Positions 1-64,000 of a stretch of 64,000 bases of DNA are shown piece by piece. Position numbers and translations under genes: made by a program. The stretch is from Bremerella sp. TYQ1 (lineage in GTDB: Bacteria > Planctomycetota > Planctomycetia > Pirellulales > Pirellulaceae): contig NZ_CP083740.1 of the NCBI RefSeq assembly GCF_020150455.1, positions 1,984,001 through 2,048,000 on the forward strand. Reading direction: 5' to 3'. The notes beneath the pieces are model-generated. The model was given only the letters and a program-made list of their open reading frames with translations, was not told the DNA's origin and did not search any database. How positions within the stretch are numbered: position 1 is the stretch's first letter; each line of letters begins with the position of its first letter.

Positions 1-3000
1 GTGATCGAGATAAACCACATTGCCCACCGTCGACGCAAGCTGGCTGCCGGCGAGATCGACAATCTGAATGGAGACAAAGTTCGCTGTGGGCGATGCTTCT
101 TCGGCAACAACCACAGGAGGCAGTGCCACCTTGATTGCATCGACATCCTCTTGCGTCAGCGAAGCAGCGCCGAGCGACGTGTTTTCCAGAGGGGCCACAA
201 TGAAATTCGCACTGGCGGAAGCAAGCAGGTCAAAAGCGTAGCTGTAAGCATGCGTTCCGGCGTCGAAAGTATCGCCGAACGCGGCTCGGAAATAACCGAG
301 CCCACTTCCCAAGAGATCGCCGGACAAGTCAAAGTCAACGAAGTTCGAGGTATTGCCACCCTTCGAGTTGAGAAGCATCGCGTAGTCCGAAAGCCCAACG
401 CGGCCGTCATCGTTTAAGTCATAGATCATCGGCAGCAACTGCGTTGGCACGTCGGAATCTATCGATGGATCGGAAACGCTTCCCACGCCATCTACCGTCA
501 ACGAGACATTCGACACCGAAGTCAGGAACTGATCGAATCCGGTGGTCAGCGTTTCACCCACCTTCGGAGCATCAAGGCCGTTCGCTACCGGAATAAATCG
601 CACGCGTCCCAGCAAGACCATTTCGCCAGCGGCGAGTCCTCCGGCCGAAGAGGTGACGTTAAGCGTCGCCGTCCCTAAGCCGTTGTTCACACCAGAACCA
701 CCGGCCACAGTAAACTTTGGACCGATGATCATCGAATTAGCGCGATAGATGCTTGTATCGAAGTTAAGCGTGAGCCCCGCGGCGGTGATGTCGCTGCCAC
801 CGGTTCCGGTCGGCGAAACCCAGACTTCGACCCAGAATGAATCCCATTCACCGATCAGCAAATCGCTTTGCGGACGGTCGCCAGGGTATCCGAGAAAGTC
901 CGTGTCGGTCAGGCCCTTGGTTACTGTCAGCGTGAAGTTCGACGAATCACGGACATCGACGCTTACCGTAGCGGTCGACTCCATACCCTCGTCGTTGATC
1001 GTGTAAGTAAATGTGTCGGAGCCAGAGAATCCAGTCGCTGGCGAATAAAGAACTTGATCTCCGACAACGATAACCGATCCACCGGCGGATGTAGTTCCCG
1101 ACGCCAACTCGATCGTTACTGTGTCGTTGAATTCGTTGACGTGTCCTTTGTTATCGTTCTTCAAAACCTGCAGCATCGTTGCCGTATCGCGATCGGCAAT
1201 GAAAATGTCGTCGTACGCTTCAGGTTCATCATTCACTGGGGCGACGATAATCGAAACCGTTGCCGCCGCTCCACTGATGCCGTTTTCGTTGTCGGCAACA
1301 TACTGAAACGAAACCGTTCCGTAATAATCCGCTGGCGGCGTGTAGGTCATCTCTCCCGTTGATTTGTTGATAGAGATTTCACCAACGGCTGGCTGCGTTA
1401 CCATCCGCAGCGTCGACGGAATGATGGTTGTTGCCGACTCGGTATCGTTCGTCAGTGGATTGAAGCTGACCAAATTGTCTTCGTCGACATTGATGATATC
1501 GTTATTGAGCGTTGGGCGATTCGCGACGGTGACGCGAATCGTTTCGTAATCCAGCTGACTTGTCGTTGTGAAGTCGTCGCTCAGTTCATTCGAGACCGCG
1601 ACCACAATGCTGTAGACACCGGGAGCGAGTCCGGAGCTTGTATTGATCTGCATCAGCCCGGTCGAGTTGTTCACTGAATAAACAAGACCAGTAGGCGCCA
1701 ACACCGAGAGCTGACCGCCGGCGAGATAGATGTCGGTTTCGTCGTAGAAGAACAGTTCGTCTCCATCCAAGTTGATCGCACTCAGTTGGAACGTGAAACT
1801 GCTGCCAGGCGTGAGCGTCACGTCTGGAACATACGACAGAAATGGCCGACTCGTGCTACCGTTGGGCGCGTAAGTGGCGTTGAACGATTGGCTCAGCGAG
1901 TTTCCTTGTCCGTCGGAAACGGTCACCGTGATGGTTTCAGTGCCCGAGGCTCCTTCAGGAATCTTCAACCGCAAGATGCCGTTCTCTAAATCGACAAACG
2001 TCGACACCTCGTCCATCACGACCGACCAGTACGGCTTGTCGTTGCTGTCAGTCCGGGAAGTACTGATTGACTCGCGAACTTTTTCGCCTTCGGTTAGATG
2101 GCCGAAAACGGTGTGCTGAAAATCAAGATGCGGAGCGAGTCCTTCCATAATGAAGAACTGCGAATTGTTGGTGTCGTCCAGTGACTTGGCGAACGACAGG
2201 ATGCCGGTACTGTTGTGACGTAGATCAGGGTCGTATTGATCCTCGAAGTCTGGCAAGCTGGAACCACCCGTTCCGTTGCCGTTGGGGTCGCCCCCTTGAA
2301 GCACGAAGTCGCTGAAAACTCGATGGAAGATCAACCCGTCGTAGAAGCCGCTCTCGGCCAGCGTGATGATCCGCGACGTGGCCCGACCGGCTTCTTCCTC
2401 GAACAGGTAGAACTCCATCGTGCCGTATCGGCTGGTATAAATGCGAAGGCTTTTGTTGCCTTGCATGACGGAAGCGATCACCTCGCCAGAAGAAGAGGTC
2501 ACCGTATAAGTCAGCGGCTGCCCTGTCGGTGAGTAACCATCGAGTGGAATATGGTACGACTGCCCCGAGATCAAGTTCGTTTGATCAGGAATCTCTTCAA
2601 AATAGAGCGGCTCGCCCTGCGGGATCGTCACCCCGGTGTATGCGAGCAGTTCTTCGATTTCAAGCACGCCGGTTACTCGAGTACCGTCGGCAAACACCCA
2701 AGTAGGCAACTGCGAAATGTTGTTGGCCACACCTACTTCGTTGAGCGTATGATCCGGATTGCTCACTTCGATAAAGGGAAGATCGAAAGCTCCTTCGCCG
2801 AACTTCTCTTTTTGCTCGGTACAAAAGGGACACCAATCCGCGCCGAAGAACTTAGCACCGCTGGCCGCAATTGCTTTAGCGAGCGCTTTCATGTCGACGT
2901 TGTCATAGGTAACGCCACCGACGGTGATCGATTCGCCTTCGAGAGTTAGCGACTCGTTTCCCATTCCCGCGTCAAGCAGTTCACGAGATTCCAACTGCTG

Positions 3001-3162
3001 GCCCTGGTACTTCCACTCTCCCTGTCGCCGCTTGGCCGTAGATACCGGCGCCAACCGTAATCGTTTTAGCTTTGCAGCGAAAACAGCCAGAGCAGAAAGG
3101 ATCAGCAGCAATCCCATCACAACGGCGGCGGCAAGCAAAGCAGCAGGGAAGATATCGGACAT
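1..3162 (-). CDS. Thioredoxin-fold/cyclophilin/cadherin-like/cohesin/dockerin surface protein, partial (C-terminus beyond window)
   Basis: The frame stays open from an ATG at 3162 to base 1 (1054 codons), so the C-terminus is missing. In order: an N-terminal membrane segment (about residues 7-30), a basic stretch, the LESRELL motif (57-63) and LEGES (74-78); a thioredoxin-like domain with CPFC (111-114) and a QLPT loop; a cyclophilin-type peptidyl-prolyl isomerase domain (about 235-380) with FHRVFSDFVLQGGDP and SQFF; several cadherin/Ig-like repeats (YTPPADYYGT, YSPATGFSGSDTFTY); a cohesin-like beta-sandwich (about 735-890); and EF-hand dockerin-like repeats (about 912-950, DLNDDGRVGLSDY). 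The domains suggest disulfide and proline isomerisation outside the cytoplasm, that is a foldase tethered to the envelope. It lies downstream of the SecA/HlyD/M50 genes on the same strand but after a terminator. Domain calls are firm; the role is inferred. Confidence 0.85.
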   Translation of the reverse strand, partial: MSDIFPAALLAAAVVMGLLLILSALAVFAAKLKRLRLAPVSTAKRRQGEWKYQGQQLESRELLDAGMGNESLTLEGESITVGGVTYDNVDMKALAKAIAASGAKFFGADWCPFCTEQKEKFGEGAFDLPFIEVSNPDHTLNEVGVANNISQLPTWVFADGTRVTGVLEIEELLAYTGVTIPQGEPLYFEEIPDQTNLISGQSYHIPLDGYSPTGQPLTYTVTSSSGEVIASVMQGNKSLRIYTSRYGTMEFYLFEEEAGRATSRIITLAESGFYDGLIFHRVFSDFVLQGGDPNGNGTGGSSLPDFEDQYDPDLRHNSTGILSFAKSLDDTNNSQFFIMEGLAPHLDFQHTVFGHLTEGEKVRESISTSRTDSNDKPYWSVVMDEVSTFVDLENGILRLKIPEGASGTETITVTVSDGQGNSLSQSFNATYAPNGSTSRPFLSYVPDVTLTPGSSFTFQLSAINLDGDELFFYDETDIYLAGGQLSVLAPTGLVYSVNNSTGLMQINTSSGLAPGVYSIVVAVSNELSDDFTTTSQLDYETIRVTVANRPTLNNDIINVDEDNLVSFNPLTNDTESATTIIPSTLRMVTQPAVGEISINKSTGEMTYTPPADYYGTVSFQYVADNENGISGAAATVSIIVAPVNDEPEAYDDIFIADRDTATMLQVLKNDNKGHVNEFNDTVTIELASGTTSAGGSVIVVGDQVLYSPATGFSGSDTFTYTINDEGMESTATVSVDVRDSSNFTLTVTKGLTDTDFLGYPGDRPQSDLLIGEWDSFWVEVWVSPTGTGGSDITAAGLTLNFDTSIYRANSMIIGPKFTVAGGSGVNNGLGTATLNVTSSAGGLAAGEMVLLGRVRFIPVANGLDAPKVGETLTTGFDQFLTSVSNVSLTVDGVGSVSDPSIDSDVPTQLLPMIYDLNDDGRVGLSDYAMLLNSKGGNTSNFVDFDLSGDLLGSGLGYFRAAFGDTFDAGTHAYSYAFDLLASASANFIVAPLENTSLGAASLTQEDVDAIKVALPPVVVAEEASPTANFVSIQIVDLAGSQLASTVGNVVYLDH

Positions 3163-3384
3163 AGGGCGTGAGTCACGTTAAAAGCGAGCGGGGTGGAAAC
3201 AAATCCAAGCTGGAAAGGAAAATCCGGAACGATTTACTCGTTCTGGCAAACCACATTCCAGAAATTCTATGGTAGTTAGGAGCCTATCATTTGCCAACGA
3301 AACGGGGCGATATTCCCGCGCATACAACTCCCCAGGTGGCTTAGACGCAGTGTGTGGCCGATTCGTTCCGACCGGCGCATAAAA

Positions 3385-3417
3385 AAACGCGGCTCGAGCT
3401 AACTCGAGACCGCGTTT
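3385..3417 (-). terminator. Intrinsic terminator after the DUF3467 gene
   Basis: A near-perfect inverted repeat (AAACGCGGCTCGAG / CTCGAGACCGCGTTT, one bulged base) with a four-base loop. Read on the minus strand it ends in a run of T. It separates the DUF3467 gene from the cyclophilin gene. Confidence 0.85.
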
Positions 3418-3441
3418 GGAGTTTGATTCGTGCGAGGAACG

Positions 3442-3783
3442 TTAGTCGTTCGCCGGGCGCTGGGCCGAAGGAATCACGCGCTTCTGGATGTCGGTTTCCA
3501 GTGGGCCGAACGCAGCTTCGTGACGCTGAACCGCCATGTGCAATGCACCCAGCATTCGCTTGGCAGTGTAGTAGTTCAGGATGATTCGCTGATTGACTTT
3601 GATTTTGTCCTGACTTTGCACCATCGGCTGGGTGTTCAGACCGAAGTCAATGATCAACTCTTCTGGAGTACCTGTCACGCGGCAGAAGTTCGCGTAACCA
3701 GCGAGTGCACCAGATTCGTCCAGTTCGACTTGCTTAGGAGCTGCGGCGGCAGGTTGACCTTTGTTTTCAGGGGCGTCCGACAT
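3442..3783 (-). CDS. DUF3467 family protein
   Basis: 113 residues, no signal peptide. From about residue 28 it matches the DUF3467 pattern: YANFCRVTGTPEELIIDFG, then a conserved stretch with NQRIILNYYTAKRMLGAL and a final aromatic/glycine segment (EAAFGPLE). The family is small, widespread in bacteria and of unknown biochemical function. The ATG has a strong Shine-Dalgarno sequence (AAGGAG, nine bases upstream). It is the last gene before a terminator in the minus-strand run that starts with the SecA-like gene, 182 bases downstream of the M50 gene, so it may be a cytosolic accessory of that system. Confidence 0.85.
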   Translation of the reverse strand: MSDAPENKGQPAAAAPKQVELDESGALAGYANFCRVTGTPEELIIDFGLNTQPMVQSQDKIKVNQRIILNYYTAKRMLGALHMAVQRHEAAFGPLETDIQKRVIPSAQRPAND

Positions 3784-3965
3784 GTATTTTGTCTCCTTGG
3801 GATTTAAACGTTACCGTGACGGTATTGGGCTAGTGTAGTCAGGGGCCCCCGTCCTTTAAGATGGCCAACGCCTAGTTTGGCACATCCTTCTTGGGCTTCA
3901 ACCAGACCTAACCGGTACAACCGGAACAACTGGTCGAATCTCCGCGACACTGCGTAAGCTGGCGA

Positions 3966-6212
3966 CTACAGGTAGAAATGGAACGTGCGGGAAATGTAAC
4001 GCCACATCCGGCTGCCCAGCGGTTCCCACTGAACCCAGACTTTCGCGCGACCACGCATGCCGAGCTTCAGTTCGTCCTCGGCGGCAACCAAGGGAACTTG
4101 AGCGGGGAACGTTGCGTTCTGTGGCCGCATCCGCCCGGTTTCTGGATCGGTGACCGAAGGCAAGTCGCCCCCTTGCTGTGTGCTGAGCGAAGGCGGAATG
4201 AACGCAACCTCTTTGCTACCCATCACTGCGATCCGGCCTTTGAAAGTCCGGCCGGGGTAAGCGTCAAGCTTGATCTCAACTTCCTGCTCTGGAATAACCA
4301 ATTCGATCTGATCTTGATCGATGTAAAGAACAGCCTCCATGTCGTTGGCGTCGCCAATCTGGCAAACGACATCGCTCGTCGAGAGATGGGCCCCTTGATT
4401 CTTCACGTCGAAGATGGAACCCGACCACTCCGGCAAACGGCCATCGTCTCCGGTATGGGCCTTCTTGTCTGGCACGGGAAACACCGTTCCGTTGATTGGG
4501 GCCGGTACGTCGATCAAAGCCACTTGCTGTCGCTTCTTTTCAAGCTGCTGCTCCAGCGAGTTGATTTGCTGCTGAACTTCAACGTAGGTCTGTTCGATTT
4601 CCGAACTTTGTTCGGCTCGCAGTCGTTGGTTGTTGAGGGCCTCGTGGAGAACTTGCAACCGCTCCAGTTCGTTCTCGATCTCGGATAGTTCGAGCAACAA
4701 GTCGAGATTGGTCACGCGGGCCAATCTCGTTCCTTGTTCGACATACTGTCCTGGCTTAACAAGCATTCCGTCGAGTTCGCCTGGCACGACAACGAAAACG
4801 CTCTCGGCATTGCTAGGCTGGACTTCTACCGGGCACTTTACCCACTGGGGCACAGGAATGTAAACGATTCCCGCGATCACTGCCGCCACGGCCGAGGCGG
4901 TGATCAAGACATTCTTCCGCTTCACCTGTGACATTCTCCCAGGGACATACAGGAACTTACACAACTGGTAGATGGGCATCACCACCAAACCATAAACGCC
5001 CGCCAAGGCAATCATTTGCCCGATGACCTTCAATCCGTACGGTTCGAAGACCTGATTCAAAAAGAGCATGATCGAGGCGGTCACGACCAGGCGGTAAATA
5101 TTCGAGGCAACGGTATACAAACCGAAGAAAAACTGATTCCGTTCCGGCAGGAAAGGATCGTCCGGCAGTTCCATCCCGAGGCAATACTTCGACATAAAGC
5201 GGTGCAGCACGCTGCTCGCTTTTTGCCGCATGTTCGGCACTTCCATGATGTCCGACAGAATGTAGTAACCGTCGTAACGGAGCAGGGGGTTACCATTGAA
5301 GATCACCGTGCTCACCGAACTGACAAACATGACTTGCAAGGCAAGGTGATTCAATAAACCAGGCTCGCTGAACCACCATATGAATGTGGCAATCGAAGCC
5401 AGGAAGACTTCCACATACATCCCTGCCGCACCGATCATCGCTCGATGCCATTTGTTGGGCAGCATCCACGAGTCGGAAACGTTGCAGTAAAGACAGGGAG
5501 TCATCACCAGGAACATCACGCCCATTTCGTGACATTCGCCGCCATAGCGTTTACAGGAAAGTCCGTGACCAAATTCGTGCAGCACTTTGGTAAACGCCAA
5601 GACGCATCCCAATAGCAGCCAGTTCGATGGGCCGAAGAACTCTTGGAACGATGGCAAGCGACTCCGAAAGACATCGTTCTGCACCGTTACCAACGTAACC
5701 GCCGCAGCACACAGCAGAAGCACTAAAATAAACGCCGGCCCAGTAAAGAACCATCGTGTGTATGGGTTCAGTGCGTTCAGCAATCGGTCAGGGTCAAAGC
5801 CCTTGAAACGAACGGCTAGAACGTTCGACATCAACTGGACTTTTTCTTTCCACTTCCGTTCGTCTCGGCGCGACTTGAGTTGCCGGCCTTGATCCATGGC
5901 GGTCGTGATCACCAACCCACTGCGATGCAGCGTACCAATGAACTGCTGAAGATCGGAAAAGCTGATCTTCTGCGGAGCGAACTCTTTCTCGAATTTGTCT
6001 TTGATGTCCTGCAGCGAAGTCTTACCATCCAGCATGTTCAGGATGGCATACTCTTCTTCCTGAAAGCGGAAGTAGTTGAGGCCTAGCGGCTCTTTCACGA
6101 CCCAGTAGCCACGTCCCTGATAGGTATGCTTACGTGCCGAAATATCAGGTCGAGCACGTAGCGGCAGCGGACGACTGCTACTGGCAACCAAACTGTCTTG
6201 AAGACTGACCAA
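3966..6212 (-). CDS. PqqD-like / M50 (site-2 protease) / HlyD fusion membrane protein
   Basis: 748 residues. An N-terminal segment (about 28-108) looks like a PqqD-type winged-helix recognition element. It is followed by a polytopic membrane domain with the zinc motif HEFGH (H212, E213, H216) and the second site-2-protease motif NPLLRYDG (308-315), then by further membrane helices and a HlyD/biotinyl-lipoyl-type periplasmic region (about 460-740) with a coiled coil rich in E, Q and L (about 505-575). M50 enzymes normally cut transmembrane segments or bind peptides in the membrane; HlyD parts usually connect inner-membrane exporters to an outer-membrane channel. The only available start is TTG, directly after an in-frame TGA; no ATG lies nearby. 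It sits 53 bases after the HlyD adaptor gene, probably in one operon. Confidence 0.88.
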   Translation of the reverse strand: MVSLQDSLVASSSRPLPLRARPDISARKHTYQGRGYWVVKEPLGLNYFRFQEEEYAILNMLDGKTSLQDIKDKFEKEFAPQKISFSDLQQFIGTLHRSGLVITTAMDQGRQLKSRRDERKWKEKVQLMSNVLAVRFKGFDPDRLLNALNPYTRWFFTGPAFILVLLLCAAAVTLVTVQNDVFRSRLPSFQEFFGPSNWLLLGCVLAFTKVLHEFGHGLSCKRYGGECHEMGVMFLVMTPCLYCNVSDSWMLPNKWHRAMIGAAGMYVEVFLASIATFIWWFSEPGLLNHLALQVMFVSSVSTVIFNGNPLLRYDGYYILSDIMEVPNMRQKASSVLHRFMSKYCLGMELPDDPFLPERNQFFFGLYTVASNIYRLVVTASIMLFLNQVFEPYGLKVIGQMIALAGVYGLVVMPIYQLCKFLYVPGRMSQVKRKNVLITASAVAAVIAGIVYIPVPQWVKCPVEVQPSNAESVFVVVPGELDGMLVKPGQYVEQGTRLARVTNLDLLLELSEIENELERLQVLHEALNNQRLRAEQSSEIEQTYVEVQQQINSLEQQLEKKRQQVALIDVPAPINGTVFPVPDKKAHTGDDGRLPEWSGSIFDVKNQGAHLSTSDVVCQIGDANDMEAVLYIDQDQIELVIPEQEVEIKLDAYPGRTFKGRIAVMGSKEVAFIPPSLSTQQGGDLPSVTDPETGRMRPQNATFPAQVPLVAAEDELKLGMRGRAKVWVQWEPLGSRMWRYISRTFHFYL

Positions 6213-6265
6213 AGCTCAAATCTCGGGGTGGGGGAGGGGAGTAGAGCGACGCGAATGCAGTGGAG

Positions 6266-7207
6266 TTATTGACGACGTCCACTGAATTGAGCACTGAGGG
6301 TCGACGGACGATCGAGGTGAACCGTCACGTTGGCCACATCCCCAGGGAACAACATCCATGAATTGGTCGAAGGTTGGTTCTGCACTTCGGCGGTGAAGTC
6401 GAAATGGCCGGTCGCGTCGATCTCGGGACTAGCGAAAACCACGGTCCCTTCAAACTTGATCATGCCGCCAGGTGTTTCGGCTTCGACAGTGACCGGCTTG
6501 CCGATCACCATGCCAGGCACGAACTTGTCAGCATTCAGCGATCCATCGACCTTCAATCGCTTGAGGCCCACAACACGCATCAAAGGGTCGCCAGGTCGAA
6601 CCCATTCTCCTTCTTGGCGATACTTCTGAACAACGACTCCGTCGATAGGCGTAGTCACTTTGCACTTATCGATCACCATCTCGGCAGCTTCCATTTCAGC
6701 CTGAGCTTCCCCAGCGGTCATGCCGGCGACTTTGAAGTTCATGTCGGCTTGTTCGGCTTGGAGGAGTGCTTTCTCCCATTGAAGCTTGGCTTTGCGAATG
6801 GTGATTTCAGCAATCGCTCCTTTCACGCCTTTGTTGGCTGCTTCCAACTGCTCGAACTCAGCCTTCGAGACTTCGGCCGCTTTGGCAGCGTACTTAATAT
6901 CGACTTGGTTGGTCGCTTGTTCGGTTGCTTTGTCCCATTTCAACTTGGCGATCTCACGCTGCTTCACCGGCAGTGAATCGTCGATCTGGGCAATCTCGGT
7001 TCCTTTCGTCACGTAGTCTCCACGTTCGACAGGAATGGAAACGAGCACCCCGGTTTCCTGGGCAGGAACATTCACTTCGTCAATCAACGAAACGAGGCAA
7101 CGCTCGACTACCACTTGCGAAGCAGTCGCATCGGTGGGCGTTTGAGCGGAAACTTGTCCGGCAATCAGTAGCAATGTGGCAGCCGAAAGAATGACAGACT
7201 TGGACAT
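6266..7207 (-). CDS. HlyD/RND-type periplasmic adaptor (membrane fusion protein)
   Basis: 313 residues from the ATG at 7207. The frame is open for 22 more codons upstream, but this start gives a clean signal peptide (MSKSVILSAATLLLIAGQVSA) and is preferred. After it come a lipoyl-like half motif (VPAQETGVLVSIPVERGDYV), a long alpha-helical hairpin (about 85-180), a second lipoyl half (CKVTTPIDGVVVQKYRQEGE) and a beta-barrel domain. This is the architecture of periplasmic adaptors that bridge an inner-membrane exporter and an outer-membrane channel. No ABC or RND pump is encoded next to it; its neighbours are instead the M50/HlyD and GAF/HlyD proteins, so it probably works with those. Confidence 0.9.
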   Translation of the reverse strand: MSKSVILSAATLLLIAGQVSAQTPTDATASQVVVERCLVSLIDEVNVPAQETGVLVSIPVERGDYVTKGTEIAQIDDSLPVKQREIAKLKWDKATEQATNQVDIKYAAKAAEVSKAEFEQLEAANKGVKGAIAEITIRKAKLQWEKALLQAEQADMNFKVAGMTAGEAQAEMEAAEMVIDKCKVTTPIDGVVVQKYRQEGEWVRPGDPLMRVVGLKRLKVDGSLNADKFVPGMVIGKPVTVEAETPGGMIKFEGTVVFASPEIDATGHFDFTAEVQNQPSTNSWMLFPGDVANVTVHLDRPSTLSAQFSGRRQ

Positions 7208-7297
7208 AGGTCTCTTACCTCGTGCGATGATGTTGCCTGCTTGCTCGGTGCAGGCCAATAAAAGGTGTTTCAAAGGGATTGCGAAAGTGGATTGCCG

Positions 7298-9361
7298 TTA
7301 GAACAAGATCCGCGATTCGATAAATTCGAACACTTCATGGAACCAGGTATATCCCAGCGGAGCCGTTCCGCAGTGTACCTTGGCGGTAGCGGTGGCACCG
7401 GCTCGAAGGTGTTCGATGTCTTGCTTGTCGATTGCGACTTTCAGCTTGACGATCTGCCCCTCCGTGGAGTCTGGCTGAGCAAGTCGCTGAATCTCGGTAA
7501 CTTTACCAGTCAGCTGACGCCCTGGATCGCTGGCCATGATGTAAGTCACGTCCAACGCTTCCGAATCTTGCTGATGCTCCAAGGCATACTGAATGTGTTG
7601 AATCCGTTTTTCTGGCATACGGATTTCCAAAATCCACTCTTGGGAAGGATCGATCACCGTCATCAAAACCTGGCCAGGCGTGACGGGACGTTGCATCAAA
7701 TTGTCTCGCACGTCCCACGTGACAATCTCGCCGCTGATGGGACTGGCAACTTCCAAGCGGGCCATCTTTTCTTCGATCAACGCGACTTGTTCGTTGAGAT
7801 GTTCGTACTTCTGACGAGCCTGACCGAGATCGATCGTCAGCTGTGTCGCTTCGGATGGATTCCGCATCGTCTCTGGTCGACGCTTACGAAACTCGAGTGC
7901 CTGAAGCGTCGTCAACGTTTTTTCACGATCGCCGGTGAACTGTTTGTATTGACGTTCGAGCTCGGTATTTCGCAACTTCGCGACGAGCTGGCCTTGCTGG
8001 ACTTGATCGCCATGATCGACCGGCACTTCGATGACTTCCCCTTCCACCGCGACAAACACTTCTCGCTGGACAACAGGAGTCAACGTGGCGGAACCAGAGA
8101 CTTTGAACGGAGCGGGAATCAAAAACAACGCCGCGATAATAGCCGCGACACCAGCCACGGCGAGAACCGTTTTGGGCAAGTTACGCGCGGTAACGAGAAC
8201 CTTCGATTTGCCCAGCAACCGCCAAACAGGCGTTAACGGAATCGAGTTGTAATCGATCGCGTTAGCCAGGGCGCGACTGCTGTGCTCGGAGATCAGCTCA
8301 ACCCCCTTCGAGAACTCTTCCTGCTGCGAACTGTCTTCGATTTGCTCGACGACCAACGCACCGAGAATCTCGCCTTGGAATTGACGCTCCTCTTCACCCT
8401 CTTCCCGCTTCATGTTGTCGGTCGCATGTTCCGGACGACGCAGTGGAATCACCGCAATCGTTTTGGTGTGCGACTCGTCAACGTAATCGTGAACGGCCGT
8501 TTCAAGCTGTGGCGAAAGATCTTCGGTCTGGCCGTTGAACCAGAACGGCTCGCCGGTTTCGATGACGCGTGACGCCAGCTTTCCGAGAAGTTGAACCTGG
8601 CTTGAACGGGCATCGAAAACATCTTGGCCGCTAACCGCTTCGACCTTCCAGCGACCACGACGCAACACGACCGAAACGCGGTCGCAACCGATCAAGCGTC
8701 GGCCCTCGTTAGCGATGGTGTAGGCCGTTTGACGCAAGTCGAGGTTCTCGTGCACGGCACGGCTGAACTGCTCGATCTTCGACCACAACGATTGACGGTC
8801 AGAGAAGTCGCGCAGTTTGCGGTTCTTGAACCAATCGGTAGCCAAACCGCACATCTGTTCCAGGAAGCGAAGATACCCACGCTGACTGTTTGGAGCCGAG
8901 TTGGGACGCTGGAAGATTTCGATAACCCCTTCGACTTTGTCTTCGACACGAATCGGGGAAACGACCAGCAGTTGATTTGTTGGATTGCCAGCGGAATTTT
9001 CTTCGGCACCGCCAGACTGCGGAGCGAGGAGCTGGGCCTCGGACCCTTTGAACATGCTCTCGATCAAACGAAGGTGACGAATACCTTCGTCGCTCTTCGG
9101 ATCGACAAGACCTCGGGCCAAATTGATTTGATAAATCAGTTGCGGGCGGCGCTGTTCGTCGTAAATCCACGCAGCACCACCGACGGCGGCCAAAGCGGAA
9201 ACGACTTTGGGCAGCACTTCCTTGAAATAATCCTCTGGAGGGACATCCCGTTTGGAAAGCTGGGCAATCTCCTGAATCAGGCCTCGAATCTGCTTCTTGG
9301 TGCTTTCGAGGGTCTCGGGATTCACGGACGAGGGCTCGGTGGACATGCCGGGACTATTCAT
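7298..9361 (-). CDS. GAF-domain/HlyD fusion protein
   Basis: 687 residues. The cytosolic N-terminal half holds two GAF-like sensor regions (about 50-165 and 195-375; for example GCDRVSVVLRRGRWKVEAVSG). A single membrane helix at about 395-418 (VLAVAGVAAIIAALFLIPAP) follows, then a HlyD-type periplasmic part with split lipoyl motifs (VAVEGEVIEVPVDHGDQVQQ and ASPISGEIVTWDVRDNLMQR) around a helical hairpin. GAF domains bind small molecules or mediate partner contacts; joined to an adaptor they could couple a cytosolic signal to envelope export. The start is ATG; no strong Shine-Dalgarno sequence is visible. It lies 90 bases upstream of the HlyD adaptor and 319 bases downstream of the SecA-like gene. 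Confidence 0.88.
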   Translation of the reverse strand: MNSPGMSTEPSSVNPETLESTKKQIRGLIQEIAQLSKRDVPPEDYFKEVLPKVVSALAAVGGAAWIYDEQRRPQLIYQINLARGLVDPKSDEGIRHLRLIESMFKGSEAQLLAPQSGGAEENSAGNPTNQLLVVSPIRVEDKVEGVIEIFQRPNSAPNSQRGYLRFLEQMCGLATDWFKNRKLRDFSDRQSLWSKIEQFSRAVHENLDLRQTAYTIANEGRRLIGCDRVSVVLRRGRWKVEAVSGQDVFDARSSQVQLLGKLASRVIETGEPFWFNGQTEDLSPQLETAVHDYVDESHTKTIAVIPLRRPEHATDNMKREEGEEERQFQGEILGALVVEQIEDSSQQEEFSKGVELISEHSSRALANAIDYNSIPLTPVWRLLGKSKVLVTARNLPKTVLAVAGVAAIIAALFLIPAPFKVSGSATLTPVVQREVFVAVEGEVIEVPVDHGDQVQQGQLVAKLRNTELERQYKQFTGDREKTLTTLQALEFRKRRPETMRNPSEATQLTIDLGQARQKYEHLNEQVALIEEKMARLEVASPISGEIVTWDVRDNLMQRPVTPGQVLMTVIDPSQEWILEIRMPEKRIQHIQYALEHQQDSEALDVTYIMASDPGRQLTGKVTEIQRLAQPDSTEGQIVKLKVAIDKQDIEHLRAGATATAKVHCGTAPLGYTWFHEVFEFIESRILF

Positions 9362-9680
9362 AATGGGAATTTAAGGTTAGAGGCCGATCGATTTGCGATC
9401 GTAGAATCCTACGTCTCACCATAACAAGGGAGGTGAGAATCGAAAATCTTGAAAGCCGAAAAGGAACCAACCAGCGATGCTCGGCGCAAGGATGTAAGGG
9501 TTGGAAGGGTCGTAACGCCGAAGAACTCTACTCTGTTCAAAGCTTGTTTGTTCGCTGCGTGGTAAGAAGTTAGGGAGAGTTTCCTGTTTCCGGATGCTGG
9601 CAATAAGGTGCCAAAACGCAACATTCGACGGACTTGCCGATTACTTCGTTCCAACAAGATGCCAAAGAGCATCACTCTGG
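9362..9680. other. Intergenic stretch between SecA-like and GAF/HlyD genes
   Basis: 319 bases without a convincing gene. The only open frame filling it (9409-9675, minus) lacks a ribosome binding site and recognisable features. No strong terminator hairpin was seen, so transcription could continue from the SecA-like gene, or a promoter for the GAF/HlyD gene may lie here. Confidence 0.5.
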
Positions 9681-11702
9681 TTAATCTGGCGAATCCAGAT
9701 AAGGATCTTGGCCCATTTCGCGGTGCATTTTCTTCCGCTGCTTCTCGTGATAGAGCAACACTTTGCGGTCGCTAAAGTGCTTCTTCTCAATCTTTCGCTG
9801 AGCCTTTTTGAATAGTTTGGCATAACTTGGCAGCTCGCCGGTGCGGTTTTCGCCGTAAGCGACTAGCTTCTTGTATCGATGCGGGCCTAGTCCGACTAGC
9901 AAACAGTCGTCGTCCAGTGCCATGAACTGCCGCGTACTGCCGGGGTCGCCTTGTCGACCGCAACGTCCGACCAGCTGACGGTCGATTCGGGCCGAATCGT
10001 GCAATTCGGTGCAGATCACATGCAAACCGCCCAAGTCATGGACACCTTCGCCGAGCTTGATGTCGGTACCACGGCCGGCCATGTTGGTTGCGACGGTCAC
10101 TTTGCCAGGTTGTCCGGCGCGGGAAACGATCTCGGCTTCGACGGAAACCTGGTGGGCATTCAGGACTTCATGTTCGATACCGGCCTCTTCCAATAGTTTG
10201 GAAAGATGTTCGCTTTTCTCGATGGTTCGTGTGCCGACGAGTACTGGACGGCCTTGAGTGTGGATCTCTTGAATCTCATCCACAATCGCGGTCCATTTGG
10301 CCTCCTCGTTACCAAAAACGCGATCAGGCCATAGCTTTCGCTGTGGGATGCGGTTGGTAGGGCATTTGATCACGTTCAGCTTATAGATCTTTTTGAATTC
10401 GCCCTTGGAACTCGATGCCGTTCCTGTCATACCGCCGAGATGACGGTAACGAAGAAATAAGTCTTGAACAGTGATTCGAGCCGCTTGCCCAGTGGCTACC
10501 GTCACTTCGACGCCTTCTTTCGCCTCGATCGCCTGATGGATGCCGTAGCTCCACTTTCGACCTTCGGCGATACGTCCCGTCGACTCATCGACGATGACCA
10601 CTTCGCCGTCGCGAATCACATAGTGTTGACCACTATGGAAGTCGCGTTTCACTTTAATGGCACGCTCTATGTAGTCGTACAGATCGACCAATCCGACCGT
10701 ATCAAGCAGTTTCGGCTTAGGGACCTGACGTACGAGCAACCGCCCCGACACCGTCAGTTCGACCGATTTTTTATCGTGGTCGTATTCGAAGTGCTTATCT
10801 TCCTCGAACTCTGGCTCACTCTTCGCAGCCCATTGGTGACATGCCACAGCGACTTTTTCTGCTTCGCCCGGAATCGAACTGATCACCAAGGGAGTTCGGG
10901 CATCGTCGATCAATACACTGTCCGCTTCGTCGACCAACGCAAAGAAGTGTTCTCGCTGAACTGGCTCTTCGCTTTTCTCGGACTTGCCTGCTAGCAGCGG
11001 CCCCAGCACGCCGAGCCCTTGTTCGCGTGTTTGGCGAATTAGAAGACGATCGCGGAGGAAGTCGAAACCGAATTCTTTCGACGTCCCATAAGTAATGTCA
11101 CACGCGTAAGCTTTTCGGCGATCGTCCGAGGACATTTGGGATTCGATGATCCCGACCGACATGCCAAGCATTTTATAGACCGGCATCATCAGCTCGGCGT
11201 CACGTGCGGCGAGGTAATCGTTCACCGTCGCGACATGCACCCCTTTGCCAGGCAGTGCATATAAATAGGTCGGCAAAGTTGCCGTTAATGTCTTCCCTTC
11301 ACCGGTCTCCATCTCGGCGATCGAACCGTCGAACATGATCATGCCGCCGATCAGCTGCACTTCGTAGTGCCGCATGTTCATCGTCCGAGCACCTGCGATG
11401 CGTACCAATGCGAATGCTTCCGGCAGAAGCCGATGCAGCGGTTCGCCACTTTTGGCCCGGTGACGCAGGCCTAAACTGTGTTTTCGTAGATCGCGATCGG
11501 AAAGGTCCTTTAATTCGGCCTCGAAACGATCGATCAGCGGTAGCTTCGAGATATAACGAGCGAGCCCCGATCGAGTCACCTGGGAACAGACGGCCGACAC
11601 AGGGTTCGAACGGAACTGTCGAGGCGCCCCTTTCTTGGGCGGCTCTGGCTTCTTGGTTTCTTCCGCTTGGGGCGGTTCCAACGTTTGTTGCTCGGTATCC
11701 AA
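9681..11702 (-). CDS. Short SecA-like preprotein translocase ATPase
   Basis: 673 residues against about 850-1000 for housekeeping SecA. It has the SecA motor: Walker A (METGEGKT, 131-138), DEAD-type Walker B (LVDEADSVLIDDARTPL, DEAD at 258-261), the FGFDFLRD region, GMTGTA, and the second motor half with ATNMAGRGTDIKLG and RIDRQLVGRCGRQGDPGS. It stops just after the first part of the helical scaffold (RKVLLYHEKQRKKMHREMG), so it lacks the helical wing, the two-helix finger and the C-terminal zinc linker. The N-terminus has a proline/lysine-rich extension. The only usable start is TTG (preceded by AGGGAAGAAG). It is the first gene of a minus-strand run with two HlyD proteins and an M50 fusion; it is most likely a specialised paralog. 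Confidence 0.92.
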   Translation of the reverse strand: MDTEQQTLEPPQAEETKKPEPPKKGAPRQFRSNPVSAVCSQVTRSGLARYISKLPLIDRFEAELKDLSDRDLRKHSLGLRHRAKSGEPLHRLLPEAFALVRIAGARTMNMRHYEVQLIGGMIMFDGSIAEMETGEGKTLTATLPTYLYALPGKGVHVATVNDYLAARDAELMMPVYKMLGMSVGIIESQMSSDDRRKAYACDITYGTSKEFGFDFLRDRLLIRQTREQGLGVLGPLLAGKSEKSEEPVQREHFFALVDEADSVLIDDARTPLVISSIPGEAEKVAVACHQWAAKSEPEFEEDKHFEYDHDKKSVELTVSGRLLVRQVPKPKLLDTVGLVDLYDYIERAIKVKRDFHSGQHYVIRDGEVVIVDESTGRIAEGRKWSYGIHQAIEAKEGVEVTVATGQAARITVQDLFLRYRHLGGMTGTASSSKGEFKKIYKLNVIKCPTNRIPQRKLWPDRVFGNEEAKWTAIVDEIQEIHTQGRPVLVGTRTIEKSEHLSKLLEEAGIEHEVLNAHQVSVEAEIVSRAGQPGKVTVATNMAGRGTDIKLGEGVHDLGGLHVICTELHDSARIDRQLVGRCGRQGDPGSTRQFMALDDDCLLVGLGPHRYKKLVAYGENRTGELPSYAKLFKKAQRKIEKKHFSDRKVLLYHEKQRKKMHREMGQDPYLDSPD

Positions 11703-12238
11703 CAGGTCTTCTTCCCTAGAGGTGCATAGCCACTTCGGCTGGGGGTGTCGATCTAATGATAGACGTCATCAGATTTTAGTATGAAAGACAACCCTCTTTG
11801 TTCCCAACTTTCAGCCAACTCTTTCGACAGATTCATGGAAGTTGATTGGTCGGCTGGCCCAACCAACCCGCAAACTTGACGCAATCACCCCACTTTGCCT
11901 TTTCTGTGTGTTTGATGGTGCCAAATAACTTTCCTGCGGAGAATTCCGTTTATACGGGTTGCACATTGCTTTTTGTTTAACCGGCACATGCTGAACGGCC
12001 GACATTCCTAATACGTCCGGAATAATCGTACGCGGACCGTTCGAGTGCCAGGGCTAGCGTCCTGACAAAAGAAAACATTCCGCCTGATAGGCCCCTGGTT
12101 TTTGAACCGCCGGGTTTATTCATGGCTATTCGATTTTGGATGTCCATAAGACGCAAGCGGTAGCTCTTGTAACTCCTTCCGCTGGTCGGAACGAGGCAGG
12201 GCCTTGGGAGCGACAGCATTAGTTTGCGAGCACACAAC
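11703..12238. other. Divergent promoter region between SecA-like and BBP7 genes
   Basis: 536 bases between two divergently transcribed genes, so both promoters should lie here. No gene, RNA or clear operator was recognised. A small minus-strand frame at 11811-12005 has no supporting features. Confidence 0.6.
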
Positions 12239-13666
12239 ATGAAGCTTAACTACTCCACCCTAGCTTTCTCGATCGTCGCGTTGGTCTGCGGGACCGGACG
12301 ATCCTTTGCCCAAGAGGGTTATGCTCCGATGGGATCCCCATATCCTGCCGGTGCTCCTGCTCCCTACGACCCAGCCGGAATGCAGCCACCAGGCATGCAT
12401 CCTGGTTATGCCCCTCAGGCAATGATGGGCCCCATGGGAGCTCCGGGACCTATGATGGGCGGCCCGGCACCTTACGCTCAGATGGCTGCGGCAAACGCTC
12501 ACGGCCAAATGAACCCTGGCATGGAATACGGCGGACCTGTTGATGGTTCTCTGTACGAGCCAGCCGGCGATTACGTTCAATACGAAAACTTCCCAGGCGA
12601 CGCTTGTGGAAACGGCTGTGCTTTGCCACCACGAGCTTACGGCAGCTTCGATACGCTGATCGTCTGGCGACATGGCGGGAACTTCCCAGCGATCCTGACG
12701 ACAAGTGATCCTGCCGACGAAGGTGTTCTGGGTGCCCCAACGACTCAGATCTTGTTCGGTGACGAATACGAATCGGGCGATGCCAACATCGGCGGTCGCA
12801 TCACGATCGGTTTGTGGCTCGATGACTACCAAAACTGGAGCATCGGTGGTCGCTTCATGGGTCTCGTTGACGAAGGTGCGGACTACTCGACCACGTCGAA
12901 CGAATTTTCGACGCTCGCTTTCCCATTCTTCGATCCTGTCTCTGGCATGAACGATTCGTTTGTTGTCGCTCTGCCTGGTAACGGTACCAACGCTGCCGAC
13001 AATACGACGGTCAACCTGACCAACGACAACTCAGTGTACATGGGCGACTTGTTTGTCACCAAGCACATCTATACCAACCATGGCAATCGCTGGGACTTCG
13101 TCACCGGTTATAGCTATGCCAAGATCGAAGACAGCTTCAACAACAACACGACGTTCACCGCTCAAGATGCTGGTTCGACAAGCTTTCCACTTGGTTCGGT
13201 GGTCAACGTCCAAGATAACTTCGACGCAACCAACGAGTTCCATGGTGGTCAGTTCGGCTTGATCGCTGAATTCCAAGACGGACCATTCAGCTGGCGAGCC
13301 ATGGGTAAGATCAGCGTGGGTGGTATGAAGCAGGAAGCTACCGTTTCCGGTGCCACGACGATCGACGGTGCATTTGCTCGCAACGGTGGTGTCTTCACCA
13401 ACGATGCCAACATCGGCACCTACACTCGCGATCAGTTCGCTTACATTCCAGAAGCGACTGTCGACATGATCTACGCTTACAACTGCAATCTCGACTTCAA
13501 GATCGGTGCCAACTTCGTTTACTTTAGCGATGTTGTGACCGGGGCAACGATGGTCAACACGACGGTCGACCCAAGTGCATTCAACCCAACCGCTCCTCAG
13601 TTCAACTTCATCGAACAGGACTTCTGGGTTCTCGGCATGACGCTCGGTATGGAATACCACTACTAA
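12239..13666 (+). CDS. BBP7 family outer-membrane beta-barrel protein
   Basis: 475 residues from the ATG at 12239. A signal peptide (MKLNYSTLAFSIVALVCGTGRSFAQ) is followed by a low-complexity P/G/M/A/Y-rich stretch (about 28-110) and then a barrel-like region of alternating short strands ending in an aromatic C-terminus (LGMTLGMEYHY), as in outer-membrane barrels. The layout matches the planctomycete BBP7 family. It is transcribed divergently from the SecA-like gene and ends at a hairpin shared with the next gene. It could be an outer-membrane partner of the neighbouring export genes, but BBP7 genes are numerous in these genomes and proximity alone is weak evidence. A second BBP7 gene stands at 41146-42678. 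Confidence 0.85.
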   Translation: MKLNYSTLAFSIVALVCGTGRSFAQEGYAPMGSPYPAGAPAPYDPAGMQPPGMHPGYAPQAMMGPMGAPGPMMGGPAPYAQMAAANAHGQMNPGMEYGGPVDGSLYEPAGDYVQYENFPGDACGNGCALPPRAYGSFDTLIVWRHGGNFPAILTTSDPADEGVLGAPTTQILFGDEYESGDANIGGRITIGLWLDDYQNWSIGGRFMGLVDEGADYSTTSNEFSTLAFPFFDPVSGMNDSFVVALPGNGTNAADNTTVNLTNDNSVYMGDLFVTKHIYTNHGNRWDFVTGYSYAKIEDSFNNNTTFTAQDAGSTSFPLGSVVNVQDNFDATNEFHGGQFGLIAEFQDGPFSWRAMGKISVGGMKQEATVSGATTIDGAFARNGGVFTNDANIGTYTRDQFAYIPEATVDMIYAYNCNLDFKIGANFVYFSDVVTGATMVNTTVDPSAFNPTAPQFNFIEQDFWVLGMTLGMEYHY

Positions 13667-13688
13667 GCCGAAGCACGCCTTCGAGATC

Positions 13689-13740
13689 AAGAAACAAAAA
13701 GAGCCGGGCTCAAACGAGTCCGGCTCTTTTTTTGTTTCTT
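13689..13740. terminator. Bidirectional terminator between converging genes
   Basis: A long inverted repeat: AAGAAACAAAAAGAGCCGG on the left and CCGGCTCTTTTTTTGTTTCTT on the right, with a short loop. It has U-runs in both directions and lies between the BBP7 gene (plus) and the 818-residue LEPR-XLL gene (minus). Confidence 0.9.
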
Positions 13741-13750
13741 GCCGTCGCGA

Positions 13751-16207
13751 TTACATGTTCGCGAAGGCGGCATCAACGGCGGCCAGGTTCGTCATGACCT
13801 GCGAAGCCGAGCCATTAATGCGGATGATCATCCCTTCGCTCGTGTTGGCCACGATGCGATAGCCAGGCGTCGACGGCGAGAAGGCTTGAACCACGAATTG
13901 TGGCTCTTCGACCCCGTCGACACTTACTTCAAAGGCAATCTGAGCCGAGCCAGTGGCTGGATCGAGGTAAGCGTATTCTGGTCGAATACGAACCAGGCGA
14001 TCCCAACCCATGTCGACTGCGAACCATTCCAGATTGGTCGTGCCGCCACTCTTGGAGAAGGCCAGAACAATGCTGTTTTCCGTGTTCGATCCGATCGAAT
14101 CACCAAACCCGATGTACTGGGCCTGACGTCCGAAGTAACCGAAGTTCAGTCCGGTGTACTGACCACCTTGCCCATTACCAACGGTAATACCGCTGATGGT
14201 GTTACCTGTGACGGTAAATCCACCGGTGGTCGTGTAGCCCTTGATCAGGAAGCGAGGATCAATGACTCGCACCGAATAAGTGCCTTCATCGAATCCGGAG
14301 AAGCTGTAAGCTCCTTGCGAATCGGTGGTCGTCGTTTCGATGACCGTGCTTCCGTCGAGCAGTTGAACTGTGACACCACCGATACGAGCTTCCGGACTTG
14401 CGTTGGTGCCGGCGTTATCGTCGACGTTGCCATCTCGGTCGACGTCGAAGAAAACGACGCCAGAGAGCAAGCTGTTGAACTGCGTAGTGAAGGTGATCGT
14501 ACCTTCGGTGATCTGACCGCTACCGTCGTCGACACGATAAATAATCGATTCGACCAGGCCAGGTGTGTTCGAGATGTAGGTGAACTCGCCGGTTGGCTGA
14601 TCCATGTCGTCCAGAACTGGAGTGAACGTTCCTTGTAGATCGGAAGCATCCAGAACGTCGCCATTGATGTCGAAGAACCCAACGAAAGTTGGCGTGTCGG
14701 AATCTTCGCCTGGCAACACGTTATCCATGATGTCGATGACGTCGGATTCGATGCCCGATTCCACTTCGACTTCAAAAGGATCTTCGATAAGCTCTACCGG
14801 CTGATTGACTTCATTGATGAAGACATAGACGCCTGCCGTGGTTGTCCCGGCATTATCGGTCATTCCGCTGTCGGTCATCGTGTACTGGAAGTTTTCGGCC
14901 AAGCCACCCAGTCCATCGGGAACCTGGTAAAGCAAGACTTCATGGGAATCGACGCCCATCAGTGCAGCGATTTCTGGAACGCTTTGGGCGTTCTCTTGGA
15001 TGATCACGTTACCTTCGGCCGGCTGGGTTACCGAGTCGATGTTGAATCGCGAGCGATCCCCCATCACCAAGTTGCCATTGCCATCACGGTCGTTGGCCAA
15101 AACGTCGAGCACGTAATACTCGACATCGTTAATGGTGACTTTCGGTGGCGTGCTGCTTTCGTCGTCGCCGAAGAAGTCTTCGTTTACATCGTATGCATCG
15201 AAGTTGGCGCCATTTTCCTGCTGAGCCTGGACAACCAAATTGACACTACCGCCAACAAAGCGGACGATTTCCGCGGTGCCGGAACCGTTGAGGTACGTCG
15301 CATTCAGGTTTTCGTCGGTATCGATGTCACCGTCACGATTCTCTTGGTTGAACGAACTGACCGTATCGTTCATGTCGTTGCCAGGAAGCGTGTAGTCCTG
15401 GATCAAAACCGAGAAATCGGTACCGCTCATGTCGGTTTCGGCAATCGATCGCAACCGAATCGAAGCCAACAGTCGCGTTGCCGTCGGATTCTGAGCGGAG
15501 AAGCCACCGATGTACTTTAAGACGCCTGGCTCGACAAAGCTGGCATCGGTGTTTCCATGAAACGCGCCGTAAGGAGTCACATTATTGGGAACCGTACCAC
15601 CAGCTGGTCCGCTAAAGCCTGGGCCAAGTGTGATGGCGCTGGAGATAGGCTGATCCATCGCAAACAGCGTCGAATCGAACAGCACGTCGACGTAGGCTTG
15701 GTCGATACCGGAAGGGGTCGACGAAGTATCGGTGATGTAGATCTCAAGCGTGAAGTATTCGTTCACGCCGATCGAAGTCGAACCACCTTCGGCGGCTGGC
15801 GACCCCGAATCAGGAACAATTCGTAGATCGACGTCGACCGAGAAATCGGTGGAAGCGGCCTCCCCTTCGATCGACAACGCGTCGATGGCGGCCAACAAGT
15901 CACGGTTTGTCAAAATACCGTCGTTGTCGACGTCAAGGTAAAGCGTTTGCTCACCTTCGATCAAGCTGCGCTGGGCTGCCTTCTTGGAACGCAGATTGGA
16001 CAACAACGTATCGACGTCCATCTGGTTGAACTGACCGTCTGCGTTGACGTCCAGTGGTTGGAAATCGTTGTGGACCGCCGACAGGAGGTCCCCCGCCAGC
16101 ATGGACCGTGTTTCCAGGGGTTCCATTCGGCGAAAGCCTTGCTGCCGTTTGGCGCGTTTCTTCGATTTGGCAGGGGCGCGGTGCTGGCGGCTCTTGTTCT
16201 TTTTCAT
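13751..16207 (-). CDS. LEPR-XLL surface protein with dockerin, cohesin-like and SdrD_B-like domains
   Basis: 818 residues. The N-terminus is strongly basic (MKKNKSRQHRAPAKSKKRAK), with LETRSML at 31-37 and no hydrophobic signal core. A dockerin-like EF-hand pair follows directly (about 53-110: DVNADGQFNQMD, DVDNDGILTNRD), which is unusual because dockerins are mostly C-terminal. Next are a cohesin-like beta-sandwich (about 120-325), cadherin/Ig-like repeats (about 340-560), and an SdrD_B-like domain (about 570-660, VVFFDVDRDGNVDDN). The last 130 residues form an unrecognised domain. It is probably an extracellular or surface-anchored structural protein. It lies divergent to the 652-residue LEPR-XLL gene. 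Domain boundaries are approximate. Confidence 0.85.
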   Translation of the reverse strand: MKKNKSRQHRAPAKSKKRAKRQQGFRRMEPLETRSMLAGDLLSAVHNDFQPLDVNADGQFNQMDVDTLLSNLRSKKAAQRSLIEGEQTLYLDVDNDGILTNRDLLAAIDALSIEGEAASTDFSVDVDLRIVPDSGSPAAEGGSTSIGVNEYFTLEIYITDTSSTPSGIDQAYVDVLFDSTLFAMDQPISSAITLGPGFSGPAGGTVPNNVTPYGAFHGNTDASFVEPGVLKYIGGFSAQNPTATRLLASIRLRSIAETDMSGTDFSVLIQDYTLPGNDMNDTVSSFNQENRDGDIDTDENLNATYLNGSGTAEIVRFVGGSVNLVVQAQQENGANFDAYDVNEDFFGDDESSTPPKVTINDVEYYVLDVLANDRDGNGNLVMGDRSRFNIDSVTQPAEGNVIIQENAQSVPEIAALMGVDSHEVLLYQVPDGLGGLAENFQYTMTDSGMTDNAGTTTAGVYVFINEVNQPVELIEDPFEVEVESGIESDVIDIMDNVLPGEDSDTPTFVGFFDINGDVLDASDLQGTFTPVLDDMDQPTGEFTYISNTPGLVESIIYRVDDGSGQITEGTITFTTQFNSLLSGVVFFDVDRDGNVDDNAGTNASPEARIGGVTVQLLDGSTVIETTTTDSQGAYSFSGFDEGTYSVRVIDPRFLIKGYTTTGGFTVTGNTISGITVGNGQGGQYTGLNFGYFGRQAQYIGFGDSIGSNTENSIVLAFSKSGGTTNLEWFAVDMGWDRLVRIRPEYAYLDPATGSAQIAFEVSVDGVEEPQFVVQAFSPSTPGYRIVANTSEGMIIRINGSASQVMTNLAAVDAAFANM

Positions 16208-16720
16208 GGCGACCTACGGCAACCTATGTTTTCGATTAGGCAAGTGGCGAATTGAGCAACTTGGGAAATTAGGGTGATTTATTCAGCGTCGTTCAGACTA
16301 ATTGGGCAAATTTGCGTTTGCAAACTTTTTCTTACCCTCGGTAGATCCCTCACCGGGAGGAAAATCCGCGTTATCCGCATAATTTCCCAGTTACCTAGCC
16401 ACTTGGTCGCAGTCCGAGGCAGAGAAGTTCCTCTCGACTTGAAGAAAAGATTCCGAAAATCTTGGTTTTGCGTTCTCGGCCGGAACTAACGGGGCCGCAA
16501 TCCGTCCAAATTAGAGACATGTCGCGACGATCTTAGGCGGATAATCGATACAACCCCTAAAGTCAGAACTACCAATGGTTTTGGAAGATTGCGTTCGCCA
16601 AACTCGCAATTACTCTGAGATCTAGGCCATTTCGCTCGCGGCTGTCGTATTCGTCGCTTTTCATCCCATTGTCAAAAGATTACCCATCTCTTGGGTGGCA
16701 CCATCCGATCGCGTAACGCC
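16208..16720. promoter_or_regulatory. Divergent promoter region between two LEPR-XLL genes
   Basis: 513 bases with no gene. It contains AATTTCCCAG near 16381 and CTTACCCTC near 16331, which resemble AATTACCCAG and ATTTACCCAG found upstream of the two other minus-strand LEPR-XLL genes. Promoters for both flanking genes should lie here, but no confident -35/-10 pair was assigned. Confidence 0.5.
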
Positions 16721-18679
16721 ATGAAAAAAGCAAATTCCCGCTCGGCCCAACGAAACTCTGTTCGCCGCCAATGGAATCATGTCGCTCGTCTCGAACAGCT
16801 CGAAGGGCGCGAAATGCTCAACGCGACCAACGAGTTGCTCTCGCTTCGCCTGGCCGCGACCGATCTGCATGGAAACGCCATCACCCAGATCACCCAGGGT
16901 GAAAGCTTCCTGATCAAAGCCTACATCGACGACCGACGTGGCGAACCAGGCGTGGTCGTCGAAGAAGAAGGGGGCGGACTGTTCGTTGTCGACTCCGACC
17001 CGTTTGGCTTTTACACGGCTGCGTTCAACATCACCTTCGACTCGGCCGGATTCGAATTCGATCCGACCTATGGCGTTAACGGCATCAAGTTTGGGCCGAA
17101 CATCAACGCCATCGATACCATTCCCAACGCGCCCCAAACCGAATTCGATGGGTACGTGGGGATGATTAGCGTCCAAAATCAGACGCAAGGGTTCACCGGG
17201 GAGATTGAAGCACTCTCCATGCGGATGATCGCCCAAGCTCCGGGGGTTTACGACGTGGAAGAAGGGTTCAATCCTCACTTTCACTTCGACGTCATCGACC
17301 GTCAGTACGATCCCAATGCACCAAACGGCGAAGGCGCCCCGATTTATACCAACGGGGTTCCTCAACTGGAACGCTTGACCGGACAAGACTTTAACAACGC
17401 GACAATCGGCCAGGACGAGTATTTTTCGCTGCACCGTCTCGGGCAATACATCCTGACGGACGATGAAGATGTCTACTTTGAAGGGGTGGACTTAGAGGTG
17501 ATCGCGGCGAGCACGCCAGCCGATTATCAGCTTCGCTACGTAACCAATCCAACACTCACTTCCGGGGGTGAAGTCAACACGCTTCCGTCGAACGTCGATA
17601 CGATCGACGAGTGGAATTACTTCTACGTGGAAGTCTATGCCAAAGCTCCTGCGGGAAGTTCCGTTCAAGCAGGCGTCGTCGAGCTGAGCTACAACCCAGA
17701 CGACTTCAGTTTCGTCAAAGCTTTCGGCCGTGTGGAAGATCCGAGTAGCCTTCGCTATTCGGTTACTTTGACCGATGTCGACGCTGAGAATGGTACCGTA
17801 CGTATCGGCTACAGCTCACTTTCGACCGATCTTGGTGACGATCGCTACGCATTGATCGGCCGAATTCAGCTTCGTTCTGAAATGGAACTGACGGTCGACT
17901 ATACCGATGGGGAACTGACCTACACCGAGTCGTCGGACATTTCACTCACCGAATCGAACGCGACGGTCTACGACCAAACGACGTTCGAGAGCTCGGTGAT
18001 CGTGGGCTCGACAACGCCCGGCTATCATTTTGAAGTATGGCCGGTCATTTACGATGTTGCGAACGCCGGAGAAGACCGCCGCGTTGGACTATCCGACTTT
18101 GGTAGTTTCGTAGAGCAGTTCGGTAAATTCGTCAACGGAAACCCCTTGATCCGAAAGTTTGACTTTAATAACAGCGGCAAAGTCGACCTGGCCGACTATG
18201 GTCTCTTCGTCCAGAACTTCGGCCAATCTGCCTCGGCCCAATCTTCGCGAGTTTATCCAGCTGGTTACCCTGGCGACTTAGGGGGAGTACCGTTGATGGG
18301 CAGCTCGTTCCTGCTGGAAGGGGAACCTGTTGATACTCGCAGCACGCAGCCGACAAGCACGAAAGCGACGACGCCAGAGGTGGCCCCCAAACAATTCGAT
18401 TCCGGTCCACTTTCGAGCGAAAGTTTTTCAACCACGCTGCCGCTGATGGCAAGTGCATCGTCCTACGTTTCGACGAATGACACGTCCGACGAAACGCCGG
18501 CAAACGATCCGGAAGAATCAACCGATGCCGCGATTGCCAGTTTCGATGAACAAGCCGATCTGATCGTCCTGACGGCATCGCAGTCGGAAGAAACGGAGGA
18601 AGATTCCACCGAAGGACCGACGTTCGCAGATCATGCCGACGAAGTTTTGGCCCTATGGAAAGAAGACGAACAGCTGTAA
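16721..18679 (+). CDS. LEPR-XLL surface protein with two cohesin-like domains and a dockerin
   Basis: 652 residues from the ATG at 16721; an in-frame TTG at 16691 is less likely. A basic N-terminus leads to LEGREML (27-33). Two cohesin-like beta-sandwich regions follow (about 35-170 and 255-420; VELSYNPDDFSFVKAFG), then a paired EF-hand dockerin-like module (about 440-500, DRRVGLSDFGSF and DFNNSGKVDLADYGLF). After it come LLEGEPV (about 531-537), a long S/T/P/E linker and an acidic end (ALWKEDEQL). The cohesin-then-dockerin order matches the C-terminal part of the cyclophilin protein at the left edge. Probably extracellular and structural. It is 75 bases upstream of the metallopeptidase gene, likely cotranscribed. 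Confidence 0.82.
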   Translation: MKKANSRSAQRNSVRRQWNHVARLEQLEGREMLNATNELLSLRLAATDLHGNAITQITQGESFLIKAYIDDRRGEPGVVVEEEGGGLFVVDSDPFGFYTAAFNITFDSAGFEFDPTYGVNGIKFGPNINAIDTIPNAPQTEFDGYVGMISVQNQTQGFTGEIEALSMRMIAQAPGVYDVEEGFNPHFHFDVIDRQYDPNAPNGEGAPIYTNGVPQLERLTGQDFNNATIGQDEYFSLHRLGQYILTDDEDVYFEGVDLEVIAASTPADYQLRYVTNPTLTSGGEVNTLPSNVDTIDEWNYFYVEVYAKAPAGSSVQAGVVELSYNPDDFSFVKAFGRVEDPSSLRYSVTLTDVDAENGTVRIGYSSLSTDLGDDRYALIGRIQLRSEMELTVDYTDGELTYTESSDISLTESNATVYDQTTFESSVIVGSTTPGYHFEVWPVIYDVANAGEDRRVGLSDFGSFVEQFGKFVNGNPLIRKFDFNNSGKVDLADYGLFVQNFGQSASAQSSRVYPAGYPGDLGGVPLMGSSFLLEGEPVDTRSTQPTSTKATTPEVAPKQFDSGPLSSESFSTTLPLMASASSYVSTNDTSDETPANDPEESTDAAIASFDEQADLIVLTASQSEETEEDSTEGPTFADHADEVLALWKEDEQL

Positions 18680-18754
18680 CGCATTCGTAACCGGTCAGCG
18701 ATAGCTGGCATTCTTCTCTTCCTTTTCCCAGCATTTCGGTCGCTGGACTCAAAC

Positions 18755-21457
18755 ATGTTCCGATCTTCCTCATTTCGACGCTCCACACAACGTGGAGCTA
18801 CCAAGCGGAGACGTTGTCCCGCGCGTCGAACGAGGAATATCGAGCGTCTCGAGTCACGTCTTGCCCTATCGGCCGTTCCCCTCAATGCTCAGCCGCTCGA
18901 CACCGGCGAATTCATGCTGGGGGATGTCTTGGTGTCGGTTGTCTTTTTCGAGTCCAACGGCACAGTCGACGCCAATACCGAAAACTGGAACACGGCCCAC
19001 GCCAACCAGGTCAAACAGAACATTGAAGAAGGTCTGCAGTGGTGGGAAGATACCCTGGCGCTGCAAACCGACGTGCACGATCTCGATTTTCAGATCGACT
19101 ACACCTACGCGGATGCTCCCATCTCGATTGGGATCGAGCCGATTACCCGCGTTGCAACAGACTTTGAAATCTGGGTCGGAGCGTTCCTGGATTCTGTAGG
19201 GGCGGAACGAACTGGCGAAATAGACAACGATGTCCGCCTGTTCAATCATAGCCAGCGTGTAGCTCACGGAGCCAATTGGGCTTTCACCATTTTCGTGATC
19301 AATGCCCAGAACGACACCAACGGATTCTTTGCCGATGGCAGCGTACAAGGTGCGTTTTCGATCGCTGGCGGAGCATTCATGGCGTTGCCTTCGCGACGTC
19401 CTGCGAGCACCGTCGCACATGAAGTTGCACATCAGTTCTGGGCCATGGACGAATACGCCGGTTCTGGCGCGTCCTATGAAAGCACACGCGGTTATTACGA
19501 CACCCAGAACAGCAACTTCGACAGTAACGAGAATCCCAATCCGATCGAAACGAGCTTGCTAGGGAATCAAGACTCGTTGGCAGCCGCTTATGCCGCACAT
19601 ACCAGCAGCACAGCTTCGTTTGAGTCGATCGGTTGGAAGGACTCAGACGGCGATGGCATTTTCGATGTCTTCGATGTCCCCATTTCGTTCTCGGCAAGCT
19701 CTTTTTTTGATCCTGATACGAATCAGCTACAAGTCCAGGGCGAAGCTTCGATTGGCATTTTGCCGAATCTGAATTCCTGGGGGCTGCAAAACTCGGTAAC
19801 GACCAACCGCCTGAGCCATATTGAATATCGCAATGATGGTGGAGCATGGCAGACCGGTCCCACGCTGGACGACTATTCCGCGAACTTCCATTTTGCCATT
19901 CAATTACCGAACGCCATCGAGCATGCTGTTGAAGTCCGTGTGGTCGATGCAACCGGCTACATCTTTTCCGATGTACTGAACGCGTCGACCGAACATGTCG
20001 ACTCAACCGCCGTGCAAGGCTTCACCGGTTACGTTACCTACGACGAAAACAAAGATGGCGTTTATAATCCCGGCGAAGCAGGCTTGGCTGGCTGGACTGT
20101 CGAAGTTATCGACGCCCAAGGCAATCCTGTCGTCACCGAGGTCAGCATCGAGCCGGACGATTTTTCGCACAATCACATTTTCTACGATCCGATCGGCGGC
20201 GTCTCGCTGTCGGCCGTTGGCACAGAGATCACGACTGGTTTCGCGGATGCATCTTCACGAAACAGTTCGTTGACCAGTACGGGGGGACGCGGCTTTTTCA
20301 ACTATTCGGCGAACTCCAATTCGTGGAACAACGTTTGGTACGACCGACGTCAACTGCGTATGGACTTTGCGTCGCCGGTAAGCCATGTCTCGATCGACGC
20401 CATTGCCGAAGTCGATGGCGATGTTGGGATTTTAGAAGTCTATGACTTCGAAGGAACATTGCTGGCCCGCTATACGACGAGTCCGCTGGCAGCAGGTACC
20501 TCGGAGACGATGTTCATCGAGCTGAGCGAGCCGAATGCTGCCTATGCAATCGCTCGTGGGCACTTGAATGATACCGTTACCACCAACCGCGACTCACGCT
20601 ATGTCGCGCTAGATAACCTCAAAGTGGGCCGTCCTCATTCGGTGGTCACCAACGAATGGGGAGCCTTCTCCCTGCCATTCGATCTGACCAGCAGTTATCA
20701 ATTAAAACTGACGGGTCCCAATGGCAAAGAAGTCTTTTTCACACCACAAACCAACGCGAGCGTCAGCCTGACGCCGCAGTCCAGCGTGCAGCGTATCGCA
20801 TGGTCGCTGGCCGTGGCGGACGACTCCTGGCACAACCCACTTCAGTTGACCGACGTCAACTTCGATGGCGTTACCGACTCAGCCGATCGAGAGATCCTTC
20901 TTGCGGAGCTGGTCAATCCTCAAATCACTGCCGGTGCCTCGACGAAGAGTGTTGATCTTACCGAGTTCACGCATACCGAATTCGATCCACGCCTCGATGT
21001 CAACGCAGATGGGCGTTTCAGCAAGCTCGACTTGCTCGCGTTTCTCGATCTGCAGGATGTCGGCAACCAGGTGAGCCCTGAACCTGCTTCCGTTTACGCA
21101 CCCACGGTCTATGCCCCACTAACTTTGCTTGCTGGACCTACTGTTTCCGCGGCCAGCCAGCCTGAAAAAGCTTCCGGTGTTAATACGGAGACTGTCGATT
21201 CGCCAAGCTTAGAAGGCGAGCCACTCGTTCTACTAACGCCAAGCGTTTCCTCCAAGGTACCAGCAATCGATCAAGAGATCGAATCGGCTTTTGTGCAACT
21301 GGATTCTTTTGCTGCAATTAGCTTTCTTCCTACGCAGCAAGCAGCGATCATCAGCTCCGCCGCGACAACGCTCTCTAACAGCGTGGGTGCAAAAGAGCTC
21401 GACGAGGCAATGGTCGACGAAGCCCTAGCGGAATTGATCGAAGACGACCTACTCTAA
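18755..21457 (+). CDS. LEPR-XLL zinc metallopeptidase with SdrD_B-like and dockerin domains
   Basis: 900 residues. A highly basic N-terminus (MFRSSSFRRSTQRGATKRRR) and the motif LESRLAL (32-38) precede a metzincin-like domain with HEVAHQFWAMDEY (H222, E223, H226; D232 at the third-ligand position). Next are a beta-sandwich region, an SdrD_B-like domain (about 425-470, GYVTYDENKDGVYNPGEAGL) with a possible inserted lectin-like segment (about 465-620), and a dockerin-like EF-hand pair (about 695-765, DVNADGRFSKLDLLAFLD). The tail holds SLEGEPL (about 817-823) and ends in an acidic helix (EALAELIEDDLL). It probably acts outside the cell on proteins or glycoproteins. Substrate unknown. Confidence 0.85.
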   Translation: MFRSSSFRRSTQRGATKRRRCPARRTRNIERLESRLALSAVPLNAQPLDTGEFMLGDVLVSVVFFESNGTVDANTENWNTAHANQVKQNIEEGLQWWEDTLALQTDVHDLDFQIDYTYADAPISIGIEPITRVATDFEIWVGAFLDSVGAERTGEIDNDVRLFNHSQRVAHGANWAFTIFVINAQNDTNGFFADGSVQGAFSIAGGAFMALPSRRPASTVAHEVAHQFWAMDEYAGSGASYESTRGYYDTQNSNFDSNENPNPIETSLLGNQDSLAAAYAAHTSSTASFESIGWKDSDGDGIFDVFDVPISFSASSFFDPDTNQLQVQGEASIGILPNLNSWGLQNSVTTNRLSHIEYRNDGGAWQTGPTLDDYSANFHFAIQLPNAIEHAVEVRVVDATGYIFSDVLNASTEHVDSTAVQGFTGYVTYDENKDGVYNPGEAGLAGWTVEVIDAQGNPVVTEVSIEPDDFSHNHIFYDPIGGVSLSAVGTEITTGFADASSRNSSLTSTGGRGFFNYSANSNSWNNVWYDRRQLRMDFASPVSHVSIDAIAEVDGDVGILEVYDFEGTLLARYTTSPLAAGTSETMFIELSEPNAAYAIARGHLNDTVTTNRDSRYVALDNLKVGRPHSVVTNEWGAFSLPFDLTSSYQLKLTGPNGKEVFFTPQTNASVSLTPQSSVQRIAWSLAVADDSWHNPLQLTDVNFDGVTDSADREILLAELVNPQITAGASTKSVDLTEFTHTEFDPRLDVNADGRFSKLDLLAFLDLQDVGNQVSPEPASVYAPTVYAPLTLLAGPTVSAASQPEKASGVNTETVDSPSLEGEPLVLLTPSVSSKVPAIDQEIESAFVQLDSFAAISFLPTQQAAIISSAATTLSNSVGAKELDEAMVDEALAELIEDDLL

Positions 21458-21564
21458 CGCCTCTTTCGCCAGGCAATCTCTCTTAGGTCTCGCGGGATCT
21501 CACGCCATAGTTGGGCGTTTCGTTCAATCAAGCTGGCAAGTCTTTAGCGGTTGAACATGGCCAT

Positions 21565-21601
21565 AAAAAAATCGCCCGTCGGGAAACCCAACGGGCGATT
21601 T
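21565..21601 (-). terminator. Terminator of the giant LEPR-XLL gene
   Basis: AAATCGCCCGT and ACGGGCGATTT flank an inner GGG AAA CCC, giving an almost continuous stem. The minus-strand reading ends in a run of T. It lies between converging genes. Confidence 0.88.
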
Positions 21602-21634
21602 GATTTAGAGGCTCGATGTGCTTCTCGAGCAGGT

Positions 21635-24600
21635 TTAGCCTTCGTCACCCTGATCGCTGATCAGTGCGAGCAGCTCATCGATTTCGTCAGAGTCCATCTC
21701 GTCCTCTGACTCGTCGCCGAGTTGCTTGCCATCCCAGTTGGAACTCAGGTCGTCCGCCATCTCGCCCAGCAGTTGGTCGAACTGATCGCCGAAGTTAACA
21801 GCGTCGACACTGACCGCTTCGTCCAGGAACGAGGCATCAATGACGCTCGATTCAACCTGTTCGCTGCGGGTGAAGCCCATCAGTTCCAGAGCGGATCGCA
21901 TTTCCAGTTCCGAGTAGCTCGGAGCGATTGCGTCGAAGCTCGAAGTAGCAACCAACGATTCGGTTTGAATCGATGCCGTTGGAGTGCTTACCGGAGCAGA
22001 AGCAGATGGAGTCGACGAAGGTGTTGCGACGGCAAACTCGGTCGATTCCACCACGACAGGATCGGCAATCTCGCTGTTTAGAGATTCTCCGTCGAGCATC
22101 GAAATTGGTTCTGGATTCACAAGCCCGTTAAGGATGTTCTGCAGAGCCGTCAAGTCGAAGTTCGTGATGCGACGATCGTTGTCGACGTCCAGCTTGGCCG
22201 GAACCGAGCTCGGATCGATCACGTCTGGTTCAAACCCTGGTCGGAAGTCACCAACAGCGATGCCATTGGCTGGGTCTGCCGTACCGTAGGTATAGACACG
22301 ATTCCGAATTTCTTCCAGCAACAGTGCGTAGTCCAAACCGGAGACATTGTTGTCACCGATCGAGATAGCACCATTATTGGAACTGTTATGCCACGGATTG
22401 ACACCAGGGGTACCGATGGTGACTTGGTAGTCTTCCACTTCACCATCTTCGGCAAGTCCATTTGGCGTTAGGCCGCCGGTGCTGCTCAAACGGAAGCGAG
22501 CCATTGTCGTTCCCGTAATCGCGTCATCTGGGATGTCGGCAATTGTGATCAACTGCCCCAGGCCTGACAGCGAGCCCGTTGGGTCGATTGCGTCTTGGGT
22601 CAACGCAATGCTGGAGATGATGTGCTCGCCTTTCCCATCAAACTTGCCGTCGCCGTTGAAGTCGATCCAGGCATCGAGGAAGCCGAACGAGGTGCTCCCG
22701 GAAGGTGCCCGAGAGGTGACGTAGATCTCGTTGTTGATACCATCCCGCAGGGTGAATTCGAGGAAGCCACCACCGCTTGGAGCATCAGTACGGATGTAAA
22801 TACCATCGTCAGTCGAACCGTCGCCGGAAGCATCGGCCGTAGGCTGACCGTCGATTTCGGCATCGACGCCATCACCCAGATAGAAGTTCTCGACCAGGTT
22901 ATGGCGAGCACCATCTTCCTCCAACGTGGTTCCGTACGAGTCTGGAGCATCACCGAAGTCGACCAGACCGCCTACTTGAATCAGGAAGCGAGTCTCTCCG
23001 ACCAGCTTGCCCTCTTCGTCCTCCACTTGATTATTGAACGCAAGTGGGTTGTCGGCGATGTCCCGAATGACCGCGTCGTCCGTTGCAGGATTGCTGTCCA
23101 AGGTGACCTTGTACAGCACGCCTTCCTGGAACACGCCCGAAATCGGAACCAGTCGAATGATGTTGTTCGTTGCGTCGTAGTCGAACGTGTAGTCGACGCC
23201 GAGCACTAACTCGTAGTAAGGAGCTCCCGAGATAATTTCGACTTTGACCGAATCGGCCACGACCGTCGAATCATCGATCCCGGTACCTTGGACCTGATCG
23301 GAGATGTCACCTTGATCCAAAAGCTGGATCGAGATGTTCGTCAGAGGGCCATCGATCCACTGAACGACGTCTGGCGTTTCATCCAGATCGCGGTCGGCGG
23401 CATCATTATCCTGAGGATCAATCAGGTAGCCGGTGGGGCCGGTGAAGTCGGCTCGATCAAACGCACCGATATCTCGGAACGTCACACCACCGACACCGCC
23501 GCTGGAAACCACGTTTGGATCGTCAACACGAAGCTGACCAGTGATGTCTCGCTCTGGAGCCAACAGTGGTGTGCTGTCGATACCCAGTGGGTTAACGACC
23601 TGGCTCACCTCAGCACGTTCCTGGATCGCATCCACAGCCGCGTCGATTGCCTGGCTTCCTTCTTCTAGGTAGAAGTTGCCATTTTCAGCATCAACGAAGA
23701 GTGGATCGCCGTCGGCGAGCACGATGGCCAAGTTACCGTTTCCGGCAATCCCCGTCGTGTTGGTTCCGTTCCCTTGATAAAGGGTTCGCGAAACAACAGT
23801 CGATCCTGCCGACGAACCGTCGACTTGAATACCCGTCGCGAAGTTAGCGATGATGTTATTCATCAACGTTGGCCCAGCCGATTCTTCAATCGTCACGCCA
23901 ACGCCTGTGCCGTCTTTGCCATAGAGCGTGTTGTTGATAATGCGTCCAAACGGCACCGCACCTTCTGGGTTCGCTCCCGAAAGCGGATCACCGCTGTACA
24001 AGATCGCCCCGGTATCGCTCTCGAAGATGACGTTATTCTCAACGGTAACGCCGGTAGCAAACCGCTGTGCGTTGGAAGCGTTCGGGAAGTTAATCGGAGC
24101 ACCTTGGTGCGGACGATTGTTTCCAGAAAGCTGATCTTCGATCGTCAGACGATCCCCAGCGTCGATCAGTACGCCGTAGTTATTCGAGTACGAGATCATG
24201 TTCGAGCTGATGATGATCTGACCCTGATCGCGATGGCGATTGGAGTCGCCAATCAAATCGTATCCAGCCAGCTGATCATGACGCACGATCTCGAGCGAGG
24301 TCAGACGTGGTGACGATTCAGACGAAGAACCCGTTGCACGGTTGATCGGGATCGTTTGCTGAGTCGTTGTATTACCCAGATCTTCCGCCAACGAAACTGT
24401 CAGATCGTAGCCACCTTCGTAGGTTCGGACCTGACGACCGGCATCGTTCTTACCAACCTTCGTAGCATCGAAACCAAGCGTGCCCGTAGCTGCTCCACCA
24501 TTGGCTGGCAGCGGAATTGGGTTGCCAGCGACGACAACAAAGTAAGTACCGTCAGTAGCAGCCTCGAAGTTGTATTCGTCGGATGCCGCACCAGGGATGA

Positions 24601-27600
24601 TGGTCGGCAGCACTTCCGTGAATGTCCCGTTTGCATTTCGCAGGAACAGTCGCAGAACCGCATTCATGCCGCTTGCATCACTGAAGTCCGTGCTGAGCAG
24701 CATCTGGACTTCTTGGCCAGCGTTCATCTCGAACTGATACACATCGATATCAGCGATGCTGTCAGCATGTTCGACAGGATCGTTGTCGCCCAAGATTCCT
24801 TGAATCTCGACGTCGATGCGATGGGTCGCCCCCAGGGTGTCGCCGCCGACATTCAAGTCGACTGCTTCACGGAAGGCATCGTCCGACTGAACGTCTAGTT
24901 CCAAACGAACTTTGTCCGAGTAGGTCTTCGCCGAAAGATCAACGCGATTGCTGGTCGTCACACCGTTGCGGGCATTGACCTGAGCGTAGACGCCCAGTCC
25001 GCCACTGGTGGTGCTGATCAAGCCTCGCGAGATCTGACCGGAATGATCATTGATGGCCTGCATCAACTTCAACGCAATATCGGCTTCGGAGTCAGTGTTG
25101 TAGAAACCGATGCTGTAGACATTGTTGGTCGAGTCATAGGCCGTACGAGTCGCTGTGCCAGCCAAGCCACGAGCCTGACGTTCGGCAACCGAATCGAGAT
25201 CGAAGAACTCGAACGTTACCCAATCCACACCATCACCGACACGAATCCGGTCACGATTACCGAGCAGTTCGCCAGACGAAGTTTTAACCGTATAGCTGCT
25301 GTTCAAACGATCGTTGGTATCGAACGTGAAACCAGGATCCAAAGCCAGAAGCCCTGGTGCAAACGGATCCGGTGCACCGTAGTCCGTGCCACGTCGAATC
25401 TCGAGCTGGTATTCACCGGTCAAGATTTCGTTACCACGCAGCTGTTGATTGTGCGTGTAACCGGCATTGGTCGTTGCCCCAGTCACCATTTCACCACGTT
25501 CGGCGAAGCCAATGATCAGGTCGTCGATCAGCACACCACGGTTCTGGTTGTCCTGACCACGCATGTTGGCGTTGGTATTGGTCGCCTGTGGAGCACCGAC
25601 TTTGTTATCGGCATAGCCGAAGTCGTCGCCTTGCAGGAAACCGTCGTAACCCAGGCCGCTATCGTTGATATCGAACAGGTAACCGTTACCGTAGATGAAC
25701 TCCTCGAAACGATTGAACATAAAGTAGCCCTGGGCATACGCCTGAGGAGCCATTTCCAAGTTCATCACGTCCTGAGCAATGATTGCCAACTCGTTGGCTG
25801 TCGTCGAACTGTTGTAAGAGATCACCGTGTTCGTTGGATCGGTCAGCTGGCGACTACCAGTAACGGTCATACCCAGGGCGGCATCGTTCTGAGTCGTGTT
25901 CTGAATCAGATCTTCAAAGCCCTGAATATTGAACGAGTCAGCCGATTCCGAGTACAAGTTCACGTCAATGAAATTGAACTCAACATTGATTGCTTGACGC
26001 GTCAGCGTAGCGATTTCACTTGGTGAGTCGGTAATCGAGAAGACTATCGGTACGTTACCAGGCGTCACATCGGCAGCGTCGAGAACGTATTCGAAGGTCG
26101 CGGTTTCATTACCACCGGCCAGGCGAGTCAGCGTGAACGTGTTCGCACCGGCACCGGCAAGTGGATTCAAGCCGTCCGCGATACGAGCACCGCTGTCGAA
26201 GGTGAACGACTGTCCTTTGTTGAATTCAAAGGTCGTCGAGCCACCGTTAATCGGATCGGTCACGATGAACGTACCGCCGTCAGCCATCTGAGAACCACGC
26301 AGGAAGCGAAGTTCCTCAGTGTTCAGGTCGGTATTGCTGCTGAGATGACGTCCGCCGAGGTTAACCGAACCACCAGTCGAGAAGTCAAATCGCAGACGCA
26401 GGTTTTCCTGGCCAGCGAATGCCGACAAGTCGACGCGAGCCTGACGCCATCCGGTATTGTCGAACAGCGGCTGAACCCCTTCAGTACCAGCGACCCCGTC
26501 GGCACGAAGCGATTCGTCGATCGCGGCGTTGCTGAACTTTCCAAGATCACCAATCAAGTCGAATTCATCATCTGGGTTCGGGCCCGTGTCGGATTGACGC
26601 AGCGTATTGTTGGTGGCCAGCAGGTGCCATTCACCATCGTCCCCAGCAATAAAGACACGCAGAGCATCGGTCGCTGGAGTATCTGGGATAGGCCCGTAGT
26701 TATAGTCGTTCCCGTCGGTCTGCAATTCGTAGTTGAAGTACAGAGTAGGCAGGTCACCAGCGTTGTAACCGTAGAGGCTAAACGCATCGGTAATAACCGT
26801 ACCATGAGCATCGCCAGGGAAGTCATAGTTGTTGGTGGTCTTGTTACCCGTTGCGTTGTCCTGGGCAAACGTGTCCTCCGTGTTACCGAAGTACAAGCTC
26901 AGGCCACCGTTGGAAGCGGTACGCGAGTTGTCGATCGGCACGTTGATACCATGCCCAGCTTCGTTCTCGCCGATATCGTTGATGTTCCAGAGGTTCTCGT
27001 TCAACGTACCGAACTGGAGGCCGCTGACCCCACTGATACCAGTGGAGATATTCGATCGGTTGCCATGGAAGACAAACTGATCGGCACCGTTTCCATCGAA
27101 CGCGTAGATATCGCCGCCGGATGTCACGCCGAACAGAACATCCGAGTAACCGGTATTGCCGCCGGCACGCGAAGGCCCGGCTGACAAACTGGAGAACGTC
27201 AGAGGGTTACCAAGATCGTCGGTCAGCGTCGCGATGAAGTCAGCTTGGATTTCATCATTTACGACCTGGATCGAACCGTTTGGTGCCAGATTGAACAAAC
27301 CACCGGTATTCGTAACCGCGTAGACATTGCTTCCAACCCAAGCAATACCGGTCACGAAACCACCACTGGCGTCGCCACCAACGGTGAATGGAGTATCAAA
27401 CGCGGTGTCAACTTCGATTTCGGTATTCGTATCGAAGGTAACGACACTGCTGCTGGCACCACTTCCGGTATTCGACGCCGTTATCATCGCATTGGTCGCC
27501 GCATCGACAATCGCGTCACCAACATCAGCTCCGGAGAAACCAGCACCGATGTAGACGGCCTCGTTGCCCATTGCAACGCCCTGGGTCGCCGAGAACGCTG

Positions 27601-30600
27601 GGTCAAGCAATGCATCAAATGCATTTGCCTGCTGCAAGTAGCCCACAGAAGTTCCTGCTTCCAGGAAGTTGAATCGGCTACCGGAGGAACTGACCGACAA
27701 GCCAGTCGTGCCGGTCGTCGCATTGGTAGCATTTCGGATAGCGTTGACGACCTCAGTGCTCGACATCGTTTCTTCGACGTCAACGATAATCACATTACCT
27801 GACGAAACCTGGTTGTAAGACCCCGCCACAGTGATTCCGCCAATATTACCTGTGGTCGAAATTCCAGTATCGCCTGTCAGCGTAATACGTCCATTGGCAG
27901 TTGCTGTTGCCGTAACTCCGAAATTAGTCGAATTGACATTAATCGCTGTCACCAGAGCGGACATGATCTCGTTTGGCGACGAACCAGAGTTGAATGGCAC
28001 GCGAACTTGAGTTCCCGTAATTCCAACGGTGCCGTTGTCTTCGTTGTCGAACACATAGGTTCGCGAAGTACCACCGCTAGTAATGGTAATCGAACTTCGC
28101 TGGGTGTTATCCAACGTGTTGTCGACGACCGCTGGATTGAACAAGTTCGTGTCGATCACAGCTCCAGTTTGGAAGCGGATCGTGTTGATCGCCGAACCTT
28201 CCACCTGGAATTCCATGCCATCACTGATGAATCTTCCGGCACCGGGGCTCAGATCAAGATTGAAGTCGTTCCCCATGTCGAGTTCAAAGACAGTCGTCCC
28301 AAGAGGACCGGCACCGTCTGGATCGACTTCAAACAACATGCCATCTCGAAGGACAGCAGTCGTTCCGGCACCTGTCGCACCCACAGCTACCAACGCGTTG
28401 GATGCAGCCGAGACACCACGATCCACCTCGGTATTGATACGAGCGGTCAGGTTGCCCTGAATATTGGTATCGGCGATATCACCCAGCACGCCCAAGTTGA
28501 TCGTGCGAGTATCGTCTGGGGCACCAATTGGGTTACCGTCACCATCGGAATCGCTGGCATCCATAAAGAACAGGATGTTGGCATACTCATCGGCGAAGTT
28601 ATTCACATCGCCACGGCTACCGACGGCATACAATTGCAGGCCATCGGCACCGAAGTTGTTGTGGAACGTCGTGGCCTGGAACTGATACCCCCAACCGGTA
28701 CCGCTGTTTTCGTCGGCACCATTGGCCAGGTTACCAACGCGGACGTTGTCGCCCTTGTTGTTGATTTCGTACGTAACGATACCGTCGTCACGAATGAAAG
28801 TGGCCGATGCATTTCCGGTGTCGATCTCGAGGAAGTTACCAGAGTTGGCGTCTTCCAGACGACCCGTCACGTCGACGTTGTATGCGTACAGCGTTCCATC
28901 GGGAGCCATCGCCAAGTCGCGGAAGGCAGCCCCGGAACGACCAACGCGTGCTTCAACCGCCCCGGTGAACGGATCGACGGCGTACAGATCGGTGCTCGTG
29001 CCCTGGTTCTGGCTCAGGAACACAACAAAGTCACCCAGCACGTAAGGATTGACGTTCGAGTTATCAACGATGCTGGTATGCGTCGGCGTCGAAGCGGAAG
29101 TGAACGTACCGCTACCGATGTGATCTTCCACGATGCGATGCACCGAGTTGATCGGTTCGAGACGAACCTGGGTGTTGGTAGCGTTCGACTGGAAGAACTG
29201 GTTCATCTGAATCGGAGTCTGTTCCTGCGAACTCACCGAGACATAGTAAACCGCTGGGTTCTCAGGCGTACCTGCTGGCAGCATGACTGTACCGAGGTAA
29301 GGATCGCTGCTGTTGCTTGATCCTCGCGTCAGATCAGCCAAGCCGGCGTTACCGGTCGTTTGCGGATGGGTCAGGTCATCGTTCACCGAACCGCGATCGC
29401 TGATAAACACCAAGCGTCCGGCCGAGTCGAAGACCGAAACAATCGAGTTGGCATTATCGAAACCAGCCGCGTAATCCAAGTCGATGACCAGCGAACCCCA
29501 TTCGCCAGCAGCACTGGTGCCAGGAATCGACTGGATACCTGCGAAGTCGAAGGAGATTTCATACCAATCGACGTCTGATTGTGACGTGTCGAGGTTGCCT
29601 GCCACGCTGATGGCCGCTCGATCGGACTGCAGCACGTTGCCGAGCTTATGAGCGTTGCCGATCGTGTCGTTGTTGGAACTATCTTCGGACGATTCGCCCA
29701 AGACTGGCGAATGCCCTGGCTGACCGTAGATCGAGATACCGTTTTCAGCATATCGAATGTCAGCGAACTGAATCGAAGTACCAGCAAGTTCGTCCACTTC
29801 ACGCAGACGCAGATTCAACTGGTAAACTCCATTCGTTTCGCCAGCGACGACATTGCCATTTGGCGAAGTCAGATCGCTCGTGTTGCTACGCACGCGAACG
29901 TGATACGTTCGAGCCGTACCAGGTTGACCTGGCAGCACGACTCGCATGCCGGCGTCGCGAGGATTGTTCGACCACAGATCTTCATTGTAGAAGCCCGACT
30001 TCTGCAGCGGGTTGGTCACCTTCAGCATCGAGCCTTGGCCGTAGAAGCTGTCGCCCGATTGATCGTAAGAATTCGTCGAAGCGGCGAGAACGTTACCGTT
30101 ACCGTCGATCAGTTCGACGACGACGTCCAAGTAGTAGCTCGACTTGTCGATGTCGAACCAAACTTCCGTACCTGGCTCGGCGACGAAGCTATAGACGTCG
30201 ACGTCTGCACGATTGCTCAAGTAACCGTTGACCTCGAACCCAAGACGACGGTTGTCATCGCCGCCATACTCATCGGGAGCGAGACGGCCGAGAGCTTGAG
30301 CACTGACCGGCGAGCCATTCACGCCTTGTCCGGTGAGGTTATTTGCTTCCGCTTCCACGATCACCTGAACGTTGCGATCGTTGGCGAACTGTTCGATGGT
30401 CAAACCTTGCCACGAGCCTGGCATCGGCTGAGCGGCCGCAGGATCTTCACCGAAGATACCGTCGTTATTGGTATCGGTTTGCGGAGTTCCATACTGCGTG
30501 AACCCGGCCCCCACCGTGTCGTCTCGCATATCCGTGAAGACAACAGGGAAGCCCGCTTGCCCGACGACGTGCAGCATACCGCCGATTCGATCGTCGATAT

Positions 30601-33600
30601 CAGACTGAGCCCCTGTCGCAACAAAGCCGGCGTTGTTGCCGAACAGCTTCACAACAAGGCTTTCAGTCGCCGAGCTTTCCAGGCGGATACCGCCGTAGGT
30701 GTGGAAGTTGGTCGAGTAAATAGTGCTGTACAAAGCGTGAACGATATCGGTATCGTCCCAAACGCTTTGGGTCGTCAGCACGCCGCCACGGACAACCATT
30801 GCATTCAGATCGTTGTCGGTCAGCAGGTTACGACGGATCAACGCACCTTGGTTGTCCCCCAAACCACGTTGACGATCGAGATTGCCTGTCGAACGTCCCC
30901 AGTCAACAACCAAGTCATGGCTGAGCGAGCTCGTGTCGACGTTCAACACGTTGGCTTCGTTGAATCGGAAGTTATTGCCAACGATGATCGGCTGCGAATC
31001 GCGGACGAAGATCACCGCGTTATCGTTGCTCATGTGGCCGTTTCGAGTCGGACCACCGACACCGGCGCCTTGACCGTCGTCGTTGTACTCGAAGGTCGAA
31101 TTGGTCACACGCACTTTGGCCTGATGGATTTCGATCACGTTGAAGTGAGCTTGCCCACCACTGATGTTCGACTCACCACCACCAAAGGCAAGCAGCACAT
31201 TGTCGAGGCTACCTGACGAGGTATGGGCGAAGTAGATACCGCTCCAATCACCTTCGTCAGCCACCGAAGCAGCACCGTCGTTATTGGTATCGAATGTTCC
31301 ACCAAAGCCATAACGATCGTCACGCAGCGAGGTGAACACAACCGGCCGACCAGGGGCACCTTCCGCGATGAAGTTTGCCCCCATCTCGACTTCGATACGA
31401 CCGGCGTTGAACTTCACAACGACATTCGGATCGACCACCAAACTCGAATCGTAGCGAGCCTGGTAGAGGCGATCGACAACGATGCCAGCATTTCCACCCA
31501 AGTAGGCTGCACTGTAATCGCCGGTGAGTCGGACGTTACCGTTCTCTGCAACCGCGTCGATATTCAGGAAGATCCCTGGGAAGCCAAACGATTGCGAATC
31601 GCGGAAACGATTGATCAGGAAGGCAATTTGTTCGGCAAGTGCTTCTTCAGTAAAGACACCGATAGGAACTTCTTCACCCACGCCAGGCGTTTCGCTAGGC
31701 ACCATCGTGTCCAAGTTGATGGTGTAAACCACGTCACTTGTCGCCGTCGATGGATTGTTCGAGTCCACGAACTCGATGATCAATTCCCGAAGCTGATTGG
31801 TATCGGAAAGAGCACGAACTCGCAGACGGGAACCTGCGGTGATGCCGGACAGATGCTGTACTTTGACAACATCGACGTTTTCCGAGTATGCCCCGCCTGG
31901 CGTCGAATCGATGTGCAGGGCTTCCTGAATCACATAGACGATGTCAGTATCGTCGAAGCGACCAGCAACGGTCATTTCTTCCAGAGGGCTACCTGGGGAA
32001 GAAAGAATTCGCACCAACATACCGTTGGTCGAGTTTTGAACGATTCGGTTTCCAAAGATATCAGGACCGACACGGCTGACGTCTGGAGTAAACGAAGCAG
32101 GAGCACCGTTGTAAACCGTGTAGTTCGATTCCTCGAAGCTGTTCGGATCTGCCGAAAGAGCGGCCCCGGAGCTCAGACGAATCACGTTGTAATTGATCGT
32201 CGGACGGGCTTCTTCCATGTAGATCGGCGTGAGCGAAACGTCCGCACCATCTACTTCGGCGATACCACCTGCGTAGCGGAACTCGGCACCGATGATCGAG
32301 TTCATGAAGATACCAGCATCTTCATACGTCCCTCGCAGCTGTTCGCGGTCAACCTCTTGATTGAAGAGGATACCGCCCCAGTTGCCAGCCGATGCATCGG
32401 CTTGGATATTGCTCGCATGTCCGACGCGTTCGGCGTCTTGGTCTGGATCGTTTAGAAGCGTCGTTTCGTTGTAAGACGTCAGCGTCACACGACGATTCTG
32501 ACGTTCTTCGTCAAGGGTAACGGTTCCGTTCGATTGGGTATTCGGCTGGTAACGTTCCGGAATACCTAGAATTTGCAACGAAGCGAAGCTGTAGTCATCG
32601 ATAACCGATGTGCTACCAACTTGAATGCTGGAGTTGCTGAATTTCAGAATGGCTCCTTCATCGATCATCATCGTAACGCCCTTAGGCAAGATGATTTCGG
32701 TGCCATCCTTCAGTGGAGCATTGGTGATCGGATCTCGCCCGATCAGGTAAGCAATGTTGTCGCTGAGCGTCGATTGATCGTCGCCGACTCCTCCGAGACC
32801 GATGACGCGGATCACGTCGCCGCGACCGGCTGTTCTAGCCGCGCTAATCGCAGCACCAATGGTGGAAAATGGCTGATCGATCGAACCCGTCTGGGCCGTT
32901 CCTGTATAGGTCGCATCGACAAACAACGTGCGAGGTGTTGCCGAAGTAATCGAACCATAAGTCGATGGTTCAGCACGGAACCAGAAGTTGAATGCCCCGC
33001 CGGCTGTGCCGTCCAAGTCGCCATCCAACGATGCCCCTGCAGCCGCACCGCTCGTCACGACAATCGCCTGCGTTTGAATGATGCTAGGCGACAGAGTGAT
33101 CGGGCTGTTGCTGGCCAGATTTCGCAGTTCGATGCGGTTCCCCGTGGAAGATGCCACCACGTTGAAATCGGCATCGTTAATCGCAGTGACCAGGGCGGCA
33201 ACGACCTCACTCTGAAGCGTATTCGAATTCACGACAACCGCTTCGGCATTACTGTTGTTGAGGTTGTTGTCGTAGTCGATCTCGAAGATGCGAGTCATTC
33301 CGCTGTCATCTTTCAGCGTAATGGTCTGACCATCTTGGAAGCCGCCACCATCGGTACGTACGACCATCGAATTCAATTGCGAAACGGTAGCACCGGTATC
33401 ACGAATCGAGTCGTTGACCGTTGGAGTGAATCGCAACTGCAGGTGGTATTCACCTTCCGACGTGCCGCCGAAGCCCGAGTCTTCGATGTTCGGATCGTAA
33501 ACTTCGTTGCCACTTGCCGAGACACCAATGAAATAGGTCCCTGGCTCAAGCGTGATTTCCAGGAAGGAATCTTCGCTGAAGTAATCGTTGTTACGAGCAA

Positions 33601-35821
33601 TTGCCGAGTAAGAACCATCGCCATTGAGACGATAGAGCGTCAGAGCCGAATCGAGACGGCTCGAATCGGAAAGACGTTCCGCGACAATCTCAGCCGACAA
33701 TCGTCCCGTTTCGGTAACCTCGAAACGGTACATGTCGATATCGATCACGTCTGGACGATACAAGTGCTGCAAGTGCGTAATATCGAAGTCGCCCGGCAGC
33801 AGCGATTCTGGCGTCAAACCAAATGACAGATTACCATCATCGCCCATGATCGTGCCTGGTGGCAGATCGTAGGTGTGGTCCAAGCCCAGCAAGTGACCGA
33901 TTTCGTGGAACGCGGTCTGTTGCCAAACAGCCCCCACTTCATCGTCGCCTGGATTATCGTGGTCGGCCGTTTCCATAATGGCCAAACCGTTGCCGGCCAA
34001 ACCAGCAACGCCACCTGGCCCTGTGGCAATATCTGGGCTCAAGCCGCGAAGGTCGCCCGTAACCACACCAACGCTGGCAGCGACATCGTTAGGCACTTCG
34101 ACGAATTCAAGACCGGCATAGAAACCATAGATCTCGAAGATCTCGCGAGCACGCTTCTTTTGCTCTTCCGTAATCTGGTTCTGGAAAGGTTCGTTGGTCG
34201 GACTTGCAGGATCGACACCGTAAACATTCGGGAAGTTGTAAGTGACGACCGTGACGCCGAGACCATTTTGATCACCACCGCCCAAATGGTTTTCACCATC
34301 CAGTTCCACGTCGCGGTGCCCTGGTTCATCGTTCCCACCAGGCAATGCGATATCGTAGGAAGTGACGTTCTGAATTTCGCCACGAATGACAAGGGCTTGT
34401 GTTCGGTCGACAATCAAGCCGGTCGACTTCGTTCCCAAGACCATGCTTACGCGGTTGCCGTCGGTACCTCGCAGTTGGGAACGATCGGTGCTGAAGCCCG
34501 TTACCGTCGAAGCTTCGACGAGGAATGTTCCGGAGGCTTCGTTGTTAATCGCCGTGCGAATCGCCGCGGCGAGGTCAAACGTCGTGCTTCCCAAACCACT
34601 GATGTCGATCGCAATGTTACCAGCGGTAACAGTACCATCAGAGGTCAGCTCGAACGTACGAAGATTTCCGCGACCATCGTCGATGGTGAACGTCGTGTGG
34701 TTAACGTCCGCGACGCTGTCATTGTTGACGTCGACATCGGCGCCACGAGTCACGCGGAATTCGTGATTCCCACCGAAAAGGTTCGCATTGGTGTAATCTT
34801 CGAAGCCACCTTCGTTCTGCAACTGACCGGAGTAGTTCGATAGGTCCGTTGCCGTATCGAAGCTCGAGTTTTGAACGTCCGGCAGCGTCGTTAGATCGAG
34901 AATCTGCGAAGCCTTGCTGGCGATACCACGAACACCGATTTGTAGACGGAAGACGGTGGCGTAGTTTGCGTTGGAATCGGCTGCGTTGATCAGGTCTTCA
35001 ATCGGACCGTCAAATCGCAGAACGGCCAAATCGAGTTCGGCATCGTAGACCACTTCCACAGGATAGAACGCCTGCGAATCGTTACCCAAACCAAGATCGC
35101 TGTTGTCTGGGCTACCGTCGCTGCTTTCCGCCTTCTGGAACGTCAGCTGGTAGTAGTCAGGATTCGAGGCCAGTGCCGGATCGAGATCGTCATCGTTGAA
35201 GTAAACATGGATCGTATCGCGAGCGATTTCGAGCGAACCATCGGTGTCGCGTGTTACCGGCTGCGGAACGACCGACATCACCTGTGGAGCCAGGTTCAAC
35301 TCGAAGTTACGTGTGAAGGCGGTCGCCGATTCGCCTTCCATGTCCCTCAAGTCGCTGGTGATCTGAATGCGGTAAATATCGTCCGGCAGAGCTTCGCCGA
35401 ATCGCACGACCACTTGGTTAGGCTGATCGCCGATACCAATGAAGCCCTCGAAGTTCGCCCCCTTACCGGTGATCTGGACGTCGTCGACGGTTCCCAGCTT
35501 TCCGTCCAAACCGGCACGTGTGATCACAATCCCATCGCTGAGCGTTGCTGGATTGAGCAGATCCAACTGGTCGGTGACTTCAGCGAAGTTGAACGTCAGC
35601 GAGCGTGGCGAGATGCCGCGAACGTCGTTCTCTTGCAGAAGTTCGCCACTGTTCGGCTGAATCCCAACAAGCTGAGGGACGATGCCGGTAGTAAGCATTT
35701 CCCGTTTTTCCAGCGGCTCGTGCTGCATGGAACGCTGTTTCGTTTGGCGAAGAAGACGGTTCTTCTTATTGAGATCACGGCGCTGGGCTCGGGTAAGCTT
35801 ACTCGCATGACGAATGGTCAT
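21635..35821 (-). CDS. Giant LEPR-XLL surface protein (4728 aa): metzincin, PPC repeats, beta-helix, GEVED, dockerin
   Basis: A single uninterrupted 14.2 kb frame. The basic N-terminus carries LEKREML (37-43). A matrixin-like metzincin domain has HEIGHLLGLDH (H639, H643, H649) and a Met-turn candidate (GTIMGDD). PPC-type pre-peptidase domains lie near 690-800, 1900-2000, 2060-2210 and 3680-3800. Parallel beta-helix regions lie at about 990-1650 and 3860-4020, including a duplicated PVVFT..RDD...DTNNDG unit. Propeller-like stretches occur near 2240-2950, a GEVED domain at about 4290-4465 (FLDAWIDFNGDGKFDGKGEH), and a dockerin-like pair at about 4485-4570, followed by LDGESL, an S/T/P-rich linker and an acidic end. 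A module of about 80 residues recurs at least five times. The ATG has AAAGG upstream. Likely a cell-surface adhesin or degradative scaffold. Confidence 0.88.
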   Translation of the reverse strand: MTIRHASKLTRAQRRDLNKKNRLLRQTKQRSMQHEPLEKREMLTTGIVPQLVGIQPNSGELLQENDVRGISPRSLTFNFAEVTDQLDLLNPATLSDGIVITRAGLDGKLGTVDDVQITGKGANFEGFIGIGDQPNQVVVRFGEALPDDIYRIQITSDLRDMEGESATAFTRNFELNLAPQVMSVVPQPVTRDTDGSLEIARDTIHVYFNDDDLDPALASNPDYYQLTFQKAESSDGSPDNSDLGLGNDSQAFYPVEVVYDAELDLAVLRFDGPIEDLINAADSNANYATVFRLQIGVRGIASKASQILDLTTLPDVQNSSFDTATDLSNYSGQLQNEGGFEDYTNANLFGGNHEFRVTRGADVDVNNDSVADVNHTTFTIDDGRGNLRTFELTSDGTVTAGNIAIDISGLGSTTFDLAAAIRTAINNEASGTFLVEASTVTGFSTDRSQLRGTDGNRVSMVLGTKSTGLIVDRTQALVIRGEIQNVTSYDIALPGGNDEPGHRDVELDGENHLGGGDQNGLGVTVVTYNFPNVYGVDPASPTNEPFQNQITEEQKKRAREIFEIYGFYAGLEFVEVPNDVAASVGVVTGDLRGLSPDIATGPGGVAGLAGNGLAIMETADHDNPGDDEVGAVWQQTAFHEIGHLLGLDHTYDLPPGTIMGDDGNLSFGLTPESLLPGDFDITHLQHLYRPDVIDIDMYRFEVTETGRLSAEIVAERLSDSSRLDSALTLYRLNGDGSYSAIARNNDYFSEDSFLEITLEPGTYFIGVSASGNEVYDPNIEDSGFGGTSEGEYHLQLRFTPTVNDSIRDTGATVSQLNSMVVRTDGGGFQDGQTITLKDDSGMTRIFEIDYDNNLNNSNAEAVVVNSNTLQSEVVAALVTAINDADFNVVASSTGNRIELRNLASNSPITLSPSIIQTQAIVVTSGAAAGASLDGDLDGTAGGAFNFWFRAEPSTYGSITSATPRTLFVDATYTGTAQTGSIDQPFSTIGAAISAARTAGRGDVIRVIGLGGVGDDQSTLSDNIAYLIGRDPITNAPLKDGTEIILPKGVTMMIDEGAILKFSNSSIQVGSTSVIDDYSFASLQILGIPERYQPNTQSNGTVTLDEERQNRRVTLTSYNETTLLNDPDQDAERVGHASNIQADASAGNWGGILFNQEVDREQLRGTYEDAGIFMNSIIGAEFRYAGGIAEVDGADVSLTPIYMEEARPTINYNVIRLSSGAALSADPNSFEESNYTVYNGAPASFTPDVSRVGPDIFGNRIVQNSTNGMLVRILSSPGSPLEEMTVAGRFDDTDIVYVIQEALHIDSTPGGAYSENVDVVKVQHLSGITAGSRLRVRALSDTNQLRELIIEFVDSNNPSTATSDVVYTINLDTMVPSETPGVGEEVPIGVFTEEALAEQIAFLINRFRDSQSFGFPGIFLNIDAVAENGNVRLTGDYSAAYLGGNAGIVVDRLYQARYDSSLVVDPNVVVKFNAGRIEVEMGANFIAEGAPGRPVVFTSLRDDRYGFGGTFDTNNDGAASVADEGDWSGIYFAHTSSGSLDNVLLAFGGGESNISGGQAHFNVIEIHQAKVRVTNSTFEYNDDGQGAGVGGPTRNGHMSNDNAVIFVRDSQPIIVGNNFRFNEANVLNVDTSSLSHDLVVDWGRSTGNLDRQRGLGDNQGALIRRNLLTDNDLNAMVVRGGVLTTQSVWDDTDIVHALYSTIYSTNFHTYGGIRLESSATESLVVKLFGNNAGFVATGAQSDIDDRIGGMLHVVGQAGFPVVFTDMRDDTVGAGFTQYGTPQTDTNNDGIFGEDPAAAQPMPGSWQGLTIEQFANDRNVQVIVEAEANNLTGQGVNGSPVSAQALGRLAPDEYGGDDNRRLGFEVNGYLSNRADVDVYSFVAEPGTEVWFDIDKSSYYLDVVVELIDGNGNVLAASTNSYDQSGDSFYGQGSMLKVTNPLQKSGFYNEDLWSNNPRDAGMRVVLPGQPGTARTYHVRVRSNTSDLTSPNGNVVAGETNGVYQLNLRLREVDELAGTSIQFADIRYAENGISIYGQPGHSPVLGESSEDSSNNDTIGNAHKLGNVLQSDRAAISVAGNLDTSQSDVDWYEISFDFAGIQSIPGTSAAGEWGSLVIDLDYAAGFDNANSIVSVFDSAGRLVFISDRGSVNDDLTHPQTTGNAGLADLTRGSSNSSDPYLGTVMLPAGTPENPAVYYVSVSSQEQTPIQMNQFFQSNATNTQVRLEPINSVHRIVEDHIGSGTFTSASTPTHTSIVDNSNVNPYVLGDFVVFLSQNQGTSTDLYAVDPFTGAVEARVGRSGAAFRDLAMAPDGTLYAYNVDVTGRLEDANSGNFLEIDTGNASATFIRDDGIVTYEINNKGDNVRVGNLANGADENSGTGWGYQFQATTFHNNFGADGLQLYAVGSRGDVNNFADEYANILFFMDASDSDGDGNPIGAPDDTRTINLGVLGDIADTNIQGNLTARINTEVDRGVSAASNALVAVGATGAGTTAVLRDGMLFEVDPDGAGPLGTTVFELDMGNDFNLDLSPGAGRFISDGMEFQVEGSAINTIRFQTGAVIDTNLFNPAVVDNTLDNTQRSSITITSGGTSRTYVFDNEDNGTVGITGTQVRVPFNSGSSPNEIMSALVTAINVNSTNFGVTATATANGRITLTGDTGISTTGNIGGITVAGSYNQVSSGNVIIVDVEETMSSTEVVNAIRNATNATTGTTGLSVSSSGSRFNFLEAGTSVGYLQQANAFDALLDPAFSATQGVAMGNEAVYIGAGFSGADVGDAIVDAATNAMITASNTGSGASSSVVTFDTNTEIEVDTAFDTPFTVGGDASGGFVTGIAWVGSNVYAVTNTGGLFNLAPNGSIQVVNDEIQADFIATLTDDLGNPLTFSSLSAGPSRAGGNTGYSDVLFGVTSGGDIYAFDGNGADQFVFHGNRSNISTGISGVSGLQFGTLNENLWNINDIGENEAGHGINVPIDNSRTASNGGLSLYFGNTEDTFAQDNATGNKTTNNYDFPGDAHGTVITDAFSLYGYNAGDLPTLYFNYELQTDGNDYNYGPIPDTPATDALRVFIAGDDGEWHLLATNNTLRQSDTGPNPDDEFDLIGDLGKFSNAAIDESLRADGVAGTEGVQPLFDNTGWRQARVDLSAFAGQENLRLRFDFSTGGSVNLGGRHLSSNTDLNTEELRFLRGSQMADGGTFIVTDPINGGSTTFEFNKGQSFTFDSGARIADGLNPLAGAGANTFTLTRLAGGNETATFEYVLDAADVTPGNVPIVFSITDSPSEIATLTRQAINVEFNFIDVNLYSESADSFNIQGFEDLIQNTTQNDAALGMTVTGSRQLTDPTNTVISYNSSTTANELAIIAQDVMNLEMAPQAYAQGYFMFNRFEEFIYGNGYLFDINDSGLGYDGFLQGDDFGYADNKVGAPQATNTNANMRGQDNQNRGVLIDDLIIGFAERGEMVTGATTNAGYTHNQQLRGNEILTGEYQLEIRRGTDYGAPDPFAPGLLALDPGFTFDTNDRLNSSYTVKTSSGELLGNRDRIRVGDGVDWVTFEFFDLDSVAERQARGLAGTATRTAYDSTNNVYSIGFYNTDSEADIALKLMQAINDHSGQISRGLISTTSGGLGVYAQVNARNGVTTSNRVDLSAKTYSDKVRLELDVQSDDAFREAVDLNVGGDTLGATHRIDVEIQGILGDNDPVEHADSIADIDVYQFEMNAGQEVQMLLSTDFSDASGMNAVLRLFLRNANGTFTEVLPTIIPGAASDEYNFEAATDGTYFVVVAGNPIPLPANGGAATGTLGFDATKVGKNDAGRQVRTYEGGYDLTVSLAEDLGNTTTQQTIPINRATGSSSESSPRLTSLEIVRHDQLAGYDLIGDSNRHRDQGQIIISSNMISYSNNYGVLIDAGDRLTIEDQLSGNNRPHQGAPINFPNASNAQRFATGVTVENNVIFESDTGAILYSGDPLSGANPEGAVPFGRIINNTLYGKDGTGVGVTIEESAGPTLMNNIIANFATGIQVDGSSAGSTVVSRTLYQGNGTNTTGIAGNGNLAIVLADGDPLFVDAENGNFYLEEGSQAIDAAVDAIQERAEVSQVVNPLGIDSTPLLAPERDITGQLRVDDPNVVSSGGVGGVTFRDIGAFDRADFTGPTGYLIDPQDNDAADRDLDETPDVVQWIDGPLTNISIQLLDQGDISDQVQGTGIDDSTVVADSVKVEIISGAPYYELVLGVDYTFDYDATNNIIRLVPISGVFQEGVLYKVTLDSNPATDDAVIRDIADNPLAFNNQVEDEEGKLVGETRFLIQVGGLVDFGDAPDSYGTTLEEDGARHNLVENFYLGDGVDAEIDGQPTADASGDGSTDDGIYIRTDAPSGGGFLEFTLRDGINNEIYVTSRAPSGSTSFGFLDAWIDFNGDGKFDGKGEHIISSIALTQDAIDPTGSLSGLGQLITIADIPDDAITGTTMARFRLSSTGGLTPNGLAEDGEVEDYQVTIGTPGVNPWHNSSNNGAISIGDNNVSGLDYALLLEEIRNRVYTYGTADPANGIAVGDFRPGFEPDVIDPSSVPAKLDVDNDRRITNFDLTALQNILNGLVNPEPISMLDGESLNSEIADPVVVESTEFAVATPSSTPSASAPVSTPTASIQTESLVATSSFDAIAPSYSELEMRSALELMGFTRSEQVESSVIDASFLDEAVSVDAVNFGDQFDQLLGEMADDLSSNWDGKQLGDESEDEMDSDEIDELLALISDQGDEG

Positions 35822-36344
35822 TTGGCGAACCTTTTATCTTCGTTAAAGCTGGGCTCGAGTAGTGAATTGCGGACAGCAACTTCCTGTCGCGGATCGGGAG
35901 ACAAGACCTGAGGATCACAAAAACAAGGTAGGCAAGTTCCGATGGGGCAAAATGCTCGACATTTAGTCGATCCAAGTCGGATTATAATTACCCAGATTAA
36001 CACAGCAAATTCTTACGGGGGGTTAAGCTCCATTTAACCCATTTAACTCGTGATGATTGCCCCGTCGCGTCTGACTCGTCGTGCAGCATCTCAAAAGGGG
36101 CAGCTCGAATTTCCGTTATCTTGTTGCTATATCAACACTTAGGAATCCAAAATCCGTGTGATCTCTAGCCACTTGGGTAGCTAGAAAACAGGGTTTGTCG
36201 ACGTTTTGACGCCCTGACTTGCCTGCTAGTTCCCGCATTTCCCCTAGAATCTTGCCAATCCGATTAAATCTCGAATCGGTAAAATGCCGACCCGGCGCAA
36301 TCGGCCTTCGTCAAGGCTGCCTGGTGCGTTTCGCGCAATCCATG
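35822..36344. promoter_or_regulatory. Upstream region of the giant LEPR-XLL gene
   Basis: About 520 bases with no gene. It contains AATTACCCAG near 35986, about 165 bases upstream of the start, and the related CATTTAACCCATTTAA near 36031-36046. It should hold the promoter of the giant gene; no confident -10/-35 call. Confidence 0.5.
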
Positions 36345-36377
36345 AAAAAAGCCTCCCCGAGAGAGGGAGGCTTTTTT
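36345..36377 (-). terminator. Terminator of the subtilase-like gene
   Basis: AAAAAAGCCTCCC, a seven-base loop, then GGGAGGCTTTTTT: a canonical hairpin with U-run, 23 bases past the stop codon at 36400. Confidence 0.92.
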
Positions 36378-36399
36378 GCGTCTTAAAATGGGCCGAAAT

Positions 36400-39300
36400 C
36401 TAGAAAGTCAGCAGCTCTTCTTCCCAATCGGCGTCAGCGAAGATGTCATCTTCCGAGTCGCCTGATTCCGCAGCGAAATCAAGTTCGTCGTCACTACCCC
36501 AAAGCAGATCGCTTTGCGTCGTTCCGAGCGAGCTGAACGTCGCATCTGCGAGATCTTCTTCGCTGACGATTTCCGTCTCGACGGCATTGCCTTCGCTCGA
36601 AGTCGGCGTCGACATCATGCTGGCGAAGATTGGCTGGAACACCGTGGCAGTACGCGGCTGAGTCGCTGCAGCGACTTCTGGCGTCGTTGCGACAGGAGCG
36701 ACCGTTTCCTCTTGCTTGACGGCAGCAATCACTTCGACAGCAGGCGTGCTGGAAAGCGTTTCAACCGGATCGCTGGCAGCCGGTTCTTGCTCCAACGATT
36801 CTCCAGCCAATGGCGAGTTCATCATGTTGATGATTGCCAGCAAGTCGAGATTCGAGAATCGACCGTCACCGTTTACGTCGATGAACTTGGTGAAGTTCGA
36901 CGATCCGCTGCCTAGGTTAGGCAGGTTACGAGCACCAACGGTTCGCAGTTCCTTCAAGATCGTTACATAGTCCAAACCGCTCAGGTTTCCGTCGTTATTC
37001 ACGTCGGTAACCATGTTGGTGTTGTTAAACGCCAGTGTGCCCGATGCCGTTGGAGGCACGACTGGATCTACCGGCGAAACCAACGTGACCGTTGCGGTTG
37101 CAGTAACGCCTGCCGAATCGATCACGGTGTACTCGAACGTGATGTCTTCGGTCAGATCAACGACCCCAGAAGCGTCGAAGATAATACGTGTTCCATCGTC
37201 CGAAACAGTGATGTCCAGCGGTGGGGTTTCGACAGGGCTGATGTTCGTCACACTGCCGGCAACGATTCGCAGCGATCGATTGAAGAAGCTGCTGTCGTTC
37301 GCCAAGACATGGAAGACCTGATCGGCGGTGTCATCTTCGTACGAGAAGACATCGTCTCGAGCGGTCAAGCCACTGTCGGCAGGCTGAGTGATGAAGACTT
37401 TGTAGTCTTCAATTTCACCAAACGCATCGTTGTCGGTAGCACCGATGTTCAACGTCGGACCGACGCGGAATCGCATGTTCGCAGCCAAACGAGCCAGTTC
37501 CGGCAGAACCGAATCGTCAAACACGTTCGTTGGAATCGTGAACGTGTACTCGTTCTGGCCAGGAATCAACTTCACGTTGGTGAAGATGCGTTCGTTGGCG
37601 TCGTTGAAGTCACCATCTTTGTTTAGATCGAGCCAAGCGTTCATCACGACATTGTTGTGAGTCACGCTGGAAGTGATCGTTACCGTGTTGGTTCCCTTCT
37701 TAATACCGTTATTGAAGAAAACACCGTCATCTTCAATTGGGCTATTGCCGAGGTAGGCACCAGGAGCGACCGGCACCGAACCGCCCAGGCCGCTATCGCC
37801 CGAGTCGGAACCCGAGATCACACCGAACTCGAGTGGTGCACTCAGCGAAGCGGAACCGTCCGTGTTGATCGTGACGTAAACCGGATTCGTGGTCGTGATC
37901 ACCGACCCAGCCGTTGGAACCGGCATGATCTGGAACGTACCGGAGTAGGCCGATCGCAAGTGGAACTGCCCCAACGCGTTCGAGGTCGCCGTTGGTTCGC
38001 ACAGACCAATCAGACCGTCACCGTTATAGTCGATGAAGAACTTCGCCCCTGCGACACCCGACTCGATTGGATCACGGAAGCCATCCATGTCTAGGTCTTG
38101 AAACGCCAGACCAATCATTCCCTGGGTCGTACCACCAGGCACGTCTGAAGCGGCAATGACTTCATCGTTGTAGAAGGCAATTCCCGAAGCAGCGATCGAA
38201 ATTGGTTCGCCCAGGAAGCGTTGTTCCAGCGAGAAGAAATCGTTATCGATGACATCGAAGTACTCTTCCGCATCGGCTGCGTCGACCATGGCTTCCGTCA
38301 CGCCGATCAGCTGACCTTCAGCGGTGACTTCAAAGCCATCCAGTGGATCGAGGCCCGTTTGCGTTACCGCCGAAAGTGCCCCTGTCGGCAGGAATTCGTA
38401 GTAATCGTTGTCTCCACCGGAAGCACCAACCCAGAGGTCCAAACCGCGATCGTTCACGGCATTGGCCAGGTTATCTTCCACGGTTGCCCACAGAGCCATT
38501 TCCGAAGAGGAAAGGCCGTCCGTCACAGCATCTTCACCCGAAAGCATAATGATCAGATCGTGATTGATCAGTTCATTGAAGACAGCTGGATCGATGAAGT
38601 TGATATTGTAGTAGTCGGTTCGCTCGTATCCGGTCGCCGATTGCGTGCCGTTCGAGAACGACCAGGCAACGGCACCATTTCCGACCACGGCAATCGAGTA
38701 TTCCGCCTTCGGAATTTCGGTTGCGGTACCCTTACCACGCAGGAAGTCGAGGATGATGTCGTCGTATCCGAGCTGACCAGGATTCGTGCCGTCGAGAATC
38801 GCGTGGTTGGTCGCAAAGAAGTTACCACCGATCGCCCCCGCGAACGAAACCGTTCCGTCCGGCAGCGCGACACCACAAGCGTCGACAACCGTCGAACCGC
38901 CGCCGCCTCCACCACCGCCCGAAACAGCAGGCGTTGCCGCAATGGCAGCGTAAGCATTGATCAGACCATGTCCGGTTTCGATATCAGGCCCGCTCGTGGC
39001 CATGTCGATGGCGGTATCTTCCAGAATGCCGTAGAGCTGCTCAGGAGTCAGGTTAGGATTCTTCTGCAGCATCAACGCAGCCACAGCAGCCGCGTGAGGG
39101 GCAGCAGCCGAAGTACCGAAGAAGTTCGGGAAGAAGTCGCTATCTTCCGGAATATCTTGACCGAAGAACGTGGTGTTCGTTCCGTCGGGAGCAACAAAGT
39201 CAGGCGTCTGACGATACTCAGGAACGTTCAAACGATTGCCGTCGAGATCGAAGAACGTTGGCACGCCACCAACCGACGAGAACGATTCCTTAACTGGTGG

Positions 39301-40746
39301 GTTGGTGCCGAAGACAGGCGTGTCATAGAACGCCGCAGCACCCACAGCCGCAGTACCCGCCGCCGTCACGTGACCAACAGCTGTACCGTCGTTGGTGTAC
39401 CATTCGTTGACGGTCACGCCGGGACTGACAATCCAGTCGACGTACTTCAACAAGCCGGCATCGTCGCCCGAGAACTTCGAGATAACGATGTGGTAGCTAG
39501 TTTCAGTACTCAGGTTGACGTAACCGAGGAACTCAAACGGATCGCCGGTAACGACGTTCACGTCGACCGAGCTTGCGACCACTTCGTCGTCATCATCCAG
39601 CAAGTAAATGTCGTAGTCGCTTTGTGCCCCGAGGCCGCCCGCCGAAGCGTACGGCTGATCCCACTGCAGCACCACGCTGAAAACGCCGCCTGCCGGAATC
39701 GTCACACTCTGACGCACGTCGACACCGCTACCGGGATCGAAGTCGTGCAGGGTACCATCGACCACGTCATCGATGCCGCTGTCTTGGTAAGCGCCCTGGT
39801 AGCTGTCACGTCCGCTGTTCCCAGCGGCAGCGAAGTAGGAAACACCCTGGGCAACCACGATATCGATCGCTTGAGCGATGATACCATCCTGGAACCATGG
39901 TTCGTTAGCGTAACCGATGTCGTCGACAATCACGTCAGCGCCCGCGGCAGCCAACGCGAGAATACCGTTGGCAAAGTCGACATCCGAAATCCAGGCGGTG
40001 TAGAACATGATGTCCGCACCTGGAGCGACGTCGTGGATTAGCTGAGCCATCGCGCGACCTTCGTCGCTCAGACCAGGATCGAACGCCAACGTTACGTCCG
40101 AAAGAACCGTCACGTCATCTGGCAAGTCGCCCGAGGCAACGTCATCGGCATAGCCCCCCAAAGCATCGAAGCTGTCGGAGAGAACGCCAACAGTGATTCC
40201 GGTTCCATCAAATCCGAAATCAATACGAGCCAGATCGGACTGCATGGCCGGATCGGCTTGGCTGGTCGTATCACCGACATTACGAACCGGAGTAACCGCC
40301 GCGGCAACCGAGCGGATGCTGTCCAAGCCATTCAACGCATTCAGTTGGCTCAGAGGAATGCGAGCAGAAACAATCACGCCGAACGACTGCGTTTCGGTCG
40401 CACCGAGTCCGGCCAGATCGTTGATCACCGCATCGGCGTCGTTCATCGCAATCGCACGGATCAAAACCGAATCGTTGTTGATCGTGGCAAAGGGAGCATT
40501 GATCGCAACGTTGCCACCGTCGTAAGCAGGATCGGTGACTTGGGCATCGTATTGGCGGGCGATCGAGGCCAAGTTGCTGCTGAACTTATCCCACTGGGAT
40601 TCGCTGCTGCGCTGTTCCACGCCAGGAGCAAAAGTTACCGGTCCCGGGGCATCGCCAAAAGTATTTCCAGCGAGGAGGCAGCGTACTTCTAATGCCTCCA
40701 TTTGCTTAAGTTTGGACCGTTTTTGGCGCTTAATACCACGCTTCAT
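36400..40746 (-). CDS. LEPR-XLL S8/S53-like serine peptidase with SdrD_B-like, GEVED, cadherin-like and dockerin domains
   Basis: 1448 residues from the ATG at 40746, which has a strong GAGGAG site seven bases upstream; the earlier in-frame GTG is rejected. A basic N-terminus leads to LEVRCLL (19-25). The subtilase-like domain (about 160-590) has the Asp motif GVLSDSFD (D191) and the Ser motif GTSAAAP (S546), but where S8 enzymes carry a His it reads SDEGRAMAQLIHDVAPGA (D228, E229). Downstream are a DUF4114/Rossmann-like segment (about 610-860), an SdrD_B-like domain (about 890-980), a GEVED-type region (about 1010-1115), a cadherin-like repeat (about 1120-1220) and a dockerin-like pair (about 1240-1305). 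It ends with AGESL, an S/T/P linker and an acidic tail. Probably an extracellular protease. Confidence 0.85.
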   Translation of the reverse strand: MKRGIKRQKRSKLKQMEALEVRCLLAGNTFGDAPGPVTFAPGVEQRSSESQWDKFSSNLASIARQYDAQVTDPAYDGGNVAINAPFATINNDSVLIRAIAMNDADAVINDLAGLGATETQSFGVIVSARIPLSQLNALNGLDSIRSVAAAVTPVRNVGDTTSQADPAMQSDLARIDFGFDGTGITVGVLSDSFDALGGYADDVASGDLPDDVTVLSDVTLAFDPGLSDEGRAMAQLIHDVAPGADIMFYTAWISDVDFANGILALAAAGADVIVDDIGYANEPWFQDGIIAQAIDIVVAQGVSYFAAAGNSGRDSYQGAYQDSGIDDVVDGTLHDFDPGSGVDVRQSVTIPAGGVFSVVLQWDQPYASAGGLGAQSDYDIYLLDDDDEVVASSVDVNVVTGDPFEFLGYVNLSTETSYHIVISKFSGDDAGLLKYVDWIVSPGVTVNEWYTNDGTAVGHVTAAGTAAVGAAAFYDTPVFGTNPPVKESFSSVGGVPTFFDLDGNRLNVPEYRQTPDFVAPDGTNTTFFGQDIPEDSDFFPNFFGTSAAAPHAAAVAALMLQKNPNLTPEQLYGILEDTAIDMATSGPDIETGHGLINAYAAIAATPAVSGGGGGGGGSTVVDACGVALPDGTVSFAGAIGGNFFATNHAILDGTNPGQLGYDDIILDFLRGKGTATEIPKAEYSIAVVGNGAVAWSFSNGTQSATGYERTDYYNINFIDPAVFNELINHDLIIMLSGEDAVTDGLSSSEMALWATVEDNLANAVNDRGLDLWVGASGGDNDYYEFLPTGALSAVTQTGLDPLDGFEVTAEGQLIGVTEAMVDAADAEEYFDVIDNDFFSLEQRFLGEPISIAASGIAFYNDEVIAASDVPGGTTQGMIGLAFQDLDMDGFRDPIESGVAGAKFFIDYNGDGLIGLCEPTATSNALGQFHLRSAYSGTFQIMPVPTAGSVITTTNPVYVTINTDGSASLSAPLEFGVISGSDSGDSGLGGSVPVAPGAYLGNSPIEDDGVFFNNGIKKGTNTVTITSSVTHNNVVMNAWLDLNKDGDFNDANERIFTNVKLIPGQNEYTFTIPTNVFDDSVLPELARLAANMRFRVGPTLNIGATDNDAFGEIEDYKVFITQPADSGLTARDDVFSYEDDTADQVFHVLANDSSFFNRSLRIVAGSVTNISPVETPPLDITVSDDGTRIIFDASGVVDLTEDITFEYTVIDSAGVTATATVTLVSPVDPVVPPTASGTLAFNNTNMVTDVNNDGNLSGLDYVTILKELRTVGARNLPNLGSGSSNFTKFIDVNGDGRFSNLDLLAIINMMNSPLAGESLEQEPAASDPVETLSSTPAVEVIAAVKQEETVAPVATTPEVAAATQPRTATVFQPIFASMMSTPTSSEGNAVETEIVSEEDLADATFSSLGTTQSDLLWGSDDELDFAAESGDSEDDIFADADWEEELLTF

Positions 40747-41080
40747 GGGATTGCTCCTCACGCAGAGATGACTTCTCAGGGTTGATATGGACTAACGGCA
40801 GGGTAGAGGAAAGGTCACACAAACCAGGTGTCTCCAATGAAAATCACGCACTCTGGTCCGAGGAGAGAGGTCGCCACTGAGGTCCCTTCAGGCACCTTGC
40901 GCAAACTCCGTAATCTGGCCTCGCCCCGCCATTTAGGTAGTTCGACGGAATATACTTAGACTGACGATAGTTGCGAATGTTCCGTTTTTCTACCCATTTA
41001 CCCAGAAATTGACAAAAACGATTCCCCCCGGCAGGGTGTTCCTTACCCGGGAAATCGTAATTACCCGTCATTCAGCGCAT
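40747..41080. promoter_or_regulatory. Upstream region of the subtilase-like gene
   Basis: 334 bases with no gene, ending at the terminator of the BBP7 gene. It contains TACCCATTTACCCAG at 40991-41005 and TTACCCGGG near 41043, which resemble sequences upstream of the other LEPR-XLL genes. It should hold the promoter of the peptidase gene. Confidence 0.5.
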
Positions 41081-41115
41081 AAAAAAGGGCTGACAATTTT
41101 TGTCAGCCCTTTTTG
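41081..41115 (-). terminator. Terminator of the second BBP7 gene
   Basis: AAAAAAGGGCTGACA and TGTCAGCCCTTTTT around a five-base loop; a strong stem with A/T tracts on both sides. Confidence 0.9.
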
Positions 41116-41145
41116 AGTTGCTCAGAATCCCCTCGCAGGGATGGT

Positions 41146-42678
41146 TTACCACATGTACTCGAAACCGACCGTTGGACCGTGATAGACGGCGTTGCCGTTG
41201 TCGTTGACGAACGCCGAGCGTCCAGCCAACGCGGTTCCCAGTGTGGAAGCCCCACCGGTCTCGAAGTTGAACGAGTCGCTACCCAGGGCGATGCCGTCAA
41301 TGTAGACAACCTGGTAACCGGCTCGCAGCGTTCCTCTTGGAATCACTTTGAAGGTGCTCATGAAACCACCTTCGACCACCATCGAGGCTCGTCGGGAAGC
41401 GGCCGATTCTTCAAAGGTGTTCGCTCCACCATTCAGGACGATCGTCGAGTCTTGGTTGGCACGGTTACCGTAGACACCAATTTCGCCGAACATCGACAGC
41501 GTCCAACGGTTGGTCAGGCGAAGAGCCGAGTCCATACCGAACTGAACACCGAACATGTCGTTGTCAGCGTCGACGGTGTATTCCAAGCTACCGCCGGAAC
41601 CGACCGTGTTGTAAACCGCGTCGTCGTCAACTCGGACGTAGCGGAAACCAACCCACCAGCCGCTGTGCCACCAGCCACCTGGCGAAGTGAAGAAGCGTCG
41701 CATGTTCAACTCGAACGAATCAAAGCGATTCGACGTCGAGAACATCTGCAAGTCGCTGTTGTCGGTTTCGGCATAGCCGCCAACGGGATCGACACCGAAG
41801 CCGGAGAATGCAGAGAACAAGTTACCGCTACCGGTCACGCTTTGCGTCGAAGCCCAGTTACCAATACCGAGGTAGCTGAATTCCAAGTAAGTGCCTGGCG
41901 TGAACGTACGATTGAGTCCCAAGCGAATGCCACCTTGGTTGGTGAAGTCTGCGTCGTCCGTCGACAAAACCGGGTTATTCGCGGCGTTCTGCGAAGTGAG
42001 AACAAGCGGGTTGTTGCCTGCTTCATAGATGAAAAGCGTTGCGTCCACAACGACGTCGGCGTAGCGTGGAGCACTTCGTCCGCCATATTCGCTGAGGTCC
42101 CAAGCGTTGCCGATACCGCGGCTGAAGCCACAGTAAACGCCACCGCCACACAAGCCGCAGCAGCTACCGCATCCGGCTCCACCACAAGCATCGCAGCAGC
42201 CGTTTCCACGGTGCTTGCCGAGGTGACCGTGATGGCCACCCATGCAGTGTTGGCATCCGGCTCCGCCGCATGATTGGCAGCCATGGCCACCCCAGTGACC
42301 GGCTGGCATCACGTTCGGATCCATCATCGGTTGACCGGGTGCTCCGGGACCGTAGCCAGGTGCCATTGGCATTCCATAACCAGCCGGCATCACTCCCTGA
42401 GGAGCATACCCGGCGGCCATGCCTGGCATCATCATCTGGCCGTAAGGGTCCATCGCGACGTAAGGGTTCATCCCAGGCGGCATGTGCTGCCCTGGCTGCC
42501 CTTCCGGCTGGCGTTCGACACGCCAATCGCCGCTCGTGAATTGCTCAACGGCGGACGATTCTTGGCCGATCGTCTTCTGACCGGTGTGCTTTGCATAGGT
42601 TGTCTTTTCAGCGTTCGCCGTAGCGGCAAAAAACACTGTGGACAACGTTAAGGCGGTCCACAAGGTAGTGGCTCTCAT
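41146..42678 (-). CDS. BBP7 family outer-membrane beta-barrel protein with Cys/Gly/His-rich segment
   Basis: 510 residues from the ATG at 42678, which has GAGGA five bases upstream; 17 further in-frame codons upstream are rejected. The signal peptide (MRATTLWTALTLSTVFFAAT) is followed by a P/M/G/Y-rich segment, a Cys/Gly/His-rich stretch at 134-183 with 12 cysteines in CxxC-like pairs, and a barrel-like domain ending in GPTVGFEYMW. The planctomycete BBP7 family fits. The cysteine cluster could bind metal or form disulfides in the periplasm. Together with the BBP7 gene at 12239 it flanks the LEPR-XLL island. Confidence 0.85.
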   Translation of the reverse strand: MRATTLWTALTLSTVFFAATANAEKTTYAKHTGQKTIGQESSAVEQFTSGDWRVERQPEGQPGQHMPPGMNPYVAMDPYGQMMMPGMAAGYAPQGVMPAGYGMPMAPGYGPGAPGQPMMDPNVMPAGHWGGHGCQSCGGAGCQHCMGGHHGHLGKHRGNGCCDACGGAGCGSCCGLCGGGVYCGFSRGIGNAWDLSEYGGRSAPRYADVVVDATLFIYEAGNNPLVLTSQNAANNPVLSTDDADFTNQGGIRLGLNRTFTPGTYLEFSYLGIGNWASTQSVTGSGNLFSAFSGFGVDPVGGYAETDNSDLQMFSTSNRFDSFELNMRRFFTSPGGWWHSGWWVGFRYVRVDDDAVYNTVGSGGSLEYTVDADNDMFGVQFGMDSALRLTNRWTLSMFGEIGVYGNRANQDSTIVLNGGANTFEESAASRRASMVVEGGFMSTFKVIPRGTLRAGYQVVYIDGIALGSDSFNFETGGASTLGTALAGRSAFVNDNGNAVYHGPTVGFEYMW

Positions 42679-42943
42679 GGGTTCCTCTTTCGCAATCGAA
42701 AGGCAACTGGATGGCCCAGTGGTCGACAACGGTTGGTGAATTAGCTATCTGCAGGTCGCCCTCAGGCGAACCTTTAGCGCGACTCAAGGTGAATCTTCGA
42801 TACCTTCAACACAACCAATCGGCAAGGAAACGCAGGAAGAACCAACACTTTCAGCACGAGCCGCAGATATTTTGCAAATTAACACGCCGGCGCTGTCGCT
42901 AGCGGGCCAAATCGGCCTTGCCTTTTACAAAGACCTCCTATCT

Positions 42944-43339
42944 TCACACGCTTTCCGTAGAAAGAGCTACGCGATGCTTGCGCCACGAATAGACGTTTGT
43001 GACGATCGACATCAAAAAAGCTAGAACTCCTACGGCTGCGGTTGCGTAGGTAACCACCGTCGGATCGGAATCCCACCCGGTGACGCCATCAATACAGTAC
43101 TTAATAAACGAGCCGGGCAGGGGGCTTTCGCCAAGGGCTCGCTTTACCTGCCAATGCCAGTCCGTGAATGGGCAGTAGCCCCAGCCGTAATAAGGACTCA
43201 GCACTGTCCAAGAGGCAAGCGTCAAAAGAATCAGGATCAAATGGGCTTTGCGGGTCCGCTCAAACGCCCAGCCCAACGCATTAAAAGCTGTCAGCGCCAA
43301 GTGAAAGAGAAGCAGGAAGTAGTCTAAGAAGATCAGCAT
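42944..43339 (-). CDS. DUF2784-like membrane protein
   Basis: 131 residues from the ATG at 43339; an upstream in-frame GTG is rejected because the ATG begins directly with a hydrophobic helix (MLIFLDYFLLLFHLALTAFN). Three to four membrane helices are visible. The segment SPYYGWGYCPFTDWHWQVKR followed by SFIKYCIDGV resembles the DUF2784 signature (a short extramembrane loop with CP[LF]T). Function unknown for the family. It stands alone, divergent from the DUF1559 gene. No good Shine-Dalgarno sequence is visible. Confidence 0.65.
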   Translation of the reverse strand: MLIFLDYFLLLFHLALTAFNALGWAFERTRKAHLILILLTLASWTVLSPYYGWGYCPFTDWHWQVKRALGESPLPGSFIKYCIDGVTGWDSDPTVVTYATAAVGVLAFLMSIVTNVYSWRKHRVALSTESV

Positions 43340-43777
43340 CGCACGGCCTGGGGGGGAAAATGGGCTCGAAACTGGCACAGAGATGCCAGTAAGACGAGCT
43401 CCATTACGAGATAGATTTCGTGAAACGCCCCCTCTTGAATGGGGAATATCTAGTTAGGAGTCTCCTAATTCCCCGGCAGAGGCTTCATTCCGAGCATTTT
43501 TTTCTGACACAAAAGTGATTTTTCGCCAGAAAACACCACTCTTATAGGCTGCGGGTATCCGCTGCCATCTCGCTAAAATTGCTTATCTATTCGCCGCATA
43601 CCCCCTAAGAAGATGCACTTAAGGCGCACTAGCGTACCTTAATGGCACTTTCGGACCATCTAACGCCCTCTCAGCACAAAACGGGTCGATGTAAATTATT
43701 TGATTTAGATGAAAAATAGTGCTACAACACCAGCCTCTTCACTTTTCTTTCTATTCTCAATTCGCTGGAGTCTAATC
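43340..43777. promoter_or_regulatory. Divergent upstream region with inverted repeats
   Basis: 438 bases without a gene. At 43441-43474, GGGGAATATCTAG, a perfect TTAGGAG-T-CTCCTAA palindrome and TTCCCC form a nested inverted repeat that looks like an operator or short hairpin. A second, weaker inverted repeat (TTAAGGCGC / GCGTACCTTAA) lies around 43619-43643. Either could regulate the prepilin gene or the DUF2784-like gene. Confidence 0.5.
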
Positions 43778-44749
43778 ATGCGCGGAAAACGAGGGTTTAC
43801 GCTCGTCGAGTTATTGGTGGTCATCGCCATCATCGGGGTATTAATCGCCCTGTTACTCCCTGCCGTTCAGCAGGCACGCGAAGCAGCACGAAGGATGAGC
43901 TGCAACAACAACTTGAAGAACCTGGTCTTGGGTCTTCACAACCACCACGATGTCTACGGGGCATTCCCTGCTGGGGCGGATCACACGGGAACTGGTGACC
44001 GTGAAATGTGGGGCTGGGGTGCTCGAATCTTGCCTTTTATCGAGCAAACAAGCCTTTATGACCAATTGCGTGTGCCTGACCAGTTCCTCAAAGTGACGCT
44101 GGACGACACCACGCTTCGGACGTTGACTCAGACCAAGCTCGATATCTTTATCTGTCCTTCCGATCCCGGCGGGCATCTCATGGATGGCGGCCAGATGAAT
44201 GGCGGTCGAGGGCGTCACTTCAACGGGCTTTCCAGCGTCGACAACAACTTCCGTGTTGCCAAGTCGAACTACGTCGCCGTTTGCGGCATGTTCGATGTCG
44301 ATCATCGTCGCAATAACGGCGTCATGTTCCGTGGCAGCGAAACCCGAATGGCAGACCTGACCGATGGTACCTCGAACACTTTCCTGCTGGGCGAACGCAA
44401 CCGCCGCTGTGCTCAAGGGGCTTGGGTTGGTAATCGAAACGTCACCGGCGGTGGTCCTCAAGGGTGTGACTACACTTTGGGTCGCGTGACACTCGTTCTC
44501 AACGATCCAAGCAATGCTTCGCACCGCTGCACAGAAGGGTTTGCTAGCGAGCACCCCGGCGGCGGTCTCTTCGCTTACGCCGATGGTTCGGTTCACTTCA
44601 TCGCCGACACCATCAACTACAACAACGCTGGCGTGAACGGGAACAACCAGAGCAACAATGATGCTCCACCCACGTTTGATCCCGCAGAATTGGGCATCTA
44701 TCAGCGTCTCGGCACGCGGAACGATGGCCAGCCAATCGGCAAATCCTAA
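43778..44749 (+). CDS. DUF1559 prepilin-like protein (H-X9-DG)
   Basis: 323 residues from the ATG at 43778 (GGAG seven bases upstream). The N-terminus is a type IV prepilin signal: MRGKRG followed by FTLVELLVVIAIIGVLIALL, with cleavage expected after the Gly and Glu at +5. Then comes the DUF1559 domain (QQAREAARRMSCNNNLKNL) and the C-terminal H-X9-DG motif (HPGGGLFAYADG). The family is greatly expanded in planctomycetes and presumed to form pseudopilin-like structures; function unproven. It is followed by a transthyretin-like lipoprotein gene, a common pairing in these bacteria. Confidence 0.93.
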   Translation: MRGKRGFTLVELLVVIAIIGVLIALLLPAVQQAREAARRMSCNNNLKNLVLGLHNHHDVYGAFPAGADHTGTGDREMWGWGARILPFIEQTSLYDQLRVPDQFLKVTLDDTTLRTLTQTKLDIFICPSDPGGHLMDGGQMNGGRGRHFNGLSSVDNNFRVAKSNYVAVCGMFDVDHRRNNGVMFRGSETRMADLTDGTSNTFLLGERNRRCAQGAWVGNRNVTGGGPQGCDYTLGRVTLVLNDPSNASHRCTEGFASEHPGGGLFAYADGSVHFIADTINYNNAGVNGNNQSNNDAPPTFDPAELGIYQRLGTRNDGQPIGKS

Positions 44750-44870
44750 TCGGTACCTGGCAGGCTGGAGGTCGAACAGTGCGTAACTGTTCGGCCTCCA
44801 CCTTGATTTGATCTCTGCGACGGCGATGGATTGCTCGACCACGCCGAGACGACCCTTCTATTCTCTTGGC

Positions 44871-45278
44871 ATGCTCATGAACCGAATCGTACCCTGGTCG
44901 CTACTCCTGGCGACAATATTGCTCTCTGGCTGTAATTCTTCTGCCAACGAAGGCGTGACCGGCACCATCACTCTGGATGGCCAGCCGCTGCCGGACGCGG
45001 ATGTCGTTTTCACTCCGCAAGAGGGCGGTCGCCCCGCAATGGGCACGACCGACGCTTCGGGCAACTTCGAGTTGGTCTACACGATTCACGAGAAAGGAGC
45101 TCCGGCAGGCTCTTACATCGTGCGTATCAGAACTTCCCGTACCGAAACGGGCGAAAACGGACGTGACGTGAACACGCCGGAGAAAGTCCCGCCCAAGTAC
45201 AACAATCGATCGGAGTTGATTGCCGAAATCCAAGACGGGGCGAACAACCACTTCGACTTTAAGCTCGAATCTGAATAG
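44871..45278 (+). CDS. Carboxypeptidase-regulatory (transthyretin-like) lipoprotein
   Basis: 135 residues from the ATG at 44871 (an alternative ATG lies at 44877). A lipoprotein signal peptide ends in the lipobox LLSGC. The mature part is one beta-sandwich: GVTGTITLDGQPLPDADVVF, then GTTDASGNFELVY and APAGSYIVRI, the pattern of carboxypeptidase-regulatory/transthyretin-like domains. It is probably lipid-anchored in the envelope and cotranscribed with the DUF1559 gene. Confidence 0.88.
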   Translation: MLMNRIVPWSLLLATILLSGCNSSANEGVTGTITLDGQPLPDADVVFTPQEGGRPAMGTTDASGNFELVYTIHEKGAPAGSYIVRIRTSRTETGENGRDVNTPEKVPPKYNNRSELIAEIQDGANNHFDFKLESE

Positions 45279-45295
45279 CTCTTCCAAGAAACGTT

Positions 45296-45329
45296 GGAAG
45301 GGCGAGCCTGGCGTGCAGGCTGCCCTTCC
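45296..45329. terminator. Hairpin between converging genes
   Basis: GGAAGGGC-G-AGCCTG, loop GCGTG, CAGGCT-GCCCTTCC: a strong stem with one bulge and no marked U-run, between two converging genes. Probably a bidirectional terminator. Confidence 0.6.
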
Positions 45330-45358
45330 GGTCCAATCGCTCCCAGTAAGGAAGTTGT

Positions 45359-48218
<2,860 letters not shown>

Positions 48219-48437
48219 TCAAACTCCAGTCGGCAATGGAACCAGGCAAGTCAGGGTAGAGAAACCCTGTATTATGCACCAAAGCATGCACTCAAGGCAA
48301 CGCATGGAACTTTAGAGAAAATTCGCAATCCAGAGGATTTCGCGTCCAAAAATCGACATCGACCGATTCCCCCACTAGTTGTATGGTGCCCGAATAGTTC
48401 ATCCAATCCACATTCAGGGCAAGATAAGGATGCGATC

Positions 48438-49067
48438 ATGCTTCGGAATCCAATCGCCATCGGGGCCGTTCTAGCCCTGTTAACGCTTTCCGTTCAGGCA
48501 CTTGCCGCTGAACCGATGCCGCTACCTGCCGAGATGGTGACATTCAAACTCACCGCCTACGAAAAGACCGACGGTCCAAACCCCAAAGTGCTCGCCTCGC
48601 CAACAATCATGACCGTTACCGGACGGGAAGTCACCTTCCAAAGTGCCGGCCAGGTGAAATCCAAGTTCGATGCCAGCCCGCACGATATTGGTACGCAGTT
48701 CACTGCCGCTATCAATTCCCAAGGCAACAACAAGTATGAACTGAAACTGAAAGCGACCCTCGGCAATGTGAAAGTGCCCGAGCAAGATCCCGATACCGAA
48801 TGCTTCATCGAACAAAAGCTGATGCTTCGTACCGTGATCGAATCTGGCACCACGAAACGAATTCAAGTTTCGCCTGGTCGTTGGTATGAAGTCACAATCG
48901 GCAACTCTAAGCTCATGCACTTCGAGTTAGGCAATGGACTAAACTCGCAGTCACCAACTAAGCCCTCTTCGACCAAGCAAACCAAATCTAATCCGAAATT
49001 CCACTACGAAGAAAATCCAAAGACTTATCTCAACAACCCAATCTACTACATTGAGAAGCAACCATGA
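48438..49067 (+). CDS. Secreted protein of unknown function (tandem paralog 1)
   Basis: 209 residues; ATG with AAGGA seven bases upstream. Signal peptide MLRNPIAIGAVLALLTLSVQ..ALA. The mature part (about 25-155) is predicted mostly beta, with NKYELKLKATLGNVKVPEQD and a final RWYEVTIGN strand. The following gene contains the same core (GRYELKLKYTLGDAP), so the two are paralogs. The last 45 residues are S/T/K/P-rich and probably disordered. The stop overlaps the next start (ATGA), which implies translational coupling. Family not recognised. Confidence 0.8.
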   Translation: MLRNPIAIGAVLALLTLSVQALAAEPMPLPAEMVTFKLTAYEKTDGPNPKVLASPTIMTVTGREVTFQSAGQVKSKFDASPHDIGTQFTAAINSQGNNKYELKLKATLGNVKVPEQDPDTECFIEQKLMLRTVIESGTTKRIQVSPGRWYEVTIGNSKLMHFELGNGLNSQSPTKPSSTKQTKSNPKFHYEENPKTYLNNPIYYIEKQP

Positions 49068-49552
49068 TCCGCTGTCACTTGCTCTGCGTTCTCATTGCGG
49101 TCGTCTTGGCGAAGAACGCTGTTGCGGAAGAAGCGGCGCCATCCCCGCAGCATCTCCTCTTGACCATCAAAATGCTCGAGCAGCGCGAAGGGCGAGATCG
49201 TCCGGTCACGTTGAACGAACCGAGCATGCACTGTATTGCCGGCCAGAAGTTCGATTACCTCTCCGGCGGCGAGGCGAAGCTTAAGTTTTCGGACGATCCC
49301 CAGCAGTACGAAACGTTCGGGCTCATCTTCTCTGGCAAATTGACTGCCCAACCAGGTGGCCGCTACGAACTGAAACTGAAATACACCCTCGGCGATGCTC
49401 CGCGCGAGTTCGATCAAAAAGAAACCGAAGTCTCGCATAGCGAAACCTGGAAACTACGCACCATCCTTAAACCGAAAAGCCCCCTCAAAATCCGGCTCGC
49501 CCACGACCGCTGGCTGGAACTTCGCTTGGTAGAAATCGATCCGCAGTTTTGA
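49064..49552 (+). CDS. Secreted protein of unknown function (tandem paralog 2)
   Basis: 162 residues, starting in the ATGA that ends the previous gene. Signal peptide MIRCHLLCVLIAVVLAKNAV..A. It shares with its neighbour the order: an initial strand after the signal (LLTIKMLEQREG vs TFKLTAYEKTDG), GRYELKLKYTLGD, ETWKLRTILKPKSPLKIR and a final RWLELRLVE. It lacks the disordered tail of the first copy. Probably periplasmic; function unknown. Confidence 0.78.
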   Translation: MIRCHLLCVLIAVVLAKNAVAEEAAPSPQHLLLTIKMLEQREGRDRPVTLNEPSMHCIAGQKFDYLSGGEAKLKFSDDPQQYETFGLIFSGKLTAQPGGRYELKLKYTLGDAPREFDQKETEVSHSETWKLRTILKPKSPLKIRLAHDRWLELRLVEIDPQF

Positions 49553-49652
49553 TCAAACATGTTTGATTGTGACTTCGCACCTTCGTACACTGGCTCGGTC
49601 AACTGCGAACGTACAAAACTGACATCGGTCCAATCCATCAGAGAGGCTTCCT

Positions 49653-50081
49653 ATGGGCGCTGCCTACTTCCTTGTTGTCGAAGGGGACACGACGCGGCAG
49701 ACCATGTTGGATGGCAAAGCGTTGGCAACCGACTTTGATGCCATCGAGCGTCTGGCGAACAAGCATGGCTTGAAAACTCCGGACGATTACTTCTCGCAGT
49801 CGCCGGACGAAGCGATTGCGTCGATGGCAGATATCATGGGGGTCGAAGTCGAAGAACTATCCGACGAAGAAATCGCCGCCGCTCGGCAAGGAGCCGCCGA
49901 CATCTGGTTCGATCCCGCCGAAGGCATCACCTTTGCTGCCCGTTTGATCGAACTGATTGAAAACGACCCTTCGCAAGTCGACAACCCCGAAGCGATCCTG
50001 CTCGATCTAAAAGCAATGCAAGACGACCTCACCCAGCTTCAATCCGAAAACAAACGCTGGCGATTCGCGGTTGATTTTTGA
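49653..50081 (+). CDS. Small acidic cytosolic protein, unknown
   Basis: 142 residues, acidic, no signal peptide or membrane helix. AGAGAGG six bases before the ATG supports the start. Mostly helical: DFDAIERLANKHGLKTPDDY, ADIMGVEVEELSDEE and a C-terminal helix LKAMQDDLTQLQSENKRW. Looks like a typical lone planctomycete housekeeping-neighbour protein; I do not recognise the family. Confidence 0.72.
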   Translation: MGAAYFLVVEGDTTRQTMLDGKALATDFDAIERLANKHGLKTPDDYFSQSPDEAIASMADIMGVEVEELSDEEIAAARQGAADIWFDPAEGITFAARLIELIENDPSQVDNPEAILLDLKAMQDDLTQLQSENKRWRFAVDF

Positions 50082-50245
50082 AATGTAGCCAAAGTCAGCT
50101 TTCGCCCATCTTCCGTTTTAAGAGCGATACCTTCGGCCGTTGTTCAAGTTTGATTTGACAGAAAACTTGGAAGATCTGACCGACCGCTTTATATTCAGGG
50201 GTGTCTCTTTTCTTCGCTTGGCATCTGACCGAACCAGGAAGTTTC

Positions 50246-51244
50246 ATGCCGTTTCGTGGTGGGTTTACGCTCGTTCAGCTGTTCGTCTGCCTGGCGATTT
50301 TGGCGATCCTCATTGCAATCTTGCTACCCGCAGTGCAGTCAGCACGCGAGTCAGCCCGGCAAGTCCATTGCAAAAACAATATCCGCCAGACAATGCTGGC
50401 CGTTCAATCGCACCATGCGGCCCATCAATCGCTCCCTTCTTTCTACAACGGCACGTCGCTTCCCTATCCACTGAAGGAATGGGATCTGTTTCACATGCAT
50501 TCGTGGCGAACGATGCTCCTGCCGGAGCTCGAACAAAGTGCCCTCCACGAATCGATCCAGTGGAAAGCCTTGGCCACCGACAACGCGAACGCTACCGTGG
50601 CCCAAACCATCGTGCCGACGTTCATTTGTCCATCAGGTGATAATCCTGCCAGGAAAGGGTGGGGGCTACATCACGATGCCACGCTCGATACGCAATCAGG
50701 GGTTGCTATGCCCGAAGACCGTTATCAGGTTACGCGCAGCGATTACGACGCGATGGCCGGCATTGAAGTGCTGCCGAATCCGTTCCCAACAGGAGCGAAC
50801 CCTCATTCGGTCGATTACGTCCGTTGGGGAATTTGGGGCTGGGCCGTCTTCGACACGAAAACCACCAGCGGTTCTCGGCTGCTTAGTTACCGTCGCGGAA
50901 AGTTCCGCGATGTCACCGACGGGCTCTCCCATACAATCGCTATCGTCGAACGAGCAGGGAAGCCAACGCAACTACGTAACGGCAAGCCAGACATCACCTC
51001 CGACAATCCGCTGGCCGAATATCCAGGTCAAGTTGGCTGGTCCGCGAGCAACACATTCGCCTGGTCTTTTCATGGAGATTCAATTGGCGTCAACGCGTCA
51101 AATGTCCGCGGCATGTTCTCCTTTCACCCTGCCGGAGCCCACGTCGGTTTGGCGGATGGATCAGTCCGCTTCCTGCCTGAAACGACCACCTTCGATGCTT
51201 TGGTCAGCCTATATGGTCGCTCCGATGGCGGCCTTCCCGAATAA
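50246..51244 (+). CDS. DUF1559 prepilin-like protein lacking Glu at +5
   Basis: 332 residues from the ATG at 50246 (AGGA upstream). The prepilin signal reads MPFRGG then FTLVQLFVCLAILAILIAIL: the usual Glu at position +5 of the mature protein is Gln. The DUF1559 domain (ARESARQVHCKNNIRQTMLA) and the H-X9-DG motif (HPAGAHVGLADG) are intact. Glu5 normally supports N-methylation and subunit packing in type IV pilins, and natural loss is a feature of some tip or minor pseudopilins. It is followed within 62 bases by a sulfatase gene, possibly in the same transcript. Confidence 0.9.
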   Translation: MPFRGGFTLVQLFVCLAILAILIAILLPAVQSARESARQVHCKNNIRQTMLAVQSHHAAHQSLPSFYNGTSLPYPLKEWDLFHMHSWRTMLLPELEQSALHESIQWKALATDNANATVAQTIVPTFICPSGDNPARKGWGLHHDATLDTQSGVAMPEDRYQVTRSDYDAMAGIEVLPNPFPTGANPHSVDYVRWGIWGWAVFDTKTTSGSRLLSYRRGKFRDVTDGLSHTIAIVERAGKPTQLRNGKPDITSDNPLAEYPGQVGWSASNTFAWSFHGDSIGVNASNVRGMFSFHPAGAHVGLADGSVRFLPETTTFDALVSLYGRSDGGLPE

Positions 51245-51305
51245 CTTCCTTCGCCCCACTTCGCTTTCCTCCGACCTGACCTCCTTGCTAAGCCCCACCA
51301 TCATC

Positions 51306-52724
51306 ATGCGAACACGACTTCTCAGCTGCTTACTGCTCTTGCTTGCCACTTCCGGACTTTTCGCTCAGAACGAGCACCCCAACATTTTGATCCTGATCGG
51401 CGATGATATCGATCGCGATACGCTTGGCCCTTGGGGTGGGGCTGCTCGGACGCCGCATTTGGATCGACTCGCGAAAGAGGGCATGCGGTTAGATGCGGTG
51501 TATGCAAATGTCGCCATGTGTGCTCCATTTCGGCAAGAGCTGTACAGCGGCCGCGCCGCCTGGCGAACACGTGCGATGCCCAACCACAGCAAATCGGTCG
51601 AAGGAACCAAGAGCTTGCCGCATTATTTAGAACCGCTTGGCTACCGCGTGGGACTGCTAGGCAAAACGCATATCGGCCCGAAGGATGCTTATCCCTTCGA
51701 TTACCTGGGCGATGTCAGCAAGAAGGAGGATGGCAACCCGCAGTTGGTCAAGCGTGCCACCAAGTATATCACCCAGGCACGCGACGCCGGCAAGCCATTT
51801 TGCCTGGTCGTCGCGTCCCACGATGGCCATGGCCCTTACACGACCGGCGATCCCTCGCAGTACGACGCCGCCACGTTGCCGCTGGAAAAGGATAAGATCG
51901 ACACACCTGCGTATCGCCGAGAGTTTCAGCAGCACCTCGCCGAAGTGACCAACTTGGACGCGCTGCTTGGCGACTTGCGTGCGGTTTTGAAACAGGAAGA
52001 GTTGGCCGACAACACGCTCGTTATTTTCTGCTCGGAACAAGGAAACGCTTTTCCGTTCGCCAAGTGGACCTGCTTTAACGACGGTCTAGCCAGTGGCGTT
52101 GTGGTCGCAATGCCCAGCAAAATACCTGCCGGGTCATCCAGCAAGCAGCTTACCTGGATCGCAGATATCGCTCCGACGTTGCTTGAAGCGGCCGGGGGCG
52201 AAGCGTCCGCTGAAGACTTCGACGGCAAAAGCCAATGGCAAAATTGGACCGGTGCCGATCAGCCGGTGCACGACTACGCGTACGGAGCGTTCACCAATTG
52301 CAACATCATCGACAACCGCGATCGGGTCTTTCCGATCCGCTCCATCCGCGACACGCAGTACACGCTTCTCTGGTCGCCTCGGGCAGAAAAGACGATCACC
52401 TCAAACACGACGCTGACGCAGGCACTGCAGTGGATTCAGACCCCAGACATGAACGGCAAAGCGAACCCGGCCGCGTCTTGGGTTCGCAAAGCATTACGCA
52501 CCGAATCGCCCGAAGCAATCGAGCTGATGCATCGCCTGCACAATCGACCAGAGTGGGCATTGTACGACCGCCAAGCCGACGCGGAAGAACTGAACAACCT
52601 GATCGACGACCCCCAGCATGCCGCGAAAGTGGAAGAACTCAAGGAAGCGTTGAACGCATGGCTTTCGCGCTGGGACGACGCTGATCCAGTCGCTACAGAA
52701 CGAGGCTTCGTGAAACAGCGTTAG
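51306..52724 (+). CDS. Secreted sulfatase
   Basis: 472 residues from the ATG at 51306, with signal peptide MRTRLLSCLLLLLATSGLFA. The sulfatase fold is shown by HPNILILIGDDIDRDTLGPW (metal-binding Asp pair), the formylglycine site MCAPFRQELYSGR (C72), GKTHIG, and a late catalytic-side motif near SEQGNAFPFAKWT. CxPxR is kept, so formylglycine formation from Cys is plausible, but the residue after Pro is Phe rather than the usual Ser/Ala. It probably hydrolyses sulfate esters on algal or other polysaccharides in the periplasm, as is common in marine planctomycetes. It converges with the next gene at 13 bases. Confidence 0.9.
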   Translation: MRTRLLSCLLLLLATSGLFAQNEHPNILILIGDDIDRDTLGPWGGAARTPHLDRLAKEGMRLDAVYANVAMCAPFRQELYSGRAAWRTRAMPNHSKSVEGTKSLPHYLEPLGYRVGLLGKTHIGPKDAYPFDYLGDVSKKEDGNPQLVKRATKYITQARDAGKPFCLVVASHDGHGPYTTGDPSQYDAATLPLEKDKIDTPAYRREFQQHLAEVTNLDALLGDLRAVLKQEELADNTLVIFCSEQGNAFPFAKWTCFNDGLASGVVVAMPSKIPAGSSSKQLTWIADIAPTLLEAAGGEASAEDFDGKSQWQNWTGADQPVHDYAYGAFTNCNIIDNRDRVFPIRSIRDTQYTLLWSPRAEKTITSNTTLTQALQWIQTPDMNGKANPAASWVRKALRTESPEAIELMHRLHNRPEWALYDRQADAEELNNLIDDPQHAAKVEELKEALNAWLSRWDDADPVATERGFVKQR

Positions 52725-52737
52725 ACGCGGATACGGT

Positions 52738-53946
52738 TTATCGCTTGCGTTTGACCGTCTTCCATAGCGGCGGCGTGCGTTCGAGTTGGTAGGCCTGAGC
52801 GAACGGTTCTTGGCGGACGCGTCGTGTTTCCGCGTGCGTGACGGCAAACAGAGGCAAGATCGGCGTGCCGTCGGCTCGCGTCTCGTAGGTTTCGCCTTTC
52901 TTTTGGCACATCAGCAGGCCGCCCATTTTTCCGCCAGGCGTTTCTCCGATTAAGATGTCGATCTTCGCTGGTCCTTTCAGCTTGATCCATTTGCCGGCGT
53001 AGGCGGTTCGTGTTCCGGAAACGCCAGGGCCGCCGAATTCCTGGCGGAGCGAGTCGTCGTACGTTCCTTGCCCGACATTGACCATCGGTACCCACGATCC
53101 ATCCAGCACCGGCTGGTTGTTGACGTATACCATCAGCATGTCGTCGAAGAATCCGACAAACCGCCATTCGCCATCGTCAGGCGGCTCGACCACTCCGGTG
53201 TAATGCACAAACCAGCCACGCGGCTCGACTTCCCCTTCCACGTTGAATGCCCGCGGAGCATCCTGGGCGTCGGTCGCCGGCGGAATGAGCAGCTGCGAAA
53301 GATACAACTGCGTCTGGGCCTCATAGAAATTCTGCGTCACCGAATCCGACACACCACTGCCGACAATCTGGTTCATCGTTTGAATGTAGTCCGGAAACTG
53401 GCCCGAGTAGGGCAGCGGCTGGCGACTACGATTCTGCTTCAAATCGAAGAACCTTCCTACGAGACCTGTTCCGTACATCCCGCCGCCCGATCCACTGGAA
53501 CCACTTCCGGCCGAACCAAACGCGGAACCTTCGCTGCCGCCGATCTCTTGCATGAGCGAATCGCCGGTCAGCATCGATTCGAGACTTGCGACCGGTGTCA
53601 ACGCGTTGGTCGAAATCTCGACCGCTTCGACTTCCACCAGCGGCGTTTCCAGGCTCTCGGCAATCGGCATTTCGGCAGCCATCTCGCTCAGCGAACTTTC
53701 CGCTTCCAGTTCGGTGAACTCGAAGTCCTCGAAGCTTTCCATCTCGAGCGCCTCTTCGCTATCGGAAGTCGCGTCGATGACGATCATTTCCGGCTTCTTC
53801 TCGATGCCAAACGTCAGCAAGGCCAGCAACAGCAAAAGCAACATGTGCACGACGGCACTTGTCAGCATCGGCAAGACGCGAGCGAGAAGCCCGCGTGGTG
53901 GCTGCGAGTCGGTCGACGGTGGCGAATCAGTTTCAGTCTGGTCCAT
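52738..53946 (-). CDS. TonB-like N-terminus fused to PA14-like domain
   Basis: 402 residues. A short cytosolic N-terminus and one membrane helix (LTSAVVHMLLLLLLALLTFG) are followed by an acidic linker (about 55-135) and a G/S-rich stretch, which is the layout of TonB/TolA-type proteins. The C-terminal part (about 150-345) looks like a PA14/GLEYA-type beta-sandwich: GLVGRFFDLKQNRSRQPLPY, then GWFVHYTGVVEPPDDGEWRF and DDMLMVYVNNQPVLDGSW. PA14 domains commonly bind carbohydrate. It is probably anchored in the inner membrane facing the periplasm. No ExbB/ExbD partner is in the window. Confidence 0.75.
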   Translation of the reverse strand: MDQTETDSPPSTDSQPPRGLLARVLPMLTSAVVHMLLLLLLALLTFGIEKKPEMIVIDATSDSEEALEMESFEDFEFTELEAESSLSEMAAEMPIAESLETPLVEVEAVEISTNALTPVASLESMLTGDSLMQEIGGSEGSAFGSAGSGSSGSGGGMYGTGLVGRFFDLKQNRSRQPLPYSGQFPDYIQTMNQIVGSGVSDSVTQNFYEAQTQLYLSQLLIPPATDAQDAPRAFNVEGEVEPRGWFVHYTGVVEPPDDGEWRFVGFFDDMLMVYVNNQPVLDGSWVPMVNVGQGTYDDSLRQEFGGPGVSGTRTAYAGKWIKLKGPAKIDILIGETPGGKMGGLLMCQKKGETYETRADGTPILPLFAVTHAETRRVRQEPFAQAYQLERTPPLWKTVKRKR

Positions 53947-54342
53947 GGATGCCTGGGTTCAACTTGGGAAGCGCGCAATGTATCGGTCGCTGTTAATGCA
54001 AAGCCAATGCCGGTCAAGCGGCGACGCACTTCCGAGTGTGAAGCGAAAACTTTCTGCAATTTCGGTTCACAGCAGCCAACACCGCACGTCACCGCCCAAT
54101 GCGTCAGGTCGTTGGCCGAAGCAGTGCCGGTTTTCCCTTCGCCTCCGCCGAGGATTTCCCGCTCAATTTATTTGGAAAACATTCTCCTAGGCACTTCGCC
54201 CACCTCCATGTGCTCAATCGCGCGACGTTGATGTCGCTTTCGACGACACGCGTTTCGAGCATTCGTGCCAACAAAAATGCGTGCTTCGGTCTTCCTTATC
54301 CGTTAGGGTAAGCGATATCCCCCAAGCTTAAGGAGATGCTCG
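53947..54342. other. Divergent intergenic region
   Basis: 396 bases between two divergent genes; it should hold both promoters. No gene, RNA or convincing inverted repeat was seen. AAGGAG at the right end is the ribosome binding site of the next gene. Confidence 0.6.
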
Positions 54343-55434
54343 ATGCTTGCTCGTTGGATGATCGTTGCCGCTGGGTTGGCGTTTCTACCGTTGTCGCTGA
54401 CTGCCCAGGAAGTGGCTCAAGAGCCTCTTTTGTCGGAACGTTTCCCCACCCCCGAGCAAGGCGTCATGCGGTTTCGCCATACGCTGACGCAGGAGTTCGC
54501 CGGGCTGAAGGTCGAAACGGTCGATGACGTCATTCAGCTGCACGAAAAGATCGATGCGCTGAACCTCACGCCGCAGCAGTTTGAAGATGGCCAGTGGTAT
54601 CGGCTACTGGGGATCGAGAAGATTCCTCGCAAACTTCCGCCACCACCGCCACTACCACCAGGCTCGAAAGCGGAGAATGTCATCACGTTTCCCGAATGGC
54701 GAGCGGCTGAAGTAGTCTTTCGCCCGAATCACATCGTTCAGCGCGACTTCATGGATGACGAATACCAAGGAATCTACGCCGAAACGCCGCAGTCTTCGCT
54801 CGATATGTCGATCACTCCGCGAACTCGCCAGATCCGCCACGACGAGCCCGGCGGGCAGCGTTTCTACTACCGCAATCAACGCGTCCTTCTCTCCCGAGAA
54901 AAAGACCTTCTCGATCGCACCTACACGACCAAGAAGCTTGGCCAGCGGGAGTTGATCACCGTACCGATCAACGAACGATTCGAGACCCTTTTCCTCGTCG
55001 ACCCCAACAGCGACTCGATCCTCGCGAGAATCTTGGCCGGCAACAGCAACCGCGTCGGCAACTTCACGCTTCACTTCCAGCCGCAACTCCCCAACGAAAA
55101 GCACGACATTTCCATTCCGAGCTACTCCATCGAGTTCCGTGGCACTGGCGGCGCCACATGCCGGACTTCAAGTTACGTTCTGACGGAAGTCGACTTCAAC
55201 ACGCCGGTCGAAGAGAAGCAGCTTCAAGTGCCTGGTAAAAAGGGAGACCTCTACGTCGATGGCAACAGCTTCCATCGCTTCAGTACGCGATTGCCATTCG
55301 ACATCGAAGACGTCTCCGCACTCACCCCCATGCTGGCACAAAAACTGATCCAATCTGAACAGCGACGGCAAGCCGAAGAACGTCGAAAGCAATTGGAAGC
55401 TGTCGATGCGGAGGAAGAAGGAGCCGAGCTATGA
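54343..55434 (+). CDS. Secreted protein of unknown function (second tandem pair, copy 1)
   Basis: 363 residues; ATG with AAGGAG seven bases upstream. Signal peptide ending in SLTAQ. Mature features: RFPTPEQGVMRFRHTLTQEF, a helical segment (VDDVIQLHEKIDALNL), a proline-rich connector KLPPPPPLPPGSK at about 103-115, then a long beta-rich region with two final strands and a charged C-terminal helix (QSEQRRQAEERRKQLEAVD). It shares this order with the next gene, which overlaps it by ATGA, so the two are tandem paralogs and translationally coupled. Function unknown. Confidence 0.78.
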   Translation: MLARWMIVAAGLAFLPLSLTAQEVAQEPLLSERFPTPEQGVMRFRHTLTQEFAGLKVETVDDVIQLHEKIDALNLTPQQFEDGQWYRLLGIEKIPRKLPPPPPLPPGSKAENVITFPEWRAAEVVFRPNHIVQRDFMDDEYQGIYAETPQSSLDMSITPRTRQIRHDEPGGQRFYYRNQRVLLSREKDLLDRTYTTKKLGQRELITVPINERFETLFLVDPNSDSILARILAGNSNRVGNFTLHFQPQLPNEKHDISIPSYSIEFRGTGGATCRTSSYVLTEVDFNTPVEEKQLQVPGKKGDLYVDGNSFHRFSTRLPFDIEDVSALTPMLAQKLIQSEQRRQAEERRKQLEAVDAEEEGAEL

Positions 55435-56504
55435 AGTACGGGATGGTCTATCTTGCTTGCCTCCTCACCACCATCGCCTGGCTGATGGTCGGCTCGACGC
55501 TTCTGGCCCAGGAAGATGCGGTCACAATGAAGATCGAGCAGCGTTTTGCGATCCCGGAGCAGGGGCATCTCGAGTTTCGCCAGGCGTGGGTTGGTGACAT
55601 GTCGGGACGTTCCATCCAAACCGAAGCCGACGTCCTGCAACTGCTGGAAGAGCTTTCGGCTCTTCCTTTCGACGACGCGAAGATTCAATCGTGGGAGTTC
55701 TTCAAGCAAGTCGGGCTCACCAAAATCGAGCGACCGCCCCCCAAGATTCCGCCTGGCCCCGATGTGAAATTCGAGCGTCTGCCTGACTGGGCGAAGACGA
55801 CCGTCGACTTCGATCCCAAACGATTCATCCAGCACAAAGTAACCGGTGGTCACACGTTCCTAGCCGCGACAACCCCCAAGGCAACCGTAAACGTCCGAAA
55901 GCATAAAGACTTTCACCAAGTCTCGCACTTCGAGCCGACAACATCGAAACGCCTCGACACAGGAACCATGGACAATCTTTTCCTGCGAAAAACCTTCCGG
56001 GACGATACTCTCTTTACCCGCCGCGTCGATGGCGAACGAGAATTCTGGACATGGACAGGGCCGAAGTCGAAGATAGTTTATGTCTCTCGTCCTGGCCAGG
56101 ACCGCATCGATGCGGCCTATGGCATCATTCGCGGGCGTGTGAACCGATGTGCGTTCTTCCTCGATCCACAGCCTCCCAAAGACCCGGATGGCATCTGGGT
56201 CCCGCGACTTTCGCTTCGTCTACGACCGTCACGAACCGAAGAGATCTCGTACCACGCCGCCCTGATCGATCAAGCCGACTTCGCCACGCCGGTTTCGGAC
56301 GAAGCGTTCCAAGTGCCAGTCGAGAAGGGTGTCACCTATCACAGCAAATTGACCACCACCAAGATGCCATTCCGACTCGACAATATCGCGAAGCTATCGC
56401 CAAAGACTGCCAACGACTTGATCACCGCTTACAATCATAAGAAATGGCAAGACCGAAAGCTGAAAGAACTGGAAGAGTCAGAAGAACCAGCCGCCGATTT
56501 TTAG
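55431..56504 (+). CDS. Secreted protein of unknown function (second tandem pair, copy 2)
   Basis: 357 residues, starting within the ATGA overlap. A signal peptide (MKYGMVYLACLLTTIAWLMV..LLAQ) is followed by RFAIPEQGHLEFRQAWVGDM, a helix with DVLQLLEELSALPF, and a proline-rich connector (RPPPKIPPGPD). A long beta-rich region includes EREFWTWTGPKSKIVYVSRP and ends ADFATPVSDEAFQVPVEKG, parallel to VDFNTPVEEKQLQVPGKKG in copy 1. The two products may form a heteromeric envelope assembly. Family not recognised. Confidence 0.78.
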   Translation: MKYGMVYLACLLTTIAWLMVGSTLLAQEDAVTMKIEQRFAIPEQGHLEFRQAWVGDMSGRSIQTEADVLQLLEELSALPFDDAKIQSWEFFKQVGLTKIERPPPKIPPGPDVKFERLPDWAKTTVDFDPKRFIQHKVTGGHTFLAATTPKATVNVRKHKDFHQVSHFEPTTSKRLDTGTMDNLFLRKTFRDDTLFTRRVDGEREFWTWTGPKSKIVYVSRPGQDRIDAAYGIIRGRVNRCAFFLDPQPPKDPDGIWVPRLSLRLRPSRTEEISYHAALIDQADFATPVSDEAFQVPVEKGVTYHSKLTTTKMPFRLDNIAKLSPKTANDLITAYNHKKWQDRKLKELEESEEPAADF

Positions 56505-56547
56505 CTAACGATTCCCTCAGTACGGTTCTAATCCCTCAACAACCGGT

Positions 56548-56575
56548 GCCATGCCGTCGTCTTCGTCGGCATGGC
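56548..56575. terminator. Hairpin between converging genes
   Basis: GCCATGCCG and CGGCATGGC around a ten-base loop, placed exactly between two converging stop codons. No clear U-run; probable bidirectional terminator. Confidence 0.6.
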
Positions 56576-58009
56576 TTACGCTAGAATTCGATTCAGCATG
56601 ACGCCGGTGAACATGCCGAGCATCATACAGCCAGGCAGCGTGGTGACCCAAGTCAGGACGATGCTTTTCAGTGTGGACGTGTTGAGATGCTCGTCAGGCG
56701 ATGCGACCACGGTGCCAGCGACGCCGGAAGAAAGGACGTGGGTTGTGCTGACCGGCATGCCACCGATGTCGGCCATAAAAATCCCGATCATCGCCGAAAG
56801 CTGAGCGGCCGTTCCCTGGGCAGGATTCATGTGCGAACTACCCATCTTTTCCCCCAGCGTCGTCACGATGTTCTTGTAGCCAATCGCTGTGCCGCCGCCG
56901 AGAGCCAACGCCGACAGTACGATAATCCACATTGGGACATACTCGATGAATCGGTCGAGCTTCCGATTGGCAGCATGCAGCTTCTTGCGTTCATCGCTGG
57001 TCAGCCTGTCCATCAGTTTCGCATCACGGATCGTGTTGGAAATGGCCTGACGCAGATCGAGAATAGCAGCTCGCATCTCGATCCCTTCCTGTTCGCTCAG
57101 TTTTTCGGTCCGTTGTTTCTGGACCAGTTTCTCGACCAGGTCGCATTCCTGCATTAGCTGTTGACTGCGTGCCCCGATCTTTGGATCGTCCTGGACGGTC
57201 GCTGCGACCTGTTTAATGTCGCCGATCGCCTCAGCACCACGCTTCAACGAATTGTCGTCCAGCCGGTTCGGATTCAAGCCGTATAGGCTGGGAGCGATAC
57301 CGAACATCACCAACATCATCAGACCGATACTCTTCTGTCCGTCGTTGGTTCCATGCAACAGCGACACCCCGGCAGAACTGGCGATTAAGATCGACCGCAC
57401 CCAGCCTGGCGGGCGCGTATGTTCTTCGGCCGGACGAAACAGGGCATCGTTCTTGACCAGCAACTTCAAAAGTTTGAAGATCAAATAGGCCAGCACAAAA
57501 CCAACGATCGGCGAGATCAGCAGCGTCAATAGAATCCCTTGAGCTTCGTGCCAATTGATCTGCTGAGCAATTGGATCGCCGATCAGAAACGCGTGGGCCA
57601 TCGCCACGCCCATGATCGACCCAACATAGGCATGCGTTGTCGAGTTCGGAATGCCCAGCCACCACGTGCCGAAGTTCCAAGTCACCGCAGTCACAATCAG
57701 CGCCAACAGCAGCGATGCCTCGTATTCTGTATTGATGCCTGCGACCATCTCTTTGGGAAGCATGTAAACCAACGAAAACGCAACCGCCGTTCCCCCGATC
57801 AGCACCCCCACGAAGTTGAAGAACGCCGCAATCGCCACGGCAATCATCGGGTGGAGCGACCGCGAGTAAACGACTGTTGCAATCGCATTGGCCGTATCGT
57901 GAAAGCCGTTGATCGCCTCTTGAAACAAGATCAGCGCGAAGACAAACAGCAGCATCCAAATCGGAGCATCCGGCACGTTTTGCAAATAGCTGGCAAACGA
58001 ATCGTCCAT
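56576..58009 (-). CDS. pitA: Low-affinity inorganic phosphate transporter (PitA-like)
   Basis: 477 residues, close to Escherichia coli PitA in length and motifs: EAINGFHDTANAIATVV near the N-terminus, NFGTWWLGIPNSTTHAYVGS, LLHGTNDGQKSIGLMMLV in the middle, a long charged cytosolic loop (about 235-345), GEKMGSSHMNPAQGTAAQ, and PVSTTHVLSSGVAGTVV near the end. Family members are H+-coupled carriers of metal-phosphate complexes in the inner membrane. No regulator (PhoU-like) gene is adjacent; the cytosolic loop is within the transporter itself. Promoter presumed in 58010-58139. Confidence 0.93.
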   Translation of the reverse strand: MDDSFASYLQNVPDAPIWMLLFVFALILFQEAINGFHDTANAIATVVYSRSLHPMIAVAIAAFFNFVGVLIGGTAVAFSLVYMLPKEMVAGINTEYEASLLLALIVTAVTWNFGTWWLGIPNSTTHAYVGSIMGVAMAHAFLIGDPIAQQINWHEAQGILLTLLISPIVGFVLAYLIFKLLKLLVKNDALFRPAEEHTRPPGWVRSILIASSAGVSLLHGTNDGQKSIGLMMLVMFGIAPSLYGLNPNRLDDNSLKRGAEAIGDIKQVAATVQDDPKIGARSQQLMQECDLVEKLVQKQRTEKLSEQEGIEMRAAILDLRQAISNTIRDAKLMDRLTSDERKKLHAANRKLDRFIEYVPMWIIVLSALALGGGTAIGYKNIVTTLGEKMGSSHMNPAQGTAAQLSAMIGIFMADIGGMPVSTTHVLSSGVAGTVVASPDEHLNTSTLKSIVLTWVTTLPGCMMLGMFTGVMLNRILA

Positions 58010-58139
58010 GATCGGCTTTCAGGGCAGTGGATCACCTGGCGAAAGGGCACGCACAAGTATCTATCGGAATCTGCCCCCAAGCACCAGCAATGCTCGGCAT
58101 TCTTCACGGGAATATCATTCGCGTTGCCGCTGATCTGCA

Positions 58140-59189
58140 TTAGGGCTTATCGCTGACCCAGTCGATCGTTTGCCACTGATCGTTGTCCCAGTACAAGATT
58201 CCATCGTGATTCGGGAAGACCGTCATCCAGCTCGAAAACTGTTTGTCGGTACCGACTTCGGCCAATTTCTTTGGCTTCGGGTCTTCCTCGCGGAGGTCGA
58301 TCACCGAAACGATTCCTTCGTACCACTGATACGCAAACGGCCCCTTGGTGACAAAAATTCCTCGAATGTCGTTGCCACCCCACGCCGAAACGACTCGCTC
58401 TCCGGTTTTCGCATTCACGACCAGCACACTGCCAACGATGACATACGTGCCATCAAAGCCTGTGGCTTCTGAATTCTTAAGTCCGAAACCTTTGTGTCGT
58501 TTTTCAATCGGCGTGATCGTTCGCTCTTTGGTTTTAAGATGGAACCGGTGAATCTTCTCCTCGTCGAGCCACACCAAAAAGTCGCCACTGCGAGCCGGCT
58601 CGCTGTGGCCGAAAACCTTTTCCCCGCGCGGGACAATTTCAACTTGATTATCGAAGTCCAACTTGCGGTCTTTGCAGGGAATCCAAGTTGCCCGACCGGC
58701 TGGAACGTCTGGCCCAAAGCCAGGCAAATCTTCCTGGACGATCAAACCATCGACGTAGCGTTTCACGATATTGCTGACATACTTGTCGCCGACATCGATC
58801 GTACCGTCCAATTCGCACCACGCGAAGCGATCGTGATTGTTGACAATCGTCAGAAGAACACCATCCTCTTGCATCAGCAGCGCCGGCCCAGGGTAGGAAG
58901 AGTTCCTTTCCACAAGAGCAAACCGTGCTATCGGTTCGCCTAGTTTTTGACGATAGTAGCGATGCTCGAATAACGACCATCTCGGTCGAGGGGTCGGAGT
59001 GAGATTTTTTGAGACGACCCACAATGCCCAGTGATCGTTCACCGCGACCACGCGAGCCGTGGGATGCTTCGCCGGATCGATCACTTCCGGCTCTTCCGCT
59101 GAAGCGAACGAGTCCATTCCCGAAACACACAGACACAGAATCCCGCAGCAAAGTTTCAAGAATGCGAATCGAAGAGCGTTGGCGACCAT
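58140..59189 (-). CDS. Secreted protein of unknown function
   Basis: 349 residues from the ATG at 59189, chosen over an upstream GTG because AAGGAG lies nine bases before it. The signal peptide is hydrophobic with FLKLCCGILCLCVSGMDSFA. The remainder is beta-rich with repeated short strands (for example GDFLVWLDEEKIHRFHLKTK; VIVGSVLVVNAKTGERVVSA; YEGIVSVIDLREEDPKPKKL), compatible with a beta-propeller or other WD/PQQ-like repeat fold. Probably periplasmic. No close family recognised. Confidence 0.75.
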   Translation of the reverse strand: MVANALRFAFLKLCCGILCLCVSGMDSFASAEEPEVIDPAKHPTARVVAVNDHWALWVVSKNLTPTPRPRWSLFEHRYYRQKLGEPIARFALVERNSSYPGPALLMQEDGVLLTIVNNHDRFAWCELDGTIDVGDKYVSNIVKRYVDGLIVQEDLPGFGPDVPAGRATWIPCKDRKLDFDNQVEIVPRGEKVFGHSEPARSGDFLVWLDEEKIHRFHLKTKERTITPIEKRHKGFGLKNSEATGFDGTYVIVGSVLVVNAKTGERVVSAWGGNDIRGIFVTKGPFAYQWYEGIVSVIDLREEDPKPKKLAEVGTDKQFSSWMTVFPNHDGILYWDNDQWQTIDWVSDKP

Positions 59190-59526
59190 AGCTCGTTTCT
59201 CCTTCGCCACATTCTAGCCCGGCAGGTGACATCATCGCGAGCAATTAGCCAAGAGAATCGGCAGGCCAGGGGGGGTGAGATTTCAGCCGGCAAGCGGCCC
59301 CAGGAAGCGAATCGGAGATGAGGGGCCGACCTTTTCGCTTGTTTCTTCCATTATATGCGAGTTTGCGCACAGTCTACAAGAAGTTTTCAACAAATAGCGT
59401 TCACCCTTGCGCGAACTAAGGGCGTTTTCAGGGTTGGTTTTCAGCAGGCAAAAAGAAAATGCTTGCCGCGCGGACACAAATCAGGTCTGCTGCCGGTTGC
59501 CTGCGCACCGAGCGTTGCCGCAGCCG
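59190..59526. other. Intergenic region, no gene seen
   Basis: 337 bases upstream of the beta-rich secreted protein gene and downstream of the next minus-strand gene. It should carry the promoter of the former. Plus-strand frames crossing it are non-coding shadows without ribosome binding sites. Confidence 0.55.
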
Positions 59527-60366
59527 TTACTCGACTTCATCGAACAACCGCCGCTGCGTCCGCTTGTTGCGGAACAACCCGGTTTTAGTCGTCGTTGGTT
59601 GCATCGCCTCGGTGGCAACTTCGTAGTTGAGCAGCTGAACGGTGGTCTTCGATTTCAGCTTCCCGTTGGCATCGTAAGCGGTCATCCAAGTGCCGACCAC
59701 AAACCCAGGAACATCCGCACATTGCGCTTCGACGGTCTCGGTCGTTTCGTCCGGCGAAGTGGTCTTCTGCACGATGAATGCGACCGTCTTGATCTCGGTC
59801 AGCACCGGGTACGGCTTATTGACTGCGATCACTTCCGACACCATCTGCTTCTGCGGCGCGTCGGCACCTTCGGGTGTAAAACGATGCTCGCGACGCAAAA
59901 TGAACGGTGGTGTCTTAGGGTTGTAGAAGATCTTCCCGGTAATCTTCGTCGGCTCGTTCAGAACTTGCATTTCGCGAATTTCGCAGGGATAAGACTTCCC
60001 CAGGATCGAAAGGTTTTGCTCGCCACCAGGCGTGATCCGTACGTGCTGCGTACCGCTCTGTCCGTTGATCCCGCTGCGAAATTCCCGAATCGGCTTTTCA
60101 AAGACCTGACCGCTGACTTCCGACTTCGCTTCGCGTTCGAGCACGATGTAGTCTTTGCCGACTTCTTTTAAGCGAATGGTCAGCGTCGTGGTCATCGACG
60201 AAACGAGTTCGCCTTCTTTGAACGTCTCGGTGACCTGTTTGATCTGCTTCCACGAGCCTTCTGGAAAGCTGGCCCACTCGTGATGTTCGTGCGGGACGAG
60301 CAGTTCCTGCGCTTGCCCCAGCGTGGGCAAAATCAGCATGAACAAAATGGCAACTGCTCGCAGCAT
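59527..60366 (-). CDS. Secreted protein of unknown function
   Basis: 279 residues from the ATG at 60366; 23 upstream in-frame codons are rejected because this start gives a normal signal peptide (MLRAVAILFMLILPTLGQAQ). The mature part begins with HEHHEWASFPEGSWKQIKQV and looks beta-rich, with repeated short strands (TTTLTIRLKEVGKDYIVLER; PCEIREMQVLNEPTKITGKI). Planctomycete genomes have many secreted proteins of this size with an 'ASFPEGSWK' opening; I cannot name the family. Probably periplasmic. Confidence 0.75.
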   Translation of the reverse strand: MLRAVAILFMLILPTLGQAQELLVPHEHHEWASFPEGSWKQIKQVTETFKEGELVSSMTTTLTIRLKEVGKDYIVLEREAKSEVSGQVFEKPIREFRSGINGQSGTQHVRITPGGEQNLSILGKSYPCEIREMQVLNEPTKITGKIFYNPKTPPFILRREHRFTPEGADAPQKQMVSEVIAVNKPYPVLTEIKTVAFIVQKTTSPDETTETVEAQCADVPGFVVGTWMTAYDANGKLKSKTTVQLLNYEVATEAMQPTTTKTGLFRNKRTQRRLFDEVE

Positions 60367-60515
60367 CGATGCAAATCCGGTCGATATGGTTGAAGACGTA
60401 GTTGCTGATCGAGTTGACCCTGTTAACAAGAGCATTCGAGTCAGCTTTATCTTGCCTAAGCTACCTTATCTTGGCTCAACGTACACCGAAGAGGGTGGAT
60501 TTAGCCCTTCGTTGC

Positions 60516-61910
60516 TTATGTTTTTTCGGGATTTCCTGTTTCACACCCCTCGTGCGAGCCATTTTCCGGGACCAATTTGCTCACTATCTGAGCATCGTTC
60601 CGAGGGAAGACGGTCCGCATATCCAGCACAATCCGCCCCTTTTCCGCCGCGAAACTTGCCACGGAAGGGAACGCTTGAAGGTGAGCCAGCAGCGGTTCCT
60701 GCCCTTCGGCAGCTGCTTGAATCACGATATGGCGCGTGGGCAATTTGAGCCCGCCAGGCAGCACGCAGACTTCCGCCGACTCGGTTTGGGCCTCCGCAAT
60801 CCATGGCGAACTGACCAATTGCTCGGCCAGCCGCGTCGCCCTCAAGTCAAGATTTTCCGGCATCGTCGAAAGCAACGAACGAACAGGAATGCGGTCGTCA
60901 ATCCGTTCGCCAGATTGATGAATTCGCAGACAAGCTTCCAATTCTGCCAGCGAAACCGAATCGGCCCGAAGGTACTCCACGATCGGCAACTTGGCGATCT
61001 GTTCGAGACTCGCCGAGTTGCCTAAAACGATTCCACAGCCAGGCCCGCCTAACAGAAAACCGGCACCAAGCATCACCACATTCGCACCGGCCTGGATGGC
61101 TTGCTTCGCTCCGCAAAGCCCCAGTTCTTCATGCAGCGAATCCGTTTCCAGCCCAGCGACACCCACAGTAACCCACATGGATGCTCCTGCCGATTTGAGC
61201 TTCTCCAGCGCGTCGGCGGTGGGTGGAATCGCTTTAGCGCCTTCGCTCCAGAAGTTCGTGCGGTCGAACCAAAAAAGCCGCTCTGCCTGTCCGTTGATCT
61301 CTGTCGAAAGTTGGCTCAAATCTGTTTCGTTGCTCGAGCCTATTTCTTTGACGCCGGCTTCTTCCAGCAACTTGGGAAGGGCAATTCCGTCGAACGTTGC
61401 CGACATCTGCGAACGTGGCACGACGGTGCTGACTCTGTGCGAAGCTTGAGCGAGCAGAAACGCCGCCGCTTTTCGATCTTTCAGCACCAGTGCCGATTCC
61501 GCTCCGGTCATGTCGCATAGCAGTTGTTCGATCGCCTGGCGGTAGCTTTTCTGCGACGATGCTTGCAGGTAATCGTGACGGCGAGCATGGGCTTGAACGA
61601 CAATCTCGTCAGAAAGTGGTCCCACTGGGAACTCGGTCGACAGCACCTGGCCGCTGGCGTTGATCACCTCAGGCCGGCCGAGTCCTTGTTCGCCGAGAAT
61701 CCAATCCGATATCTCGCTGGCTAGGCTTTGCAGCGACGTATAGGGCAGGGCAGGGGCTGCTTCCATGGCCAGCTTTTGATACGGCTGCAGATAGGCCTTC
61801 ACACCGGCGGCAACCGTGCTGCTGGAAACCTTGTGAGCCAGTTCTTTCAGCGGGCGCAATTCCATCAGTTGCGAGATCGACGGAATACGGTTCACAGGCG
61901 AATCAGACAT
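60516..61910 (-). CDS. SelA-like (PLP-fold) protein lacking the PLP lysine
   Basis: 464 residues, the length of L-seryl-tRNA(Sec) selenium transferase. The N-terminus (NRIPSISQLMELRPLKEL) and the segment GRPEVINASGQVLSTEFPVG follow SelA, as does the later FLLGGPGCGIVLG. In true SelA and related fold-type I enzymes the last motif reads SGDKLLGGP with the PLP lysine; here it is GAGFLLGGP, Phe at 285. Without that lysine a normal PLP Schiff base is impossible, so it is probably not a selenocysteine synthase. No selB, selC or selD was seen. ATG with AAAGG upstream. It may be a non-catalytic paralog or have a new role. Confidence 0.8.
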   Translation of the reverse strand: MSDSPVNRIPSISQLMELRPLKELAHKVSSSTVAAGVKAYLQPYQKLAMEAAPALPYTSLQSLASEISDWILGEQGLGRPEVINASGQVLSTEFPVGPLSDEIVVQAHARRHDYLQASSQKSYRQAIEQLLCDMTGAESALVLKDRKAAAFLLAQASHRVSTVVPRSQMSATFDGIALPKLLEEAGVKEIGSSNETDLSQLSTEINGQAERLFWFDRTNFWSEGAKAIPPTADALEKLKSAGASMWVTVGVAGLETDSLHEELGLCGAKQAIQAGANVVMLGAGFLLGGPGCGIVLGNSASLEQIAKLPIVEYLRADSVSLAELEACLRIHQSGERIDDRIPVRSLLSTMPENLDLRATRLAEQLVSSPWIAEAQTESAEVCVLPGGLKLPTRHIVIQAAAEGQEPLLAHLQAFPSVASFAAEKGRIVLDMRTVFPRNDAQIVSKLVPENGSHEGCETGNPEKT

Positions 61911-62014
61911 GGGGCAACCTTTCTTTCAGCAGGAACTTCAGCCCTCTATTATGCCTGGGAAGTGTACAGCTGACACGGGGACGCGACGATTTCTGACCGG
62001 CGAGCGCGCACGAA

Positions 62015-62048
62015 AAAGCCGCTCTGTGGAGAGATTCAGAGCGGCTTT
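62015..62048 (-). terminator. Terminator of the small secreted protein gene
   Basis: AAAGCCGCTCTG and CAGAGCGGCTTT around a ten-base loop; the minus-strand reading ends in TTTTT. Confidence 0.88.
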
Positions 62049-62081
62049 CCTGGGAATGGTTTTGATCTCGGCAAGCGAGAA

Positions 62082-62465
62082 CTAGAACTTGGGGCGTTCC
62101 AAATCCATGAAGTCGCTAATTGTCTCTGGCGGGCCCGGTTCCGGTTCGCTCGAGAACCAGCCGCCGAACCAGGACGATTCTTCCTTCTTCTTGGACGAAC
62201 GATAGCCGCCGTTATAGCTGTATCGCTGCTTCTTTTTGTGGTCGTCCGCGTCGTTGAAAGGATTCATGTAGTCCGCGGTCGTCGAGAAGAAGTCTTTCGT
62301 TCCCTTGTTCAGCTTTTGCAGCGTGCTGGGGCTTTTCGACTTCTTCGACGAAGACGAGCTCATCCAGCTCATAGGGTTGTACCATTCGGCCGATGCGACG
62401 GCCGGAACCGACAAAGCGAGAACACCAACGAGTGTCCAGATGGTTAGTTGTTTGAAACGATTCAT
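62082..62465 (-). CDS. Small secreted basic/serine-rich protein
   Basis: 127 residues with signal peptide MNRFKQLTIWTLVGVLALSV..ASA. The mature part is short and low-complexity: a WYNPMSWM opening, a poly-Ser/Lys stretch (SSSSSKKSKSP), a middle YMNPFNDADDHKKK, a second K-rich patch, and a WFGGWFSSEPEPGPPETISD end. No domain recognised; similar small tails appear next to many planctomycete genes. It is divergent from proC, with about 175 bases between. Confidence 0.75.
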   Translation of the reverse strand: MNRFKQLTIWTLVGVLALSVPAVASAEWYNPMSWMSSSSSKKSKSPSTLQKLNKGTKDFFSTTADYMNPFNDADDHKKKQRYSYNGGYRSSKKKEESSWFGGWFSSEPEPGPPETISDFMDLERPKF

Positions 62466-62640
62466 TTCTCCGACTCCCTCAGTAGAAATTTTGCAGGGGC
62501 GGATAGTGTCAATTTCAGAAAGCCACGTCTAGACCAATTTGATGATTTTCTGATGGTGCGATAGCATCCACGCCGATTGTCCCCCAGAGCGATATTCCGT
62601 AGAGTGACTGCGTTCCCATAACTGCAAAGAGGATGCACCG

Positions 62641-63456
62641 ATGACCAACGATTCGCCTCCAGTCGGTTTCCTTGGCGCCGGGCAAATGGCCCTGGCAATG
62701 GCCCAAGGTTTCGTCACCCGCGGTGGCGTAAAAGCTGCTAAGATCCTGGCTGCCGATCCGTTCGAAGCAGCTCGAAGTCGTTTCGAGCAAACGATTTCCG
62801 GGGCGAAGACAACCGACTCGAACCAGAAAGTGATCGACCAGAGCGATGTCGTCTTTATTGCGGTGAAGCCGCAAATGATGGCCGACGCAGCGAAGTCTTT
62901 GACGAAAGTCCCTGAAAACTGCTTGCTGGTTTCGATTGCCGCTGGCGTCCCGATTTCTCGACTAAGTGAACTTTTTAGTACGAAACGCATCATACGAGTG
63001 ATGCCTAACACGCCCTGCTTGGTTGGCTTGGCAGCGTGCGCATTCTCCGCAGCAGAAGATTGCCAGCCAACTGATATCGAGCTTACCCAGAAGCTGCTCG
63101 AAGCCACCGGAGTGGCGCTGCAAGTTCCGGAGAAGCAACTGGATGCGGTGACCGGGCTGTCCGGAAGTGGTCCGGCATTCGTCTACATGATGATCGAAGC
63201 GATGAGCGATGCCGGCGTTCGTCAGGGCCTTCCACGGCACGTTGCGCTGCAGCTTGCTGCTCAAACGGTCAAAGGGGCTGCCGAGATGGTGATGAGCACC
63301 GGAGAGCATCCTGCGGCTTTGAAAGACAACGTGACCAGTCCCGGCGGGACGACCATTGCTGGTGTGCACGAACTCGAGAAAAAGGGCTTTCGTGCGGCAG
63401 TTATCGACGCAATTTCGGCTGCGACCGAGCGTTCTCGAGAATTAGGGCAGGATTGA
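62641..63456 (+). CDS. proC: Pyrroline-5-carboxylate reductase
   Basis: 271 residues. It catalyses the last step of proline synthesis (pyrroline-5-carboxylate to proline with NAD(P)H) in the cytosol. Visible: Rossmann motif GFLGAGQMALAMAQG, AVKPQMM, the PNTPCLVG segment, SGSGPAFVYMMIEAMSDAGV and the family signature TSPGGTTIAGVHELEKKGFR. ATG with AGAGGA seven bases upstream. Length and motifs are normal. Confidence 0.97.
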   Translation: MTNDSPPVGFLGAGQMALAMAQGFVTRGGVKAAKILAADPFEAARSRFEQTISGAKTTDSNQKVIDQSDVVFIAVKPQMMADAAKSLTKVPENCLLVSIAAGVPISRLSELFSTKRIIRVMPNTPCLVGLAACAFSAAEDCQPTDIELTQKLLEATGVALQVPEKQLDAVTGLSGSGPAFVYMMIEAMSDAGVRQGLPRHVALQLAAQTVKGAAEMVMSTGEHPAALKDNVTSPGGTTIAGVHELEKKGFRAAVIDAISAATERSRELGQD

Positions 63457-63528
63457 CAACGCAAACCGCCGATGCCAGTAATATAATAGAATGGTTAAAG
63501 AGACTGCCTGCATGAAAAGGAGTCGCCC

Positions 63529-63780
63529 ATGAGTTCGCTCTTTTGCATCATCGACGACAAACACGTACCGATCTACCGCATTTTATGGATCTCGGACGTA
63601 CCGCATTTTTGTGGTGAGGACGATTGCCAGTGCGAAGGTCGCTACGAGGTTCGCCTGGAACAAGGCGAATCGCTGTGGACCAATCGCGAAGAACGCGATG
63701 AAATCATCAAAGCCTTGGAAAAGTGGCATACCGGGGACGACCTGGACGCTGGTGGCCCTGACTTTGAAAACTGGTCCTAA
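63529..63780 (+). CDS. Small acidic cytosolic protein, unknown
   Basis: 83 residues, acidic, no signal peptide. AAGGAG seven bases before the ATG supports expression. It has a CGEDDCQCEGRYEVRLEQGE segment with three cysteines (possible metal site), and a C-terminal acidic helix. It follows proC by 72 bases, so may be cotranscribed, and ends at a strong hairpin. Family not recognised. Confidence 0.72.
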   Translation: MSSLFCIIDDKHVPIYRILWISDVPHFCGEDDCQCEGRYEVRLEQGESLWTNREERDEIIKALEKWHTGDDLDAGGPDFENWS

Positions 63781-63816
63781 ACCTACCATCGCCATCCATC
63801 TATCACGCCATACAAA

Positions 63817-63846
63817 AAGGACCTGGTCGTTTTCGACCAGGTCCTT
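63817..63846. terminator. Bidirectional terminator
   Basis: AAGGACCTGGTCG, loop TTTT, CGACCAGGTCCTT: perfect 13-base stem with A/T tracts on both sides, between the small acidic gene and the minus-strand gene at the right edge. Confidence 0.92.
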
Positions 63847-63898
63847 ACTTTTTCGCTTTGGAGTTTTCCCGAATCTTTGCTACCGCGAATTAGGAAGC

Positions 63899-64000
63899 CT
63901 ATTTTTTGGCTGACTTCTTCTTGGCAGTCTTTTTCTTCGGAGCAGCGGCGCTGGCCTTTTTGGCACTTTTCTTCGTTGCCGCCTTGCTCGACGACTTCTT
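63899..64000 (-). CDS. Lysine/alanine-rich C-terminus of a gene leaving the window (partial)
   Basis: The minus strand is open from base 64000 to a TAG at 63899. The 33 visible residues are K/A/S-rich (KKSSSKAATKKSAKKASAAA then PKKKTAKKKSAKK). Such tails occur on histone-H1-like or HU-like proteins and on the C-terminus of DNA topoisomerase I or other nucleic-acid-binding proteins. Identity cannot be decided from this fragment. Confidence 0.65.
   Translation of the reverse strand, partial: KKSSSKAATKKSAKKASAAAPKKKTAKKKSAKK

Follow-up and report, generated by a model that had tools for sequence, protein, structure and literature searches.

The window, the whole stretch of 64,000 nt that was analyzed, comes from Bremerella sp. 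TYQ1 (NZ_CP083740.1, 1,984,001-2,048,000; assembly GCF_020150455.1) and contains a block of five minus-strand genes at 3442-11702. The block encodes a DUF3467 protein, a fusion of a PqqD-like domain (RRE), an M50 protease and a HlyD adaptor, a separate HlyD protein, a GAF-HlyD fusion, and a short SecA. A preliminary description of this DNA had proposed these gene identities, with their order and strand, and the open reading frames and Pfam and profile matches bear them out. The DUF3467 protein (3442-3783, minus strand; PF11950, E=3.5e-23) is a small operon member of 113 aa; its fold is predicted to be beta-beta-beta-alpha (pLDDT 76), and comparison of this prediction with the PDB gave no clear match. 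The HlyD periplasmic adaptor (6266-7273, minus strand, likely start near 7207) scores 103.3 bits against RND_mfp (cut-off 94.9) and has a Sec-like signal by hydropathy. The GAF-TM-HlyD fusion (7298-9361, minus strand) matches PF01590 and PF13437 and has a hydrophobic stretch at residues 392-427.

The SecA-like protein is shortened, as had been noted from the sequence. It is encoded at 9681-11702 on the minus strand, has 673 aa and matches SecA_DEAD with E=3.7e-106. The motifs GEGKT, DEADS, GRGTD, and GRCGRQGD, which are of the ATPase type, are all present, and it is the proposed motor. The best PDB match is a solved SecA2 (6sxh, chain named SecA 2), aligned over residues 55-662 with E=1.3e-155. 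The alignment does not go beyond residue 662 of the 673, which corresponds to position 624 of the 786-residue SecA2 chain. By our reading of the alignment, the protein appears to stop where the scaffold helix, the part that engages SecY, begins, so that the scaffold/wing region is missing. A second, long SecA frame of 1238 aa is found elsewhere in the genome (G000:C1:3001974). This arrangement is like that of the Gram-positive accessory SecA2, which also is a second SecA beside a long one with motor domains carrying ATPase motifs. The window protein differs from SecA2 in its shorter C-terminus, the missing scaffold/wing region, and its HlyD partners.

The M50 fusion (3966-6212, minus strand, 748 aa) combines a putative peptide-binding domain, a protease, and an adaptor. 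Its PqqD and M50 Pfam matches are both under the cut-offs, while profile and fold comparisons are supportive. The predicted fold comprises a site-2-type protease, a MacA-like adaptor, and an RRE similar to RREs known as leader-peptide binders. For the PqqD-like domain in particular, the matches are RRE structures determined in complex with leader peptides, and this supports the earlier proposal that it may serve as a leader reader. The predicted fold also has a match to RseP that is helical and below the tool's advised trust level. The HExxH and NP....D active-site positions are invariant in 42 sequences. The daptide protease equivalog NF041824 gives 189.2 bits, below its cut-off of 300. In the daptide protease MpaP, an RRE is joined to a site-2 protease of the intramembrane kind (PMC10036551), and as described there it shares with the window protein the order of RRE then M50; a leader with an LE-type motif (ELExMEAP) is a further point of similarity. 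The window fusion differs in having an extra HlyD adaptor, a SecA neighbor, and substrates of hundreds to thousands of residues. From its families and predicted folds, we propose that it could be the tag reader, cutter, and membrane anchor of the system discussed below.

Six proteins with basic N-termini and an LExRxxL motif lie around the block, as the preliminary description had stated. Five are an SdrD_B-containing protein of 818 aa (13751-16207, minus strand; MEPLETRSMLAGD), a protein of about 652 aa (16691-18679, plus strand; LEQLEGREMLNAT), a protein of 900 aa with a dockerin match (18755-21457, plus strand; IERLESRLALSAV), a protein of 4728 aa (21635-35821, minus strand; HEPLEKREMLTTG), and a protein of 1453 aa (36400-40761, minus strand; MEALEVRCLLAGN). 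To call these five giants was an overstatement, since only one tagged protein in the window exceeds 2000 aa. The sixth (1-3162, minus strand, continuing past the window edge, motif at about 2953-3030) had been called foldase-like, and it has a cyclophilin domain (E=4.2e-33), a thioredoxin match that is only sub-threshold, and a Big/cadherin-like part. A seventh tagged frame, of 2947 aa, lies just beyond the left window edge. In all six the LExRxxL motif follows a K/R-rich stretch, and the tag consensus is a basic stretch, then (hydrophobic)-E-x-L-E-x-R-x-(L/M)-L-(S/A)-(A/G). The best seven of 18 matches to an own-genome tag profile, which was built from those seven, fall within about 45 kb. 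Pfam gives no match for the window protein encoded at 41146-42729.

The five proteins lack a hydrophobic signal core by plain hydropathy, in agreement with the earlier claim. Measured as far as 18 residues beyond the start of the motif, their best 12-residue means are 0.36-1.47, versus 1.66-2.69 in four window proteins chosen by eye as bearers of Sec signals; these are plain hydropathy values and not SignalP predictions. The protein at 18755-21457 reaches 2.27 further along, inside the first 80 residues, and in the foldase-like protein the motif is preceded by a TM-like stretch (2.93).

The tag has been described before. The motif RRLxxExLExRxLLA (Studholme et al. 2004, PF07595) was proposed as a novel export signal, as cited in PMC8567305, and the planctomycete N-terminal export motif is found on eight of the ten longest Tuwongella proteins (PMC8567305). 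It is the same motif as the window tag, but the window proteins score below the Pfam cut-off of 25.5: the proteins of 818 and 4728 aa reach 20.3 and 16.9 bits, and the other four of the six N-termini have no match. The passages on the motif in PMC8567305 assign no machine to it. The NCBIfam family LEPR-XLL (NF012209, LEPR-8K; cut-off 17 bits) has the same consensus and marks giants near proteobacterial loci, but its profile gives no match for the six window N-termini at a limit of E=10 with the HMMER filters on. Among six tagged proteins encoded close to further M50 genes of planctomycetes, two are above the LEPR-XLL cut-off, two are below it, and two have no match.

The gene block has also been described. 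Kamneva, Poudel and Ward (2015; PMC4452313) defined a secondary SecA_DEAD locus and proposed for it a role in secretion with SecA as the ATPase. A SecA_DEAD protein without the SW domain, M50/HlyD, GAF/HlyD, and HlyD are common to their locus and the window, where the short SecA likewise adjoins the other three genes. Their description of the locus, unlike the present reading, names no substrate, and "LEPR," "PqqD," "leader peptide," and "DUF3467" are absent from the main text. No published work joining the gene set and the tag was found in the literature searched.

The distribution of the tag among planctomycetes follows that of the M50 protein. In a sample of 294 genomes, 67 have the M50 protein and 227 do not. 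It is present in 27 of 27 genomes with the tag at E<=0.002, and the tag is found at this threshold in 0 of the 227 others; the genome-wide co-occurrence suggested as a check is thus observed. The pattern recurs in 13 planctomycete families. Occurrence of the gene set without tagged proteins had been named as evidence against the proposal, and this is seen in part: no tag is found at E<=0.1 in 21 of the 67 M50-positive genomes. The short SecA is present in four of these (G037, G051, G073, and G130) and ambiguous in G075. Three of the remaining 16 have no complete SecA and hence are uninformative. Another genome (G291) has M50 and tag matches (listed frames of 247-443 aa) and no short SecA. Among the M50-negative genomes, eight have a tag match at E 0.003-0.01 versus about two expected by chance, and at E<=0.1 there are 53 matches versus about 23 expected; a small number of these tags may therefore be genuine.

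The association extends to Pseudomonadota. Among 149 genomes of the family of Pseudooceanicola, all 16 that match M50 strongly also have the LEPR-XLL domain. LEPR-XLL is above its cut-off in 24 of the 149, comprising 18 plus six weaker ones (E 0.001-0.03). Of the weaker six, two (G372 and G460) lack a match to M50, G390 has a weak one, and G389, G446, and G469 have only a short match to the adaptor part. One MAG (G470) has a strong LEPR-XLL match and no M50. At seven of seven alphaproteobacterial plasmid loci a giant gene near the block begins with the same tag, and this synteny backs the earlier inference of export. The distance between the block and the end of the tagged gene is about 14 kb in Rhodobacteraceae M382, and no SecA lies within the region displayed for the Thalassospira plasmid locus. 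The locus and LEPR-XLL are found together in genomes named Alpha-, Beta-, Gamma-, and Deltaproteobacteria and in one Omnitrophota MAG; Methylorubrum rhodesianum is among the genomes with both. By tblastn, GAF-HlyD is matched at 78 of 80 non-planctomycete loci and DUF3467 at 34 of 80. A control genome, Deinobacterium chartae, has a LEPR-XLL match and no daptide-type protease at E<=1e-5. Overall the gene set and the tag co-occur, often side by side, in Planctomycetota and Pseudomonadota.

The proposal that the neighboring barrel contributes to the outer-membrane channel is not supported. A BBP7 gene (12224-13666, plus strand; PF07585, E=7.4e-74) adjoins the block and had been suggested as part of the channel. 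With the window BBP7 as tblastn query, by which a distant BBP7 could be missed, it is matched at two of 40 planctomycete M50 loci, both from the genus and family of Bremerella sp. TYQ1, and it was rejected as a conserved channel partner. TolC is annotated at two of the seven alphaproteobacterial plasmid loci and matched by tblastn at three of 80 non-planctomycete loci. The Bremerella genome has 14 OEP/TolC-type frames, all outside the window. The absence of ABC and RND transporters at the locus holds for the 20 window ORFs whose complete translations were compared with Pfam; the proteins of 4728 and 1453 aa and smaller ORFs were not among these. No ABC exporter is annotated inside the block at the seven plasmid loci.

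The gene set travels with tagged large proteins, and these genomic patterns make it very probable that it is their exporter; the link between locus and substrate is strong. It is likely that the genes encode a Type-I-like, ABC-less secretion system for large tagged surface-type proteins. The individual steps are inferred from predicted folds and family membership. In the cytoplasm, the tag would be bound by the RRE of the M50 fusion and then cut by the site-2-type protease, perhaps near LLSA/D. With ATP as the energy source, the short SecA would thread the unfolded chain. The HlyD parts of three proteins would build a periplasmic conduit, and a TolC-type protein would be the outer pore. The inner-membrane conduit might be the membrane bundle of the M50 protein, which is a guess, or alternatively SecYEG. 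Type I secretion (HlyB-HlyD-TolC; EmrA, MacA) is similar in its HlyD/MacA-type adaptors, very large substrates, and, at some loci, TolC. It differs in its ABC exporter, none of which was found at the window locus, and its signal is C-terminal, unlike the N-terminal one here. A bolder reading is that this is a distinct type of secretion in Planctomycetota and Pseudomonadota, in which an RRE, a domain familiar from peptide natural products, reads the N-terminal address and passes the protein to a truncated SecA and to an adaptor conduit whose anchor is a site-2 protease, with no use of the Sec pore or of an ABC exporter; we offer it tentatively, as a serious possibility.

Other explanations involve the ordinary Sec system. 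SecYEG may be the pore; the short SecA would then act as a chaperone or unfoldase, and the tag would be read and cut for sorting or anchoring. Gram-positive SecA2 works with the canonical translocase (PMC4452313), as such a role would have it. The M50 bundle, too, matches a protease and not a known pore. This arrangement is nonetheless unlikely, since the short SecA seems, on our alignment, to end where the SecY-engaging scaffold begins, and HlyD adaptors belong to systems that span both membranes. It is quite improbable that the tagged giants leave by the ordinary Sec translocon or another exporter while the M50/HlyD/SecA locus is a neighbor handling, for example, a peptide product. The tag has no hydrophobic core in five window proteins, a giant gene near the locus begins with the same tag in two phyla, and at strong thresholds locus and tag co-occur almost one-to-one in the alphaproteobacterial sample. 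On the other side, the long SecA and the 14 OEP/TolC-type frames would be available in the Bremerella genome, and daptide-type M50 proteases process small peptides (PMC10036551). In addition, G024 and G283 have M50/HlyD relatives but neither a short SecA nor tags, and distant relatives occur on E. coli plasmids, which suggests that the protein family has other jobs.

The association could also be a by-product of common ancestry and of large genomes retaining many surface proteins. Genomes within a clade are not independent, and within the window the tagged genes form a cluster of their own. However, the recurrence in 13 planctomycete families, several proteobacterial classes, and an Omnitrophota MAG, together with the physical adjacency of locus and tagged genes, makes this extremely improbable. 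With export by the gene set as the preferred reading, the locus of 2015, which resembled a secretion system but lacked a known cargo, and the tag of 2004, which resembled an export signal but lacked a known machine, explain one another. If it is true, it offers a setting for DUF3467 and for RRE-M50-HlyD fusions, and such secretomes would be predictable from sequence. It would also explain how planctomycetes and many proteobacteria place very large proteins on their surface; the frames of tagged proteins reach 17,824 codons.

Comparative genomics supports, more strongly than the preliminary description could know, its central proposal that the gene set of the window would export proteins with an N-terminal LExRxxL tag. 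The window (G000:C1:1984001-2048000) lies in a genome of one contig (6.66 Mb). Its minus strand encodes, in order of transcription, a 673-aa SecA-like protein (the short SecA, 9681..11702), a GAF/HlyD fusion, HlyD, a PqqD-like/M50/HlyD fusion (3966..6212) and DUF3467 (3442-3783). Six proteins flanking the set have a K/R-rich N-terminus followed by LExRxxL, and a seventh, a 2947-aa frame, is directly left of the window. The five earlier called giants are tagged, but at about 652 to 4728 aa the term is too strong for all of them. Their reported lack of a hydrophobic signal core holds near the motif, compared with the Sec-type signals of four neighbours, while one has a hydrophobic stretch further along. 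Each of the three M50 copies in this genome has a tag no more than 4 kb away. DUF3467, which is kept between planctomycetes and proteobacteria, has a predicted beta-beta-beta-alpha fold, for which no clear relative was found among known structures.

The tag and the M50 fusion occur together in planctomycetes. The fusion is present in 67 of 294 genomes, and a 20-position tag profile, run on 294 genomes with the same identifiers, matched 93 of them at E<=0.1. The co-occurrence asked for in the preliminary description is found at E<=0.002, where 27 of 27 tag-positive genomes have the M50 fusion and 0 of 227 M50-negative genomes pass (Fisher 3e-20), with a profile built partly from tags beside M50 genes and with rows from 6 of the 27 genomes. 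These genomes spread over 13 families (read by eye), all among the 29 M50-bearing families (p=3e-8, 92 families). At E<=0.01, 37 tag-positive genomes have M50 and 8 do not, about 2 of the 8 being expected by chance. At E<=0.1 the 67 M50-positive genomes give 209 matches, and the 227 M50-negative genomes give 53, versus about 23 expected. Of the 102 best tag matches in the M50-positive group, 21 are no more than 10 kb from an M50 copy, versus 0.84 expected.

Judged by the distribution of the short SecA, the marker of the system is the short SecA together with M50, not M50 alone. Occurrence of the set without tagged proteins had been named as evidence against the proposal; M50 does occur without a tag match in 21 of the 67 genomes. 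The short SecA is found in 4 of these 21 (5 with G075), compared with 21 of 22 tested M50-positive genomes with tag matches. Three of the 21 (G090, G161, G241) have no complete SecA of any kind. G291 has tag matches and M50, and the short SecA was not found. M50/HlyD loci are present in G024, G283 and G291 (regions L064, L068, L061, L069), genomes in which the short SecA was not found, and a sister system lacking it seems to exist in G024 and G283. Deinobacterium chartae has a match to LEPR-XLL, the NCBIfam model of the tag; a daptide-type M50 match was not found there.

The association extends to plasmids outside the planctomycetes. The M50 protein matched 79 plasmid records, with at least 80% of its length covered in 8, and eight regions were chosen by eye from the matches. 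In the Rhizobium johnstonii region, M50 lies close to the beginning of the record, and a giant was not seen. In each of the other seven, a gene close to the block, giant or at least large, begins with the tag (LEPRVLLNAD, FEPRVLLSAD, LEPRFLLSAD, MEPRVLLSAD, IEPRILLSAD, LEPRLLLAAD, YEPRLLLSAD), and four of these genes are named LEPR-XLL in their records. The tagged gene adjoins the block in six regions. The exception is Rhodobacteraceae M382, where about 14 kb, spanning the origin of the record, separate the end of the gene from the block. Methylosinus has the fullest order: giant, DUF3467, HlyD, M50, SecA, HlyD, TolC. DUF3467 is annotated in five of the seven and TolC in two, and SecA was not seen in the Thalassospira region. 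Public plasmid records label the short SecA 'prepilin peptidase' (L121 14165-16081; L124 11686-13710), probably a wrong name.

A wider genome scan, from which the best 80 of 570 stretches were kept, found the locus in genomes named Alpha-, Beta-, Gamma- and Deltaproteobacteria and in one Omnitrophota MAG. In these best 80, tblastn detected the short SecA in 74, GAF/HlyD in 78, HlyD in 61, DUF3467 in 34 and TolC in 3. A SapC-family gene is often within or beside the proteobacterial locus (24 of 80; for example L124 10872-11693). Of the 80 loci, 67 have room of at least 2.1 kb, and 49 show either a complete N-terminus with the tag or a long frame that ends at the block. In a search of 49 such genomes LEPR-XLL scored above cut-off in 47, and in the other two the giant frame is cut by a contig end; 59 of the 81 matches are in frames of at least 5,000 aa.

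Those genomes were chosen for having the locus, and a sample of 149 genomes from the family of Pseudooceanicola (G298, which was likewise chosen) is a fairer test, with a motif model, LEPR-XLL, not made in this analysis. M50 at E<=1e-150 is found in 16 genomes, all 16 with LEPR-XLL at E<=1e-4. That threshold is passed by 18 of the 149, the two others being G430, with a distant M50, and G470, a MAG without M50. Six more exceed the model cut-off (E 0.001-0.03); only in G390 does M50 similarity, itself weak, reach outside the adaptor part. In G390, G404, G425 and G430, weak LEPR-XLL matches (E 0.003-0.1) have a distant M50 gene about 13-16 kb away. The longest LEPR-XLL frame among those listed has 17,824 codons (G410:C4:103221).

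The tag has a conserved core. L-E-x-R is shared by all 35 planctomycete N-termini, partly because the aligned N-termini were selected as motif carriers; any residue follows, then L or M (34), L (32), S or A (28) and A or G (34). The prevailing form in 14 other N-termini is E-P-R-x-L-L-S-A-D, with counts of E 14, P 13, R 14, L 14, L 14, S 11, A 14 and D 13.

Locus and tag are each known in print, and our literature search found no publication that joins them. Kamneva et al. 2015 (PMC4452313) described the same gene set as related to Type I secretion, proposed that SecA is its ATPase and that the M50 protein may be a pore, and left the role of the set open; its main text lacks the terms 'LEPR', 'PqqD', 'leader peptide' and 'DUF3467'. 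One other paper among those searched contains its title phrase and cites the work in passing. The tag corresponds to RRLxxExLExRxLLA, the planctomycete motif that Studholme et al. 2004 put forward as a presumed new export signal (via PMC8567305). According to PMC8567305, Tuwongella has 52 motif-bearing proteins, including 8 of its 10 longest; 20 were detected, 8 of them in the SDS-soluble fraction only.

The suggestion that a BBP7 barrel (12224..13666 (+)) forms part of the channel was not supported. Two long OEP/TolC-type frames of 805 and 676 aa (G000:C1:3369817-3371025 and 6614705-6615691), about 14-18 kb from M50 copies 2 and 3, are possible outer channels. Left of the window, two related tandem proteins of 456 and 466 aa (L001 6667-9625 (+)) lie between two tagged genes and, judged by eye, look like outer-membrane proteins. 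In the tagged protein at 1-3162 (-), LExRxxL follows a TM-like stretch, and the protein matches cyclophilin and, weakly, thioredoxin-like domains, which might suggest a folding helper that takes the same route as the tagged proteins. The SBP_bac_10/DUF1559 protein at 43709-44749 (+) has a start of the N_methyl pilin type and belongs to a family described as heavily expanded in Planctomycetales (PMC8567305).
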